Shown piece by piece: positions 1 through 64,000 of a DNA stretch of 64,000 nt; within the stretch, counting starts at the first letter, position 1; the number at the start of each line of letters is the position of its first letter. Both the position numbers and the translations under genes were made by a program. Location: contig BCGQ01000003.1 in assembly GCA_001599355.1 (NCBI GenBank), forward strand, positions 250,468-314,467, written 5' to 3'. The stretch comes from Nakazawaea peltata (lineage: Eukaryota > Ascomycota > Pichiomycetes > Alaninales > Pachysolenaceae). The notes under the pieces were generated by a model, which was given only the letters and a program-made list of their open reading frames with translations, was not told the DNA's origin and made no database searches.

Positions 1-924
1 AGTAGTAATCTTGAAAATTCAGGAACTCAACAGCAACCTCAATTGAATAAGAACTCTGTGACTGGCAGTGTTGTGGTATTTGATCTGTTAAATATTCAAC
101 CGTTGGAAATATTCCAAGCTCATAAATCTTCATTAGCAGTTATGTCTCTCTCTCGTGATGGTAAAATGATTGCTACTCTGTCTTCCAAGGGGACAATCAT
201 TAGAGTGTTCAGTACTTTGAATGGTAAACGTTTATACGAGTTCAGACGTGGATCATACGGGACACGGATACAATCGCTCAATTTCGATCATGATAATAAC
301 TTTATTTGCTGCAGTTCCGGTACAGGTACGGTTCATATTTTCAAGTTGACAGATGAACCAGATGTAACTCCTCCACCAGTTGATCTTAATAAAAGTAGTG
401 ATGTAGGATCAGCGTCGGATGTGTCTGAAGAAAGTCGACGTGAGAGAATCATTCCGGAAGAAGTATCTGATCCGGAAGATAATGAAGAACTAGAAAGAAT
501 CTTAAATATGGGTAAAATAAGAGATAGTGGTGACGGTAAATCTGCAGGGAGAAGTCGGATCTCTTCTATCTCAGGTTATTTCTGGAACAAATCGACCAAT
601 ATTGCTCATAATGTCAAAGGTCAACTTAACAATTACTTACCTACAACGGTACACTCAATTCTCGAACCAAAGCGGGACTTTGCGTATTTCAGACTTCCTC
701 ATACTGAGGAATTACATAGCATATCCAGTGGGAGCCACAAACAAGATTCTCCTCCTCCGCAATCATCTCATGTTCATAATGCTATCAAGACTGCTGTTGG
801 ATTTAATAGTAGTAATGGAAACGTGATGTGTGCAGATAATAGGGGAAATTTCTACACTTATAGTATTCCTAGAGATCGTGGAGGAGAGTGTATTCTTCTT
901 AAGCAGTTCTCATTCCAAGAATAA
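1..924 (+). CDS. ATG18: PROPPIN autophagy protein Atg18, 3' part (5' end outside window)
   Basis: The frame is open from base 1 to the TAA at 922-924, so the N-terminus lies outside the window. The visible part carries WD40-like blades typical of PROPPINs, including the phosphoinositide-binding Phe-Arg-Arg-Gly motif at 241-252, preceded by a KGTIIRVF blade and followed by a GTVHIF blade. A long acidic, Ser-rich insertion follows (about 350-560), as in the loops of fungal Atg18. Family knowledge: Atg18 binds PI3P and PI(3,5)P2 on pre-autophagosomal and vacuolar membranes and works with Atg2. The same-strand neighbour ROD1 starts 359 bp downstream. The paralogues ATG21 and HSV2 share the FRRG motif, so the exact paralogue is less certain than the family. 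Confidence 0.78.
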   Translation, partial: SSNLENSGTQQQPQLNKNSVTGSVVVFDLLNIQPLEIFQAHKSSLAVMSLSRDGKMIATLSSKGTIIRVFSTLNGKRLYEFRRGSYGTRIQSLNFDHDNNFICCSSGTGTVHIFKLTDEPDVTPPPVDLNKSSDVGSASDVSEESRRERIIPEEVSDPEDNEELERILNMGKIRDSGDGKSAGRSRISSISGYFWNKSTNIAHNVKGQLNNYLPTTVHSILEPKRDFAYFRLPHTEELHSISSGSHKQDSPPPQSSHVHNAIKTAVGFNSSNGNVMCADNRGNFYTYSIPRDRGGECILLKQFSFQE

Positions 925-1283
925 TATGACATTAAGTAAGTCAGCGGTACCATCAACGTAGCAGTAAGATTAATTAGCCGTAATCTCAACCCAATCTCAT
1001 CCAGCCTAACCAGCCTAACCAGCCTAACCACCCTTTCAGCCTCACCATTAAATATGACATCATCTGCGCATGCCCCTGCCCTGATTTCTCCCATCCCTTT
1101 TACCGTGGCCCTCTAATTTTCTGCCCCTCCCCTATTTTTCTCTCGGCAATCTGCCCTTGCGTCTAGACCACTCCACTTTAAGCACAGTTGGCAGGAAGTT
1201 GGCGGTACAGGGAACACTCGACAGAGATCAGGTACCACAGTTGAAATCACTGTACTGGATGGCTCATTGATTCCTTACCAATC
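925..1283. promoter_or_regulatory. ATG18-ROD1 intergenic region with TGCCC boxes
   Basis: This 359 bp gap is the terminator of ATG18 and the promoter of ROD1. It holds a perfect 9 bp tandem repeat (unit CCAGCCTAA, three copies, 1001-1027) and four TGCCC boxes, at 1071, 1077, 1122 and 1152. The same box recurs upstream of USO1, the LAM gene and UBX5. I see no convincing small gene here; the antisense frame across 858-1094 overlaps the ATG18 3' end and looks spurious. Confidence 0.4.
1001..1027. repeat. 9 bp tandem repeat, 3 copies
   Basis: Three perfect copies of CCAGCCTAA lie head to tail in the ROD1 promoter. Origin by replication slippage is likely and no function is evident. Confidence 0.9.
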
Positions 1284-3488
1284 ATGTTCCATCTCAGGTC
1301 AAGCAACTCCAAAACTACAGGCACCTCTCATGGTAGTAACCCTACCTTATTTGAAGTGAGATTAAAGTCTCCTCATAAAGATATCATCATAATCAAAGGG
1401 TCTGAATATGAGGCTCCCTCGGCTTATGTGACGGGAAACTTGGTATTCTCGTTGCCTGAGAAGATCTCAGTCAAGCGTATCGGTTTGAAATTGATAGGTA
1501 CTTTCAAATTGGATTTCATGGAAGTGTTAACTCATCATAATCGTATTAGTTCGTCCAATCCGATCAAGGAATTAAAGACGGTGCTTCAATGTGATTGGGA
1601 TAATTTATTGGTCAATAGTGAAGGTGTGATAAAAGTGGGGGATTATGGGGATAATGTGACTAGGACATCATCGTCGGGAACATCCATCTCACAGCAGTCA
1701 TCTGGATCCTCTACTCCTTCATCACATCTGAGTAAATCTAGTCAGAAATCCAAGTTGAAAAGACCTGGAGCTCCATCCACTTTACAACTACCAGAGCCAA
1801 GTATTCATAAAACTCCATTTGAAAATGTCACCACTCCTTCTGGAACCAATAACTTCATTTTACCCCCAGGAAATTATGAACTCCCCTTCAAATGTGTCTT
1901 ACCAGGTAATATCCCCGAAACTATAGAAGGATTACAGTCGGGATCGATTTTGTACAAGTTTGAACTGTTCATTGAGAAATCTGCTTCCATTTTGAAGACC
2001 AACAACTTCACCAGACATAAATATGTCCGTATATTTAGAACATTATCGGCAAACAATATAGCATTGAGTGAGGATGTGTCGATTGATAACATTTGGCCAG
2101 AAAGAGTCCAGTATGAGGTCAGTATACCGAAGAAAGCCATCCCAATTGGGGGGACATCTACTGTTCGGATCATGATTATTCCTCTTAAGAAGAAGATCCG
2201 TTTAGGTAAGATCTCTGCCTCTATAATCCAGCATTATGTGCTCAAGGATTCCAATGAGGAACTCTATGACCATGATCAGATCATTTATGACTGTCAACTT
2301 CCCCTGATATCCATGTCTGATTTAGGACAAGATAGGTGGGATATCCAGGCTACTATTCTGATTCCTTCAGATTTGAAAACAGCTACTCAGGATTGTGAAT
2401 TGAGGGACGGTTTAATCAAAGTTAGACACAAATTCAAGTTCAAAATCCAATTGGTCAATGAAGAAGATGGTCATATCAGTGAGTTGAGGGCTAAACTTCC
2501 CATTATTCTCTATATAAATCCTAGCTACAAAATCTTGGCTCGTAATATTGAGTATGATACTTATGGGAAGATCCATATCAAGCCAGGAGGATTCACTATC
2601 TTTGAGAATGGCCGTGAGAATATCCTCTCGGGGACATCTACTCCATTAGCAGCTATAAGTCCTATGCAAAGTGGGGCTAATACACCTAATTTGAGATCTG
2701 GACTGGTGACTCCGATAATTGAGGACGAAGACGACCCAGAAGGTGCATCAGTTAATGCTCCTCCAATGTACGAACAACATATATATGACCAGTTATACGA
2801 TGCATTGACTGGAGCCACATCTCCTCCTACATCTCCTCGTCCTATCATTGCTAGAACTGCAGCCGATGCTGTGAGTCCAGGTCTGGCAACCCCATCAGGT
2901 GAACCAGGATCATACTTTGATATCACTCCAGGCTCAGCTACCCCTACTCATGATCTTCTTAATCAGTACTTGAGTCACCAGAGATCTGTTAGGGGAAGAG
3001 CAGGTATAGGAAATCCAAATGTAGCTGAAGACGAGTTCATATCGAATATTCAATCTGGAACTCTGACCCCAATCCATGGTATGGGGACATCTCTTCCTGA
3101 ACTGATGTCCCAATTAGATTTATCTCGTATTCCTTCTTATAGTGAGGCTATTAAAGGTGGGGATGCCGATGACAATCTGGTGGATCTTTCTCCTGTTTAT
3201 GAAGGGGGGTCTACTTCTGAATTAGAAGAGTCATTAAGACGTCCTCCACGTCCTGCTGCTACAAGGACAAGCTCTAGTGGGTCTCTTAATCGTTCAGCTG
3301 AGACAGGTTCTCCTCATCTTCATAGCTCTACAGGAACTCAATCTTATTTTGATGTCTCGAGGAATAGCTCAGCTAATGATTTAATAAGATTAGGAATGAG
3401 TCGTCCTGCTTCGGTTGGTAATTTAGGTGATCTTCTACAAAGACGATTAGCCAAGAAGAGTTCTCTTTCTGCAAATAACAAACAATAA
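1284..3488 (+). CDS. ROD1: Rod1/Rog3-type arrestin-related trafficking adaptor
   Basis: The 734-residue product has arrestin N and C domains in roughly its first 430 residues. A long disordered tail rich in Ser, Thr and Pro follows. The tail has a PPxY motif (PPMY, residues 493-496) expected to bind the WW domains of the Rsp5 ubiquitin ligase, and a second tyrosine motif RIPSYSEA near residues 615-622. Family knowledge: Rod1 and Rog3 (ART4/ART7) direct ubiquitination and endocytosis of plasma-membrane transporters, notably hexose transporters on glucose. The start is the first ATG after an in-frame stop. The gene converges on the FAD oxidoreductase 24 bp downstream. A CTG at 1965-1967 sits where arrestins usually have Ala. 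ROG3 is the alternative name; most yeasts outside Saccharomyces have one such gene. Confidence 0.82.
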   Translation: MFHLRSSNSKTTGTSHGSNPTLFEVRLKSPHKDIIIIKGSEYEAPSAYVTGNLVFSLPEKISVKRIGLKLIGTFKLDFMEVLTHHNRISSSNPIKELKTVLQCDWDNLLVNSEGVIKVGDYGDNVTRTSSSGTSISQQSSGSSTPSSHLSKSSQKSKLKRPGAPSTLQLPEPSIHKTPFENVTTPSGTNNFILPPGNYELPFKCVLPGNIPETIEGLQSGSILYKFELFIEKSASILKTNNFTRHKYVRIFRTLSANNIALSEDVSIDNIWPERVQYEVSIPKKAIPIGGTSTVRIMIIPLKKKIRLGKISASIIQHYVLKDSNEELYDHDQIIYDCQLPLISMSDLGQDRWDIQATILIPSDLKTATQDCELRDGLIKVRHKFKFKIQLVNEEDGHISELRAKLPIILYINPSYKILARNIEYDTYGKIHIKPGGFTIFENGRENILSGTSTPLAAISPMQSGANTPNLRSGLVTPIIEDEDDPEGASVNAPPMYEQHIYDQLYDALTGATSPPTSPRPIIARTAADAVSPGLATPSGEPGSYFDITPGSATPTHDLLNQYLSHQRSVRGRAGIGNPNVAEDEFISNIQSGTLTPIHGMGTSLPELMSQLDLSRIPSYSEAIKGGDADDNLVDLSPVYEGGSTSELEESLRRPPRPAATRTSSSGSLNRSAETGSPHLHSSTGTQSYFDVSRNSSANDLIRLGMSRPASVGNLGDLLQRRLAKKSSLSANNKQ

Positions 3489-3512
3489 ACATACTTTAAA
3501 CTATACTAGCGA

Positions 3513-5036
3513 TTATTCTGGGAGGACTGGGTCGATTTTGAGATTTTTGATCTTCTCTGATAAGTCTGTGAACTCCAAATCTTTCTCAGTAGCACGTACT
3601 GTATTTTTGTAAGCTCTTGGACCTTCCAAACCTTCCTTCAACCCATTAACATCCTTGTCGAAATCTTTAGGATCTCTCCACAGGAACAATTTGGTGTACA
3701 AATCCTCCTCACCTTGGATCTTCTTGACAAGGAATTTACCCAAGACTGGTAACATCTTGAAAGCATGGCCAGAGCCACCACAAGCAACAAATAAATTCTT
3801 CTTACCAGGGACGAAATCATAAATGTAATCATTGTTGATGGTGTCGGTGTACCATAACATTTTGGATTCCAATTTGATTCCGGCTTCGACTAAGTCTGGG
3901 AAGAAGACAATTAAGAAGTCCTTGATTTGCTCCAAGATATGTTTGGTGATCATAGTAGTTGGAGGGTCGGAATTACTGGTCAATGGGATAGAGACCACTC
4001 TACCATTATCCAATTTGACGGGATTGGTATACTTGGTTTGTCTACTAATGATCTTCATGTATCCCTCTGGCTCAGTCATTGGGAAGATGAATAAACCACT
4101 CATGTATCCCTTCTCTCTTTCATGACCTACTCTGAAATCTACAATTGGGAAATATTTAGCACTGTACTTCATCATGAGATCTTTACGGTCTTCAGGGATC
4201 TTGAAAGTGACGATATTACCCTGAGTACCTTCGTTGATTCCATCGAGTTCCGGGACAAGTCCGGTTGTCCATGGACCAGCAGAGACAACGACTAAATCGG
4301 CCAAATGGCTTTCTCCATCCTCAGTAGTAATACCTTTGATACATGACTTGTCATCGTCATCGGTGATGAATTCTTTGAAAGTACCTTTGGCACCTCCAAG
4401 CACGAACTTAACACCCATCTTTCTACAAAGATAGTTAGCATAAGTACAAGCCCTTGAAGAATACAAGACTCCGGTAGTAGAATCTAAGACTCCGTTCAAT
4501 TCTTTAACCTTACCTCTCTCGAGGATGTCGACAACCTTCAATTTACTACCCCAACCTGCAATTTTACAACGTCTGATATCTTCTTCATTGTTGATATCGA
4601 AGATCAATGATCTAGTACCTTCTTGTTCGGCAGTCTTGAGATTTTTCAGCTCGCCGATCGAATGATGAGGTAAATCTTCCAATCTCAAGGCACCACATCT
4701 CTCCAAAATAGTGAGACCAGTGTACCTTTCAAGTTCTTCAGCATCATCAAGAGATTTTAATTCTCTTTCCCATTCTTCGAAGATCTCTCCAGCTTCAATT
4801 GCCAATCTGGTGTAATGGACTTTATCTCCATATTGAATTCTGAACACTTTGTTAATGTCGGCCGACAGAGTATCTACGCCGTTCAAAAATGAATACTGGG
4901 CTGATAACAAATCCAATCTGTCATAGACAGTGATGTTGGTGTAACCATTTTTGGCCAAATGCAAGGCATTGGTAAGACCAAAGACACCTGCTCCGACAAT
5001 AACGATTTTCAGGTCTTTTGAGTATTTTTGTGTCAT
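3513..5036 (-). CDS. FAD-dependent amine/amino-acid oxidase (DAO family), fructosyl-amine oxidase-like
   Basis: The N-terminus shows the Rossmann dinucleotide-binding motif IVIVGAGVFGLT, then a second strand ending TVYDRLD, which marks the DAO/GlpO-type FAD oxidoreductases. A C-terminal stretch ending GGSGHAFKMLP is the second FAD-binding segment of the sarcosine, pipecolate and fructosyl-amino-acid oxidase group. I start it at the ATG at 5036; an ATG eight codons upstream (5060) is also in frame. The family produces H2O2 and is often peroxisomal, but the C-terminus here (PVLPE) is not a PTS1, so a cytosolic enzyme or another targeting signal is possible. The substrate cannot be read from sequence. 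It is divergent from TPS2 across an 828 bp gap. Confidence 0.75.
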   Translation of the reverse strand: MTQKYSKDLKIVIVGAGVFGLTNALHLAKNGYTNITVYDRLDLLSAQYSFLNGVDTLSADINKVFRIQYGDKVHYTRLAIEAGEIFEEWERELKSLDDAEELERYTGLTILERCGALRLEDLPHHSIGELKNLKTAEQEGTRSLIFDINNEEDIRRCKIAGWGSKLKVVDILERGKVKELNGVLDSTTGVLYSSRACTYANYLCRKMGVKFVLGGAKGTFKEFITDDDDKSCIKGITTEDGESHLADLVVVSAGPWTTGLVPELDGINEGTQGNIVTFKIPEDRKDLMMKYSAKYFPIVDFRVGHEREKGYMSGLFIFPMTEPEGYMKIISRQTKYTNPVKLDNGRVVSIPLTSNSDPPTTMITKHILEQIKDFLIVFFPDLVEAGIKLESKMLWYTDTINNDYIYDFVPGKKNLFVACGGSGHAFKMLPVLGKFLVKKIQGEEDLYTKLFLWRDPKDFDKDVNGLKEGLEGPRAYKNTVRATEKDLEFTDLSEKIKNLKIDPVLPE

Positions 5037-5864
5037 TGATAAAGTGATAGAGAAAATCAAAACTGGGGTCCCTTAATTAGGGTGTTTCCCTTTTTTTATA
5101 AAAAAAAATAATGTTCTCGGCAGACTTCAATCTTGCATAGATAATTAAAGTTGGGGGTGGGGGCGCCTATTTTGGCCTAAATTCTTATCTTATCGGGAAA
5201 GGGTATGGGATACAGTAGGGGGATATTAGGGGATAAAATAGGGCGATACATTAGGGGTAACCGGTGATAAAAGAATTTCGATCGATATTTACTGGATTGA
5301 GACTGCATATTAGTGCTCATAATATTTCTGCCCTGTTGTTGATTTATGGTATTTGATTAACTCCCCCTGAATCTGTTCCCGGATTAACTATTTATCCGAG
5401 CGTTCTACGAAGAGCATTCTAAGATATTTTCCGATATTTTCCCACTAACATTTCGCCCTAATAATACTTTGTTTAAATTCCAAATTCAGTAATTTCCGTA
5501 TTAAGTCAGCGCAGCAAGCAAACTTCAAAGGTGCATCTGATGATGACACATCAACGGATAGAGCCAGTAGATTGGTGACGATCCTACCTATAGCAAGCAA
5601 TAATAACATTGAGCAGTCAGTATCAGTTTGTCCAAACATTATTGATTATCCACTATTTAATCCATAATATCCCTCCCCCATTTGGTTTACCCCACTATTT
5701 CCCCAGCCCAAACTTTGTCCTCTCATTTCCTAAAACGGAAACCATAGAAAAACATCGAAAGTTCGACAGCATATTTCATCCGATCATTGGAGTGATAATT
5801 TGGTGGTATTTAATCGAGTGATATTCTTTGATATTCATTGACCGATAGTGACCTAATCCACAAT
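5037..5864. promoter_or_regulatory. Divergent FAD-oxidase/TPS2 promoter with STRE cluster
   Basis: This 828 bp gap separates two divergent genes. Three AGGGG stress-response cores lie within 41 bp, at 5217, 5228 and 5253, and a CCCCCT lies at 5363. STREs bind Msn2/Msn4-type zinc fingers, and TPS2 is a classic STRE-controlled gene in Saccharomyces cerevisiae. A GGGG-rich patch near 5155-5165 and a CTTATCTTATC stretch near 5184-5195 lie closer to the oxidase. No convincing gene was seen in the gap. Confidence 0.5.
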
Positions 5865-8492
5865 ATGACTCAAGTTACAGACGGAGTGAAACCCGATGAA
5901 GAAGTAAAGATCTCCCCAGGTACTAATAAAGTCATCTCCCCATCTGATGGGTCAGACTTGAAAGTATCAGGTAGAGTATTGAATGTGATGCCTACAATCC
6001 CAAATCAAATTTATCGTGAGACCACTGACAGCGAATGGGAAATTAAACACCTCAGAGGAAATTCAGCTTTATATTCGTCCAATTACTTTTTAGACCAGCA
6101 AACTGAATGGGAGACCCATTTGATCGGTTGGACCGGAGAGTTGACTACTTTGAATGATGACAGTAGTCTCAATGCGACTAAAGAAGCAGACCCATTGTAC
6201 TTGGACGACGAAGAGAAGGCTGACATTGAACTGAAAATCAAGCTCGCCAATAACACCGAAAATATTCACCCTGTTTGGTTATTAAGAAGAGATCAGCTGA
6301 GATGGGCAGAATATGCCGAGAACGTGTTATGGCCGGTCTTCCATTACATTCAGAATGACTATTCTGATGGTAAGCAAGAGGCTGATTGGTGGTACGATTA
6401 CGTCAGATTCAACGAAGCTTACGCCGCCAAAATCTGTAGTATATACCAACCTGGTGATATCATTTGGATCCATGATTATCAATTGTTATTATTACCCCAG
6501 ATTTTGAGAATGAGATTACCAAAACTGTACATTGGGTTATTTGTGCATGCTCCATTCCCATCATCTGAGTATTTCAGATGTCTTTCGAAGAGAAAACACT
6601 TACTCGATGGTATGTTAGGAGCTAACCAAGTTGGATTCCAATCGTACTCGTTTGCCAGACATTTCATTTCTTGTTGTTCGAGATTATTGGGAGCCGAAGT
6701 CAAACCTGATTCTATCAATGTTTATGGATCCCATGTCTCTGTAGTTGCTCAACCAATTGGTATCGATACTACCAGAATTGAAGAGCTGGCCTTTGATCCT
6801 TCTGTAGACCAGAAAGTACAACAAATCAGAGAATTGAATGAGGGAAAGAAGATCATTGTCGGAAGAGACAGATTGGATTCTGTCCGTGGAGTTATTCAGA
6901 AATTACAAGCATTCGAGATGTTTTTATCGATGTTCCCTGAATGGCGTGAGAAAGTAGTCTTGATCCAAGTAAGTTCTCCTACTCAATATCATTCTCTGAG
7001 AGTTGAAAAGAAGATCAATGAATTAGTTCACAGTATCAATGGAACTTATGGATCTTTAAACCATACACCAGTCCAACATTACCAATTGAGAATCGATAAA
7101 GAGGAATATATGGCTTTATTGAGAGTGGCTGACTTGTGTTTATTGACTTCTATTAGAGATGGTATGAATACTACTTCTTTAGAATTTGTTCTGTGTCAGA
7201 AGAACAACTGCAGTCCATTGATTTTGTCCGAGTTCACCGGTTCAGCTACTATCTTGGCTGATGCCACTTTAGTCAACCCGTGGGATTCTGTAGGGGTTGC
7301 CAAAGCTATCAATGACAGTTTATTAATGGAAACCGAAAAGAAAGTTGCTTTAGAACTGAAATTGTATGCTGAAGTATCTAAAAATACCGTCCAAGACTGG
7401 ACTTCCAACTTCCTCAAGAACTTAATTGATACTTTAGAAAAGACCAATGATAAGTATGGTACTCCATACTTGAATAGACCTTTGTTGTTGAAGAACTATC
7501 AACAAGCTTCTAGAAGATTGTTCCTCTTTGATTATGATGGAACGTTGACTCCTATCGTGAAGGATCCAAGTGCTGCTATTCCTTCCGCTAGATTAGGTAA
7601 TATCTTAGATAAGTTAGTAGAAGATCCTAAGAACCAGGTTTGGATCATCAGTGGTCGTGATCAGGAGTTCTTGGGTAGATGGTTGGGATCCAAAAACCCA
7701 CACTTGGGTCTCTCTGCCGAACATGGTTGTTTCATGAAAGATGTCAACTCTAAAGACTGGATGAATTTGGCTGAAACTTTTGATATGTCATGGCAGAAAG
7801 ATGTCACCGAGATCTTCCAAGAGTTCACCGATAAGACTCCTGGTAGTAATATTGAGTTCAAGAAAGTGGCCATCACTTGGCATTATAGAAAGGCTGACCC
7901 TGATTTAGGAGAGTTCCAAGCTCAACAAGCCACTCAGACTCTTTTAGATACCGTTGCTAAGAAATATGACGTTGAGGTCATGAACGGTAAGGCTAATGTT
8001 GAAGTTAGACCTAAATTTTTGAACAAGGGAGAGATCGTAAAGAGATTAGTATTGAATTCACATGGATCTAAACAATCTTCTGAAGCTGTTCTGGCTGTCG
8101 ACGACGTCAAGTTTGGTGAATTGCCAGATTTCATCTTATGTCTTGGAGATGATCAGACAGATGAAGATATGTTTACGGCATTGAATGTGATTGAGGAGGA
8201 TTGGACTAAAGCAGTTCAACCAAGAAACAAATTCGACTCTTATGGTATTTACCCGGTAACTGTGGGTCCAGCTAATAAGAAGACCGTTGCTAAAGCTCAT
8301 CTTTCCGATCCAAATCAAGTCTTAGATACTCTTGGATTGTTGGTGGGACAGGTTTCACTTTTCGAGACTGGAGGAACAGTCGATTTGGATGATAGAGGAC
8401 ATATTAAAGATTCTGTCTCTAGTTCACGTTCTCAAGCTGCTATCAAGGCACATTCATTGAAACGTCAACTGAGTCTGAAATCAATTGAATAA
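5865..8492 (+). CDS. TPS2: Trehalose-6-phosphate phosphatase
   Basis: The product has 875 residues, close to the 896 of S. cerevisiae Tps2. The N-terminal half is a GT20 trehalose-6-phosphate-synthase-like domain (for example GRDRLDSVRG and HAPFPSSEYFR). The C-terminal half is a HAD phosphatase with the nucleophile motif DYDGT at residues 556-560 and the later acidic motif LGDDQTDEDMF. It removes phosphate from trehalose-6-phosphate in the Tps1/Tps2/Tsl1 complex, the last step of trehalose synthesis. The frame is open nine codons further upstream but only from a TTG, so the ATG at 5865 is taken. STRE boxes upstream suggest stress induction. Several CTG codons fall at non-Leu positions, for example 7356 and 6297. 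Confidence 0.95.
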   Translation: MTQVTDGVKPDEEVKISPGTNKVISPSDGSDLKVSGRVLNVMPTIPNQIYRETTDSEWEIKHLRGNSALYSSNYFLDQQTEWETHLIGWTGELTTLNDDSSLNATKEADPLYLDDEEKADIELKIKLANNTENIHPVWLLRRDQLRWAEYAENVLWPVFHYIQNDYSDGKQEADWWYDYVRFNEAYAAKICSIYQPGDIIWIHDYQLLLLPQILRMRLPKLYIGLFVHAPFPSSEYFRCLSKRKHLLDGMLGANQVGFQSYSFARHFISCCSRLLGAEVKPDSINVYGSHVSVVAQPIGIDTTRIEELAFDPSVDQKVQQIRELNEGKKIIVGRDRLDSVRGVIQKLQAFEMFLSMFPEWREKVVLIQVSSPTQYHSLRVEKKINELVHSINGTYGSLNHTPVQHYQLRIDKEEYMALLRVADLCLLTSIRDGMNTTSLEFVLCQKNNCSPLILSEFTGSATILADATLVNPWDSVGVAKAINDSLLMETEKKVALELKLYAEVSKNTVQDWTSNFLKNLIDTLEKTNDKYGTPYLNRPLLLKNYQQASRRLFLFDYDGTLTPIVKDPSAAIPSARLGNILDKLVEDPKNQVWIISGRDQEFLGRWLGSKNPHLGLSAEHGCFMKDVNSKDWMNLAETFDMSWQKDVTEIFQEFTDKTPGSNIEFKKVAITWHYRKADPDLGEFQAQQATQTLLDTVAKKYDVEVMNGKANVEVRPKFLNKGEIVKRLVLNSHGSKQSSEAVLAVDDVKFGELPDFILCLGDDQTDEDMFTALNVIEEDWTKAVQPRNKFDSYGIYPVTVGPANKKTVAKAHLSDPNQVLDTLGLLVGQVSLFETGGTVDLDDRGHIKDSVSSSRSQAAIKAHSLKRQLSLKSIE

Positions 8493-8640
8493 TTATATAT
8501 AAAGTACTATACGTTGTTGATAAGACTTTCGTAAATTGCTGATGTAGATATGACATATTCTGTAAGCTGCTCAGGAGAAATATTCAAAAAATATGTCGTG
8601 TATCTTCGTAATGTGCTCATTAAATATGTACTTTTCAGAG

Positions 8641-8646
8641 ACGCGT
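8641..8646. promoter_or_regulatory. MCB-like ACGCGT box upstream of SCC4
   Basis: A palindromic ACGCGT lies 128 bp before the SCC4 ATG. This is the core bound by Mbp1-Swi6 in yeasts to drive G1/S genes, and cohesin-loading genes can be G1/S regulated. A single hexamer is weak evidence. Confidence 0.3.
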
Positions 8647-8773
8647 AGCCGATCTGAGGAAGAGATGAGGGAAGGTGGAGCTGATGGAAAGTAGAGCTCA
8701 CTAACTTACTATTGAGTTGATAGGCCTAGATCTGAGTCATTAATCTTTTTCCTATCTTATTAAGACTTCATCC

Positions 8774-10945
8774 ATGAGAAAATCACCCATCCCTCTACAT
8801 CAAAATGGCCATTTACAAGCAGACTTATCCAGTCTAAATTCGATCTCAGACTTCAAGTTATTCAACCTACTTCAAACCTCAGATAATCTCTTAGCATCAG
8901 CTCATAACCAATGTCATATAGTCTTGGAATCACGTGATAATGTGTTGCAGTATTATAGACTAGTTAAGCTGGCAATTGGGTGTTTATTAGTGGTGATCAC
9001 CAAACATTCTCAAGGTCTTTCACCGGAACAGTTACTGTCGGTTTATATCAAGTTATCATCGGTGTATTATAAAGAGACCCGGAATATGAATTTAGCCGAA
9101 GAAGCTATTAATAAGGCGATCTCCATCGCTACAAGAAATAAGCTCTCAAAACTTCGATTCCAAGCCGAGTATTTAGCTTCTCATATCTTATTTCAACATA
9201 ATACTCGTCTTGGATGGAAGTTCTTGAACACGACAATTGAACATTATGATCGTGGGTACCTGGAATTTGTGCCTTTTGTGGTGCTATTAAAGCTACTCAA
9301 GTATCACTACCTGAGTTTGATCGATCCTGATCATTGTGAAGCCGTTCTTTTGGACTTGATGGGATCCAATGACCAAATTCAACAGTACATTCTCTTCCAG
9401 AGAATGATAATAAGTACTCATCGGGGGAATATTGATCAACTGGAACAGTTGGCTGCTGAAATGAAACAACTTCAGAATGAGCAGACATCGTCTCAATTGA
9501 AATGTATGTTCTTGTTAGGTTCCCTTTGGGCTAAGTTAAGTAGTAATTCTACCCAAGAAGCCAAGGGATTAGTATCTGAGCTTAATAATTTCATTAAACA
9601 GGAGAAGAAATCCGATTGGAAGGGATGGAATGAAGATGGCAGTTTCGAACTTGAGATTCAAGTAGAACAAGACCCATCTTTCAATACTAAATTCAAAATT
9701 GAATGGCTTTCCGAGTCTCAAATCACCTTAATTCTTTATTTTGTCAGTGGGATATTGTACCTTCCAAAGTCATATGATGGGAAAGGTAAATCTAATAAGT
9801 TTTTCAATGCATGTTCGACTCTTCTTAATAAGAGTCCGGAACCTTGTGGGATGAACTTTCAAGACTATGAGAATCGTATCTTATGGAATAATTACATGCA
9901 AATTCAGGTAGCTTATTATCGTGTACTTGTACGATTCAATCTGGGACAGTTTAAGTTAGAACCTAAAGGTGAAGATCAAGTCTTGTTTGAGTTCATTAAT
10001 GACTACGACAATGGTGTGCTTTCATCACAAGAATTACTGATTTATCATAAACTTGTAGCTGGAATTTTATACCTTTTTGGAGCATTCCACCATGCTAAGA
10101 GAGAATTTGAAACTGCTCTAAGTTATTATATGAGAATAAGATCACATCTCAAACGTCATTCCAGTATGTTACCTGAAGAATCCCGATTCATGAATAGTAC
10201 TTTCTTATTATCATTGTTCCAATTTAATCTGGGTATTGGTCCTGATTCCATGGAGAATAGATACATTGATAATGAGTTGTATTTATTGTCAAGTTTGAAT
10301 ATTTTGACAATTTTGGGATCCCAAATGAAGAGCAGTGTATCTGAGGAGGAGTTCTACAGTAAATCGAAGTTGAAGAAGGATATTTTAGATGATCTTGAGA
10401 GTAGTAAAGAGACAAGTTTATTGAATTTCGACCATATTCTTGGACTGACAGTCTCTGTATTTAAGATTATTTATGGACAGCTCAATTTCTCGGAGAATAA
10501 AGAGTCGGTTGATGACCTGAATAGAGAACTAATCTCTTCAATCATGACCTCCGATATTTTGGAGAAAATCGTCTCATCTTTTCCAATATTGGCTGGTATT
10601 CTTTTCTATATGTCATCGTATTGTACAACTGATGATGAAATTAAGCTTCAGAATCTTCGAACTGCGTCTTATTATGGGAAATCGGCCAATAATTACAGTA
10701 TAATGGCTCTTTGTGCCTTTAGGATACATGAGATTATGAGAGATTCGGATTCTGGGAAATACAGTATTGAAGAGATTGAGAAGCAGAGGGAGATTTATGA
10801 AGAGACCAGGGTGAAGCTGGGATTTAAGAGGGAGTCAATAGTTGAGAGTAAGAATTTTGACAAGAGTATTGACGAGTCGAATAGTGTTGACGAGTCGTAT
10901 TATGACCAAACCGCAGGTGATATCACTGTTGCTACTATCAAATGA
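8774..10945 (+). CDS. SCC4: Cohesin loader subunit Scc4/Mau2
   Basis: The 723-residue, TPR-like helical protein matches the Mau2/Scc4 pattern in its N-terminal third: a segment ending YYKETRNMNLAEEAINKAI, then an ILFQHNTRLGWKFLNTTIEH segment. Family knowledge: Scc4 pairs with Scc2 to load cohesin onto chromosomes, and its TPR superhelix wraps the Scc2 N-terminus. The protein is longer than the 624 residues of S. cerevisiae Scc4. The last 40 residues are acidic and low-complexity, with a DESNSVDESY segment. The start is an unambiguous ATG. Recognition rests on the TPR pattern; Scc4 orthologues diverge quickly, so I am fairly but not fully sure. Confidence 0.68.
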   Translation: MRKSPIPLHQNGHLQADLSSLNSISDFKLFNLLQTSDNLLASAHNQCHIVLESRDNVLQYYRLVKLAIGCLLVVITKHSQGLSPEQLLSVYIKLSSVYYKETRNMNLAEEAINKAISIATRNKLSKLRFQAEYLASHILFQHNTRLGWKFLNTTIEHYDRGYLEFVPFVVLLKLLKYHYLSLIDPDHCEAVLLDLMGSNDQIQQYILFQRMIISTHRGNIDQLEQLAAEMKQLQNEQTSSQLKCMFLLGSLWAKLSSNSTQEAKGLVSELNNFIKQEKKSDWKGWNEDGSFELEIQVEQDPSFNTKFKIEWLSESQITLILYFVSGILYLPKSYDGKGKSNKFFNACSTLLNKSPEPCGMNFQDYENRILWNNYMQIQVAYYRVLVRFNLGQFKLEPKGEDQVLFEFINDYDNGVLSSQELLIYHKLVAGILYLFGAFHHAKREFETALSYYMRIRSHLKRHSSMLPEESRFMNSTFLLSLFQFNLGIGPDSMENRYIDNELYLLSSLNILTILGSQMKSSVSEEEFYSKSKLKKDILDDLESSKETSLLNFDHILGLTVSVFKIIYGQLNFSENKESVDDLNRELISSIMTSDILEKIVSSFPILAGILFYMSSYCTTDDEIKLQNLRTASYYGKSANNYSIMALCAFRIHEIMRDSDSGKYSIEEIEKQREIYEETRVKLGFKRESIVESKNFDKSIDESNSVDESYYDQTAGDITVATIK

Positions 10946-10967
10946 CCATCAAGTGACCATTACCACT

Positions 10968-10997
10968 TGGTGTCATGATGTTGAGATCGTAACACCA
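10968..10997. repeat. Inverted pair of the TGGTGTYAYGAT dispersed motif
   Basis: TGGTGTCATGAT (10968-10979) is followed 6 bp later by ATCGTAACACCA (10986-10997), an imperfect inverted repeat. The same 12-mer recurs at 40643-40654 and 40839-40850. Here it lies between the SCC4 stop and the SMP-30 gene. Confidence 0.6.
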
Positions 10998-11103
10998 GTG
11001 AGATCTGCTCTGCATTTATGAATTTATTCGCCTATCGCTAATGTATGGAGAACACCTGCCAAATGCGCACGTATAAAATGTATAGGGAAAATCTAAGTAT
11101 GCC

Positions 11104-11154
11104 GATAAGGCTGAAAAATACTGATAAGCCTTAGGTGGAGAGAGCATTGATAAG
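11104..11154 (+). promoter_or_regulatory. Three GATAAG sites upstream of SMP-30 gene
   Basis: GATAAG occurs at 11104-11109, 11123-11128 and 11149-11154, all on the plus strand and 35-85 bp before the start codon. Yeast GATA factors (Gln3/Gat1 type) bind this core and often act on clustered sites in nitrogen-regulated promoters. Confidence 0.5.
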
Positions 11155-11188
11155 TAGAAGGTGTTAGCACTGGGGCAATTGCACGGAG

Positions 11189-12199
11189 ATGGTAGAAACT
11201 ATCAATGGAGGTGACCCCTTCTACATATTAAAAAGACCTTGTAATTTAGGTGAAGCTCCAATTTACAGAGAATCTGATAACACCCTTCATTATGTGGACC
11301 TGTTATACGACCCACCTCAAATCCATATTCTTTCATTGGATGAAAATGGAGATGCAGAGATAAAGCACGGAGTTGAAGAATATGGCTCTTGCAGCATTGA
11401 GAATCGTAATGTCTCGAGACCAGGATTGAAAGTACTCGATGTCGAAGAAAGTATTACTGTCTCATGTTTCCGTAAAGACCATCCTCAGTCATATATTTGT
11501 GCTTATTATCTGGGGATCGGATTTCTTGACGAAAACACTGGCGAATTGGAGATCCTCAAAGAGATCATTCCACCTTCAGAACGTAGTATTCGTAGGTTTA
11601 ATGATGGAGGAGTCGATTGTAAAGGACGGTTTTGGGCAATTGAGATCGACCAAGTAGGTGTTAGTTATGGAGCGGGCAACTTACCTAAAGATTATGGGGA
11701 CCCAATTGCAAGATTATGGAGATACGATCCCGATGGGAGTCTTCATATGATGCTGGACAAATTTCTTTGTGGTAATGGCATTGCATGGAGTCCTGATAAT
11801 ACTAAAATGTACGTGAATGATTCCATGGATTTCAAAGTTTATAGATTTGATTTTGATGCCGAGACTGGGGCTTTATCCAATAGAATTTTGTTCATCGACC
11901 GTAGTGAAACCAAAGACGAGACGGATGGAATGGTGGCTGATGTTGATGGAAATTTGTGGATTGCAACCTTTGCTAGTTACGGAGTGATGGTATTCAATCC
12001 TGAAGGAGAATTGATCAAGAAGATCGACTTGCCTGCTAGAAATGTGACTTGCACTACGTGGGGGGGTAAAGATTATAGCACAATGTATGCTACTAGTGCG
12101 TATAATAAGGAACCTGAGATTGAGCGTGATTTTGGAGGGCAATTATTTAAATTTGACACAGGGACTAGGGGGCAACTGAAGTATTTATTTGGGGGGTAA
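11189..12199 (+). CDS. SMP-30/gluconolactonase/LRE-family sugar lactonase
   Basis: The 336-residue product fits a six-bladed SMP-30 propeller. The metal-binding signature is visible: the N-terminal Glu in the LGEAPIY segment, the middle RFNDGGVDCKGRFW segment, the Asn in CGNGIAWSPD and the Asp in the segment TDGMVADVDGNLWIA. These enzymes hydrolyse aldonolactones with a divalent metal; in fungi, relatives act on arabinono-, xylono- or rhamnono-lactones. The substrate is not decidable here. Three GATAAG sites precede the start, resembling the promoter of the transporter/oxidoreductase pair 11 kb away, which hints at a shared catabolic programme. No secretion signal is seen, so it is probably cytosolic. 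Confidence 0.8.
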   Translation: MVETINGGDPFYILKRPCNLGEAPIYRESDNTLHYVDLLYDPPQIHILSLDENGDAEIKHGVEEYGSCSIENRNVSRPGLKVLDVEESITVSCFRKDHPQSYICAYYLGIGFLDENTGELEILKEIIPPSERSIRRFNDGGVDCKGRFWAIEIDQVGVSYGAGNLPKDYGDPIARLWRYDPDGSLHMMLDKFLCGNGIAWSPDNTKMYVNDSMDFKVYRFDFDAETGALSNRILFIDRSETKDETDGMVADVDGNLWIATFASYGVMVFNPEGELIKKIDLPARNVTCTTWGGKDYSTMYATSAYNKEPEIERDFGGQLFKFDTGTRGQLKYLFGG

Positions 12200-12662
12200 T
12201 TTCAATTACATTGTATACTGTGGACTGTATTATATACATACACTTTACTATCTACATACGTTATATAGGAGATATACATACTGTATAGACTATACGGTAT
12301 ATATCTAGATATGTAACAATAAACTGATTCTGATAGTGGAGAATTGATTGGTAGTTATAGTCTTCTTTCTCTTGAACGTTGTATATCTTAAGGTGATCCC
12401 TCCCTTGTTCCACCCCTTTTCCTATTCATTTCCTCCCCTTTTATTCTGCTTTTCCCTTTCCCTCTATATTTCCCTCTATATTTCTTATTTTCCTTCCTAT
12501 TAACCCCTTTTCCAAGTTCTCCCCTTCCCTCATATATAAATTATATATACTTTTTCTTAACAATCTACACACAATAAAGAAAAACAAAAGCTAAAGGCAA
12601 TTGAAAATAGACGCCATTGAGAGCAATAGAATTATTGTACCATACTGTATTAAATATCACCG
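12200..12662. other. Intergenic region, SMP-30 gene to TFB6
   Basis: The first 120 bp are rich in TATATA and TACATA steps, typical of yeast 3' processing signals. From about 12390 to 12530 the plus strand is a pyrimidine tract with repeated CCCTTT/CCTCC runs, typical of a yeast promoter, followed by an A-rich leader before the TFB6 start. I see no gene here. Confidence 0.45.
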
Positions 12663-13670
12663 ATGAAATCCCCCAGCACGCCATTACATCCAAATGCCGA
12701 CTCGGAAGCCAATCTACATGATCTTCTGAATCAACAATCAGTAGATTTCGACCTCGATTTAAACCCTGATATGTCAGATCCGGAGGATGGCGAAGAGGCG
12801 GTCAGAAGATCTGGATCTCAATCCTCGATGATGGAATTCAATCCTCCTGCTATTGATTACGCTACATGTGAAGATTTAGATGATGGTGGATTCATCGATA
12901 TTGAGCAACCCCGCCATACTCCTATCAATCCATTTAAAGACTCAACTATTGAGAATCACTCCCCTTCAGTGTCATCATATCAACCATCACAAGCTAAGAA
13001 ATTGTCTTCTTCACAACAGAGCAGATTTGTGCTGTACTTGGATGATAGACTATTACAAGTTCAAAGACGTTTTATCAAGCATTTATCTTCAGAGAATGAC
13101 CAAGTGGAGTTGATGGAAACTGACCAGATTCTTACGATAGATCAATTACTAAGAGAACTTTCGGAGATTTTGGATCTTATTTGGTTCTCGATGTTCGAAA
13201 CTAAGGATATTCCATTACTTTCACACAAAGATATCCAAGTGGATCTCCCTCTGATGAACCAAGAGCGTAACTTTGGCCAGGCCAGTTACCTCATCAAGAT
13301 TATGGGAGATTTAAATGATTATATGGAGAAATATACCATCACCGAATGGCATGATCTTACTAATTTACTTACATTTATCAAGAAAACAGATAGTATAGTC
13401 ACTATACTCATCGACCAATCTGATAAATATGGATTTTCCATAGTCGATAGGACTGCCAGAGTAAGAATGGATCCTATCATTACCAGGAGTAAGATGTTAG
13501 TGATTGAGAAATTTGAACATATGAAATTTGAGTTACATAAGGAGTCGGAATCAAGTCAGAAAAGGAAAATAGAAACAACTCCTCCTCCAGAATCCGATAC
13601 TACTTTATTGAAGTTCGAAGAGAAGATCGGTGAAGTCTATGAGGGAGTCATAGATAGGATATCTATATAA
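12663..13670 (+). CDS. TFB6: Probable TFIIH-associated factor Tfb6
   Basis: This 335-residue protein begins with an acidic, Ser/Pro-rich disordered region (residues 1-115). A helical domain follows from FVLYLDDRLLQVQRRFIK onward, with a segment DYMEKYTITEWHDL and a C-terminal charged tail. Length and layout match yeast Tfb6 (343 residues), the TFIIH subunit that promotes release of the Ssl2 helicase from the complex. The call is from overall resemblance, not an exact motif, and should be read as probable. It sits 199 bp upstream of the EMI1-like gene on the same strand. Confidence 0.55.
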   Translation: MKSPSTPLHPNADSEANLHDLLNQQSVDFDLDLNPDMSDPEDGEEAVRRSGSQSSMMEFNPPAIDYATCEDLDDGGFIDIEQPRHTPINPFKDSTIENHSPSVSSYQPSQAKKLSSSQQSRFVLYLDDRLLQVQRRFIKHLSSENDQVELMETDQILTIDQLLRELSEILDLIWFSMFETKDIPLLSHKDIQVDLPLMNQERNFGQASYLIKIMGDLNDYMEKYTITEWHDLTNLLTFIKKTDSIVTILIDQSDKYGFSIVDRTARVRMDPIITRSKMLVIEKFEHMKFELHKESESSQKRKIETTPPPESDTTLLKFEEKIGEVYEGVIDRISI

Positions 13671-13725
13671 AGCACCACTTAGAGAGTGGAGAGATTTGTA
13701 AGAAGTACACGACCTTCTCCACATT

Positions 13726-13815
13726 TCGCACAGTGCACCGCGCGCTGCTCAGTGCTCAGCTCAGTGCACGACCCCCAGCCCCTGAACATTGCGCGGTGTG
13801 GGGTGAGCTCAAAAA
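13726..13815. repeat. GC-rich patch with repeated CAGTGC words
   Basis: Between TFB6 and the EMI1-like gene the base composition rises sharply. The words CAGTGC and GTGCAC recur (GTGCAC near 13733 and 13764, CTCAGTGC twice between), with CGCGCGCTG beside them. The patch ends about 55 bp before the EMI1-like start, so a promoter role is possible. Confidence 0.5.
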
Positions 13816-13869
13816 TTCAAGCCAACTGGGTTCAAGTGAGGGTGAAGTTGTGGTGACCAGTTTGATGAA

Positions 13870-14454
13870 ATGTGGTTCTTTCAATCTAAGCAAGAGGAAT
13901 CAACTATTCCTTCGGATTTAAGTCAATACCTCGAGAAAAGGGCATCCAAAATCTCAGATCAAGACTTCAATGTCATAGTTGGTACTATAGATAAGAGATC
14001 ATCTATGGCTCCGGCTCCTTCGGTGAATAATATCAAATATGATGGAGATAAATCGAATGAGATCCAGATCACTGCTAGAGATGAAGATAATGCGGTATTC
14101 GAGTATAAAAGAACCAATTCTCTCAAAAATGCAGTCCTTGAGAATTGTTCAGAGATCCAAGCACTGCTATTTAATTGTCTCTCCAATGGACCAATTGAAG
14201 ATAGATTGAAGGGGTGTAATGAGTTACAGAATTTCCATCATGAATGTATTAATAAACAAACAGCTATATTCCAGCAGTTCAATTATGAAATGACTAACAA
14301 TATTCGACAACTTGATAAGATCCGAGGTATTGCTGATGTTGTTTTTAATAAGTATTTTAAGAGCTATGACGATTTGGGGAATGAGGAGAAGGTGATGGGG
14401 TATCGGAATGAGATAATGGATAGAAGGGAGAGGTATTATAAGAATGAGAGGTAG
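13870..14454 (+). CDS. EMI1: Twin CX9C protein, Emi1-like
   Basis: The 194-residue product contains two Cys-x9-Cys pairs in a helical hairpin, C-SEIQALLFN-C and C-NELQNFHHE-C, the signature of proteins oxidised by Mia40 in the mitochondrial intermembrane space. Length and the position of the pairs resemble yeast Emi1 (187 residues), a twin CX9C protein linked to mitochondrial morphology and early meiotic induction. The N-terminus MWFFQSK is hydrophobic but has no arginine-rich presequence, as expected for Mia40 substrates. The C-terminal helix is strongly charged. The twin CX9C class is certain; the EMI1 name is moderately so. Confidence 0.62.
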   Translation: MWFFQSKQEESTIPSDLSQYLEKRASKISDQDFNVIVGTIDKRSSMAPAPSVNNIKYDGDKSNEIQITARDEDNAVFEYKRTNSLKNAVLENCSEIQALLFNCLSNGPIEDRLKGCNELQNFHHECINKQTAIFQQFNYEMTNNIRQLDKIRGIADVVFNKYFKSYDDLGNEEKVMGYRNEIMDRRERYYKNER

Positions 14455-14683
14455 TCAATGGCCACCTACAGACATGCCCGACCGATCCTACTGGAACATT
14501 ACTTACAGATCCTACTGGGCCATTACCTACTGGTCGACTGTCCATTACCCACTAAACCTAATTCAGATAATTAACCCAAACCCATAGGCTATCTAACCGG
14601 CTCAACTTATCACTATCTTGATCTACTAGATCCTACTGTCCATAAAAATGACTCTATTTTATTTATTTACGTATAATACAAGA

Positions 14684-17600
14684 TTATTCATCTTCATCAT
14701 CTTCATCTTCATCGTCATCGTCATCATCATCTTCATCACTTGAAACCTCCTCTCCAAGTGCCTTCAACTTCTCTTTATATTCCCTCTTTGTCTCTCTCAA
14801 TAAAAAGAACAAATCATCGAGATCACTCTTAGGAACCATCGATGACAATTTCGATTTCAATGACTTAACCTTCTTCTCCTTCTCATCGATCGTTTCCTTC
14901 AGAGACAGAAGTTCAGTTTCGAGTTCAGATGCTTTGGACTCGGCTGATTTCATTTGAGATCTGAGAGTTTCAATCTCCAGAGCAGAAGAGGTGTGGGTCT
15001 CTTTGATAGACTCAAGCTCTGTAGTCAAGGACTCATGTTGTTTGGTCAAAGAATCATGTTTCAGTGTGATCTCTTCGGTCAGAGTGTCATGAACCTTCTT
15101 GAGTTCTTCGATCAGAGTCTCATGGTCTTTCTTGAGCGCTTTCTCAGTCTTTTCAGCCTCAGATTTCAAAGCTGTTAATTCAGTTTCCAATTTGTTCAGC
15201 TTCTTCTCTGACTCAGCAAGTTTAGTGTTAGTCTCTGTTTCCTTGGACTTGAATTCGTCAATTTGCTTTGTGAGACCTTCACGTTTGGAAGAAAGATCGG
15301 CAACTTGACTTTTCAACTCAGCGACCTGAACCTCCATTTCAGATTCCTTCTGCTTAGAAGCGGCAAGAGCAGCTTCATATTCTTTACTCTTAGACTCAAT
15401 GTCCTTGGTGGAAGAAGCAGAGGATTCCTTTAAAGAGTCTAACTCCTTCTGGACCTGTGACTTCTCCAGTTCAAGTTTCTTAAGATCAGCATCGGTGGTC
15501 TTCTTGAGTGTTTCTAATTCCAGAGTAACCTTCTTCAACTCATCAGTCTTGGAAGAGATCTCACTTTCAAGTTGACTCAGTTTCTTGAGTGACTCTTCAA
15601 GTTGAGATTTGGATTCACCCAGCATTTTCTCACCTTGAGTTTTCAGAGTCTCCAAGGATTTGGAGAGGTTGGCAATCTCACTTTCAGAGGATGAAAGCTG
15701 CTTCGAAAGCTTGTCCAATTCACTTTTAGAAGAGGAAAGTTCCGTTTCCAAAATCTTCTTCAGCTCGTCAAGTACGGAATTTGATTTCTTCATCGTCTCA
15801 AGTTCCTGATTCACAGAACTGATCTTGCTCTCTAAATCAGAAACACGGCTTGAGGAAGTGGATTTCTCCAGACTCAAACTCTTCTCAAGCTGAGCAGCAG
15901 ATGATTTATGAGTCTCAATCTGACTCTTCAACTGTTTGACCTCCTCCTTCAACTTAGAAATAGTACTCTCAGCCAGTTTAGTGTCACCTTCAATTTGAAT
16001 CTGTCTGGTCTTATGCTCTTGATCTTTCTTGGAGAGCTCATTCTTGAGATCCAGCAATTCTTTCTCGGTCAGAGTCAACTTCGTCTCCACCAGACTAAAC
16101 AGATCAGTCTTGGACTTCAAATCATTCGTCAACTCATCCACTTTCTTATCAAGTTTGGTCTTATCGTCATCTGAATCCTTCAATTTGGTCTCTACACCAG
16201 CCAAAGCGACCTCAGCCTTCTCCAATGAAGCCTTGACGTCATCCCTTTGAGTAGCGATCTCTTGTTTCTCCTTCTCCAATTCACCGATCTTCTTAATATA
16301 GTTCTGCATTGCGGATTCCGAGTCTTTAGTCAATTCACTACGTTCATCTTCGATTTCCTTGGCCTTCTTAGTCAACTCACTCTTAAGATCGGTGATCTCT
16401 TTCTCCAAGTTCTCCACCTTCGTAGTTAATCTCTTTTCTTCAGTCTCATGCAGTGAAAGCAGCTTCTTAGCGGCGTCTTCCAGTTCTCCGAGCTTCAGAC
16501 TCAACGATTTGTTCTCGTTTCTACTGTCATTCAACAACTGGTCACGTTCGGTCATTTTCAGCGAGATCAGTTCCAATGTGAAGGCCAAAGAGTTCTTCTC
16601 CTCCGAGACAGACTCCTTCTGTTCTTTGAGGTCGATGAATTTACGTTTCTCTTGAGCTTTGAAAGTGTCGAATTCCTCCTGGAGGGCCGAGAGATTGGAG
16701 CTCAATTCCAGGTTGGTCGATTCTAATGATGAGATAGTTTCAGTTAAGGTAGATATTTCTTCTTCCAAGGATTCCTTGGCTTTCTCAGCTTCTTCGAGCA
16801 GCTTGGATTTCAGACCCAAGTCCTGTTCAAGTTTGGTCTTTTGAGTCTCAGATTCGGTTTGGAGGGTCTTCAATGACTGCTCGAGATCATCAATAGTCGA
16901 TTGGAGTTGTTTCTTTTCATCAAGTAAAGTGGTTTGAGCAGTTTGAAGAGGGTCGAGTTGGGATTTGAGAGAGTTCACCTCTTCTTGAGATGACTTCAAG
17001 GTCTCTTCAAGTTGTTGCTTATCAGATTCTAATGATTTTTGAGCTTCGGTGAGGTCACTCAATTGCTGTGCAAGAGAGTCTTTCAGTGACTTCAAATCAC
17101 CATGATCAGTCGTAAGAGCCAGCAACTTCTCAACAATACTGGACTTTTCACTCTTCAATTCATCATGACTAGAAGTAAGTGATCTCAAGGATTCAGAGAC
17201 GGAATCTCTTTCAGATTTCAATTCCTCATGAGATTTACTGAGAGTATCCAACTTGTCCTCAACAGTCTTCTTGTCTGAGGTGAGAGAATCATGAGCTTCA
17301 GCGAGAGACGATAACTCCGATTTCAATTTCTCTACAGACTTCTCCGACTCAGTCAACTTGTCAGATAACACCAGCTTTTGAGATTCCAAATCTTGGAGGG
17401 CCGCTTTGTTGTCCTTCTCAAGTTGAGTATTCTTTTCAATCTCTTGTTGGAGTTCATTCTGAGCATTTTCAAGATCTGAAGTGGTCTTAGTTAGTTGAGC
17501 ATTCAAGGACTCAATCTCAGATTTCAAGTCTGCGATTAACTGATCAGTTTGCAGTTGAGAGGAATCAGATTCTGATCTGAGTTCTTTCAATTGTTGCTCA

Positions 17601-20600
17601 AGATCAGATTTAGAGGACTGCAATGATGCGATCTCATCGAGTTTCGACTTAATTTTGGATTCGTAATCGGAAGATAAGGACTCTTTGTCGGTGGAATGAA
17701 TATCTTTGAGAGATTTGAGGGTAGTTTCGTGAGTCTCTTGGAGAGATTTGACGGCAGATTCATGAGTATCTTGAAGAGATTTAAGCTCTGTAGAATGAGT
17801 GTCCTTCAATTGCAGATGATCCAGCTCGAGAGATTCTTTCAGTGCTTTCAGTTCCTCAAATTTCAACCTCAAGCTTTCCAAAAGCTCATTCAACTCCGAA
17901 TGTTTAGAACCAGATTCATCTAATGCTCGTTGATGTGATGATTTCATCGACTCCAATTGCTCAGAGAGTTCCTCTTTCTCTTTTTGTAAAGACTCAATAG
18001 TCGATTTCATCGAATCGATACTCGACTTCAAAGAGTAGGTCTCATTATTGGTCTTCACAGTCAATTCCTGGAGCTGAGTAGTCAATTTTTGGTTCTCAGA
18101 CTTGAATTCCTCGATCACTTTGGAGCTAAGACGTAACTTATCAATGTATTGCAGATTAGTCGATTCGACATTCTCCAATTTGGCTCTGAGAGTGGCCATT
18201 TCAGAGGTCAACCCATTCAGTTGGTTCTTCAGATCACTCAAATTCTTCGTTAGCTCGGTACATTTGGACTCCAATTTCTTAATCGAGTCTTCTTTCAATT
18301 GAATCTTCTTGTTGAGATCAGCTACGAGTTTCTCGTGTTTCTTCAAGGTGGAAGTTTGGTCATTTTCAAGTGACTTGACTCGTTTCTCCAAGGCCTCTTT
18401 GTCTCTGGTCAATTGGAATAACTCTCTACTCATTTTATTGATTCCGTCCTCGGCTTTCTTCTTCAGTTCGCTGATTTTGGCTATCTCCAGTTCAAGTTCC
18501 TTCGACTTTTGTTCAAATGACGAAGCTTCTTTAGATGAGGATTGAAGGTCCTCATAGTATTTAGAGGAAGTTGACTCCAAATTGGCATGTGACTCTTTTA
18601 ATGTCGATAATTCGGTGTTTAAAGAGACGACTTTCTCCTTCAACTCCAGTTCAGAGTCTTGTACGGAGCTTAACTCGGTTTCAAGTTTCTTCAATTCATC
18701 AGAAATCTCAGTATTGCTTTTCTCATGTTGCTCGATCAACTCAATCTTCTGTTTGATCAAATCATTGGACTCTTCAAGCTGTTTCTTCAACTCCAAATTA
18801 CTACTCTCAAGTTCATCTAGAACCTCGTATGAAATCACACCAATAGGATCAACCGAAGGAGATTTCAATCTCTTGACACGAGGCCATACCTCTAAAAAGA
18901 ACTCCTTGAAAGAGTAGGTCAAATACACTTCTGGCAACCCTGTAGAGGCATCTTTTTTATACTTGAATAAAGAATCATCTTGGACATGAGCAACTAAACT
19001 ACTCTCTCTAAGCAATCTGAGCTTCAATACGTAATTCTCTTCTCCAATTGTCTTCAGAATCAAGGCATACAACTCGGTTCTTGAGATGGTAGAGTCGCTG
19101 GCCGTAGAATCATACACAATTCCAATCATGAACACGATCAAAGAATCGACAATCACAAAATCAGTCACATTCTTCACCTGTGACACATAAGATAACAACG
19201 AGATCAAGTTCGAGTACTCCTTCAAGAAATCATTACAACATTTCTTATCAAGATATAACCATGTAGATAACAACATCAAGTAACCAAATGGAATACGAGG
19301 ATCGGACAATTCTAGAGCTCCCATGAGTTTCTCTTGAAGGACTTGAGTCGAAGGAAGGACTTCTTCACCCAGATCTGAATCACCAATTTCCAAATTCTTG
19401 ATCTTTTCCCTGATTGTATCGTTCAACGAGAGTAATTTCATCAACAATACACAAGAGAACCATGTTTTGTAGGGGTTAAGTTTCCATTCGTCGTCATATT
19501 CGAATAACACGGTGAGGAAATTGGCCTTCTCAGTGGAACTTGCCGTGAATTCAGCCAACTGCTCGTCAAAAAATGCAATTTGCAGTTCGGGATTCTCCTC
19601 GAAATACGACTCCAACACCATCTGAGCAGCTACACGAATCTCAAACGTATGGACAGAATTACAATGAAGAATCCAACTAAGCAATGCCTGGATAATCGGC
19701 ATCACCTGTTCTCCATTCTTCGAACTATTAGGCAGAGAAGGATCAATATAAGGAACATCGATCTGAGAAAAGACAAGCTGCAAATCGTTATTCCCATTGA
19801 TGATATCGGCAACAGCTAGTAACGCCTCCTTTCTGACAGGGTTTGGTGTAGATGTAGTGAACAGTAACTGGAGCAATATGAGGACAAACTGATTGTCGGC
19901 AAGAGTTGCCTGGTTTTTGTGATTATTAGCGACAAAAATATGCACAATCTTAATGCATTTCGATGCATTGAGGATTCTCTGGTCGTTCCAGAAGAAATCT
20001 TGGTCAATCAACGGTTGCTGGACAAGATGGGCAAGTTTAGGGATGCACAAAGTCTCGATGAAAAGTTTTTGATTCGAGGCATTGAATTGAAGAAGTTCAA
20101 TGAACAAATCGAGACAATCCAAAACAACTAAACTACCACGTAACAGACCTTCTAAGTTGAGAATATCGAAAAGTTTGTCGAAAATGTTCTCGAAGGCCAC
20201 CAATTTTTGAATATTAAAGTTGTCTATGGACAATCTGGTCAATAAAAGAATGGCTTCGTTTCTGATGGGTTCATGGAGGTCATCTAAAGCGGAGATGATC
20301 ACCGGCAAACTCAATGGAGACGAGAGAAGCTTCTCCTTACTTGTGATCGGTCTTGTCGACACCAAGAGCTCGAATATCTGAAGGATATACAATTTGACAT
20401 AGAAATCTGACGAGTCACTCAAGAGATCAATTAAGATCTGGATGATGGACTCGTTGGTCAAGACCTCGTCCGAGACGAAAAGTGAGATCTGGTCCATGCT
20501 GGACACGACACCTAAATCTTCGGCGTTCTGAGAGATCCGAAGATTACGATCTCTGAAGTCAATTGCAAACAGTAGATCGTCATCATTATCGACGGTGGAG

Positions 20601-20878
20601 TCGGTCTTGACAAAGAGGATCAATAGCGTTTTCAAGGCGCTCTTTGCTAAGTCCAAATCGTCACTCGAGGAGACTAGGGCGGTGATAAGGCCTCGAAGTC
20701 CATGCGCTACGACTGTCTCACGGTATTCTCTACTGAAGGCTTTCAAGCTCAATATGGCGGCTCTTCTGTCGGAGATCAAGGTTGAATTGGTGAGGCGGTC
20801 GCACATTTGGATGATGATTTCCTCGGCGCTTTGTTGTTTGGGCGCGTTGGGCGCCAAAAAGTCCGAGATTGTGTTCAT
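14684..20878 (-). CDS. USO1: Golgi tethering golgin Uso1/p115
   Basis: The 2064-residue protein is longer than S. cerevisiae Uso1 (1790). Residues 1 to about 650 form the armadillo-like globular head with conserved stretches such as KLVAFENIF, LRGSLVV and FFWNDQRI. From about 683 to 2030 it is almost continuous heptad coiled coil with internal repetition, for example repeated SLQ-THE units near 1040-1080. It ends in a run of about 20 Asp/Glu (residues 2043-2064), which in p115 binds other Golgi partners. It tethers ER-derived COPII vesicles to the cis-Golgi with Rab1/Ypt1. The start ATG gives MNTISDFLAPNAPKQ, the expected head N-terminus. Antisense open frames over the coiled coil are shadows. 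Confidence 0.95.
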   Translation of the reverse strand: MNTISDFLAPNAPKQQSAEEIIIQMCDRLTNSTLISDRRAAILSLKAFSREYRETVVAHGLRGLITALVSSSDDLDLAKSALKTLLILFVKTDSTVDNDDDLLFAIDFRDRNLRISQNAEDLGVVSSMDQISLFVSDEVLTNESIIQILIDLLSDSSDFYVKLYILQIFELLVSTRPITSKEKLLSSPLSLPVIISALDDLHEPIRNEAILLLTRLSIDNFNIQKLVAFENIFDKLFDILNLEGLLRGSLVVLDCLDLFIELLQFNASNQKLFIETLCIPKLAHLVQQPLIDQDFFWNDQRILNASKCIKIVHIFVANNHKNQATLADNQFVLILLQLLFTTSTPNPVRKEALLAVADIINGNNDLQLVFSQIDVPYIDPSLPNSSKNGEQVMPIIQALLSWILHCNSVHTFEIRVAAQMVLESYFEENPELQIAFFDEQLAEFTASSTEKANFLTVLFEYDDEWKLNPYKTWFSCVLLMKLLSLNDTIREKIKNLEIGDSDLGEEVLPSTQVLQEKLMGALELSDPRIPFGYLMLLSTWLYLDKKCCNDFLKEYSNLISLLSYVSQVKNVTDFVIVDSLIVFMIGIVYDSTASDSTISRTELYALILKTIGEENYVLKLRLLRESSLVAHVQDDSLFKYKKDASTGLPEVYLTYSFKEFFLEVWPRVKRLKSPSVDPIGVISYEVLDELESSNLELKKQLEESNDLIKQKIELIEQHEKSNTEISDELKKLETELSSVQDSELELKEKVVSLNTELSTLKESHANLESTSSKYYEDLQSSSKEASSFEQKSKELELEIAKISELKKKAEDGINKMSRELFQLTRDKEALEKRVKSLENDQTSTLKKHEKLVADLNKKIQLKEDSIKKLESKCTELTKNLSDLKNQLNGLTSEMATLRAKLENVESTNLQYIDKLRLSSKVIEEFKSENQKLTTQLQELTVKTNNETYSLKSSIDSMKSTIESLQKEKEELSEQLESMKSSHQRALDESGSKHSELNELLESLRLKFEELKALKESLELDHLQLKDTHSTELKSLQDTHESAVKSLQETHETTLKSLKDIHSTDKESLSSDYESKIKSKLDEIASLQSSKSDLEQQLKELRSESDSSQLQTDQLIADLKSEIESLNAQLTKTTSDLENAQNELQQEIEKNTQLEKDNKAALQDLESQKLVLSDKLTESEKSVEKLKSELSSLAEAHDSLTSDKKTVEDKLDTLSKSHEELKSERDSVSESLRSLTSSHDELKSEKSSIVEKLLALTTDHGDLKSLKDSLAQQLSDLTEAQKSLESDKQQLEETLKSSQEEVNSLKSQLDPLQTAQTTLLDEKKQLQSTIDDLEQSLKTLQTESETQKTKLEQDLGLKSKLLEEAEKAKESLEEEISTLTETISSLESTNLELSSNLSALQEEFDTFKAQEKRKFIDLKEQKESVSEEKNSLAFTLELISLKMTERDQLLNDSRNENKSLSLKLGELEDAAKKLLSLHETEEKRLTTKVENLEKEITDLKSELTKKAKEIEDERSELTKDSESAMQNYIKKIGELEKEKQEIATQRDDVKASLEKAEVALAGVETKLKDSDDDKTKLDKKVDELTNDLKSKTDLFSLVETKLTLTEKELLDLKNELSKKDQEHKTRQIQIEGDTKLAESTISKLKEEVKQLKSQIETHKSSAAQLEKSLSLEKSTSSSRVSDLESKISSVNQELETMKKSNSVLDELKKILETELSSSKSELDKLSKQLSSSESEIANLSKSLETLKTQGEKMLGESKSQLEESLKKLSQLESEISSKTDELKKVTLELETLKKTTDADLKKLELEKSQVQKELDSLKESSASSTKDIESKSKEYEAALAASKQKESEMEVQVAELKSQVADLSSKREGLTKQIDEFKSKETETNTKLAESEKKLNKLETELTALKSEAEKTEKALKKDHETLIEELKKVHDTLTEEITLKHDSLTKQHESLTTELESIKETHTSSALEIETLRSQMKSAESKASELETELLSLKETIDEKEKKVKSLKSKLSSMVPKSDLDDLFFLLRETKREYKEKLKALGEEVSSDEDDDDDDDEDEDDEDE

Positions 20879-21413
20879 ACTTGGCCCTCAGTGTGTTGGT
20901 GTTGAAAGGTGTTGAGTTTTGAGTGGTGTTTTGAAGGGTTCATCGGTGTTCTTTTTCCAGAAGGGCAGGAGAGAAAAGGGCAGGACGCGAAAAGGACAGG
21001 AGAAAAGGACAGATGGAGAATTTGTCGAGGATGGGCAGAATGGAAGAACTAGGGCAAATTTGTAGAAGTTTGATAATATGCTGAGGGAGAAGAGGGATAC
21101 ATAAAAGGGATACAGGAAGTACAGGAAGTACGGGAAGTACACAGGAGCGATACATGGAGATGAGAGATTAACAATCTGATAGTGTGACAGGTGGTTACTG
21201 TATACAGAATTAGGAGATATCATTTCTTAGAAAATTCGATTGAATTATAAACTGTACTATCTGGTGTTCTATATGGTGGACTACATAACTTGCACTATAA
21301 GGCACTTAATATTCGAAGTCTAGAAAGATATAACACTACTATACTATCGCACTAATATAACATAGTTATAATGCGCTTAACAGAAAATCCAAAGAGACTT
21401 CTGGAGAAAGTAG
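20879..21413. promoter_or_regulatory. USO1 promoter with repeated AAAAGGGCAGG boxes
   Basis: This gap is the USO1 upstream region and the 3' flank of the UNC-93-like gene. Between 20961 and 21013 an irregular 13-16 bp unit built around AAAAGG(G/A)CAG occurs four times. Two more GGGCA boxes follow near 21033 and 21052. An 11 bp GGAAGTAC-type repeat lies at about 21114-21143. The part towards 21413 is AT-rich with TATA and ACTATA words, as in yeast terminators. No gene seen. Confidence 0.45.
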
Positions 21414-22796
21414 CTACTTATCAATCCTCTTTATAATTAACACCCCTATTGATGCCATCCCCAACAAACAAACCGCCCAATACGACCCAAACATACTCAT
21501 ATATGGAGTACCCTTAGAGTCCGTCGCAAACAGTATACATGCCGCAATAGCTCCAAATACCTTATAAAACCCAGCATACATAGACACTTTATCTGGGTCA
21601 TTCGATAATGCACCCATAATAAAGAATGCAAAGGTCTGGAAACACCCATCTTGGAATCCATAAAAGAAATATAACGCAATATACAGTGATGCTTTTCCCC
21701 CATCTGTGATATCCATAGGAGGATCATAAGGAACCAGCCGGTTAGAATCTCTCAGAGGAAAGTATCCACATAAACTTATTACAAAGACTAATGCACTTAA
21801 CATTATCCAAGCAGATACTGATCTGAACCTTCTAGTCTTAAAAGGCAAGTCCATATATACTCCCAACATGACTGCACCCACCAATTGAGAAACTCCATAC
21901 AATAACCCGTTGTATGATCTTGTTCTCACATTGAAATAGTACTGGTTGAAATCATTAGACTGATATGCGGGATAATAAAGAGCCATAAAAGAGAATGGTA
22001 AGAAGAATACAAAGAGGGGTTCATTACGAATACAATTTAAAATTCCACGCAATTCTTCGGTGAAACTACGTTGACGAGCACTAGATACTCTAGTACCGTC
22101 TGTACGAATCATTTGGTCCGCATTAGCAACACATAACCCAACTAATCCTCCAATGATCATTAATATGGTGAGCAGCAGGTATGTTCCATCACTTACACTG
22201 CCGGCAGAAGTATTATGACGATTTTCAACAGCAGGAATAAGCCCTCCAACAACGGAACCCAAGAAACTGAGAAAGAAGAATATAGCCACGAATCGACCTT
22301 TTTGTTTCTCAGTTGCATAAGATGACATTGCAACACCACAAGCAGTCCAGAAGATTCCAGCTCCAAAACCACAACATGCCCCTGCAAAATACACATACCC
22401 TTTATTTTGAGTATTGTTATAACACCAGAACAGAGAACCATATACAGCATACATAGTGGCACCGACTGCCATGGTCAAACGAACACCGAAGAAATTGACA
22501 AGAGACCCAGAAACCAAAGCTACTGCCGCAAATATAGCATACAATACAGTATTAGCATTATCAGCTACAGTGGCATCGACTTGTCCGGCTCCTCCTAACG
22601 AAACCAAAACATTGAAAAGACCCACTGCAAGAAAGTTGGTGAACCCAGCAAAGACAACTTGTGTATATGGGTGATAAAAATTGGGAATACTCAAAAATGA
22701 GAGATGGAGTGCCCTATCAGGGTTCAAGCTAAGGTTATCTTCTGGGCCAATTTCGACCGACTTCAGGCTAACAAGGACCGTATCTTTCTCAGACAT
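21414..22796 (-). CDS. UNC-93-like major facilitator membrane protein
   Basis: The 460-residue protein has 11-12 hydrophobic segments after a soluble N-terminus of about 45 residues. The first membrane segment begins QVVFAGFTNFLAVGLFN, typical of the fungal UNC-93/DUF895 group of the MFS fold, and a GACCGFGAGIFWTACGVAM segment follows. Substrates in fungi are not known. Two loops between helices carry Asn-rich luminal or external sequence (ENRHNTS). It diverges from the Gfo/Idh oxidoreductase across a 234 bp promoter with six GATAAG sites, suggesting joint control. Confidence is high for the family and nil for the substrate. Confidence 0.8.
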   Translation of the reverse strand: MSEKDTVLVSLKSVEIGPEDNLSLNPDRALHLSFLSIPNFYHPYTQVVFAGFTNFLAVGLFNVLVSLGGAGQVDATVADNANTVLYAIFAAVALVSGSLVNFFGVRLTMAVGATMYAVYGSLFWCYNNTQNKGYVYFAGACCGFGAGIFWTACGVAMSSYATEKQKGRFVAIFFFLSFLGSVVGGLIPAVENRHNTSAGSVSDGTYLLLTILMIIGGLVGLCVANADQMIRTDGTRVSSARQRSFTEELRGILNCIRNEPLFVFFLPFSFMALYYPAYQSNDFNQYYFNVRTRSYNGLLYGVSQLVGAVMLGVYMDLPFKTRRFRSVSAWIMLSALVFVISLCGYFPLRDSNRLVPYDPPMDITDGGKASLYIALYFFYGFQDGCFQTFAFFIMGALSNDPDKVSMYAGFYKVFGAIAACILFATDSKGTPYMSMFGSYWAVCLLGMASIGVLIIKRIDK

Positions 22797-22819
22797 ACTG
22801 AAAGATACCTACATCTACA

Positions 22820-23014
22820 GATAAGAAGGACATGTTATCTCTGTCCCCTCTTTATATATTTCTTATCTCTAGAGGACCCCTATTGTTTGCCTTATCTCCC
22901 CCTGCAGATCCGATAAGAGCAGGTTACAACTGCCATCAAATTCCCTTTCTGGGAAACTCCCGCAGATAAGCCAAACCTTATTTAGCTGTGGAAAATAGTC
23001 ATCGTTATCTTATC
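22820..23014. promoter_or_regulatory. Bidirectional promoter with six GATAAG sites
   Basis: GATAAG or its complement occurs at 22820-22825, 22862-22867, 22891-22896, 22912-22917, 22965-22970 and 23009-23014, with further GATA/TTATC cores between. The two flanking start codons are only 234 bp apart. The density is far above chance for a hexamer and suggests a GATA-factor-controlled shared promoter. Confidence 0.65.
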
Positions 23015-23030
23015 GGCAAGCGAGAGAAGC

Positions 23031-24146
23031 ATGGTTAAGGTTTTGATGGTCGGGGTGCAACACCCGCACATGTTCTCGCGAATTGCTTACTTTCAAGAAC
23101 ACACCGATCTTTTAGGGATTTATGACGACGATACAGAAACTGCCGATAAGCTTGCCGAAAGATACCCTGGGTTACATAAATTCGGGTCTTTGAAGGAACT
23201 GTTAGCAACCGAGCCTGATTGTTGTTTCATTCATGCCCTTGATCATGATGTACCTCGTTATACTTATGAGATCTTGGAGATTTACGATAAGTTGAAAGGT
23301 CTCTTCTTGGAGAAACCCGGAGCGGCCAAACCACATGACTTGTATAAGCTTGTTGAAAAATTGAAACAGTACCCCGATATGGTTGTTGAGTTCGGGTGGG
23401 AGATGCATTATTGTGAGATGGTAGAGTTCGGTAAAGAATTAGTCAGCAAGAAGACTCTTGGAGATGTCACTATGGCCCATTTTCATGGAGGCACTCCATG
23501 TGGAGGTGCATTAGAGAAATGGCAGTCTCTAGATACTACTTTGGGGGGTTTTATGTACACTGATGCGTCACACACTTTTGAAAATGTGATAGATCTCTTT
23601 GGACTCCCCTCAAAAGTAATGGCATCTATTCGGAAACTTCCTGAAGGTACCGAAGATTTCAATTGTGTTAGCATTGTTGAGGATTTATTTGAAGGGGAGA
23701 AACATGAACTGGTACCAACTAGAGTAGGTCGTGTAAGATATGAAGATATCGGCTCAGTCATTATGGAGTATCCCGATAAGAACGTTGTTCTGGATTTCAC
23801 TGCGTGGGAACTGAAAGATTGGTGTGCTGATTGGTCTCTTGATATTTATGGGACTAATGGGATATTCCATGGATTTTTGAACCCTCCAAATGTTAATTTA
23901 TATTTAAGAAATGCTCGTGATGGATATCCAGCTGGTCATTACGATATGCCTACAATGAAACCAAATGGGGAATCCAATTGGCTTCATTATTTCGAGAAAC
24001 AACTTGATATGTTCCTTGACAGATGTGATGGGAATCATACACAAAAAGATGAGGTTTGTGGAATCACCTCGGAGATTCTATTGATGAAACTTTTAGAGGC
24101 CATTTTCGATTCGGCAACTTCTGATAAAGCTGTAACTATACAATGA
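23031..24146 (+). CDS. Gfo/Idh/MocA-family NAD(P)-dependent oxidoreductase
   Basis: The 371-residue enzyme opens with VKVLMVGVQHPHMF, a nucleotide-binding strand-turn-helix variant lacking the usual GxGxxG glycines. The family lysine motif follows in the segment GLFLEKPGAAKP (the EKP motif of Gfo/Idh/MocA enzymes). The second half is the alpha/beta substrate domain, with GGFMYTDASHTFENVIDLFG matching the region that holds the catalytic Asp/His pair. These enzymes oxidise or reduce sugars and cyclitols. The unusual His-Pro-His at the cofactor turn hints at an altered cofactor pocket. It shares its promoter with the UNC-93-like transporter and converges with the LAM gene at 31 bp. Confidence 0.8.
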   Translation: MVKVLMVGVQHPHMFSRIAYFQEHTDLLGIYDDDTETADKLAERYPGLHKFGSLKELLATEPDCCFIHALDHDVPRYTYEILEIYDKLKGLFLEKPGAAKPHDLYKLVEKLKQYPDMVVEFGWEMHYCEMVEFGKELVSKKTLGDVTMAHFHGGTPCGGALEKWQSLDTTLGGFMYTDASHTFENVIDLFGLPSKVMASIRKLPEGTEDFNCVSIVEDLFEGEKHELVPTRVGRVRYEDIGSVIMEYPDKNVVLDFTAWELKDWCADWSLDIYGTNGIFHGFLNPPNVNLYLRNARDGYPAGHYDMPTMKPNGESNWLHYFEKQLDMFLDRCDGNHTQKDEVCGITSEILLMKLLEAIFDSATSDKAVTIQ

Positions 24147-24177
24147 CTACTAATAAATTTCTAAGCTTTACATTGTT

Positions 24178-27051
24178 CTATTTACTTTCATCTAAAAGCC
24201 TTTTCAATTCGTCTAGCTTTTGCTGAGTAATCCTGACCAGGTCTTCTAAACTCTGTCTGCTCTTACCTTTCATTACATCAAAATCAATAGATTTTGATCC
24301 GAATTCTTTTGCAAATGTACTTGAGTCTCCATTCCGCTCATCGATCCACTTCCAAACGTCATATTCCAGTTTGTTGGAGAGGTAATTCTTAGTATTGAAA
24401 GTGTTCTGTAGAAGGATATAATCCTGTCCGTTAATTTTCGCATTAGCAATTACCGAATTCAAGTCATTACCTGATGAACTTGGTCTTAAGAAAATGAATA
24501 ATACAATTACGATACCAATTATCAGACCAAGAATGTTAAGACTGATAACCAGTTGAATTTGATCGAGTAAAGTTTGTTTAGGTGGCTCAACCACCTCCAC
24601 TTTAGGCAGTTCTTCAACTCCTTTGGTCTTTCTTCTCTTCTTAGAGGTTGTAGCAGTTCTTTTTCTCGAAGATGGAGCAGCAGTTCTATTTTTAAGCTCG
24701 CTTATCAACACTTTCATACTCTCTTTCTGACCTTCTACAGATCCTCTTTCTACAGGGCCTTTAATCAAACTTCTACCAGTCCAATCGACTGCAGTAATTA
24801 CAGTCAAATCAGTACTATTAGATTCACCCCATGAAAGTAAAAATGTCGATCTTACAGTAAAACTACCACCACTAGGAACGTCTGGAGTCAGACTCACCTG
24901 AGTTACCTTGATATAACTGGAGAAATCGCAGTACTCCACTGTTTCAGTGATATTACATTTTGTCTGTTTAGGACCTACAGGACCACTCAATGGCTTAGTA
25001 TAATTGTACTGTCTTTTCTTGACCCCATCAGATGATTCCAACTTGGGAATCTCAGAAATGTCAAAATTCTTGGACTTTTCCAATACATTTTTGAGGAAAG
25101 AGACATCGTCACCGAACATGAGCTCGAACACTACACCCAATGGGGCCTGAATATTATCTTCGGAAATGAGAGTCTCATTAGATTGACGCTCATAGTTAGC
25201 AGAAGTAGAAGAATGACTTCTTGGCCCTTGGAATATAATCCCATTGAAATTGTTCCCCGCATTTTCTTCTGCTGGGGTTTCCCCGGATTTTTTTCCAGAT
25301 TCATCCAATGAATAATCGTCTTCTGAGGAGACCTCAACCAGTGGAATACTTTTCTTGGAGTTGCTATTTTGCATTGCTTTGGATCTCAAATTGAAGTAAT
25401 CTTCTCTGTCATCATCATCGGAAGTGCCCTCGGAAATATCAGTGTCAATCTCAGCATCGGATTCCGAGTCCGACTCGAATGAAAAATCGATAGATCCATG
25501 GTTGCCGGGATGTATATTCTGATTCCAACACGAGCACATCAAATCAAAAGTAGCATCTCTCGTAAGAAAAGAGGAGAAAACGCTTCGGGAATGTAAAGTC
25601 TGGATAGATATGGCATTAGGGAACAATCCGGCAGTGTTCTTCTTCTCTATCTGTATAACTTCTGAGAACGGAATGGAGAAATTCGTTACCCATCCCAAGA
25701 TATTCGAATTGAAAGAGATATGATCAGATGATATGTAGATCCTTCCTTGGACTAATACCTCTTTCTGTAATGCACAACTGTAATCCTCCATCAACTTCTC
25801 TGAAGAAGGGAGTTTCTTGAAGAGCAGATGGAATTCCGATTGTCTCTTCTCACTTGGGAGGGTGAATTTGGGTCTTCTGGCTCCCGAAGTGCTAGCTGCC
25901 GCATGAGATATCAGAGGTGAGAGTGGTCCGAGATTATCATAAGAGTCTGTCCGATGACTGATATTCTCCGGGTCTTCCACTTGGAGATTAGAGAATCGTT
26001 TCGATCCGTTCTTCTTTTGTTTACGTCTACTATCTTTATCTACACTTACATTGAATCTGGTTGAATGACCTGATGGTGACATGAGGGGTCTTCTTGATGG
26101 AGACGGTGAGGCCAGACGGTTGGAATGAGAGACTCTTCCAGAACGAGACCGTGTTGGTTCCATTGGTTCAGAAGCAACCCTCTCAGAACGTCCATTTCGA
26201 GTCGATGTGAAATCTGAAAGGTTCAATTCCCCCTTCCCAAGTGTACTCAATGGGGTTGTTTTAGTGGGTTCAAATACTATACTTTTTGAGGGTAAAACGT
26301 CATTACTCTTTGATGCTCGGGAATTTGAGGTGACCAATTGCGATATATGTTCATCAATAGGATCATCCAGTGAGAGATGTGCAAGATTATTCCCAGACCG
26401 ATGCGATATATTCTCTGTTATGTGTTTGAGGGTGGAAAAAACATCACCTAAACTCAGCTTGGATTTAGAAGCAGGAGTCTCGGCTCCATTCAGTGTCTCA
26501 TCATGATCTTGCCCATCGAAATGACCAATTGTGTTTATATGATCTGCAGCAGCAGTTATAATCGACGACAATATACCTGCCTTATCAGGATTTTCATCTT
26601 GCTCAGGAGCGTCATCCTCCAGCGTGAGTAGATTAGTAGACCTAGAAAGATTGGATGGAGCAACACTGGATTGGGTATTGGTATCGGGGTTTTTATGCAT
26701 GCCGGGGTGGAATGAGGTATTTAAAGCCAGATTTGGATGCAAAGAAACATTCAAAACACTATTCACCTCGCTTTTCGGGATTGAGAAACTTGCAGATGGT
26801 GCGTTGCTATGGCTCCGGGTCAATCCGACTAGCGGGGAAGACATTCCATTGAATTGGATCCTGCTGCTGTCACGGGATTTTATCGAAGTTATTTGGGGGA
26901 GATCAATGGACGAGGATTTGTGATGCAGATGTTCATTGAAGCTCAATTTCTTGGTAGCTGCCTTATGTGATTTTGACCTGTGGAATAACTTCTTAATCTT
27001 CTTGGAAGAAGACAGGGGAGTGGCAGAAGACGACAGGTCTGGGGTCTCCAT
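24178..27051 (-). CDS. LAM/Ltc-family membrane-contact sterol transfer protein
   Basis: The 957-residue protein has a long Ser-rich disordered N-terminus, then a GRAM domain at about 400-505 (KLPSSEKLMEDYSCALQKEV onward) and an acidic linker. A single VASt/StART-like domain follows at about 635-785, starting at the APLGVVFELMFGDD segment. Then come a Lys/Arg-rich stretch and one transmembrane helix at about 838-862. This is the layout of Lam5/Lam6 (Ltc1); Lam2/Ysp2 and Lam4 have two StART-like domains. Family knowledge: these ER-anchored proteins move sterol at ER contacts with plasma membrane, vacuole or mitochondria. No BAR/PH part is seen, which excludes the Lam1/Lam3 type. Confidence 0.8.
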   Translation of the reverse strand: METPDLSSSATPLSSSKKIKKLFHRSKSHKAATKKLSFNEHLHHKSSSIDLPQITSIKSRDSSRIQFNGMSSPLVGLTRSHSNAPSASFSIPKSEVNSVLNVSLHPNLALNTSFHPGMHKNPDTNTQSSVAPSNLSRSTNLLTLEDDAPEQDENPDKAGILSSIITAAADHINTIGHFDGQDHDETLNGAETPASKSKLSLGDVFSTLKHITENISHRSGNNLAHLSLDDPIDEHISQLVTSNSRASKSNDVLPSKSIVFEPTKTTPLSTLGKGELNLSDFTSTRNGRSERVASEPMEPTRSRSGRVSHSNRLASPSPSRRPLMSPSGHSTRFNVSVDKDSRRKQKKNGSKRFSNLQVEDPENISHRTDSYDNLGPLSPLISHAAASTSGARRPKFTLPSEKRQSEFHLLFKKLPSSEKLMEDYSCALQKEVLVQGRIYISSDHISFNSNILGWVTNFSIPFSEVIQIEKKNTAGLFPNAISIQTLHSRSVFSSFLTRDATFDLMCSCWNQNIHPGNHGSIDFSFESDSESDAEIDTDISEGTSDDDDREDYFNLRSKAMQNSNSKKSIPLVEVSSEDDYSLDESGKKSGETPAEENAGNNFNGIIFQGPRSHSSTSANYERQSNETLISEDNIQAPLGVVFELMFGDDVSFLKNVLEKSKNFDISEIPKLESSDGVKKRQYNYTKPLSGPVGPKQTKCNITETVEYCDFSSYIKVTQVSLTPDVPSGGSFTVRSTFLLSWGESNSTDLTVITAVDWTGRSLIKGPVERGSVEGQKESMKVLISELKNRTAAPSSRKRTATTSKKRRKTKGVEELPKVEVVEPPKQTLLDQIQLVISLNILGLIIGIVIVLFIFLRPSSSGNDLNSVIANAKINGQDYILLQNTFNTKNYLSNKLEYDVWKWIDERNGDSSTFAKEFGSKSIDFDVMKGKSRQSLEDLVRITQQKLDELKRLLDESK

Positions 27052-27648
27052 GTTGATAAAGGTGAACGAGCAAAGCCCAATTGAGGTTATTTAAATGCAG
27101 CCGGATGCTCACAAATAGAAGTTGGGATGTGTGATGGAAGTGATGGTTGCTTGATTTTAGTTCAAGTTGAATAGTTGGCTTGGATTTGAGATTGTGTAGT
27201 TTCCTAATTAGGAGGGGCAGGTAGGAAAAGGGCAGATTTTAAGCAACTAGAGGAGATGATAGATGGAGGGGAGAGATTGGAATGGAACCGGAGGGGGGCA
27301 ATTAAAAGGAGTGGCTTGAAAAGACAGGATAGTATTAGAATAATGAGTGATGTCATAAGGGGGGTTCAGATTGTCGGTACTGATAAATAGAGTAAGTTGT
27401 TTGTGGTGGTTAATTTTATATACTGTATTTCTATGTAGTGTTGGGGCAAATTTCTGAAAAAAATAGTACTTAGGGGCAGAATATTAGATGAACCGGTGGG
27501 CACACTTAGGCACACTGACCTTGAACAGTTTGACCCTGAGCAAAAGCCAAAGCCTCAGCCCCGCCAAGTCCAATCCTCACTCAATAACCCAAACAAATTC
27601 AGTACCCTCCTACATCTCTCAATAATTCATACATCATTCTCTTATACA
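27052..27648. promoter_or_regulatory. LAM-gene promoter with GGGGCA boxes
   Basis: The 597 bp between the LAM start and the SKP1 stop contains five GGGCA/GGGGCA boxes on the plus strand (TGCCC in the direction of the gene), near 27216, 27230, 27297, 27445 and 27474. The first pair sits in GGAAAAGGGCAG, matching the USO1 promoter words. A 99-codon plus-strand frame at 27496-27795 runs into SKP1 coding sequence and is not supported. Confidence 0.45.
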
Positions 27649-28173
27649 CTAACGATCTTCAGCCCATTCATTCTCTCTCTTAATGGCTACCTCTTCCTCA
27701 GCAGTGAAATCATTGACAATGTTAAAGGTTTTTCTGATCTCTTCTGGAGATTTACCTCTGATCATATCAGCAACCATCTTACATCCGGCAATTAACAATG
27801 GTTTGATGTTCATATAATTAGCAGCCAGAATAATCTCATACAACATCTCCTGATCAGTACTTAAGAAATGCTTGTCCCATTCAGCAATAGGAGCAGATTT
27901 CATAGAATCATCATCTTCTTCATCATCAAATTCCTCATCTTTGTAATGCTCACACCATTCCAAAACGAATTTCATCACCGAGGATGACACATTTGGTAAT
28001 GGAATCTGCACTGGTTCGTCATCATCATCGTCTTCTTCTTCCTCATCTTCATCTCCTCCCAGTGGGAACAAATCCTTCAACATATTTTTCAATAAAATGG
28101 ATTTCTCCATTACTTTTCTCTCAACTGGGAACTTCTCCTCATCCGAGGAAACTAAAACATACTTTCTAACCAT
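27649..28173 (-). CDS. SKP1: SCF ubiquitin ligase adaptor Skp1
   Basis: The 174-residue product is near-complete Skp1. It has the N-terminal BTB-like fold with [20 protein letters not shown], an acidic Asp/Glu loop expanded as in fungi, and the highly conserved C-terminal F-box-binding region ([15 protein letters not shown], ending ENEWAEDR). It links Cul1/Cdc53 to F-box proteins and is also part of the CBF3 kinetochore complex and RAVE. The computed frame reaches back to a GTG at 28209, but the ATG at 28173 gives the normal N-terminus. A 4-codon upstream ORF lies at 28217-28231. One codon at 27826-27828 is CTG at a Leu conserved in all Skp1 proteins I know. Confidence 0.96.
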
Positions 28174-28331
28174 ATTAACCTTACCTGTATCACAATCGAT
28201 TTGCCTCACTCCTCTCCTAATAACAAGTCATTTTCCTTATAAAAAGTGTTTAGGTTGGTGTTTCCTATTTGGGATATTGAGTTTGGATACACTACTGAAT
28301 TACAAAGATTATGGATATTCATTGAGATATG

Positions 28332-29501
28332 TTAAAAGTTGGAATAAACAGCAGCACTGAGTTCGCTCAATTCGGGAGATAACTCGAATTGCACATTGCT
28401 ATTGATATGAGGGATATTCTTAGTCAATTGAATCAAAAGAGTGGCCAATTTCCCACTTTCCATCGCACCGGCCACATTCTGTTGAGCAGTTTGCATATTA
28501 CAGAGGACTAAAGATTCGAATACTTTAGCTGTGAAGTCTTCTTGGATGTAATTTTTCAATTCCAGTTTCAAACCTTCAAATTTGAGGGTAGAATCATTAG
28601 CGTATGTGCTATAAGCATCGGAAGGTTGTTCTTGTTCGATCTCAGGTTCATTCAAGCCTAATACATCTGTGTAATCCAATTTAATCGAGAGCAGAGTAGC
28701 TTTAAGTTCTTCGAAAAACTCCTCTACAGTAAACTCTTTCCTCACATTGATATCCTTGAACCGTTCTTGTACCAGAGAAGATGTCAGATTGACAATCTGT
28801 TCATAACCTTTACTCATAAGATAAAAAGTAAGAGATAAGAATTTCTTCTCACCTTCAGTATCCTCCTCTTGATCGAGTTTCAATTCTTCTTCTTCGTCAT
28901 ATAATTTGATTCCTTGAGTCTTTGAAGCCAAGTCGATTGCCGAACTCAAGTACAGTTTCCTAGATAACATATTGAGCTGGACAGTAACTAATACTAAAAG
29001 AAGGGCTTGTGATGAAATGATGCTAATGAATCTAGAGATAGTAGTCAATTTCAACTCTGACCATAACTCCAATTTGGATTTCTTAGTGAGTTCAACCGCA
29101 TTATTGTTATTTGAAGGTACTCCAGTACCAGATTCCGAAGGTATATCATCACTCACAATAGTAGACGCGGCCAATGGAGCAGAGGTCGACGAAGATAATT
29201 GCTTCTCCAATCTGATCATTTGCAATTGCTTGAATGTCTTCTCCACAGGTAACGAATTCATTATCGGTTCATTCAACACCGAAACCAAACTCATAAACGT
29301 CATGTACGCGTCCATCTGAGTCTGGCGGTACCGTCTCTTTATTTGCTCCTTGGTGAAGTTCTCCTCTTTGACTCTTTTCTGGAATTCCAGTAATTTACGT
29401 TGAAGATAAACCGCCGACAAATAAATCGCCGATATCACTCCAGTGGTGATGAGGAGTCGTCTCCTGTTCCTGCGGAACAAAGATCTCAAGTACAGAAGCA
29501 T
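28332..29501 (-). CDS. PEX3: Peroxisomal biogenesis factor Pex3
   Basis: The 389-residue protein starts with a basic stretch and one membrane anchor at about 17-35, then the conserved EQIKRRYRQTQMDAYMTF segment typical of Pex3. The middle has the KLELWSELKLTT and VQLNMLSR segments, and it ends near SAAVYSNF, matching the S. cerevisiae Pex3 end region ASVYSNF. It anchors in the peroxisome or ER membrane and docks Pex19 with its membrane-protein cargo, and Inp1 or Atg36/Atg30 in yeasts. It is slightly shorter than the S. cerevisiae protein (441). It lies tandem with SKP1 and LRP1 on the minus strand with separate promoters. Confidence 0.93.
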   Translation of the reverse strand: MLLYLRSLFRRNRRRLLITTGVISAIYLSAVYLQRKLLEFQKRVKEENFTKEQIKRRYRQTQMDAYMTFMSLVSVLNEPIMNSLPVEKTFKQLQMIRLEKQLSSSTSAPLAASTIVSDDIPSESGTGVPSNNNNAVELTKKSKLELWSELKLTTISRFISIISSQALLLVLVTVQLNMLSRKLYLSSAIDLASKTQGIKLYDEEEELKLDQEEDTEGEKKFLSLTFYLMSKGYEQIVNLTSSLVQERFKDINVRKEFTVEEFFEELKATLLSIKLDYTDVLGLNEPEIEQEQPSDAYSTYANDSTLKFEGLKLELKNYIQEDFTAKVFESLVLCNMQTAQQNVAGAMESGKLATLLIQLTKNIPHINSNVQFELSPELSELSAAVYSNF

Positions 29502-29705
29502 CTTGGCGTCTATCTTATAAAATCAATTTTATTAACTAGTGTTTTTAGATAAGTGTGGAGGCGCAAAATAGGGATGGAAATTGTGTTAAATTACACGACT
29601 ATTATACAGGGAGATGAGGAAGTTGAGAGGGAGAATATTTTGGCCATAGTATGTTGACAGCAGATATTGGATGGGTGTTTTGGGCCTGTTGACTTGATAT
29701 GCCAC

Positions 29706-30197
29706 TCACTTCTTCTTAGGTTTCGATACTCTTCCGGATTTCTCTGGTCTAACTACTTTCTTCACTTTTTCATCTGGCTGAGTGAATTTAGTATGTTTAC
29801 CTTGGAATGATACCTTCGAAATAGCAGGTTCTGGAGCCCCGGTGACGACAGTCGAATTCCCAGAAAGAATATGACCCTTAAAATTCTTCTCTTCAGCCCC
29901 CTTGGAGTGAATATTCTCTAAATCCTTCAGTCTCTTCATATATGATTTGCATCTATTCAATTCGTTCATAATCTCATGATCTTTGGTATCAACGCCGATC
30001 GATTTCAAGTATGCAAATAATAATGACGATAAAATGTAAGTGTATCCGTTATTAATCTTGATTTTATCCATTGGTGAAGCCTCATCAAGTCTTTCTTTAA
30101 GAGACTTGGATGTTAGCACATCTAACAGAGGTTCAAGGTTGTCTATAGAAGTGTCAAGACTTCTAATGAAAGCTTTTACTTTTTCAGTATTCTCCAT
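29706..30197 (-). CDS. LRP1: Nuclear exosome cofactor Lrp1/Rrp47 (C1D family)
   Basis: The 163-residue product has the Sas10/C1D helical domain (about 1-100) with LTSKSLKERL, then NNGYTYILSSLLFAYLKSIG and RCKSYMKRLKDLE, as in Lrp1. The FQGKHTKF segment near residue 130 and the Lys-rich C-terminus are the RNA-binding end. It stabilises Rrp6 and helps the nuclear exosome process 5.8S rRNA, snoRNAs and snRNAs. The start ATG gives MENTEKVKAFIRSLD, aligned with the known N-terminus. Four GTCGTG words lie 140-280 bp upstream. Confidence 0.92.
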   Translation of the reverse strand: MENTEKVKAFIRSLDTSIDNLEPLLDVLTSKSLKERLDEASPMDKIKINNGYTYILSSLLFAYLKSIGVDTKDHEIMNELNRCKSYMKRLKDLENIHSKGAEEKNFKGHILSGNSTVVTGAPEPAISKVSFQGKHTKFTQPDEKVKKVVRPEKSGRVSKPKKK

Positions 30198-31127
30198 GGT
30201 AACTAACTCGGTATTCTGAGATCTCTTAGTATCTTTAAGTATATCCCAACTATATCCTCAAGTATACTCCAAGTGCATCCTTAAGTAAAAATTTTATATG
30301 CAAATTTGAGGTGAGCAGATACAAAGTCTATGCGAAGAGTCGTGTACCATTTACTAATACTAGTTATTCGTTAAATTAGGGTGTAATTATTAGTCGTGTA
30401 TGTTATCCTAATTATCCCAAAATTGTCATCTCAGGTCGTGCAATCATCTCGATCCCTATTGTAAAAAGGTCGTGCGCAGTACAGCAATATCTCTCCTGAG
30501 GCTCGGCAATCAGAAAAAAGGGGGATGAAAGTGATGAATTAAGAATTAGTAAGGGTTTATATTGAAAGGAATAGAGTAAAGAGGAGCTGTTGATTATTTT
30601 AAATTATCGCTATTTACTCAGATTCCAAAGATTTAATCATTAAATCACTTTCCCAAATAACAAACGCCCATACATCAAGATTTACTTCAAGCTTTACTTC
30701 GAGCTTTACCTCTTGTCTTATTATACTCTGCATAATACATTGTACTGCAGACTCAAGCTGACTAGATATCCAATTTAAAACGGACGAAACCGCGCTTAAC
30801 AATTTCCAATAGTTAAGCACATCCTCAAAAAATCCATTCCACTTCACCGCCCCATCAGCCCCTTTTACAAATCCCTCCTTTTCATCCACCCTCCTGCCTC
30901 ATCCTACCCAATTTGGCACTTGTCAATACAAAACGGAAGGGAAAAAAATCAACCTTGGAAGAAAAATAAACCTTGTTTTAGACGGGGAGATTCGATAGAA
31001 TAGACAATTAATAGGGGACTTAGAAAGTCTAGAGATTTTAATAGTGACATCTACGACATAGTTGAGGTTCTTGGAGACTCAGAATTCTCTTGTTTGGTGT
31101 TTATTAATTATTTCTGCCACTTATCTA
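30198..31127. promoter_or_regulatory. LRP1/coiled-coil gene divergent region with four GTCGTG words
   Basis: This 930 bp gap separates two divergent genes. GTCGTG occurs at 30339, 30393, 30435 and 30469, all on the plus strand, within 136 bp. A degenerate 12 bp repeat (CTTTACTTCRAG type, three copies) lies at about 30680-30716. A minus-strand 91-codon frame at 30614-30889 starts only at GTG, its first in-frame ATG leaves about 39 codons, and it is not accepted as a gene. AGGGG-like and GAAAAA-rich leader sequence precedes the coiled-coil gene. Confidence 0.45.
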
Positions 31128-32438
31128 ATGTCGTCTGAAGACGTTGCATCCCATCAGGGGAGCGCACCCAAGACTTTTGATCTTTTTAATATTCAGTTGG
31201 ACAAGGACAAGTCGGAAGAATTTTATTCTCTTGTTCAACAAATTATTGATAGTCATGATCTGGAGCTGGTCCAGCTGTTGAAATCTAAACTGCTTATGTT
31301 GTACAGTGAACTTACAGCTGAGCTTGCCAACAATCGTCTTTCGGAGATGGATGAGCTAATTCTGGCTGTGGAATCTTCTTCGAAATCGATAGAAAAGAAT
31401 TATAATCGTTTTGCTAATTCACTGATCAATAATGTTCCTCCAATTAGCAAGCAATATGGTACTGAATTTGACCCTATCACTCAGAAATCATCTTCACCTC
31501 CACCATCTCCTCCATTATTACCATCGGATATTGACGTTCCACTTTTACACACTCCATTGACCAAAATGACAAATCAATACTCAAAGAGACTCGATACCAT
31601 AAGAGATAAATTTGCATACCAAAGAAACCTCATAGACAAGAAATTACTCGTATCAAAAGATTTAGCATGGAGACAATATTTCAAGGATCGACAAGATTAT
31701 AAAGAGAAACGTACTGCCGAGCTAACAGATACTTTGTCAAAGGTATCTGAGGAGTATAGAACTGCATTCTCGGTACAGAATGAGAGGTTGAATGAGTTGC
31801 AATATAGAAAAATGGCCTCCAAAGAAATTGTACAGAGGAAGATGCAACGACAATTATTGAATGAACAAGAAAAACAACTTGAAGCTAAAAGAAAAGTGAT
31901 GACTCTGATTTCAAAACACGGATTACATGCACAAAGATCACTTGCAACCGGATTAACAGAGGAAGAAGTGGATTGTGATGTACGGCTTATGAAATTCTGG
32001 AATTCTGGAGAAGATCAATCTTACAGGCAAATGAAACGACAAAAAATATTAAATGCTAGAGCTCATGTTCAGAAGAAATCTGATGAAGCAGCTCGTAATA
32101 TCGATGTACAAGTATCGAAACAAAAAGAACGCGAAAATAATATGAAACGGGCCTTTTTAGACCAATTCCAGAAAGATCAAAATGACAAGCAGCACTTCCC
32201 AGGTCCACCTTTTTTCGCTGTTCCACCTCCAATAGATCATCCCCTTCATGGAATCCCTCCAAATTTCCCTATCCCACCTGTTTATGATGGAATGATGTAC
32301 CCACCTCCACCTCCACATCAACAATCTGCATTTTATTATGGACCTCCTCCCCCTCCACCTCCTCCATTTGGACCGGGCCCCATTCCTCAACTGGATTTCC
32401 AACAGGCCCCACTTCCAACACGACCAGAAGGTCCATAA
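31128..32438 (+). CDS. Unrecognised coiled-coil protein with proline-rich tail
   Basis: I do not recognise this 436-residue protein. Residues 1-110 are helical (EEFYSLVQQIIDSHDLELVQ), and a Pro/Ser linker with SPPPSPPLLPSD lies near residue 125. A long basic-acidic coiled coil follows to about residue 350 (NERLNELQYRKMASKEIVQR and similar). The last 70 residues are Pro, Phe and Tyr rich with an eight-proline run. No membrane segment or signal is present; an apparent hydrophobic N-terminus (codons from 31062) depends on a TTG start and is upstream of the first ATG. The coiled coil plus Pro-rich tail suggests a nuclear scaffold or an actin/SH3-WW ligand; a distant Sds3/Dep1-like link was considered and not supported. 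Confidence 0.7.
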   Translation: MSSEDVASHQGSAPKTFDLFNIQLDKDKSEEFYSLVQQIIDSHDLELVQLLKSKLLMLYSELTAELANNRLSEMDELILAVESSSKSIEKNYNRFANSLINNVPPISKQYGTEFDPITQKSSSPPPSPPLLPSDIDVPLLHTPLTKMTNQYSKRLDTIRDKFAYQRNLIDKKLLVSKDLAWRQYFKDRQDYKEKRTAELTDTLSKVSEEYRTAFSVQNERLNELQYRKMASKEIVQRKMQRQLLNEQEKQLEAKRKVMTLISKHGLHAQRSLATGLTEEEVDCDVRLMKFWNSGEDQSYRQMKRQKILNARAHVQKKSDEAARNIDVQVSKQKERENNMKRAFLDQFQKDQNDKQHFPGPPFFAVPPPIDHPLHGIPPNFPIPPVYDGMMYPPPPPHQQSAFYYGPPPPPPPPFGPGPIPQLDFQQAPLPTRPEGP

Positions 32439-32568
32439 ACTGTAACTACATATGATTACTATATAAATTACGCATCTACAATTAATATAAGCACCTTGTA
32501 TTATTTAAAGAAACGTGTAGCGGAGATGTGATGGTGATGGTCTGAACACTTCCCTGTAGCTACTGGGC

Positions 32569-32731
32569 TTGCCCTTCAGGATGCTCATCGACCTTCCCCT
32601 TAGACTTTGCCCTTGGAGCTTCTACGGATTTCTTGCCCCTTCAGATTTTGGCAGTAGAATTTTGCCCCTAATATTGTTTGCCCCTCAGAATTTTCCCCTA
32701 AAAATCATTTTCTTTCACAACATTTGCCCCT
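32569..32731 (+). promoter_or_regulatory. Array of six TTGCCC(C)T boxes before UBX5
   Basis: Six boxes of the form TTTGCCCCT or TTGCCCTT start at 32569, 32607, 32633, 32662, 32678 and 32724, plus TTTCCCCT near 32692. Spacing is irregular, at 16-46 bp. CCCCT is also the STRE core on the other strand. The region is translated by an open frame from a TTG, but that is not the UBX5 start. Confidence 0.6.
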
Positions 32732-32787
32732 ACTTCAAAAATATACCTTCAACCCCAACTCAACACCCATCGCATTCACCCATTAAG

Positions 32788-34500
32788 ATGGACTCAGAAG
32801 CAATAGCTACATTCCTTCTGATCACAGGCACCGAGGATGGTGCCATGGCTTCCAATTTTTTGGAAATGAGTGGTGGTGACTTAGATACCGCCGTCTCTTT
32901 ATATTTCGAACATGGGGCAAACGCGCTGGGCGCTACCAATGGCGACTCAGGATCCAACCCGAGACTGGATGACGAAGAATTGGCTCAGAGACTCCAATCT
33001 GAATCATATAATGAGAATCCTGATGAAGTAAGAGCACCAATTCTGTCGACTGTCCAACGTTTAGTCGACGATATCACCCCATTCTACAATGATCTGCCAT
33101 TGAATCCGGCTCAATTATTCGCCGGACGCGGTCCACTGGGGGTTTTCAACCAATTGAACAATCTGTTTCTGTCTAGAACACATAATGCATTTGACTACGA
33201 TGGTATGGATGAACAGGAGGAGAATTATGACGACGATGATGACTATGATATAGCAGAAGTTGATGGTGGAGATGATGAGTATGAGGTCATTCAAGAGGGA
33301 GATGATAATGTTTATTCGGATGAGGAATTAGTTCAGACCACAGATAATGAGGGTGATATTACATATGTACGTAGAAGAGTGTTGAGGAGATTGAATCCTA
33401 GACGGAATTCGAGTTCTCGCAGACGTCTTTCTCATCAAGCATCGCATAGACTGAGATTAGCTCAACTTTTTAGACCTCCATTTGATATCATTTCTAAATA
33501 TGATTTAAACATGGCCAAGACAGTTGGAAAACTGGAGAAGAAGTGGATTATGGTCAATGTACAAGATATGTCTGAGTTCCTGTGTCAGCTGTTGAATAGA
33601 GATCTTTGGTCCCAGACTGAAGTCAAGGATATGATTAAATCCAATTTTGTATTCTTACAATATCCTCATGATTCTCAAGTTGGGGAGGAATATAGAGGTT
33701 ATTATCCATTTAGTGAATATCCACATATCGCAATTTTAGATCCTAAGACAGGAGAACGTGTCAAAATGTGGACTGAGCTGCCTCTGCCACGCCGATTCAT
33801 TGAGCAATTGGTGGATTTCTTGGATCGCTTCTCTCTTGATCCTGGCCATGTCAATCCTATAGTACAACATAAGATAAAAGTTGATCCTAGCACTCTCTCG
33901 GAGGAGCAGCAGATGGAACTTGCGATTCTGAAATCGTTAGGGTCGCATGTAGAGCAAGGTGAGGGTGTTTCGGAACAGGGAACAGGTGATGATCCGATAT
34001 TATTGGATTCTGATGATGAGAATGGAGAGTATAGTGAATTTGAAGAGATTAGTGATGAAGAGGATGTAGTGGATAGAAAGGAGGTGGCTGCTGAGTCTGT
34101 TCCACCTGAGTCTGTGTCCACTGAATCAGTTTCTGAATCTGCTCCTGTACTGTCTGCCACTGCTAGTGCCCCAGAATCCTTAGAGACCTTAACTGACGAA
34201 GAAATATTCGCAATAATCTTACCAAAACCCCATGAAGAACCTCTGCCTGATAACTCGACTACTACAAGAATACAGATAAGATCGGGAGACGGTTCCAGAG
34301 TAGTACGTCGTTTCCAAAAATCAGATCCAGTTAAAGCTATTTATGAGTATATTAAGCATGACTTTGAGTCGGTTAAAGATGGTAAATTCTTCACTTTAAT
34401 GAGTCAGAGAACGAATTTAATTCGCAAAGTGGAAGATTCATTAGAAGAAGCAGGGCTCTTAAATGCTTCTATCTTGTTGGAAATTGAAGATTCAGAGTAA
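32788..34500 (+). CDS. UBX5: UBA-UAS-UBX protein Ubx5 (Cdc48 adaptor)
   Basis: The 570-residue protein has a UBA-like domain at 1-44 (GGDLDTAVSLYFEHG). A thioredoxin-like UAS domain follows at about 221-354, with KKWIMVNVQ, LNRDLWSQTEVKDMI and SNFVFLQYPHD. A C-terminal UBX domain lies at about 491-569. It is the orthologue of yeast Ubx5 and human UBXN7, adaptors that link the Cdc48/p97 segregase to ubiquitinated substrates and cullin ligases. The frame is open 73 codons upstream but from a TTG; the ATG at 32788 gives the classical N-terminus. Two CTG codons (33580 and 33589) fall in the EFxCQxLNRD stretch where UBXN7 has Ala and Cys. Its 3' end overlaps IRC3 by 9 bp. Confidence 0.9.
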   Translation: MDSEAIATFLLITGTEDGAMASNFLEMSGGDLDTAVSLYFEHGANALGATNGDSGSNPRLDDEELAQRLQSESYNENPDEVRAPILSTVQRLVDDITPFYNDLPLNPAQLFAGRGPLGVFNQLNNLFLSRTHNAFDYDGMDEQEENYDDDDDYDIAEVDGGDDEYEVIQEGDDNVYSDEELVQTTDNEGDITYVRRRVLRRLNPRRNSSSRRRLSHQASHRLRLAQLFRPPFDIISKYDLNMAKTVGKLEKKWIMVNVQDMSEFLCQLLNRDLWSQTEVKDMIKSNFVFLQYPHDSQVGEEYRGYYPFSEYPHIAILDPKTGERVKMWTELPLPRRFIEQLVDFLDRFSLDPGHVNPIVQHKIKVDPSTLSEEQQMELAILKSLGSHVEQGEGVSEQGTGDDPILLDSDDENGEYSEFEEISDEEDVVDRKEVAAESVPPESVSTESVSESAPVLSATASAPESLETLTDEEIFAIILPKPHEEPLPDNSTTTRIQIRSGDGSRVVRRFQKSDPVKAIYEYIKHDFESVKDGKFFTLMSQRTNLIRKVEDSLEEAGLLNASILLEIEDSE

Positions 34501-36390
34501 TAATTTCAGATTCTTATCGATCTCCTTCTTGGGAAGGATTTTCTCCTTGATATATTCTTGCAAGCAATATTTACCCCCAACGGAATACCCAAAAATCAAA
34601 TCTGAAGCGACATTCTTGGTCATGGAGTTCAAATAAGCCTCTAATACTTTGGAGAATTCAGATGAGTTGATTTTGGAGTTCTCAATGGCCACCATGAACT
34701 TCTCAAATAAAAAATTATATTGTTTGGGGGTGATTTTGGTGTTATGATGTTGGGCAAATTTCTTGGAAGGATATTTGGATTCATGTTCTTCCAAATGAGC
34801 AGTAGCTCGTTCAAGTACCTCGTCAAGATTCGATGACCTTTTCAATACAATGGAAGGAACCTTGAATCTCAGTTTGCCCTGGAAATATTTCTTGACCTCG
34901 TACTGTTTCGACTTGTTAAGATCAAGCCTTAAGTAAGAGGAAAAATCGATCATCACCAGCCAGGATTTTTTTCCTACTCGGATCCAAGGAAGGTCGTGTT
35001 TTTTTAACAAAATATGGAGGGGTTCTTTGGTGGTCTTTAACTCTTTGAGATATTCATGTATACTATCATAAGTTGTATATTGTACTTCTTTTAGTTCGTC
35101 TTGTAGTCCTAAGGACATGGAGGAGTCCATTCTAAGTTGTTCGTTTTGGAATCCAAGTCCTTTCATTGGGATATTTCCTGCTAATGAAGGCTGTAATTGT
35201 ATCCCTGTTTCTCTAATATCTACAAAATCTACAATATGACATTTCTCTTTATTTTCATGGAGTCTGAGACCTCTGCCTATCATTTGTAGTAACAATGGAC
35301 GAGATTGAGTAGGTCTTACGATGAAAATCGAGTCAATGTTTGGGATATCTGTACCCTCTGTGAGTACTCCACAATTCATAAGAACATCGATATCTCCATT
35401 TTTGAAATCCTCGATGATGGACTGTCTTTCGGAGCTTCTGGTCTCGCCAGTAAGATACTGACAGTTAATCCCATTCAAACGAAATAAATCAGATAATGTC
35501 TTCAAATGTTCAATATTAACACAGAAGAAAAGAGTAGATTTGAAATCAAACTTCTGTCTATGGGAGATGTATGTTTTCAAAGCTAACTCATTTACATGAG
35601 GAGTATTTACATATTTGGCCAAGCAAGCCAAGTCATAGTCTCCAGAATTCGTGAGTGGAACATCCTTCAAACCAATTTTAGCATGTACAGGAGTTATCCG
35701 GAGATCCACCAACCAATTCTCATCTATCATTTCTACAAGATCTTTATTATATACAACTTCTTGGAATACTTTAGCCAAGGGGAGTTTATCGTGACGTTTT
35801 AAAGTGGCAGAGAAACCTAATATTGGAATGGAGTCATTTTTCAAGCAGTCGAAATAGTCAAATATTTTTAGATAAGAAGGAGAAACAGCATGATGACATT
35901 CGTCTACAACTATCAGTTTGTATTCACTAGGATCATAGAAAGCCAAACGTCTTCCTTCAGATCTGGTAAGAGATTGAACAGACAGAATTACGATATCTGC
36001 CTGGTGAGTCAGTTTTTTATCGGCCATATCAATCTCAACTGACATATGAGGGAGAAATTTCTTAATAGTAGACTCCAGTTGTAAGGCCAACTCTTTCCTA
36101 TGGACCAAAATCAACACTTTATGACCTCTAGTGATTGTATTTGGCGGTATTTTAGGTATGATATTACTGAATATCACCGTTTTACCTCCTCCTGTAGCTA
36201 AACTAACGGCAATCCTTGACTTCCCAGACTCAAGTCCCCTAAGACAGGAGTCTATACATTCTTGTTGATAGGGGCGGAGGATATAAGGTTCCAGGGCGGT
36301 CGCTGATTCGAGAACCGAGCTGGTTAGAGCTGTGGGATGAAATCTTCGTAATCCCAAACCACCACTACTTCGCACCAAGTATTTAAGCAT
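34492..36390 (-). CDS. IRC3: Mitochondrial DEAH-like helicase Irc3
   Basis: The 632-residue SF2 helicase begins with MLKYLVRSSGGLGLRRF, a basic mitochondrial presequence. Walker A is ATGGGKT at 65-71, motif II is DECHHA at 163-168, motif III is GFSATL, and motif VI is the segment ending IGRGLRL. This matches Irc3, a double-stranded DNA-stimulated ATPase needed for mitochondrial DNA maintenance in yeast. It converges on UBX5 with a 9 bp overlap of coding sequence (34492-34500) and diverges from GPI8 over only 150 bp. A CTG (36076-36078) in the HRKELALQ-x segment is at a position often Ala in this family. Confidence 0.9.
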   Translation of the reverse strand: MLKYLVRSSGGLGLRRFHPTALTSSVLESATALEPYILRPYQQECIDSCLRGLESGKSRIAVSLATGGGKTVIFSNIIPKIPPNTITRGHKVLILVHRKELALQLESTIKKFLPHMSVEIDMADKKLTHQADIVILSVQSLTRSEGRRLAFYDPSEYKLIVVDECHHAVSPSYLKIFDYFDCLKNDSIPILGFSATLKRHDKLPLAKVFQEVVYNKDLVEMIDENWLVDLRITPVHAKIGLKDVPLTNSGDYDLACLAKYVNTPHVNELALKTYISHRQKFDFKSTLFFCVNIEHLKTLSDLFRLNGINCQYLTGETRSSERQSIIEDFKNGDIDVLMNCGVLTEGTDIPNIDSIFIVRPTQSRPLLLQMIGRGLRLHENKEKCHIVDFVDIRETGIQLQPSLAGNIPMKGLGFQNEQLRMDSSMSLGLQDELKEVQYTTYDSIHEYLKELKTTKEPLHILLKKHDLPWIRVGKKSWLVMIDFSSYLRLDLNKSKQYEVKKYFQGKLRFKVPSIVLKRSSNLDEVLERATAHLEEHESKYPSKKFAQHHNTKITPKQYNFLFEKFMVAIENSKINSSEFSKVLEAYLNSMTKNVASDLIFGYSVGGKYCLQEYIKEKILPKKEIDKNLKLLL

Positions 36391-36540
36391 CTCTTTACAC
36401 TAACCCTTCTTGAGAGATGAGACTAAATAAGTGCACACCAGACTAAATATGTCGATGCGTTACCTTGAAGGAAAAAATCAAAATAAAACAAAACCACATA
36501 TTTTTGAATATCTTTTGAACGATTACTCAGCACAAGGGCA

Positions 36541-37683
36541 ATGAAGATAAGTTTATGGATCGGGGTTGTTTTGGCGTTTTGGGCCGGAATACTGAGCCTG
36601 GATGGCTCTACTCATACAAATAATTGGGCGGTCTTGGTGTCCACCTCGCGTTTTTGGTTTAATTACCGTCATATGGCTAATGTGTTAAGTTTCTACAGGA
36701 GTGTCAAGAAATTGGGAATCCCAGACTCGCAAGTCATCTTAATGTTGGCGGATGATATTGCTTGTAACTCTCGTAACTCGGTCCAAGGATCCATTTTCAA
36801 CAATCAGGATAGAGGAATCGATTTATACGGAGATAACATCGAGGTAGACTACAGAGGTTATGAAGTGACGGTAGAGAATTTTATAAGATTATTAACAGAC
36901 AGATGGGATGAAGATCAACCCAGATCCAAACGGTTGCTCACCGATGAAAACTCCAATATCTTTATCTACATGACAGGTCACGGTGGAGACGAATTTTTGA
37001 AGTTCCAGGATGCCGAAGAAATCAGTGCATATGATCTTTCCTACGCCTTTGTGCAAATGCATGAAAAGAAACGGTACAATGAGATCTTCTTTATGATCGA
37101 TACGTGTCAAGCCAATACGATGTACTCGAAAATCAATTCCCCAAATATTCTCTGTGTGGGATCATCAGAGATCGAAGAGTCCTCGTATTCTCATCATTCC
37201 GACGTTGAGCTCGGTGTGGCCGTTATCGACAGATTCACCTATTATAATCTCGAATTCTTAGAGGGGATCGACAAAAACTCAAATAAAACAGTACAAGATT
37301 TAATCGATACATACACTTTTGAGAATATCCATTCTCACGCGGGAGTGAAAAAGGATTTATTCGAACGTGACTTGAAAGATGTGTTAATTACGGATTTTTT
37401 CGGTAACGTTCAAAAGGTGGTGATGGATCAGCCTCTGGATGACCTTCTTTATATTTCAAATCATGACGCAGAGGGGAAATATAAGCAAAACACGAACAAT
37501 ACCCCTCAACAATTGGAATTTAAAAAATCTAAGCTTGAATCTTCGAAAGTTTCCGACAAACTTCCCGGCACCTCAGCCACAGCCTCCCCATCAATCCCCG
37601 GCTCAACAATTGCCTCCTCTTATTCCACCACTATAGTGCTATTGGTATCCCTTCTTGGAATAGGGGCTCTCTCCTTCTTCTAG
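36541..37683 (+). CDS. GPI8: GPI transamidase catalytic subunit Gpi8
   Basis: The 380-residue precursor has a signal peptide (about 1-20), then the C13 caspase-like cysteine protease domain starting NNWAVLVSTSRFWFNYRHMA. The catalytic His is H147 (TGHGG) and the Cys is C189 (DTCQA), matching His157/Cys199 of S. cerevisiae Gpi8. It cleaves the C-terminal signal of precursors and attaches the GPI anchor in the ER lumen, with Gaa1, Gpi16, Gpi17 and Gab1. The tail ends in a hydrophobic segment (about 358-380) after a Ser/Pro-rich linker, the expected single membrane anchor. The protein is slightly shorter than the S. cerevisiae one (411). Confidence 0.96.
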   Translation: MKISLWIGVVLAFWAGILSLDGSTHTNNWAVLVSTSRFWFNYRHMANVLSFYRSVKKLGIPDSQVILMLADDIACNSRNSVQGSIFNNQDRGIDLYGDNIEVDYRGYEVTVENFIRLLTDRWDEDQPRSKRLLTDENSNIFIYMTGHGGDEFLKFQDAEEISAYDLSYAFVQMHEKKRYNEIFFMIDTCQANTMYSKINSPNILCVGSSEIEESSYSHHSDVELGVAVIDRFTYYNLEFLEGIDKNSNKTVQDLIDTYTFENIHSHAGVKKDLFERDLKDVLITDFFGNVQKVVMDQPLDDLLYISNHDAEGKYKQNTNNTPQQLEFKKSKLESSKVSDKLPGTSATASPSIPGSTIASSYSTTIVLLVSLLGIGALSFF

Positions 37684-38370
37684 AATTTCTATAATTAAGT
37701 AAATGTGACGTACTTTTTTTTTACCCTTTTGGGCTGTTTACCCCTTCTAGACTTTATTTCCCCTTTAGGAACTCAACCCCTTTGTTGGGTTCCCGGAATC
37801 ACAAGCTGCGCAAGCGCTAGCGCTCTCTCAGCGCTTACCCCTTCAATGATCTTCCCACTTGTGTCTTTCCTTTTTCCTTCGCAACGAGATCAAAATTAAC
37901 CTTCAACTCCACCATTTATCGACATCATCATTGGAGATTAAAACACAAATTCGTATCCGAGAGTCACTTCTGTTTTTGAGAATCACACGTATCAGGAGAT
38001 TTGAGAGCTTCCACAAAGAAACATCGTCTAGTTGCAACAGCGCCATCGCCATCATTTAGTATCGGTAATTAGATTGGGGTTTCCTTGGGCTTTGATTTCT
38101 TTGGACATTTTATCCGCAATAACAAGCATATACATACCGCGGTAGATACTGATACGGATTCATCATACAATATTGCATTCTTGCTCTACTGGATAGATCG
38201 CAAGAACGGTTTTTGAACACTTGACCCGTTCACAAACTATTCATTTTTTTAGAAACAAGTCGTTCACGGCTTCACATATCGCTGTTAGTTTTCATTTCAT
38301 TTTGTCATATTGAACTGGGTCGATTGATTCATTTCATTGCTTCGTTTTCTTTTTTTTGCATTTTAGCACC
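37684..38370. promoter_or_regulatory. GPI8 terminator and KSP1 promoter/leader
   Basis: This 687 bp gap starts with a T-run and repeats ACCCCTT/CCCCTTT words (37731-37790). It contains a perfect 12 bp palindrome AGCGCTAGCGCT at 37813-37824 with another AGCGCT at 37830-37835. The stretch before KSP1 is T-rich and ends with a poly-T tract followed by TTTTAG just before the ATG, which resembles an acceptor site. No matching donor and TACTAAC branch were found, so no leader intron is claimed. No gene seen. Confidence 0.4.
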
Positions 38371-40578
38371 ATGTCGTTCAATTATAACATCTATAAGAAC
38401 GGCGGTTTATTGAACAACCGTTACACAAAAGTGGAGGATATCAGTGAAGGTGCCTATGGTATTGTCTCTCTTGCTGAAGATACTCATCAGAACCATAAAC
38501 TTGTCGCCGTTAAGTATATCACTCAGTTCAATGACGATGATGATCAGCCAACTGATGATGACACCGTCCCAAAGGTTGAGGATCGTACCACAGTTTTGGA
38601 AGAGGCCAGACAAGAGATTGGGATTTTGAAGAAATTGGGTTCTCATGCCAATATTGTCGAATTGTTTGATTCGTTCGATTCCTATTTGATTCTCGAATAT
38701 TGCTCAAGAGGTGATCTTTATGAGATCATCAAGGGTAATTGTGGTCCTGTCTCTACTAGAGATATCCTTGATGTTATGAAACAGTTAACCGACGCTGTTA
38801 CTTATGCTCACGAGATGGGTGTCTATCATAGGGATATTAAACCTGAGAACATTCTTGTCACCGAAGATTGGACTATCAAATTAACCGATTGGGGTTTGGC
38901 TACTACCAATACCAAATGTACCGATTTCAACGTTGGAAGTGAACGTTATATGGCACCAGAATTGTTTGACCATCTGGAATTGGAGTATTATGATCCACTG
39001 AAGTGTGATGTCTGGTCTCTTGGTATTTGTCTCTTGAATATTGTCTTCTCAAAAAGTCCATTCTCTGTTGCTAATCAGTCTGACAAACTGTTTGTCCATT
39101 TTGCTGGTAACCGTGAGACCGTATTTGATATTTTCCCTACTATGAGTTATGAGTTGTTCAATATTTTGAAGTATGCTTTGGCTATTGATCCTGATAATAG
39201 ATCTTTGGGTAGTATGACTATTGAGATGAAGAAGGTCAAGCATTTAACGTTGGATTACGATTTCCTGGAGTATATGCTCGAATCTGAGAGTCGTGGCAAC
39301 AGCAAGCATGAGGAACGTTCCAAATCGAATCCTGTGGCTTCCGAACAAAAGCGGTATATTGCTCCACACAGGGCCCTTCAAATTCCAGGAAGACAGTACA
39401 GAAACACACCTCAATTGTACGACAAGAATTCAAATGGTATTTCTAGTCGTTTCAACAATAATGGACACAATAACAAACCTGAATATTTCACCCCGAAATC
39501 GGTCTTCAACAATTATATGGATAAGGTTGATAGATATCAAAGGGATCAGAAGAACGACGCTAGCCGTCGGAAGAATCAAAGAAACAGAAGTAAATATTAC
39601 AAGAGGAAGAATCTGAACAGAAGAGCCTGGAGAAAGAGTCAGAAGAGACCTCCCAACTCGCAAACTTCCACCTCTGCTCATCAACATCAAAGTACTCTGA
39701 AGGGAAGTTATACAAGTGATGGGTTCTTGAAGCCTTCCCTGATCCGCCGAGTTTCACCTCCTTCGTCTTCTTCTTCCTCTTCGAATCAACAAGTTCCAGA
39801 AACTCGTAGATTCGCCACACCATCTGCGAGATACAAGAGGTATTCGGGACATAGTAGTTACTCTTCTAGTACTGGGAAATATGTGCCACCTGGCTTAAGA
39901 TCCCCAAGGTTGGATATCCGTTCTGAGACTGATCAGCTGGATACAACCGAACTGGAAGATGACGTTCTCATAAGTGATGACGACGATGATGAAGACGAAT
40001 TGTTTGTCTTGGAAGAATACAGCAGTACATCTCCTCGGAAGTACGAGCTCAGTCAGAAATCGAAGAAAAAGATCCAAGAGATCTTCAAATTCAACCTTCC
40101 AGAATCAATCGAATCCAAAATAGCTTCACAGCCATTAGTTGTATCTTCGTCAAGTGGCTCGAATCAGAACAAGTATATCCCTCCACATCACAGAAGAAAC
40201 TCTCATTCTGCTGTATCCAATAGACTGCGTCCAATGCAAGCAGCTGGCTCTAAACCTAAAAGAAGTTCAATGTTCACAGAGTACGGTTCTGTTCCTACTA
40301 CGTCATTGAGACTGACTAAGCTGAATCAAAAATTCGATAAGAATTACAGTTCAAAAGATTTCGGTGTCAATGATATGTTCCATACTTTTTCAAGGTTGAA
40401 ATTAGAGGCTAAAGAGAACTCTTCTCATTTAAAGGAGGTGTTTTTGTCTGATGATGATGAGGAAGAGGACGAATTTGATGATCAATCTGATCGCGGTAAT
40501 GGAGAAGTTTACGAAACCAAGAAAGGCGGAGAATTCAAATTCGCCTCTCGAGCAATTCCTTCTCTTTTATCATCTTGA
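38371..40578 (+). CDS. KSP1: Ksp1-type serine/threonine protein kinase
   Basis: The 735-residue protein has a kinase domain at about 15-295. The Gly-rich loop is ISEGAYGIVSLA, the VAIK-type lysine lies in VAVKYI, the catalytic loop is HRDIKPENIL, and the metal motif is TDWGLAT, with DWG in place of DFG as in Ksp1 relatives. The activation segment ends near MAPELFDH. A long, basic, Ser/Asn-rich disordered tail follows, with acidic patches. Yeast Ksp1 acts in TORC1 signalling, autophagy and filamentous growth. The computed frame starts at a TTG five codons upstream; the ATG at 38371 is used. It converges with STE12 415 bp downstream. Confidence 0.82.
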   Translation: MSFNYNIYKNGGLLNNRYTKVEDISEGAYGIVSLAEDTHQNHKLVAVKYITQFNDDDDQPTDDDTVPKVEDRTTVLEEARQEIGILKKLGSHANIVELFDSFDSYLILEYCSRGDLYEIIKGNCGPVSTRDILDVMKQLTDAVTYAHEMGVYHRDIKPENILVTEDWTIKLTDWGLATTNTKCTDFNVGSERYMAPELFDHLELEYYDPLKCDVWSLGICLLNIVFSKSPFSVANQSDKLFVHFAGNRETVFDIFPTMSYELFNILKYALAIDPDNRSLGSMTIEMKKVKHLTLDYDFLEYMLESESRGNSKHEERSKSNPVASEQKRYIAPHRALQIPGRQYRNTPQLYDKNSNGISSRFNNNGHNNKPEYFTPKSVFNNYMDKVDRYQRDQKNDASRRKNQRNRSKYYKRKNLNRRAWRKSQKRPPNSQTSTSAHQHQSTLKGSYTSDGFLKPSLIRRVSPPSSSSSSSNQQVPETRRFATPSARYKRYSGHSSYSSSTGKYVPPGLRSPRLDIRSETDQLDTTELEDDVLISDDDDDEDELFVLEEYSSTSPRKYELSQKSKKKIQEIFKFNLPESIESKIASQPLVVSSSSGSNQNKYIPPHHRRNSHSAVSNRLRPMQAAGSKPKRSSMFTEYGSVPTTSLRLTKLNQKFDKNYSSKDFGVNDMFHTFSRLKLEAKENSSHLKEVFLSDDDEEEDEFDDQSDRGNGEVYETKKGGEFKFASRAIPSLLSS

Positions 40579-40993
40579 TTTAAACATATTTATGGGTAAT
40601 ATGTGCCTTTTTCTATGAAAAATTGTAGATTTCTTTGTAAACATCGTAACACCAAACCACTTCATCAGGCGGCCACTTGAACGATAACATATACTTATAC
40701 AATGTAACACAGTCTCGTCAGCCTAATATAACCCCAAATCATATCCTACTAAAGTCTGATCATGCACGAATATTTTAAAAAATCGTATATAATTTATATA
40801 TATCTTTAGCTGGAAAAAATATAAAACAAGCATTAAACATCATAACACCAGGTGCCCGGCAGCATTAAACCAATCAGCTCTAAACAGTAACCGTTGTGAT
40901 ATTTGTAGTGCAAACCCAACAACCCACTGATTACGCACCTCCCAAAAACCCAAGGTGATCTAATTCTTCTATGCAGAGAATTAAAAAAGGGGG
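40579..40993. other. KSP1-STE12 convergent region with two copies of a dispersed 12-mer
   Basis: The 415 bp gap between two 3' ends is AT-rich with a TATATAATTTATATATAT stretch near 40787-40804, as expected for terminators. It also has ATCGTAACACCA (40643-40654) and ATCATAACACCA (40839-40850) in direct orientation, which match the inverted pair at 10968-10997. No coding frame or clear RNA gene was seen. Confidence 0.5.
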
Positions 40994-42556
40994 TTAGTTT
41001 TTCTTTACTTTAGAATTACTAGTATTTGCAGAAGCACCAGAAGAAAGTTTGGCTAGTTTTGCACGTTCCTTCAATTGCAGGGTTTTCAGTAACTGATAAA
41101 TTTTGGAACTTAACATCTCCAGACTCTTTCTAGTGGTTGAAGAAGGTGTTTTAAGAGTGGATGTTCCACCATTGTAAGGATTCTGCCATGGTGATTGGAC
41201 AGAAGACATCGGAAATCTGCCTAAAGATGGACTAATCATCATTGGGAAATTTTGTGCGTAAACCAGCTGAGAGGACTGCTGTTGAGCAGGTTGTTGTAGC
41301 TGAAGTTGTAAAGACAGGAGATATGCATCATTTACAGAGGAATATTGACTGTATGGCATGTACATGCTTTGATTGTCGAATTGGGGGTACAGCAGCAGCA
41401 TCTGCATCAGCTGTTGTTGTTGATGTTGGTATAATGCTGTCTGGGTCGATGGTGGACCACATTGCACACCATTATACCACAAATCATCGGCATTACCAGG
41501 TCTTGAGACTGAAGGTACATAATACAGCGGTGACAGGAACGGTAAAGGCAGAGCTAACAATTGGGTCAGGGACATCAGTTGGGTCATATTTTGATCATTA
41601 GAAGTTAGCCCAAACTGGGAAGTGATATCTTGATAATTCTGAGCAGGGAATTGAAGTGTAGCCGAATCTGTAATTGCATCTGCAGCTTGAAAGAAATCCA
41701 ACGGGAAATCATCATCTTCGTCATTTGCTCCTTCTTTCCTGCTCTTGCGCTCACCTGTCGCGCTCATTGTCGATTTTTGCACTCTAGAAGGTTGTTCGCC
41801 AGGGGGAACAAAAATCTCTTGGAGTGCAAGCTCATTTGATACAAATAATGGTGAGCATCCCTTTTCTTCGGCTGGGCTTTCGGTTTTATCTTCCGCAGCG
41901 GTAGATTCGCCACCAGGGGAAAAATCTGTATGAAGCTTGGAATCAAATAGCCTTTTTAGAAGGTCTGCTGTCTTCATATGAGGATCATAAGAAAGGGATA
42001 AAGATGGTTCCAGAAACAGGACCGTCACAGCAGTTCTAGAATCCTCATATTCTCTTTTCAAGTCCCTTTCTAACGCTTCGACAAATAGTTTCTCATGAGG
42101 CACACTGAACCAGAAAAAGACTTTTTGTTTCTTTTGAGTTCTAATACAATGATTCTTATGAAGGAAAGCTAGAAAAGGGGATTTTGGCTTTTCTAGCACG
42201 GCGTCCATCCCTGACTTAAGGGATCTCAAATCACTAAAAATACCTTCTTCGAATTTTTTCTGGTCGACAATCTTACGACCTAGCTGTTTAAATTTATATG
42301 TGATACCTCTGACGATATCTGTTCCTGTTATATAGTAGAGATTATTCCAGTAGACACAACTAATGAAACCATCCTCATCATTAAGGTAGTATCTTCTAAT
42401 AACCTGATTTTCTTGCCAACTAGTTGGAGCAGTGGCCAAAAAGAACCTCAAGTCTTCAATAAGAGTCAAAGCCTCCTCGACATTTGATGAATGATTAATT
42501 ATGCGCCTATCCAGGTCTTCTTGCTTCGTTTCCTTGGTAACCCTTCCGAATGTCAT
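40994..42556 (-). CDS. STE12: Homeodomain-like transcription factor Ste12/Cph1
   Basis: The 520-residue protein has the STE DNA-binding domain at about 20-190, almost a full match to yeast Ste12: WQENQVIRRYYLNDEDGFIS, then ITGTDIVRGITYKF, KKFEEGIFSDLRSLKSG and RTQKKQKVFFWFSVPHEKL. The rest is acidic, then Gln/Tyr-rich, typical of an activation region. No C2H2 zinc fingers follow, unlike filamentous-fungal SteA. It acts downstream of the mating and filamentation MAP kinases (Fus3/Kss1) at pheromone-response elements. The frame reaches a TTG at 42604; the ATG at 42556 is used. Three TGAAACA elements in its own promoter suggest autoregulation. It diverges from SAM35 over 1.4 kb. Confidence 0.95.
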   Translation of the reverse strand: MTFGRVTKETKQEDLDRRIINHSSNVEEALTLIEDLRFFLATAPTSWQENQVIRRYYLNDEDGFISCVYWNNLYYITGTDIVRGITYKFKQLGRKIVDQKKFEEGIFSDLRSLKSGMDAVLEKPKSPFLAFLHKNHCIRTQKKQKVFFWFSVPHEKLFVEALERDLKREYEDSRTAVTVLFLEPSLSLSYDPHMKTADLLKRLFDSKLHTDFSPGGESTAAEDKTESPAEEKGCSPLFVSNELALQEIFVPPGEQPSRVQKSTMSATGERKSRKEGANDEDDDFPLDFFQAADAITDSATLQFPAQNYQDITSQFGLTSNDQNMTQLMSLTQLLALPLPFLSPLYYVPSVSRPGNADDLWYNGVQCGPPSTQTALYQHQQQQLMQMLLLYPQFDNQSMYMPYSQYSSVNDAYLLSLQLQLQQPAQQQSSQLVYAQNFPMMISPSLGRFPMSSVQSPWQNPYNGGTSTLKTPSSTTRKSLEMLSSKIYQLLKTLQLKERAKLAKLSSGASANTSNSKVKKN

Positions 42557-43964
42557 GGCAACGATGCAGAAAAAAAAGGTACAATAATGTGTGGGACGAC
42601 ACAATAAGACTCGGTTGAGGGGTGAACTTTACCGAGTTGAATGACTATAAAACGATTCCAGTAAGTGATCCTCAATCAAATTTGAGACTGAATCAGCTAA
42701 CTTTTGTATCAAAATTTATTTCAAATTTCGACAGTGTCCGACAGCTGAAATGCAGAGCCGAGTAAGCGAGTGAAAAATAGATGCAGATCCAGCCTAAACC
42801 TTAATGAATTTGGATCGATTTCAAAAACGTAGAGCAGAGTGAGATTGACTCACGAAAAGGATATGATAGTTGAATATGATGTGTAGTCTCGGTAAACAAA
42901 GTTGACATCGAACACACCACCTTAGAAAATATTTCGTCTCCAATTCTTATAAATTTGACGTGGGTGATGAATGTGTAAGAGAGAAGAATTTTTTGTATTT
43001 ATTTCCCTTTTCGGAGTTAGTCTGAAGACCTGCTTAAAAGCAAAACGACGATGAGTTTTGAGAGGAAGGAGCTGATTCAAATCCTCAACATCGAGGGTGA
43101 AACAAGATATATATATAAGTTTGATGTGGATGTGAAACAGAGGGATTTAAGTTGAGATCTTCAGTTGGTTGAATGAAAAGTGTATTTTTTGAGGCGAGTT
43201 CAGTAAGTGAAATTTCTTTAAGCATATGGTTAGGTGGGTAGCAAAAAATGACGAAAAAAGAGGAACTCCACACTATGCAGGGGGGAGATGCTCAATTTGG
43301 CAAGACAAAGCATGGGCCAGACTACAAGGAGAGAACTATGGGAAGAATGCTGAACCACCATACCAGGCAAATATACGAAGACAGCGTACTATTTACTCAA
43401 CCTGAAAACCTCAATCTCTATCACCTTCCAGGTTCATACCAGCTGATTTGTTTCATGCATTTAAACCCTTATCATTATGTTGCATCATTTTTATTATTTC
43501 GATCACTTTTTGCGGATTATTTTGAAACGTTATCCGAGTTTCTAACTCCGGTTACCTCAAAAACTAATCGCTGATCTGAAACTGCACTCATTAATCAGAA
43601 ACAACCCACAAATCGACTGCATCGACTGCGTCAACTGCAGGGCTTGCGAAACATACAGGATATTACAAGATTGTCCCCTTGCAATTCTTATTTAAATGTA
43701 CCCCCCATATGAGGCTGCATCTGAATCACGGCCTTGCGCAGCGTAAATTTCCAATTCCGCTTACAAATCATCCGCCAAGCTACGTAGGCTCTCACTATTT
43801 TTCTTAGCTCTCAAGATTCTTTTTCTAAGCAAAGTAGCATTTTTGTTTACTTTGTTTATTTTTGCTTCGGTTTGTTTTCAATCTCGAGGTAGAAACTGGT
43901 AGAAAAAATCTCGAGAGAAAAAGACTCCGATGGAGAGCAAGAGCATCAACGGACCGGTCCGCCA
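42557..43964. promoter_or_regulatory. STE12/SAM35 divergent promoter with three pheromone response elements
   Basis: This 1408 bp gap is one of the two longest in the window. Perfect PRE cores TGAAACA lie at 43098-43104 and 43133-43139, and the reverse complement at 43449-43455. Single-mismatch relatives occur near 43522 and 43577. Chance expectation for the heptamer on both strands is well under one in this length. A 108-codon plus-strand ATG frame at 43248-43574 is noted and judged unsupported. An AT-rich TATATATATA stretch lies near 43107-43117. Confidence 0.55.
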
Positions 43965-45017
43965 ATGGTAGATACATCAAATAAAGAGAACAATAGCATT
44001 TGGAGAGTGCCGAAACCTGTGAAGGTCCTTTTTGACACGTTTCCTTTACAGGAACACGACTCTTCAAATATAGAAAAAGATGAGGCAAATTATTATAGTT
44101 ATGGAGACAACAAGTATCAATTGATCACTAAAGGAGATGAGCTTGAGAATGCCAAACGGACTACTTTTCAACTCGGTGTTTATAAATTGAGCCCATATAA
44201 GAAAGATTCTACTGTGATGATTCCTAATGATCCTATTTGCTTGTCATGCCAGTTAATTATCAACCTTCGCAATGGACTTTTATTCCCTAGAATCGATGAT
44301 GACACCTCTTCAAGTGCCACTCCTCGTCTGTTGAGCAAAAATTACATATCTGTGGTATCTTATCATGCTTCACCAGAATCACAATTGCCTATATTCATTG
44401 AGGAGCACCAACCGTCTCGCAAGCGTAGTATCAATTCGACAACACTTATCAATGACTTGCAAATGACCAGAACAAAACCTCACGAGTATATGAAATCTCT
44501 TCTGATTGACTCTATATTATACGATTTTTGGATGCTCACGCTTTTATATGACATTGAACAGGACCAAATTGCCAATATATACTTCCCAAATTATCAAAAA
44601 GATCTGGTCTTAGCCAAATTGACTTTGAACCAATTGCTTGTTTCTCTTTTACCTCGATTTGGGTTCAACATTAGAAATAAAAACATTGCCCTGGTGGTCG
44701 ACCTGAAAGCTAATTGGAGTATAGGAATCTCCAGTATTCGTCAAGCTCTCAAGAAATCCAAGGCTGCCTCCAAAGAAAAAGAGTTAGTACTACTGAAAAG
44801 TAAATCGTTATTAACGTTACTTTCCAATTCTCTTGAACGTCATCCATATATCACAAAAGACAAGACTCATCCAGGTGTTTCCGATTGCAAATTGGCCGCT
44901 ATCATATACCATGTGTTACAGTTTGCCCCTGAAGACTGTCTTTTCGCCTCATTAATCCTGCAGGATTACCCCATCTTAGTCAACCACTGCTTTAACGTTA
45001 TTGAAGCATCTCTCTAA
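43965..45017 (+). CDS. SAM35: Mitochondrial outer-membrane sorting and assembly subunit Sam35
   Basis: The 350-residue protein matches Sam35 (Tom38) by its opening VPKPVKVLFDTFPLQ, close to VPMPVKRIFDTFPLQ of S. cerevisiae. The YKLSPY and PNDPICLSCQLIINLRNGLL segments follow, then LIDSILYDFWMLTLLY versus LLDTVLYDCWITQIIF. Sam35 sits on the cytosolic face of the SAM complex with Sam50 and Sam37 and recognises the beta-signal of outer-membrane barrel proteins. No membrane span is needed or seen. The fold is distantly glutathione-S-transferase-like. PAN6 follows 201 bp downstream on the same strand. Confidence 0.88.
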   Translation: MVDTSNKENNSIWRVPKPVKVLFDTFPLQEHDSSNIEKDEANYYSYGDNKYQLITKGDELENAKRTTFQLGVYKLSPYKKDSTVMIPNDPICLSCQLIINLRNGLLFPRIDDDTSSSATPRLLSKNYISVVSYHASPESQLPIFIEEHQPSRKRSINSTTLINDLQMTRTKPHEYMKSLLIDSILYDFWMLTLLYDIEQDQIANIYFPNYQKDLVLAKLTLNQLLVSLLPRFGFNIRNKNIALVVDLKANWSIGISSIRQALKKSKAASKEKELVLLKSKSLLTLLSNSLERHPYITKDKTHPGVSDCKLAAIIYHVLQFAPEDCLFASLILQDYPILVNHCFNVIEASL

Positions 45018-45218
45018 TGACATTAATTTCCTATCTGGGTAATCCCCATTGTAGCTCCAGATCTGGCATTTTTTCTTCTTTCCCTCGGTCGATGCTCTGC
45101 GCCCTCGGAAAATCTTAAAAAAAATTTTCGTTTTTGCTTTTTTCCTCCAAAGTTAAGGGTCTTTTTATATACGAGGGGCGTCAGCGGACAGATCAAGATC
45201 ATTTGTATATAGAGAGGT

Positions 45219-46160
45219 ATGACACTGAGTATTAGGGTTATCAGATCTGTCAAAGAGTTCAGAGCGTTTAAGCAGCAATGCACGTTGGCGCAAAAATCGA
45301 TAGGGTTTGTGCCTACCATGGGTGCCTTACATAAGGGGCACTGTTCTTTGGTACAAAAGTCGTTAGATAGCGATGACACCACCGTGGTGTCGATCTTCGT
45401 CAACCCTTCGCAATTTGCACCAACTGAAGATTTAGATGCTTACCCTCGTATGCTTGATGCTGATTTGAAAACCTTATCGAATTTAAATGGAAGAAACGGC
45501 GGTGTAGATGTCGTCTTCGCCCCTACTGTTAGTGAGATGTATCCTAATGGTATCCCATTGGACCCTAAACAACAAACTGGTGCCTTTGTATCTGTTTTGG
45601 GAGTCAGTGAGGTACTTGAAGGTGCATGTAGACCAAATTTCTTCAGAGGTGTTGCCACTGTTGTAACCAAATTGTTCAACGTTGTACAGCCTCTGCGTGC
45701 TTATTTTGGAGCCAAAGATATCCAGCAGACAATTGTATTGAAAAGAATGGTCGAAGATTTATTGATTCCTGTTGATTTACAAGTTTTGCCTACAGTTAGA
45801 GAAGATACTGGTTTGCTGATGAGTTCAAGAAATGCTTATCTTTCCGAGGAGACCAGATCTCAATCTGCTGTTATCTACTCTGCTTTGCATGCTTCTGAAT
45901 TATTATATAAGAAAGGTAACAATAATGCCGTTGAAATTTTACTGGAATTCAGCAACGTTTTACTGCCTTACTTAGATGGAACAAAAGGAACTTTTGAGAT
46001 CGACTACATCAAGTTGAACCATCCAAAAACATTGGAAGAACTTAACGATCAAATTGATCCAACTATTGGAGCTATCATGAGTACAGCTATCAAAGTGCCT
46101 AAAGCTGACGGAGGACAAGCAAGACTCATTGATAATATAATTCTTCTGCCAAAAAACTAA
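45219..46160 (+). CDS. PAN6: Pantothenate synthetase (pantoate-beta-alanine ligase)
   Basis: The 313-residue enzyme has the nucleotidyl-transferase motif PTMGALHKGH, then VSIFVNPSQFAPTEDLDAYP, AYFGAKDIQQ and MSSRN, which together mark PanC/Pan6. It joins pantoate and beta-alanine with ATP in the last step of pantothenate synthesis, leading to CoA. The start is the first ATG after a stop. Two CTG codons are informative: 45816-45818 in GLxMSSRN, where the family has Ala, and 45693-45695 in QPxRAYFG, where relatives have polar or small residues. It converges with OLE1 at 42 bp. Confidence 0.95.
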   Translation: MTLSIRVIRSVKEFRAFKQQCTLAQKSIGFVPTMGALHKGHCSLVQKSLDSDDTTVVSIFVNPSQFAPTEDLDAYPRMLDADLKTLSNLNGRNGGVDVVFAPTVSEMYPNGIPLDPKQQTGAFVSVLGVSEVLEGACRPNFFRGVATVVTKLFNVVQPLRAYFGAKDIQQTIVLKRMVEDLLIPVDLQVLPTVREDTGLLMSSRNAYLSEETRSQSAVIYSALHASELLYKKGNNNAVEILLEFSNVLLPYLDGTKGTFEIDYIKLNHPKTLEELNDQIDPTIGAIMSTAIKVPKADGGQARLIDNIILLPKN

Positions 46161-46202
46161 TGAAATTCATATATTAATTAAGTAAAAAAACACCCCTATG
46201 TA

Positions 46203-47777
46203 TCATGCGGCACCGGCAGTGGCCGAATGCAGCTTCGTAATCGTAACTTGTTCACCGCTTCTGACGATGGATTTGCCCTCACTATCTTGTTTCAAAGGCA
46301 CCTCTTTGTTCTCTATCTGCTGTTGTTTCCAAGCTAATTGTTCCGAATCGAGTCCCTTAAGAACTGCCACTCTCATAGTAGCCAATAAATTATGCGCAGC
46401 GTTTGTATGGTCATAAACTGCTCCATTGAAAGCCGAGGTGGCATCCTTTCCTATAGACAGACGAATTAAAGCGACACCTCCAGGGTGACTCGAAACAAAA
46501 GAAGTCACATCATGTACAATACCAGAAACAACCACCAATGCTTTTGTAGGATTATTCTGTACTAATCTTTTGAATTCGGTAGGTGTTACTTTAGGCAATT
46601 CGGCAATTGGAATTCCCCAGTTTAATTTCAGTCTTTTACGATCAAGTAAGGTTTGCTGATGCTGAATATATAATTGACGGATCAGATTCAGTGGGGTTCG
46701 TTTCAAATTTGACACCAATCCAATACAACTCAACATATAAAGACTCCATTTAGTTGGGTCAAAATTGTACCAATGAATTCCATTTCTGTAATCTGAGGGG
46801 AACTCATGGTGGAAATTATGATGACCCTCTCCAAAAGTAACAAAATCCAAGAGGAAATTGTTTCTTGGGGATTTACGATCATCATAAGGTTGAGATCCAC
46901 AACAATACTTTGAATGGCATACCGAATTGACAAAAAATGATGATTGTTGCACAGCAACAACTTTCAAGATCCCTCCATATATGACTCCTCCAATGAAATC
47001 ATCCCAATACCAGCCACATACTAAACCTGGAACTATCAAACCGAAAAATATGAAGATCTTAGCGTAATTCTCACGTTGCCATTGTAATAAAAGATCATCT
47101 TTCAAGTCATCGTATTCACTTTCCTTAACCAGAGCTTTAACTTTGAGATGATGTCTTACTACCATCCAACCAAAATGACAATACCAAAACCCTTTCCTAC
47201 TATTATGAGGGTCCCTATCGGTATCACAATATCTATGGTGCAGTCTATGTGCACATGACCACCATTTCAGATTCCCCACACCTGCGGATGCTCCACTCAC
47301 TAACAACACCAAATTGAAAATTTTGGAGTTTATTGTGAATGATCTATGGGCATAATAACGATGATAGCCTATGTTCAAGGCCAAAGAGGTGACCAAATAG
47401 TTCAAAAATGCAAATTTCAACGTCTGTTGTTTTAATGGGAGGTCAAAAACAAACGGATAGACCATTCCTATCAGTGGGATCAATAGAATAAAACTAATAT
47501 TAGTCCAATGTAAATGTTTGTACCAGTTGTAGAAGGTCCATTTTCTCTCACTAATCTGACGTCTGATCCGCTGTTGTTGAGTTTGTTCATGAATAACCTT
47601 CACCTTATTTCTCCTCTTCACTTTAACAACTCTGGGGGCGGAGGGTTCTTCGGTCTCGATGATCTGCAGAACTTTGTCTGTACTGAGGCTGTCCAAAACA
47701 TTCGAATCCTCCTGCAGCTTCTCTCCCAAGAACCTATTCAACTCTTCCTCCGGATACTCAGCCTCCTCAATACTCAT
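46203..47777 (-). CDS. OLE1: Stearoyl-CoA delta-9 desaturase with cytochrome b5 domain (Ole1 family)
   Basis: The 524-residue protein has a soluble N-terminus and about four membrane segments. It carries the three histidine boxes of the di-iron centre: HRYYAH at 139-144, HRxHH at 177-181 and HHNFHH in the segment EGHHNFHHEFPSDYRNG. The C-terminal cytochrome b5 domain has the heme ligand HPGG and the second His in YDHTNAAHN. It introduces the 9-10 double bond into palmitoyl- and stearoyl-CoA in the ER. Box regions deviate from S. cerevisiae Ole1 (HRYYAH for HRLHSH, CAHRxHH for GHSHRIHH), so an OLE2-like paralogue is possible. The frame reaches a GTG at 47813; the ATG at 47777 is used. Six CTG codons here mostly fit Ala or other small residues. 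Confidence 0.88.
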   Translation of the reverse strand: MSIEEAEYPEEELNRFLGEKLQEDSNVLDSLSTDKVLQIIETEEPSAPRVVKVKRRNKVKVIHEQTQQQRIRRQISERKWTFYNWYKHLHWTNISFILLIPLIGMVYPFVFDLPLKQQTLKFAFLNYLVTSLALNIGYHRYYAHRSFTINSKIFNLVLLVSGASAGVGNLKWWSCAHRLHHRYCDTDRDPHNSRKGFWYCHFGWMVVRHHLKVKALVKESEYDDLKDDLLLQWQRENYAKIFIFFGLIVPGLVCGWYWDDFIGGVIYGGILKVVAVQQSSFFVNSVCHSKYCCGSQPYDDRKSPRNNFLLDFVTFGEGHHNFHHEFPSDYRNGIHWYNFDPTKWSLYMLSCIGLVSNLKRTPLNLIRQLYIQHQQTLLDRKRLKLNWGIPIAELPKVTPTEFKRLVQNNPTKALVVVSGIVHDVTSFVSSHPGGVALIRLSIGKDATSAFNGAVYDHTNAAHNLLATMRVAVLKGLDSEQLAWKQQQIENKEVPLKQDSEGKSIVRSGEQVTITKLHSATAGAA

Positions 47778-47958
47778 CTTGCTGGTCCCTGGCTCCTCTT
47801 CTGCTACCTTCACACCTTCGTTATCGCTTACCCCTTCAAGGTTCCTCTTCGCACAATTTTTTTTCTCCTATACGAAAAGTCGGGTGTATTTGCTGTTTTC
47901 GTCGAATGCTACGGATAAGAGGGGTTTTTTTCAAAAGGGGGGAAATGCATGTTTTTAT

Positions 47959-49230
47959 CTATAAAGTGAGTTGGTTACCGGGATCAAGATTAGAGTTAAA
48001 GTAAATTTTCAGTCTGATGTAACCAAAAGAGAAGTTGACAGCGAATAAGGAGGCAACTACCGCGATAAGAATGAAGCAGGAACGGAAACTGATTGGTTCG
48101 ATGATAGCATTGATAAGAATACCAATCATTTGCAGAGTGATCACCAGCTTACCGCTTGTTTCGAAAGGGTCCTTATACATACATTTTTCCCATGCAGTAC
48201 ATTGGTCTTGAATAGCAGGGACAACGGTATCCTTGAAACACAAGTTCTCCTCATAGTTAGCCCTACAACGTTCCAGTTCGATAATGGCATCTTGGATCTT
48301 ATCTTTCAACTTCATGTCGATATCGAATTGAACACCACGAATTAAATTGTATACCAATCTAAGAGCATAGATCGACACCAGGAGGTTGACCAGCAATTGT
48401 AAGTATGTAGATATGTAATAAGGAATATCTTGGAGCTTGGATGGTGGGGGCAAAAAGATATCACCATTCAGATCTTTCAAGCTATGGATCTGGTTATGTC
48501 CAACCAAGAGATGTTGTGTAGGTTCAGAGTGTGGTGTAATGTCATCCATCGGCTGCGATTGCTGTTCTGGGAAAGGATGATTGACGGTATGGAAATAATG
48601 ATGATGCTGTACTCTGACCTCTGCAATACCTCCATTCACATTCATATGGCCTGAGTTGACAGAAGACTGCATAGGGTATTTAGTAGCGATGTATGATTCG
48701 TCAGGATCAACTTCAAGAGTGTCATGAGGGTCCTGAGGAGAAGTAACTGATCTCTGTGGTGATGAAATGGGTGATGAATTATAAGCAACGTTAGCTCCAA
48801 ACAGTGTAGGTGATAACAAAGATTTGATTAAACTCAAACTGGTTGAAGTAGGTTCTGATACGAGTTCTGGTTCCAGCCCTGAGTTCAATGCTGGCTCTAG
48901 TTCTGGTTCTCGCTCGCCTCTCTCTTCTTCACTCTTGTATTCTAAAGCTAGTACCTTATGATCTGACTCTTTACCTTGTTTGTGTGTGTCCAGAGGTGTA
49001 CTAATAGGATCTAACATCAGATTCAATACTTGTTCATCAGGAGATGGTGTCTTCTTATGGCGATTGACCCGTCTGATGTTATCATAGTAACCCAGATACC
49101 TCAGTGGCACCGATGGAGACTCTTGCATCACCACATCTCCCTCAGAATCCTGCACCATAGTATAAGTATTATCTATATCCATGTGATCTGAGGAATCCAG
49201 AAGTGATAGACCCCTGAATTTGTGATCCAT
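47959..49230 (-). CDS. BRL1: Nuclear envelope Brl1/Brr6-family protein
   Basis: The 423-residue protein has an acidic, Ser/Pro-rich N-terminal half, then a domain with two membrane segments flanking a luminal loop. The loop holds four cysteines in the pattern CRANYEENLC ... QCTAWEKC, the disulphide signature of the Brr6/Brl1 family. Length and the long N-terminus match Brl1 (471) rather than Brr6 (197). These proteins sit in the nuclear envelope and ER and act with Apq12 in nuclear pore assembly and membrane lipid homeostasis. The start ATG is clear. It is divergent from CNL1 over 226 bp. Confidence 0.85.
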   Translation of the reverse strand: MDHKFRGLSLLDSSDHMDIDNTYTMVQDSEGDVVMQESPSVPLRYLGYYDNIRRVNRHKKTPSPDEQVLNLMLDPISTPLDTHKQGKESDHKVLALEYKSEEERGEREPELEPALNSGLEPELVSEPTSTSLSLIKSLLSPTLFGANVAYNSSPISSPQRSVTSPQDPHDTLEVDPDESYIATKYPMQSSVNSGHMNVNGGIAEVRVQHHHYFHTVNHPFPEQQSQPMDDITPHSEPTQHLLVGHNQIHSLKDLNGDIFLPPPSKLQDIPYYISTYLQLLVNLLVSIYALRLVYNLIRGVQFDIDMKLKDKIQDAIIELERCRANYEENLCFKDTVVPAIQDQCTAWEKCMYKDPFETSGKLVITLQMIGILINAIIEPISFRSCFILIAVVASLFAVNFSFGYIRLKIYFNSNLDPGNQLTL

Positions 49231-49456
49231 TTTATACTCGTAGGCTGTGCAGATCTGAAACGGTTACCTACGCCTGTTTTTGGAACAAAAGTTGGTTAGT
49301 TATTTTGGCGCTCCGCAGTAGAGACATGTTTTAGGGGGAGTTTCAAGGTTGATAAATCGCTCGTCAGGAGTTGTCTTTAGCATTAGATTTTTGGAGTGAC
49401 AGATCCGGGGACGCTTAGTACGGAGACAATATCACATATCCAACGCAATTGAAGTA

Positions 49457-49936
49457 ATGGACCTGAGATCAGATATTTCAGACCTTAATACTATAGAAAC
49501 TCGATCCACACTCAATCCTGACTCATATGTGGTGGATACACCAAGTCTACAAGAAACAATAGAAGGAACAGATACTCATACAGAACCGCTGGACGGTGAT
49601 GACGACAATACTCACAACAGTGACAACGGTGAAGAAGATGACCCGTTATCAGTCAAAGAACTTGTACTCAATTTCGACTACTTGATGTATCAAATAAATG
49701 ATCGAGTTAAAACTTTAGCTGAACAAACAGAAGATGTCATAGTGGGGGATAAAGAAGAATACGATCAAACTACACTGAGAATCAACCTGGACTTAGCAAG
49801 GATCGAGAAACTCACCTTAGAATACAAGTCAATCATAAATGAATTTGTCAAAATCGAACAACTTGGATTTATAGTCAAGGATTTCAACCAACGACTTAAG
49901 AATATCGAGAGACAACTACTGAATAAAGTAACATGA
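49457..49936 (+). CDS. CNL1: BLOC-1 subunit Cnl1
   Basis: The 159-residue protein has an acidic low-complexity N-terminus (1-65) and a helical C-terminal part. Its DPLSVKELVLNFDYLMYQI segment matches DPLGIDKLTVDYDYLLYKI of S. cerevisiae Cnl1, and the rest is heptad-like. Yeast Cnl1 is part of a BLOC-1-like endosomal complex with Bls1, Kxd1, Snn1, Vab2 and Bli1 that controls Rab5 inactivation through Msb3. The N-terminal extension is about 40 residues longer than in S. cerevisiae (122). It converges with EAF1 at 45 bp. Confidence 0.75.
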   Translation: MDLRSDISDLNTIETRSTLNPDSYVVDTPSLQETIEGTDTHTEPLDGDDDNTHNSDNGEEDDPLSVKELVLNFDYLMYQINDRVKTLAEQTEDVIVGDKEEYDQTTLRINLDLARIEKLTLEYKSIINEFVKIEQLGFIVKDFNQRLKNIERQLLNKVT

Positions 49937-49981
49937 TTATCGAATGTATTATTCGCTATTATACAAGATATTAATTGTAGT

Positions 49982-52418
49982 TTACATTTCGGCCGGTCCT
50001 GGGGAACCGTCGAAGCCTTGGTTTGATTGCTGTTGGAACTGCTGTTGTTGTAACATCTGCTCTTGTAACTTTGCCCTTTGAGCAGCCAATTGCAGAGGTG
50101 TAGGTGTAGGTGTAGAAGTAGGAGTAGATGATCCGGAAACTGGAGCAGCTGCTCTATTACCAGGAGTCATTAATGATGCCGCATTGATTGTTGAATTATT
50201 ATTGACTCGATTTCCATTGCCTTGTGTAGCCATTCGAAGTCTTTGCTGCTGAACTTGTAAAATTTGCTGTCTCTGTGCAGTAGTAAGAGATGGACTGTTT
50301 GCCAATTTGGCCAATTGAGCAGAATTCAACATTTGAAGACTAGATACTAAATTACGAGCTGGTTGTTGAACCGTTTGAGTGCCATCCAGTAATTGAACTG
50401 GTTGAGACAGCATTGGAGTAGTTGGTGTGCTGGTGCTTTGTTTCTTATTAGAAAGAGCACGATGTTGCAGTTGTTGTTGTTGGGCACTTAAATTGTGTAA
50501 ATAAGAAGCAGCCAATCTACTTACTTGTTGTTTGTTTAAGTGAGGATGTTGAGTTTGGATCTGTTGGACAATTGCTGCAACTTGATTGTTGGAAAACGAG
50601 GTAGCAAAAGGCTTAGATGAGGCAGCTCCAGCTACTGATCCACTTTTGGAGGGAGTGGACGATGGTGACATACTCTTACCTGCTAAATTAGCTGCCATAG
50701 TTACCGGTGTTCCCCCATTAGAATTATTCGTAGATGAAGGTGCTGACAGCAGTACTTGCTGCTGTTGTTGTAATTGCAGTTGTAATTGCAGCAGTTGTCT
50801 TTGTCTTTGAAGTTGTAATAATTGTTGGATCTGTTCAGGGGTGTATGTTTGACCATTTGGACCTGTGATGGATCCAACAGGATTACTTTTACTTCTTTGA
50901 CCATCAACAGAGGCACGAGCAGCTAACAGCAGCAGTTGTTGTTGTTGGCTTTGTTGCAGTAATCTGGCCTGTTGCAGCAGTAAAGCTGCAGCAGTGGCTG
51001 AAGTCAGAGGGGTCGCATTCTTAGGTGGTGGTGTACCAATTACTCCGTTCTTAGTCATGAACGTATTGCCATCTAATGGACTAGCTTGTCTTGGAATCGG
51101 AGAACCTGAACCTGATTGAGGAACCTGCAGTTGCTGTTGAGATTGCAGCATACGTTGCGCCAGAACAACTTTCAGCAGTTGCAGTTGTTGTTGTAAAGCA
51201 AGAGGGTTACCAGTCGATGTTGATTTACCTTTAGCAGCATTAGCCTGGGCCAGTGCTGCGGCAAGTTGTCTTTGAACCAGTTGAACCAGAGGATTAGATG
51301 CTGCTGCTTGAGTATTAAGAGAAGACGAGGAAGATCCAGATCTCTTAACACCATTTCCAGCAGCCGATTGATGCAGATAAGCCTCTTGAATGACCTTATC
51401 ACGTTCGTATTTCAATTTAGCCAAATCCAGAGGTGTTGGAGCTGAAATCTTCTTATCATCTCTACGAGTAGTGCTAGTATTATTTGGTTTAGGAGCACTT
51501 TCACGTTTCTTCATCAACTTTCTCATTGCCTCGAACATACTGGCCCATCTTAAACGTTTGTGTCCTCTTTGGATGGATTCATTGCCAACACCCAAAGGTG
51601 AGATTCTACGTTTTGTGGTCGATTGCAGTTTATGAGCTGTCTCCAACCAAACTTGAGCCTGAGCAGTGTATCCACCTCTCATATCACTGAATTGGAACTT
51701 ATCATTCAATTGAATGTATCTCTCAAAACATTGCCAAGGAGTTCTTCTCTCAATGTTCGAGACATATCCTTTGGTAGCTTTGTCAGAAAGATGAGCAGAG
51801 ATGATATTCCAATTGAACTGGAATTCTGCAACATATCGGATGAGATATCTATCATCTTCTGGTAACCAAATAGTTGGGATACGAAGATCCATGTACTTCA
51901 AAGGAGGAGGTATTGGAGGTCTAATGAAGGTCAATCTCTTAGTTGAACTGAACCCGAATAAACCTTTTTCTGTAGCGTAAGATGATCTCTTTAAGAAGTA
52001 GTTTTCTTTCAGTAATACTTTGTACCAACCTTCTTCATTTTCATCGATAGGAGTCAAAAGTTTACTGACTGCCAGGATTGGAGCTTCTTTTGGCTTCGAT
52101 GAATCTGAGAATGGGTCAAACGAAGGAATGGAATCCATGAGGTTTTGATTAAGAGAGGATAATTCATCGATATCAACATACATTTTGAATGGGTTGACCA
52201 CTGAGTCTGGTAATTCTTCTTTGGTGAATTGGGGTAAAGATGGAGGGATTATTTCGGATGAAGGATCAGGACGTTTCAAGAGGGAAGAGATATCGATGGT
52301 GTCAGATTCTTCGGTATCAGATTCCTGAGCATCGATTTCTTTAGATTCTGTATCGTTCTTTGTCTGGTCTTGGTCTTCCTCTCCGTCTTCCTCTTCATCA
52401 CTATCATCCTCCTCTTCC

Positions 52419-52450
<32 letters not shown>

Positions 52451-54135
52451 TTCTTCTTCTTCTTCTTCCTCCTCTTCTACCTTTACCTCAGCCTTTGTCT
52501 CCTCCATTTCAACATCTTCATCTCCCTTCTCTTCTCCTCCCTTCTCTTCGTCTACCACAACCTCGCTCTCATCCTCCTTCTTCTCCTCATCTTCTCCCTT
52601 CTCACCTATATACTTTATCTCCTTCCTCTTAACACACATCACCTTTCCATAAGTCCAATAATCCATCACGGCTTGCGCAATAAACATACATTGAACCAAT
52701 TTAAACTTACGTCCTTCCTTGAAATCGGTGGCCATCCATTTGGCTTCATGAATCAAGTTCGTCCAATGACTATTCTCATTATAACGAAGGAAAGGTTCTT
52801 GGAATTTGATAGGCTGACGGAGAGACCATTTCTTTTGCCTCTTCAACTCTTCAATTCTCGAATACACAACAGCCAACTTTCCTTCTAATAAAGCACTCTC
52901 AAAGGCCTCAGTTGTTAAAGTCTTGTGGGTTGTAGGAATCAATTTTGATAACGGACATGTTTGAGTAAGGTAATATAATTCAGCCAATGGAGAAGACTCT
53001 GGTATCTGATCGGGAAGATGACCCGGCATCAATAGCACCGATAATTTGTTGATGTCTATATTGGTTATATCTAAATCACGTCTTTGAGTATGTAATTCTT
53101 TCTCTGTGAGATCAGCTGGTTTAGATTCAGCATATGCCTTGATTAATGTGGATAATGTAGGAGAAGGAACATAATCATCTGGGATAGGAGGTGGAGCAAG
53201 AGGCTCTTCTCTTTGAGAGGGCACGACATCCGAGATAACTTGTTCTTCCGGCTCTTTTTCTTCAGAAGTCTTTTGAATCTTCAGAGCAGGCTCTTCATTA
53301 GTTGGTTCCAGTGAACGTTTCAGTGATGAAGCATCTGATGAAGGCGATTCCACCTCTTTCAGTTGTTTTATTGGAACTGGGGGAGTTGTACGTCTCGAAG
53401 TTGAAGGTGTACCTTGTACAGAGACAGACTGAGGTTCAGCCAGTAGTGTCAGTAAAGGCTGAGATTTCTTCAGAGGTACTGTTTGAGGAGTCTTAGATTG
53501 CGATGCCACTGGTACCGGTTGCTTACCCTTCGGTGTCAGTACAGTTGAATTATTCCTAGAATTTGTCCCTGTGGTTATAGGTTGCTGAGGTAAAGATGAA
53601 ATATCAAATTTGTGGCCTTTCTCTAAAGCATTTCTTTCCAAAAACAAGAGTAAATTCGTCTCATTTTCCAATAATTTCAGATCTGAAATGGGTATAAGTG
53701 GGGATTTGGTGACGAAATATAATTCAGCCAACTTTCTCTTTCTCAGTTTGAGTATTTCACTATCAATGTTAGTAAAAATATAGGTGTGGATGGGTTGAAT
53801 TGTGTGGGGAATACGTACCTTGATTTCAATTTTCGTCTTTCTGTAGCTTCTATCCTGAGCTTACTCATTGTCTGGGTGTGTTAGTAATAATTCGGGGGGT
53901 TGAGATGAATCCATTAGAGAGCCCCTCAAAGGGCCCCTTAGCAGCGGCTCACTGTGCGACCTTGCTGGCTCGCTCGCTCACTGGGGCCCGCTCACGCTCA
54001 CTGGCCCGCGTAAGGAAAAACTAAGGCAAAATGGGCGGTAAAGACACCAAAGTAGGGACAAATTCAGGTACTTACGCCATTGGCTGGGACACTGGTTTTG
54101 GTCGCCAGGGTATCTGTGGTGTTATTTGAGCTCAT
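49982..54135 (-). CDS. EAF1: NuA4 scaffold Eaf1/Vid21, three exons
   Basis: Exons on the minus strand are 54135-54076, 53871-53819 and 53759-49982, joined by introns with GTAAGT and GTACGT donors and TACTAAC branch sites. The product is 1296 residues. The N-terminus is MSSNNTTDTLA and exon 3 contains RKRKLAELYFVT, matching RDRKLTELYCVS of S. cerevisiae Vid21. The HSA domain is at about 350-400 (IHEAKWMATDFKEGRKFKLV), with a long Glu/Asp run at about 455-490. A SANT/Myb domain lies at about 665-720 (WLPEDDRYLIRYVAEF onward), and the tail from about 877 is Gln-rich. Eaf1 is the platform that joins NuA4 modules, and its HSA binds Arp4-Act1. In exon 3 alone the first start-like codon is a TTG at 53731. 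Acceptor AGs 18-24 nt downstream also keep frame in exon 3. Confidence 0.9.
53760..53818 (-). other. EAF1 intron 2 (59 nt)
   Basis: Donor GTACGT at 53818-53813, branch TACTAAC (complement of 53768-53774), then ATTGATAG with acceptor AG at 53761-53760. It splits a Ser codon AG|T. In-frame AGs at 53743-53742 and 53737-53736 are possible alternative acceptors, lengthening the intron to 77 or 83 nt. Confidence 0.8.
53872..54075 (-). other. EAF1 intron 1 (204 nt)
   Basis: Donor GTAAGT at 54075-54070, branch TACTAAC (complement of 53880-53886), then ACACCCAG with acceptor AG at 53873-53872. The 204 nt intron joins codons in phase 0 (GGC then ACA). It contains a GC-rich core with GCTCACTG three times on the plus strand, at 53947, 53976 and 53996. 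Confidence 0.85.
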
Positions 54136-54348
54136 ATCGAGCAGATTTGGTGATGGATTACTCACAATAACAACCAAACAGTGGACCTATCAAGTCTTGT
54201 TTACACAGAGCGTTTCTTAATAAAAGTAATATTTCGGCGCTTTTCATTTCGTTTAAAAATTTTTCTTAGTAATGGTCGTGTGTTTGGTATCAAAGAGGGA
54301 AAGGGGAAGTAGAGGAAAGGGATACTAAGGGGATACACAGAGTTAAAG

Positions 54349-54384
54349 GGGGTAGGAGATGGGGTAGGAGATGGGGTAGGAGAT
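54349..54384. repeat. 12 bp tandem repeat, 3 copies
   Basis: Three perfect copies of GGGGTAGGAGAT lie head to tail, followed by GAGAAGGGGAGG, in the EAF1 upstream region. Function not evident. Confidence 0.92.
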
Positions 54385-54557
54385 GAGAAGGGGAGGAATG
54401 AACACCTAAAAAATAAGATACACTGTATGAATTATACGACAGTAGTGGGGAGGTAATGATCTGGATATGAAAGTGTATTATCTCTATAGTTTTAATAGTG
54501 ACAGATGACAAATCTATGGTACTGTGGTACCCTTTCGATTCCCCTCCCTTCCCCCTC

Positions 54558-54618
54558 CACTTCCCCCTTAATTACCCCTTCAATTACTCCCTTAAATACC
54601 CCTTTAATTACCCTTCAG
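54558..54618. repeat. Degenerate AATTACCCCTT array
   Basis: Four imperfect 13-14 bp units around AATTACCCCTT follow one another, from a CCCCC run into TTAATTACCCCTTC, CAATTACTCCCTT, AAATACCCCTT and TAATTACCCTTCAG. Each carries a CCCT core, close to a STRE. Confidence 0.7.
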
Positions 54619-54896
54619 TTTTTCACATCACCTAAAATTAATTAATCCACAAAATCCCAACTATTTAAAGACCAAATTTACTACAAAAATTATCACCCTT
54701 TATAATTACCCCTTAACGCACCTTCCCTAATTAGATTGCCCTTAGGTGATGTCTACACACACAGAAGAATAAACAATATCTATTCATATTCAAAAGCAAA
54801 AAAGTAAAGTAATCATTATATATCCATGTAGTGAATGTAAGAGACAGTTGTTTCTACCTCTTCATTTGTATGCTCATCTATTCATATGCTGTCGTA

Positions 54897-55874
54897 TCAG
54901 TTGCAGTTTTGTTGTCCCTGCTCTGTTGTTTGGATGCGGAAATCCTCCATCGTACCACCATTCAACAACAATGGAGTCATTGGTGGCATGTCATTTGGTG
55001 TTCCTATTGGCATCAAATCTGGAGACTGATCACTATTGATAGGGATCAGTTGAGAGTGGATCTTAATACCCCCTTTATATTGAGTTTGTTCTTGTATACC
55101 TTTGAAATTCAGAAGATAACTGGTACTCCCCAAGGACAGAGGAGGAGTTCTAGATGAAAGGTAGAACTGTGATGGTGATCCACCCAAACTGGTAGGTTCC
55201 AAAAGAGGTTCAGGTGGGAATGTTGAGAATCCTCCAGATGATACTAAAGGTTTAGGTATCAGTTTTGGGGAGGTTGACATGGATCCATTTCCAAATCCTC
55301 CGGAGTTCGAATAAGGAGTACCAGGAGTACTCATCTTTCTTAAGTTAGGAGTCTGAGCACCACTGGCTGATCCTGAAAGAGGTGTAAACAGTGACATGTA
55401 GTGTTGGTGTCTTTGTAAATGAAGATTATTATGATGTCTTTGTGATGCAATAGAGGTAAGAGAGTTCTTTCTCTCGAATGGTGAGAATGTAGAATAGTTC
55501 AGATTCTGTGGTTGTGATGGTTGTTGTAACTGTTGTTGTAACTGTTGTTGTGAAGGATCATAATTCATAGATGATTCATTATTCAAACTAAATAATGAAA
55601 TGTTAGATGAAGACGGCACTAAACGACCTGAAATGGTGTCTCCTTCGGATGTTGCATAAAGTGATGGTTCTTCGGGTATCCTTGTGGCGGGGGCTGATTC
55701 CGGAACTTCGATAGGACGGGAAGCCGAGTTTTGGTTTCCAGATTCCGATGAGGCTGCCGCTGCTGCCGCTGCCGCTATACTGCTCGATAATAAAGAGGTC
55801 TTAGACCTTGTTGGAGCCTCTGTGATCTCCAAAGTCGATATATCAGGAATATTCTGCTGATTTCCTCCAAACAT
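54897..55874 (-). CDS. Unrecognised Ser/Gln-rich low-complexity protein
   Basis: I do not recognise this 325-residue protein. It is largely disordered. An eight-Ala run lies near residues 35-43 and Gln-rich repeats near 110-125 (QQQLQQQLQQ). A Ser/Thr-Pro-rich middle part has several TP and SP sites (SPFERKNS, GAQTPNLRKMSTPGTP), and a more ordered segment near 240-300 contains SYLLNFKGIQEQ. No DNA-binding domain, membrane segment or signal peptide was found. The many Ser/Thr-Pro sites suggest a kinase-regulated regulatory protein. Upstream lies a 1.4 kb gap, longer than most in the window, consistent with a regulated gene. The start ATG is clear, and the composition is not unusual for its neighbours. 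Confidence 0.72.
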   Translation of the reverse strand: MFGGNQQNIPDISTLEITEAPTRSKTSLLSSSIAAAAAAAASSESGNQNSASRPIEVPESAPATRIPEEPSLYATSEGDTISGRLVPSSSNISLFSLNNESSMNYDPSQQQLQQQLQQPSQPQNLNYSTFSPFERKNSLTSIASQRHHNNLHLQRHQHYMSLFTPLSGSASGAQTPNLRKMSTPGTPYSNSGGFGNGSMSTSPKLIPKPLVSSGGFSTFPPEPLLEPTSLGGSPSQFYLSSRTPPLSLGSTSYLLNFKGIQEQTQYKGGIKIHSQLIPINSDQSPDLMPIGTPNDMPPMTPLLLNGGTMEDFRIQTTEQGQQNCN

Positions 55875-56406
55875 TTTGTACAGATGTGTCAGTTCAAACT
55901 CCGCGGGATATAAAAGTAAGGCAATAGTTCACCAAAAATTGAAGAACTATGACAAAGTTAATATCCAGAGTTGATGCTATATCAGTTTTAGACTTGAAAT
56001 CAATACACAGATCCTCTGTTTTATATATATGATCAGGTTTAATGAATGTTTATATGGCTCGGATACTGGTTCAAAGTGGAAAAATTTTAACTAAGTCTGT
56101 GCTTTTTTTTTGCCCTCACGATAAAAAAAATTTTCCCTCTATAGTTAATAAGCAAGGCTATTTTTGTGTGTGTTTTTGTTTTATCTTTGCATTACAAGGA
56201 AAAAGGCATGATTAAAAGGGCAAAGATAAGGATTTTTTTAGCGGGTTCCCCTCTCTTCCGGGAAAGAATAGGTCTATTTTGAAACAAATATTATGGAACA
56301 ATCGAAGGGACTGGGGCATATTTTAGGGTTTCGAAGATATTATTAGGGGGAGGTAGTATTGTATGGAGATTTAAGGTAAATGTAAATACTGAAATATATA
56401 AAAGTA

Positions 56407-56445
56407 TTAGTTAGATGTGTTAGGTAGATGTGTTAGGTAGATGTG
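56407..56445. repeat. 13 bp tandem repeat, 3 copies
   Basis: Units TTAGTTAGATGTG, TTAGGTAGATGTG and TTAGGTAGATGTG follow head to tail, with one mismatch in the first. The G-T-rich unit is superficially like some yeast telomere repeats, but the array is short and internal. Confidence 0.9.
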
Positions 56446-57051
56446 TATAGTTAAAACTGTGGGGTGAATTTCATAACTAACGATATATCCAAGATATGCA
56501 GAAATTATGATAAGAAAGTTTTGAATGGTCAGGCCGCTCTTGTTGCCACGTTCCGTAGCCTCCATGTGTCATGGTTTTTATCTCACACATTGATAAGAAA
56601 GATTGCCTAATTAGGTAAGTGCCCTGTTGACGGGAAAAGGTCGTGCAAATAATTTAGCAAGAAACAAAAGTCAGGGAAATCTCGGCCATAATAAGCCTGA
56701 GCTATAATAAGCCCCAGTTTTACTTGTTCTTGGGGCAAGACATAAATCGGAAAAACAGTAAGGGAGGGTGAAAAATAGTGAACTATAGCGATGGGGTTTA
56801 GATTTGGATACACCTTTCGATGTTGGTTTTGTTTAAGCACTGCCTTCTACCCTTCAGTGCTCTACAAATGACATTCTGCGTGCACCACATCTCCTCACTG
56901 TTCACTCTCCTACTTCTATTTCTCTCCTCCCACCTCCCCTACCGCCCAGATCCATCACATGTCGCCTATAATTTCCCTATAATCCCCAGCTTTTCCCTCT
57001 TCCTCTCCCACCTCTCCTATACTTTTTCCCTTCCTTTCCTTCACTTTTTCC

Positions 57052-57108
57052 CTTCCTCTCCCTCACTTTTCTTCCTCTCCCTCACTTTTCTTCCTCTCCC
57101 TCACTTTT
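57052..57108. repeat. 19 bp pyrimidine tandem repeat, 3 copies
   Basis: Three perfect copies of a 19 bp C/T-rich unit (begins CTTCCTCTCC, ends CTCACTTTT) lie within a longer pyrimidine tract at 56960-57150. They lie 209-265 bp before the GGA2 start. Confidence 0.92.
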
Positions 57109-57287
57109 CCTCCCTACTTTTTCTCCCTACTTTTCCCTCACTTCCCCTACAGTAATAAATTAGCAGGAAAAAGAAATTCAAAACCTCCACCGAAATCACA
57201 ATTGATACTGCCAGGACAATTAAGCAATTGGTCATCTTAACTCCCTGGTATCATTACCAACATCACTCAGAAACATCCCTCATCCCA

Positions 57288-57311
57288 ATTGATTGATTGA
57301 TTGATTGATTC
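57288..57311. repeat. TTGA microsatellite
   Basis: About five to six TTGA units lie directly before the GGA2 leader, ending six bases before its ATG. They would be in the 5' leader of the mRNA. Confidence 0.85.
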
Positions 57312-57316
57312 CCACA

Positions 57317-59071
57317 ATGTCGTCTTTCTCTTCTGATTTACAGAATGCAAACCCGAAGCTTTTGAGAAGAATTCGTAAGTACCATTTGAGATAATTCATC
57401 TCGACATTTCATACTAACCAACCAACAGAAAGGGCTTGTAGACCAACATTGTCTCAACTGGATTTGGCTCTTAACCTTGAGATCTGTGATTTGATCAATG
57501 AGAAACAAGGTGCTTTACCAAGACATGCCGCCATAGTTACTGTCAAATTGATCAACAGCAGAGACCCTCAAGTCTCCGAATTGCTGGTTCAATTATTAGA
57601 TATTCTTGTCAAGAATTGTGGTTATCCATTCCATTTACAAATTTCAAGAAAAGAGTTCTTGAATGAGTTGGTCAAGAGATTCCCTGAAAGACCTCCTCCT
57701 AGATATTCAAGAACTCAAAGATTAATCTTGGGTTTGATCGAGGAATGGACTCAAACTTTATGTAAAACTTCCCGTTATAAGTCGGACTTAGGTTTCATTC
57801 GTGATATGAGAAGATTGTTGGCTTATAAGGGCTACATTTTCCCGGAATTGAAGAAGGAAGACGCTGCTGTTTTGAATCCTTCTGATAATTTGAAATCCAT
57901 TGAGGAGATCCAAAAGGAGGAAAAGATTCTGCAGAGTGCAAAATTACAAGAGTTAATTAGACGTGGAAGACCTCAAGATTTGAAAGAGGCCAATAAGTTG
58001 ATGAAGATCATGTCTGGTTTCAAAGACGAAGAAGTATTGGAGCTGACGAAACAGAAGGTTGCTGAAGATATCAATAAGTTGAAAAGAAAGTGTGACTTAT
58101 TTGAAGAGATGGTCAACAATGCGTCTAATCTGGGAACTATCGACTCATCAGATTCAACTATTACTGATTTATATGCATCTTTAAAAGTTCTGCAACCTAA
58201 GGTACTGAAAATTATCGAAGAAGAGAATGATGATCTGGAAGCCGTGACAGATTTATTACTGTTAAACGATAGAATTCATACCTTGCTTAATAGATATATT
58301 GCTTTGAAGGGTGGAGAGCCATTGCCTGCTCCATCTGGAGGCAGCAGTGCCGGTGGAGATCTTTTGAATTTGATCGACTTCGATGACAACGATAGTCCTC
58401 CTCCTCTGAATTCTGCTGACAATGGAAATTCCGCTGGTTCTGCTAATGATTTAGTTGATTTATTGGGTGATTTGAATTTCACTTCTACTTCTTCTGCTAA
58501 TCAAGGAGCTTCTTCTCAACAACTTCTCTTCGGAATGGGTGGTTCTATTGCTTTAGAAACTTCTCCTCCACCGCCTCTGGTTCCTATTTCTCCTCTTGGT
58601 GTACCAGCAGCTTCTCCAGTTGCTCTGGCTCCTGCCGCTGCTCCTGCTCAATCCCAAGGTTTAGACCCATTCCAATTTGATTTCGGTTCTCCATCTCCAA
58701 CCCCATCCTCCCTGGCTACCCCAGCTTCGATCCCTGGTAACATTCTTGTCCATCAAAGTCAGTATATCAAGTTCGAGTTCATTAAAATGTCGGCTTCAGA
58801 CTCTAAAATTTCATTGAAAGCCAGTTACTCCAACTTGACCTTGTCTGCTATCTCATCTTTACAAGTGATGTTGGCCGTGCCTAAATCATGGGAGTTGCAA
58901 TTGATGCCACAATCTGGTAGTTTCCTTGGTGGCTTGACCAACAACGGTATTAACCAATTTGTCAACTTGACTAAGAAGCAAGAGACCAATAAACAGTTGA
59001 AAATCAAATGGAAACTCAATTACATTGTCAATGGATCTAATATGGAAGAGACAGGTGTTGTTCTGATTTGA
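57317..59071 (+). CDS. GGA2: Clathrin adaptor Gga2 (VHS-GAT-GAE), two exons
   Basis: Exon 1 is 57317-57374 and exon 2 is 57429-59071, giving 566 residues. The joined N-terminus reads NPKLLRRIQRACRPTLSQ, close to the yeast Gga start. The VHS domain is at about 20-160 (LEICDLINEKQG, VKNCGYPFHLQIS, FLNELVKRFPERPPPR). The GAT helices are at about 195-320. A hinge rich in Pro/Ser/Asp with LLNLIDFDDND-type clathrin/AP motifs follows, and the C-terminal GAE ear runs from about 440. Ggas sort cargo from the trans-Golgi to endosomes with Arf1-GTP. The intron interrupts a Gln codon C|AA. A CTG at 57584-57586 falls at a position that is Ala in S. cerevisiae Gga2. Confidence 0.93.
57375..57428 (+). other. 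GGA2 intron (54 nt)
   Basis: Donor GTAAGT at 57375-57380, branch TACTAAC at 57412-57418, then CAACCAACAG with the acceptor AG at 57427-57428. The 54 nt intron restores the frame across exon 1 and exon 2 and gives a Gga-like N-terminus. Confidence 0.93.
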
Positions 59072-59274
59072 GATTAGACAGGTTTTCTAATATACTTTAC
59101 ACTAGAAATATCTTGTAGACTGCAATAGACTTCTCTATACATTTCCATAATGCTCTCCCTTAGGATTTCCTTTTCCCCACCGAATTTCCCCTTCCGTCCA
59201 TTTGGTGGGAGCTGAGCCCATAAAAATAAGTTTTCGGCTCAGTTCTTGCAGATTATCCGTAAGGCGTGAGGGAG

Positions 59275-60729
59275 ATGAGACGGTACATTGGATCGGTGAG
59301 ATATTTCAGTGTTCTGCAAAGGACTCTACTGAGTAAAGGCTCAGGGAACTTGACAGAGACTAGTAAATTGAATATTGAGCTGAAGAAGAAACTTAAACCT
59401 GCTGGAATACCCTTCTCTGAATCCTTCAAACAATGGAAAGAAGTAACTTTTAACGCTGAAGAACATTTGAAAGAGAAGCAGGACCTGCTTATGAGATTCG
59501 CTCTTCCAGGGTACTATGAGTCTGAGAGTGTAGATGGACCTTTGAGGGCTCGGAATAACAAAACAGTTTTCTCGGAACTGGGAGATTATTTGAATGAGAT
59601 AGAAATCTCTAATCTGGACTGTTCAACAGGTGAAGACGAAACAACGACTAACAATTTGGTTATGGTCCATGGATATGGTGCTTCACTCGGTGGGTTTTAT
59701 AAGAATTTCCATGGTTTGATCGCAGATCAACCTAATTCGAGGATATTTGCTTTAGATTTACTTGGTTTTGCGTTATCATCAAAGCCATCATTGGCCACTT
59801 CTCTGTATGATTCAAAGCTAACTAAAGAATTCCCTATTGTATTCGACGATTCAAACCTTGAACATGCTAAGCATATACATTCATCGTTAAAGTTACCTGA
59901 GTCTTTTAGTATTGAGAAATCGGCAGTTGAGCAATATGGAATAGATGAGAACCTCAAATTGATTTCAATGGTGGAAGATTTCTACGTCGATTCATTAGAA
60001 GGATGGAGAAAGGCCAAGGGATTGGAGAATTTCACTTTGTTAGGACATTCTTTAGGTGGATATCTTTCTATTGCATATCTGATCAAATATCCCTCAAGAG
60101 TTTCCAAATTGATTTTGGTTAGTCCAGGAGGAATTGAAAGAAGTCCTTTTGCAATAACCAACCCAGCATTCCAATCACCTCCATCTGAAGATCTACATTT
60201 CAAACCTTCAATGTCTCCAGATAGCTACGAATTCTTAGGCAGGTACCCGATCTTATCCAGTTGGTACAAATTTCTGTGGGTTAAAGAAATATCACCATAC
60301 TTATTGTTACGTCTGATTGGTCCTTTGAGTTACCCAATGCTTTATAATCATCTTTTCAAGAAATTGGCCCGTAACTTTTCCAATTTCCAATCCGAAGCAG
60401 AGATCAAGATGTTTATCGATTACACTTACAATTGTAACATGTTGAGATCTAATCTGGAATATTTGATCATGAAGATTTTCGCTTCAAGCGTCGTTGCCAA
60501 ATATCCAATGTTTGATAGACTTGATCAATTAAAAGTGAACAACACTTTATGGATATATGGACAATTCGACTTCATGTTTAACAATATTGGGGATCTTTGT
60601 GCTAAGAAATTACGCTCTTTTGGAAGAAACGCAGAATTTAAAGTTGTTCCTAAAAGTGGACATAATTTATATATTGATAATTATCAGGATTTCAATAGGG
60701 AGATCAAGAAATTTATCAATTGGAAATAA
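59275..60729 (+). CDS. CLD1: Cld1/ABHD-type alpha/beta hydrolase, probably mitochondrial
   Basis: The 484-residue protein starts MRRYIGSVRYFSVLQRTLLSK, an arginine-rich amphipathic presequence. The oxyanion-region VHGYG is near residue 131 and the nucleophile elbow GHSLGG at 257-262 (Ser259). The ABHD4/5-type HxxxxD box is at H463-D468 (HNLYID). It resembles yeast Cld1, the mitochondrial cardiolipin-specific deacylase. Family members Ict1/Loa1-like and ABHD5 share these motifs; the mitochondrial N-terminus favours Cld1. The computed frame starts at a GTG three codons upstream; the ATG at 59275 is used. Confidence 0.76.
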   Translation: MRRYIGSVRYFSVLQRTLLSKGSGNLTETSKLNIELKKKLKPAGIPFSESFKQWKEVTFNAEEHLKEKQDLLMRFALPGYYESESVDGPLRARNNKTVFSELGDYLNEIEISNLDCSTGEDETTTNNLVMVHGYGASLGGFYKNFHGLIADQPNSRIFALDLLGFALSSKPSLATSLYDSKLTKEFPIVFDDSNLEHAKHIHSSLKLPESFSIEKSAVEQYGIDENLKLISMVEDFYVDSLEGWRKAKGLENFTLLGHSLGGYLSIAYLIKYPSRVSKLILVSPGGIERSPFAITNPAFQSPPSEDLHFKPSMSPDSYEFLGRYPILSSWYKFLWVKEISPYLLLRLIGPLSYPMLYNHLFKKLARNFSNFQSEAEIKMFIDYTYNCNMLRSNLEYLIMKIFASSVVAKYPMFDRLDQLKVNNTLWIYGQFDFMFNNIGDLCAKKLRSFGRNAEFKVVPKSGHNLYIDNYQDFNREIKKFINWK

Positions 60730-61202
60730 TATTTATTTATTTAATATAATCGATCATTTAGATCTTAATTGAAAAGTGACATATAAAATATATATGAGGT
60801 TAGTGGAGGAATTGGATACTTAAGAGGGATTTTATGGACGAGGTTCGGAAATATCACATTCTCTATGGATTGATCATCAAACACAACCCCTCCAGTATTC
60901 CCTCTTGACCATAGCCATCCTCCCTGCCATGTTGTAATCCCGAAGTGCTCATGACCAATATGATCTCAACACCTCTCTACATCAGCACACCAAATGCGTA
61001 TGCAGGTTCACATGCATATTTTCTTTGAGCTTCGAAAAAATCTCCCTATGTAGTGTGACGCAACAGCAATTAAAGTTTTTCCCTTACTAACTAAAAGGGG
61101 GGCGTGGATTGCTTGCTTTTATGGGGTGACCTTCTCCACAATTCGGATATAAATTAAGTTTAATTTCCAGGTGGACTAAGATGATTTGAAAATCAAAACA
61201 AA
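60730..61202. promoter_or_regulatory. CLD1 terminator and RTC3 promoter with STRE cores
   Basis: The 473 bp gap has AT-rich 3' flank to about 60800, then a CCCCT core at 60887-60891 and an AGGGGGG core at 61096-61102, about 105 bp before the RTC3 start. A TACTAAC word at 61085-61091 was tested as a branch site for a leader intron and not accepted. No gene seen. Confidence 0.45.
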
Positions 61203-61550
61203 ATGTCAGGAAAAACAAGTTCAGCTGCTCCACACAAAATCTTCTACAAAGGAGAGGATTCAGATTTCATCGTTTTCGCAGATTCGATTGACATCTATAA
61301 GAAATTCACTATGGATTCAACTATTCCATTATCGGATGTGGTTTCTGTATTCAAGGTGTTCACCTCAAGAACAGGTGGTTCCGAAGGTGTTCTTGAAGAG
61401 GCTAGTCAATCTCAGTTAGCTAATGAATTTGGTACTAAGAACGTTGATGACGTAATCTTAAGAATTTTGAAGCATGGTCAGGATAAGTCAAATATTAATT
61501 CTATCAGTGAAGATGCTTTCAGTGACAGAAATGATGCTAATGGTAGATGA
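61203..61550 (+). CDS. RTC3: Small SBDS-like stress protein Rtc3
   Basis: The 115-residue product matches the FYSH/SBDS N-terminal domain in its single-domain yeast form, Rtc3 (111 residues), with KIFYKGEDSDFIVFADSID, an SDVVSVFKVFTSRTGG segment and KNVDDVILRILKHG. Rtc3 is an abundant stress-induced protein linked to RNA metabolism and telomere capping genetics. The promoter has an AGGGG STRE core, consistent with stress induction. The start ATG is in an A-rich context (ACAAAATGTC) as expected for a highly expressed yeast gene. It converges with the DH-PH gene at 42 bp. Confidence 0.88.
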   Translation: MSGKTSSAAPHKIFYKGEDSDFIVFADSIDIYKKFTMDSTIPLSDVVSVFKVFTSRTGGSEGVLEEASQSQLANEFGTKNVDDVILRILKHGQDKSNINSISEDAFSDRNDANGR

Positions 61551-61592
61551 ATAGAATAAAAGTCAAATCAATCTGTTAATCAATTGTGTAGG

Positions 61593-63560
61593 CTAGGTCT
61601 TCCTAAATAGGGATCTAAGTTTTCGTAAAATAGAATTCTTCGCAGACAAGATATTTGAAGCGGAGGTATTCAGAAAAGAGATACTCAGATTTGAACTTTT
61701 CCTTGATATGCAAGGGGAATTAGATCTAGAGAATGCTGATAATAGATCTTCCGACCAATAAGATTGGAAGTAAGGATTAGCATATATTTCTCCCCACATA
61801 TCGAGTACTATATCCGATTTGAAACTCTTGACTCTTGTGTATTCAATTGAGATGAACTTGAAGTCCCTAAAATAACAACCATTGAACCTGTTCAGAAAAG
61901 ACATTTCTCCGAAAGTGGAATTAGATAGAGATATATCGAAAGGAATAGTAGAAGGTCGCGAAGGGAGTATAGTAGTCAACTTTAGTTCTGACAGTGTATA
62001 ATCAAATTTATAAAGCCCATTAACAATGTTGATCAATAAACTTAAATTTGACACCCATTGTTCAGTTTCTTCTTGAGTCAGCGTACATAATAGAATTTCG
62101 AATAATTGAAATTGAGATTCAAAGACCAATTTGAAAGAACTTCGAACAGAAGGGACTAAACCTTCTAAATCTGAGCCTAACTTTGAAGCTGAGAGTGGGA
62201 TCATATAAATAATACGCTGTGAAGAGACAGTGGCTCGCAAATTTAATAAAACAAAATGGCTCTTGTACAAAACTCCACAGCAATACTTCATATAGACGTG
62301 AGAATTGGATTTTAAGTAGATGACTGCTAACGGTCCACAAAGAATAGGGGTACCAAGGAGTTTTGCATCGAATTTATATTTCTTTAAGGACTGGCAAAGA
62401 AATGATGTAAGCCAATCGTATCTCTTTTGAGAGTTCTCACCTTGTCGCACTTCTTTATTCAAGGAGTCAAGGAAATGAGAATACTCGATAAAAGTAGAGA
62501 CAATTTCTGATTTAATTTGAATCTCCCCAGATAATGAACTGTCACATTGTTCCAGTAAAGCATCCAAAAATAATCTATATTTGAAGAGTCGAGAGATTGG
62601 AGCTTGTATTAAAGACAAAAGGCCCAAATCCATCTTTCCAGCTTGAGTTGTCTCAGTAAGCTTCTCCAATGCAGTCCTAATGTTCAGTACTATGGATGTA
62701 TGCTGATTATTTGAAGCTAAGAGATTTTTCAAAAGGGCAATTAGATTCATACTGCAATTGTAGTATTGCAGGTATATGAATTTGGGAAAAGAGTTTCGCT
62801 GGAAAGCTTTAGCAAAAGATGAGATATATGGGAGTGTTGCTGACGAATCGGAGGGACTCTGGGCCGAAGTGACTCTGAAATTGAAGAAACACTCCTGCAA
62901 ATGATGCAGTAACTTCATATGGTGATCAATAATGACCATTAAAAGATCGTAACTGTAAATGAGGTGAGGAGAATCAACTTTCAAAGCTATCAATACTTCT
63001 AAATAATCTGATGATAATAATTTGAGGGAATCTAAATAAGTGGACTCTGTGTAGACCAATTCTTCTATAAGTTTATGTCTTTGGAAAGCTCTTGAAGTTG
63101 CAGATGAGTTTAAATAAACGTAATCTGAAGTTAATTGTGGAGATAGGCCGGAAGATACACTAAGTGGTGAGAATGGAAGGGGTAATACCGGAGAAATCAA
63201 ATCAGTTGGTGCAGTATGAAATATAAAATTTTCTTGATTTAACAGAGTTTGTTCATTATTAGATTGGGGGTGATGGTAGTTATAAGCTTGGTCTTCAGTT
63301 TCGAAATCACTTCCGTGGAGAATTGGTATATCAGTCGAATGCTTCTGCGTTGGTATCTCACTTGATCTCTCCTCTCTTGCATCCTCCCCACACTCATCCT
63401 CATTTTCTACCCCAGCTCCATCCACTCTCACCACCCTCTCACTCTCCCAAATCCATTCATCATTCCCAATAACCCCCCTACGCATCAGACTTATATACCC
63501 CCAAACAGGGTTATTCATTTTCATATCAGATCCAATTCCGCTTCCACTAATTCTCTCCAT
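61593..63560 (-). CDS. Divergent Dbl-homology (RhoGEF) - PH protein
   Basis: The 655-residue protein has a variable N-terminus (1-160), then a Dbl-homology-like domain at about 163-370. Its first conserved helix reads KLIEELVYTESTYLDSLKLL and the CR3-like helix reads LIQAPISRLFKYRLFLDALL. A PH-like segment follows at about 400-520 (GPLAVIYLKSNSHVYMKYCC onward), and the C-terminus is Ser-rich and basic. The DH-PH layout indicates a guanine exchange factor for a Rho-family GTPase, probably in polarity or wall integrity. It is too divergent for me to name; Cdc24, Rom2, Tus1, Fus2 and Bud3 were considered. Start is the ATG at 63560; a further ATG 12 codons in is possible. Confidence 0.75.
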   Translation of the reverse strand: MERISGSGIGSDMKMNNPVWGYISLMRRGVIGNDEWIWESERVVRVDGAGVENEDECGEDAREERSSEIPTQKHSTDIPILHGSDFETEDQAYNYHHPQSNNEQTLLNQENFIFHTAPTDLISPVLPLPFSPLSVSSGLSPQLTSDYVYLNSSATSRAFQRHKLIEELVYTESTYLDSLKLLSSDYLEVLIALKVDSPHLIYSYDLLMVIIDHHMKLLHHLQECFFNFRVTSAQSPSDSSATLPYISSFAKAFQRNSFPKFIYLQYYNCSMNLIALLKNLLASNNQHTSIVLNIRTALEKLTETTQAGKMDLGLLSLIQAPISRLFKYRLFLDALLEQCDSSLSGEIQIKSEIVSTFIEYSHFLDSLNKEVRQGENSQKRYDWLTSFLCQSLKKYKFDAKLLGTPILCGPLAVIYLKSNSHVYMKYCCGVLYKSHFVLLNLRATVSSQRIIYMIPLSASKLGSDLEGLVPSVRSSFKLVFESQFQLFEILLCTLTQEETEQWVSNLSLLINIVNGLYKFDYTLSELKLTTILPSRPSTIPFDISLSNSTFGEMSFLNRFNGCYFRDFKFISIEYTRVKSFKSDIVLDMWGEIYANPYFQSYWSEDLLSAFSRSNSPCISRKSSNLSISFLNTSASNILSAKNSILRKLRSLFRKT

Positions 63561-63704
63561 CCTTCGATCCCTATCCTTCCACTATTTATACCACGATGAC
63601 GCCTACTATCTCTCCCACTATCTCTCCCACCATACACAATCCCTAACCCCCCGCGCTTGTGTTCCCTCGCCCTCTTTCCTCTTTGGGCATTTGCCTGCAC
63701 GAGG

Positions 63705-63713
63705 TTCGCGCGC
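63705..63713. promoter_or_regulatory. TTCGCGCGC word between the last two genes
   Basis: TTCGCGCGC in the 273 bp gap between the DH-PH gene and the partial gene resembles SCB/MBF or E2F-type cell-cycle sites. A single word only. Confidence 0.25.
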
Positions 63714-63833
63714 AAAAATCTCACCATGCCATGTTGGGGAAACAAGCGAGAAGGAGCGAAAAAGTTGGGAGATCACGAGAAGGAAGAGAAGAGAAGAAGA
63801 GAAGGGAAGAACGTGAACGGAGGAGGAGTAGCA

Positions 63834-64000
63834 ATGACGATCGATTATTCAGACCTATCGGTGATAATGTCACAGTTAAATAGTTCGATCCATGAACATC
63901 TCATGTTCAGTCCTAACATTGATTTACTTGACTCGATCTCAAATCATATCACCGCGTCAGAGAATTTGCCCACCAAGATTTCAATCTCTTTTATCGTGGG
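63834..64000 (+). CDS. Start of an unrecognised gene (runs off the window)
   Basis: An ATG at 63834 opens a frame of 55 codons that stays open to the last base. It begins MTIDYSDLSVIMSQLNSS and contains a LLDSISNHITASENLP segment. I do not recognise it. It is divergent from the DH-PH gene with a GC-rich gap of normal promoter size, and the first ATG follows a purine-rich leader, so it is plausibly the N-terminus of a real gene. Only 167 bp are visible. Confidence 0.5.
   Translation, partial: MTIDYSDLSVIMSQLNSSIHEHLMFSPNIDLLDSISNHITASENLPTKISISFIV

Follow-up and report, generated by a model that had tools for sequence, protein, structure and literature searches.

CTG codons in the window

The window, by which we mean the whole 64,000-nucleotide stretch of Nakazawaea peltata DNA that was analysed, contains the genes TPS2, SKP1, PAN6 and OLE1, whose CTG codons are compared here with the residues of homologous proteins. 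A sequence-only reading of this DNA had named 15 CTG sites and proposed from them that CUG is reassigned; CTG is present at every one of these coordinates, on the strand it gave. TPS2, OLE1 and SKP1 were aligned with 120 homologues each, and the PAN6 columns were read from five listed PDB alignments out of 21 matches; 11 of the 15 named sites, those in these four genes, were aligned with homologues in this way; the other four lie in UBX5, ROD1, IRC3 and GGA2 (gene names as used in the sequence-only reading). The features are as follows.

1965..1967, + strand: CTG in ROD1 (CTG confirmed)
5865..8492, + strand: TPS2, trehalose-6-phosphate phosphatase, with 10 CTG codons
6297..6299, + strand: TPS2 CTG in RDQxRW (Ser 27, Glu 20, Asp 20, Leu 7 in 120 homologues)
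6525..6527, + strand: TPS2 CTG in LPKxYIGLF, an Ala column (Ala 101/120)
7356..7358, + strand: TPS2 CTG in LExKLY (Asp 29, Ser 22 in 120 homologues)
27649..28173, - strand: SKP1, with 2 CTG codons (PDB chains also aligned)
27826..27828, - strand: SKP1 CTG at residue 116, in YEIIxAANY, a near-invariant Leu (Leu in 112/120 homologues and in the five PDB alignments listed)
33580..33582, + strand: CTG in UBX5 (CTG confirmed)
36076..36078, - strand: CTG in IRC3 (CTG confirmed)
45219..46160, + strand: PAN6, pantothenate synthetase, with 6 CTG codons
45693..45695, + strand: PAN6 CTG in QPxRAYFG (T, H, Q, D and Q in the five listed PDB alignments)
45816..45818, + strand: PAN6 CTG in GLxMSSRN, an Ala column (Ala in 5/5 listed PDB alignments)
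46203..47777, - strand: OLE1, acyl-CoA desaturase, with 11 CTG codons
46458..46460, - strand: OLE1 CTG in xSIGKD (Ser 86, Ala 25 of 120)
46629..46631, - strand: OLE1 CTG in xKLNWG (Ser 57, Ala 55 of 120)
46683..46685, - strand: OLE1 CTG, second x of TPxNxIRQ (Glu 64, Ala 27 of 120)
46689..46691, - strand: OLE1 CTG, first x of TPxNxIRQ (Gln 63, Ser 19, Ala 15 of 120)
47241..47243, - strand: OLE1 CTG in HRxHH, an Ala column (Ala 84/120)
47268..47270, - strand: OLE1 CTG in NxKWW (Ile 65, Ala 44 of 119; Ala in four close relatives)
57584..57586, + strand: CTG in GGA2 (CTG and open frame confirmed; the frame runs on into the open reading frame listed from 57806)

The family residue expected at PAN6 45816, Ala, is the one found, and 45693 lies in a polar column, in keeping with the polar or small residue proposed for it. 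The homologue residues given there for OLE1 were partly wrong: Ala at 47241 stands, whereas 46458 is mostly Ser and 47268 mostly Ile, and 46629 is half Ser. The SKP1 codon at 27826 had been offered as a counter-example at an invariant Leu, and it is a genuine one; the CTG codon at OLE1 102 likewise lies at Leu of the homologues. The TPS2 codon at 6525 had not been listed among the 15, yet it agrees with Ala.

Column statistics

Over the 120 homologues, the commonest residues in the CTG columns of TPS2 are Ala (0.18), Asp (0.15) and Ser (0.14), with Leu outside the seven commonest, and those in the CTG columns of OLE1 are Ala (0.26), Ser (0.19), Gln (0.10) and Leu (0.08). Leu is the majority residue in 2 of 20 CTG columns of TPS2, OLE1 and SKP1, as against 94 of 136 columns of the other Leu codons (Fisher p = 5e-7), in agreement with the proposals that CUG is reassigned and that few CTG codons sit at conserved Leu; alignment of CTG mainly with Leu is not the case. 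Ala-majority columns are also scarce (2/20, far under the 44/81 of GCN codons). Scored as codons, the 20 CTG columns give -14.8 bits for Leu, 9.7 for Ser and 8.8 for Ala; on these columns Leu is rejected and Ser is tied with Ala, Ser being slightly higher. The same procedure called 48 of the 50 codons with at least five columns according to the standard code, the misses being ACA and CTG.

That Leu is still the meaning of CUG, through wobble reading by tRNA-Leu(UAG), with the mismatches due to chance or to surface positions, is extremely improbable. In its favor, the tRNA-Leu(UAG) gene is present and homologues have Leu at SKP1 116, at OLE1 102 and at sites of XRN1 and a PDR-type transporter; but we rejected this reading on the column counts, and the genome has a CAG tRNA that carries Ala identity elements. 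A reading of CUG as Ser, as in Candida and Debaryomyces (Ser1) or Saccharomycopsis and Ascoidea (Ser2), is favored by the window scores and by the Ser residues at OLE1 46458 and 46629. Our preference for Ala over Ser is therefore based on the solved homologues and the tRNA described below, not on the 20 window columns, and in their light we judge the Ser reading highly unlikely.

Alignments with solved homologues

Five proteins were aligned with one solved homologue each, and 49 of their CTG codons were compared in this way. Three of the proteins came from a list of 29 open frames lying outside the window; they had been picked as apparently well-conserved families, their sequences having been seen beforehand with CTG as Ala.

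PDR-type transporter against 7p03: Ala 8, Leu 2, Ser 1 of 21 CTG codons
XRN1 against 3pie: Ala 3, Leu 2, Ser 0 of 11
EXG1 against 2pb1: Ala 6, Leu 0, Ser 1 of 12
PAN6 against 9b2q: Ala 1, Leu 0, Ser 0 of 4
SKP1 against 1nex: Ala 0, Leu 1, Ser 0 of 1

The 49 codons thus face Ala 18 times, Leu 5 times and Ser twice. When the best-scoring transporter chain, 9iuk, replaces 7p03, the counts become 16, 5 and 5; the larger number of Ser residues is a point for the Ser reading, but Ala prevails with either chain, which, together with the tRNA, supports the earlier suggestion that CUG is more like Ala than Ser.

A tRNA with anticodon CAG

A class I pattern search located the following gene.

G000:C4:81426-81498, outside the window: tRNA with anticodon CAG; it has a short variable loop, A73 and G3:U70, the base pair that gives tRNA-Ala its identity

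Its acceptor stem is GGGCUUA/UUAGUCC followed by A73; tRNA-Ala(AGC) and tRNA-Ala(UGC) of this genome have the same bases at 1-4 and 69-73 and the same variable loop of five bases, AGGUC. A model built from these two tRNAs gives it 58.4 bits, close to the 56.8 bits that tRNA-Arg(UCU) obtains on the same model; a Ser/Leu model gives it 31.8, as against 72.7-102.3 for three intron-less Ser/Leu tRNAs. No other of the 55 + 29 pattern matches has a 5/5 anticodon stem, and a run of T resembling a Pol III terminator follows the gene. The tRNA contains the mismatches U6-U67 and U13-U22, has no Rfam match at the gathering score, and does not form a cloverleaf in its fold of lowest energy (z 0.15). The five-base variable loop and G3:U70 argue against tRNA-Ser, since a tRNA-Ser(CAG) of the Ser1 or Ser2 kind has a long variable arm.

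The genome has tRNA-Leu genes with anticodons CAA, UAA, AAG and UAG. Neither tRNA-Leu(CAG) nor tRNA-Ser(CAG) turned up among the matches examined in these non-exhaustive searches, which a CAG tRNA with an intron or unusual boxes could escape: a Ser/Leu D-arm pattern gave 19 places, none with a CAG anticodon, a TGGC-type A-box pattern gave 55 matches and no CAG tRNA, and a loose tRNA pattern gave 219 matches, which lie outside the conclusions drawn here. ARAGORN found no CAG anticodon in 63 loci scored with the Rfam tRNA family, which means little because these are just 63 of 608 candidates.

For the body of the CAG tRNA, tRNA-Ala is not clearly the closest relative. In a comparison set of 17 tRNAs, from which several isotypes are absent, it matches tRNA-Val(UAC) best (52/73, as against 49 for tRNA-Ala(AGC)), as do its D-arm and anticodon stem. 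BLAST with the CAG tRNA returned only itself, and BLAST with tRNA-Ala(AGC) returned only six tRNA-Ala genes; recent duplication of one of those therefore does not account for the CAG tRNA. Charging with Val, considered since the Val(UAC) body is nearest, was ruled out by G3:U70 and by the mean share of Val in CTG columns (0.05).

The anticodon loop, UUCAGGU, is the same as in the genome's tRNA-Leu(AAG) except at position 34. A35, G37, A73 and U33 in a tRNA are tied to leucylation in yeast, and the CAG tRNA carries all four, so that CUG might be mostly Ala with a small share of Leu. This we regard as unlikely. Leu-majority columns are over-represented for CTG relative to GCN codons (2/20 against 0/81), but the p value of 0.04 hangs on two columns; and G37 is expected anyway in tRNAs for codons starting with C, the genome's tRNA-Pro(UGG) having it too. 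PMC8645108 reports that leucylation of Candida tRNA-Ser(CAG) is raised by m1G37 and lowered by G33, but also that P. tannophilus CUG is more than 99% Ala, a claim of 10% Leu being called a method error. A broader proposal, to which we likewise give little credence, takes the CAG tRNA as a mosaic (Ala acceptor end; Leu-type loop with U33, A35 and G37, plus the terminal A73; Val(UAC)-like D-arm and anticodon stem) that is either dually charged, with CUG giving Ala plus a Leu share of a few percent and with certain CUG codons, such as that for SKP1 L116, kept at Leu sites, or not derived from tRNA-Ala by anticodon change alone.

Comparison with known codes

We conclude that CUG very probably encodes Ala, not Leu, in the nuclear code of N. 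peltata, by means of a dedicated CAG tRNA. What the sequence shows directly is the tRNA gene, its identity elements and the residue counts of the columns; from these we infer that the tRNA is expressed, charged with Ala and used in translation. Alanyl-tRNA synthetase would recognize it by the acceptor end (G3:U70, with A73), and would accept it because the enzyme requires no particular anticodon bases; Ala would then be put in at CUG.

Such a code is known for Pachysolen, Nakazawaea and Peterozyma, and both the reassignment and its clade are in print (PMC5951914); N. peltata is therefore a genuine though unexceptional example of something already described. Among the 120 listed matches each, the best named match is Pachysolen tannophilus, a CUG-Ala yeast, for Tps2 (72%) and Skp1 (81%), a further point against Ser; for Ole1 a Komagataella protein outscores a partial P. 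tannophilus entry, and the three sets contain no named Nakazawaea or Peterozyma protein. Most likely the code was inherited within the Alaninales (the Pachysolen clade), this yeast being distinct from P. tannophilus.

Like the CUG-Ala clade (Pachysolen, Nakazawaea and Peterozyma; order Alaninales; NCBI table 26), N. peltata has a CAG tRNA of its own that bears Ala identity elements. Our non-exhaustive searches found no tRNA-Leu(CAG). The yeast departs from the account in PMC5951914 in two respects: the clade's tRNA is described there as derived from tRNA-Ala, whereas the tRNA body here is not clearly nearest to it, and CUG is described as relatively rare in reassigned clades, whereas CTG is frequent here (18.5 per 1000 codons, about 28% of Ala codons). 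With CUG-Ser1 (Candida, Debaryomyces; NCBI table 12) it shares the loss of CUG from Leu to a CAG tRNA with an anticodon-independent synthetase, and G37, found in most Ser1 members; it differs in its short variable loop, G3:U70 and U33, where Ser1 has G33 and a Ser variable arm. CUG-Ser2 (Saccharomycopsis, Ascoidea) involves the same codon, but according to PMC5951914 four of five Ser2 species keep tRNA-Leu(CAG) beside tRNA-Ser(CAG), neither of which was found here.

If CUG is Ala, the proteins need NCBI table 26; under the standard code about 1.9% of the residues encoded by the open reading frames of the window would be wrong, some of them at strongly conserved positions, for example the Ala in GLAMSSRN of PAN6. 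One relative's protein (P0004), to all appearance a standard-code translation, shows Leu in three columns where 114, 92 and 116 of the others have Ala, a further point for the Ala reading. CUG would have become common as an Ala codon in conserved enzymes, which offers a case for studying how a reassigned codon is re-populated, and N. peltata would be useful for asking if any Leu decoding of CUG persists.

Evidence from window genes that CUG is not read as leucine

The 15 codons listed in the sequence-only reading are all CTG. We translated TPS2, OLE1 and SKP1 with CTG rendered as X, because bias was to be avoided, and aligned each with MAFFT to 120 listed homologues (of 5721, 1049 and 1351 matches, respectively); these sets, which were kept whole, contain CUG-Ser yeasts as well as assemblies in which CTG itself may have been translated wrongly. 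Of the 23 CTG codons in the three genes, 20 were used (column occupancy at least 70%) and three were excluded. The plurality residues at the 20 columns are Ser (five), Ala (four), Asp, Ile and Leu (two each) and others. Leu-majority columns account for 2/20 CTG codons (OLE1 102 and SKP1 116), as compared with 94/136 for the remaining Leu codons (p = 5e-7) and 0/81 for GCN codons (p = 0.04). A simple profile score, which recovers the standard amino acid in 48 of the 50 codons with at least five columns and misses ACA and CTG, gives CTG 9.7 bits for Ser, 8.8 for Ala, -5.6 for Gln, -13.7 for Val and -14.8 for Leu. On these column counts and profile scores, the window columns rule out Leu at CTG, in line with the reassignment suggested by the sequence-only reading, and leave Ala and Ser unseparated.

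Solved homologues and the choice between alanine and serine

We compared five proteins with solved structures, namely PAN6 and SKP1 from the window and a PDR-type ABC transporter, XRN1 and an exo-1,3-beta-glucanase from other contigs, choosing one homologue for each (9b2q, 1nex, 7p03, 3pie and 2pb1). Within the compared stretches, 49 of 66 CTG codons face a known residue, which by scripted count is Ala in 18, Leu in five, Ser in two and another residue in the remainder. Replacing 7p03, the third-ranked transporter chain, with the top-ranked 9iuk (which we take to be CDR1 of a CUG-Ser yeast) changes the counts to Ala 16, Leu 5 and Ser 5. The codons facing Ala include those in VSIxE and WDNxTRGLD of the transporter, GYWxFQL and ELSxxLTDC of the glucanase, and the PAN6 site GLxMSSRN, noticed before from sequence. 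The earlier preference for Ala over Ser draws support from the solved homologues and from the tRNA described below, and none from the 20 window columns. We consider it very probable that CUG is read as Ala in this genome.

A tRNA with anticodon CAG

A search for tRNAs with anticodon CAG and their identity elements, proposed in the sequence-only reading, yielded one gene, with G3:U70 (an Ala identity element) and A73. It is the only tRNA among 29 matches to a class I pattern for this anticodon (35 for the reversed-pattern control), and is single-copy by BLAST.

C4:81426-81498, tRNA with anticodon CAG
Adjoining it, exo-1,3-beta-glucanase gene (EXG1/XOG1 type)

Its sequence is GGGCUUA UG GUGU AGAGGUUA UCAC G UCCCG UUCAGGU CGGGG AGGUC UCGGG UUCGACC CCCGA UUAGUCC A, and its ARAGORN label, Leu, comes from the anticodon only. 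Bases 1-4, bases 69-73 and the variable loop are identical to both tRNA-Ala kinds found in the genome. The tRNA is presumably charged with Ala. A model built from both kinds scores it at 58.4 bits, versus 31.8 on a Ser/Leu model; because tRNA-Arg(UCU) reaches 56.8 on the same tRNA-Ala model, this score by itself is no proof of Ala ancestry. Of 17 tRNAs compared with it pairwise, Val(UAC) is the most similar (52/73 identical), followed by Ala(AGC) (49) and Ala(UGC) (48). The tRNA has mismatches U6-U67 and U13-U22, no Rfam match at gathering score, and a cloverleaf that is not its lowest-energy fold. In the D-arm and the anticodon stem it is similar to tRNA-Val(UAC), and its anticodon loop, UUCAGGU, matches that of tRNA-Leu(AAG) from this genome, UUAAGGU, at every position but 34.

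SKP1 116, where the closest relative and Pachysolen tannophilus both carry Leu, is unexplained if CUG is purely Ala: either the site tolerates Ala or a share of Leu is incorporated. U33, A35 and G37 stand in the loop of the CAG tRNA, whose discriminator is A73. According to PMC8645108, leucylation in Candida is raised by m1G37 and lowered by G33, and more than 99% Ala is reported for P. tannophilus.

Abundance of CTG

The genome, in which the window occupies C3:250468-314467, spans 11.63 Mb over 11 contigs. The 31 long ORFs of the window hold 312 CTG codons (18.76 per 1000), with other Leu codons at 94.6 and GCN codons at 48.5 per 1000; outside the window CTG stands at 18.5 and GCN at 47.6 per 1000 (120 open frames with a minimum length of 200 codons, putative genes totalling 48,073 codons, with locus overlaps removed by a simple key). 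With CTG included, Ala rises to 66-67 per 1000, and CTG makes up about 28% of Ala codons (312/1118 in the window, 891/3180 in the outside frames). As an Ala codon, CTG (18.5-18.8 per 1000 in the window and other loci) would be second only to GCT. We found one CAG tRNA gene as against four for Ala(AGC) and two for Ala(UGC), all six on contig C9.

Window 49982-53029, minus strand, presumably an EAF1-like gene, with 30 CTG codons

Many of these codons lie in Gln/Ala-rich low-complexity stretches, interspersed with GCN codons. An XRN1-like open frame on the minus strand of another locus (L074) ends in a Lys/Ala-rich tail (AKAKxKxExxKAKKxAKxKEENKAK), where Lys codons are interleaved with CTG and GCN codons. 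CTG is common here and also occupies some conserved Ala sites, at odds with PMC5951914, which describes CUG in reassigned clades as relatively rare and located where alignment is poor. Among the matches listed from open-licence PMC papers, we saw no mention of frequent CTG as an Ala codon.

Relation to known CUG codes

In PMC5951914 the Ala clade comprises Pachysolen, Nakazawaea and Peterozyma, and mass spectrometry is used to determine which code is read by 18 species at key positions. On the points open to testing, this genome agrees with that clade, for which CUG-Ala is already known; Nakazawaea belongs to the order Alaninales in the NCBI taxonomy, and the genome is distinct from P. tannophilus at species level or above. 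Three near-invariant Ala columns, filled by Ala in 114, 92 and 116 of the other sequences, have Leu in P0004, a relative's database protein and apparently a standard-code translation; this is expected if its source likewise reads CUG as Ala. P0124, apparently translated in the same way, has Leu at five CTG sites of the window OLE1. The residues given for CTG in public translations of the Ala clade are probably wrong.

Other tRNAs

ARAGORN finds no tRNAs in the window. A Ser/Leu D-arm pattern marks 19 places in the genome (three of them Thr), with Leu anticodons CAA, UAA, AAG and UAG, Ser anticodons AGA, CGA, GCU and UGA, and none with CAG. Among 55 TGGC-pattern and 29 class I matches, only the CAG tRNA has a full anticodon stem; the D-arm, TGGC and class I patterns revealed no second CAG tRNA, although one whose boxes are unusual, or which is interrupted by an intron, could escape them. 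One locus (L111), Val(CAC) according to ARAGORN, looks like Leu(CAA) with an intron.

C4:804518-804725 (1318-1525 of locus L108), minus strand, tRNA-Leu(UAG) with a 120-base intron predicted by ARAGORN

This intron is long for a yeast tRNA; the hand-joined exons fold well (z -2.5), though the cloverleaf is inexact. In the Leu1 clade, according to PMC5951914, introns of 134-318 bases occur in tRNA-Leu(CAG), whereas here the long predicted intron sits in tRNA-Leu(UAG).
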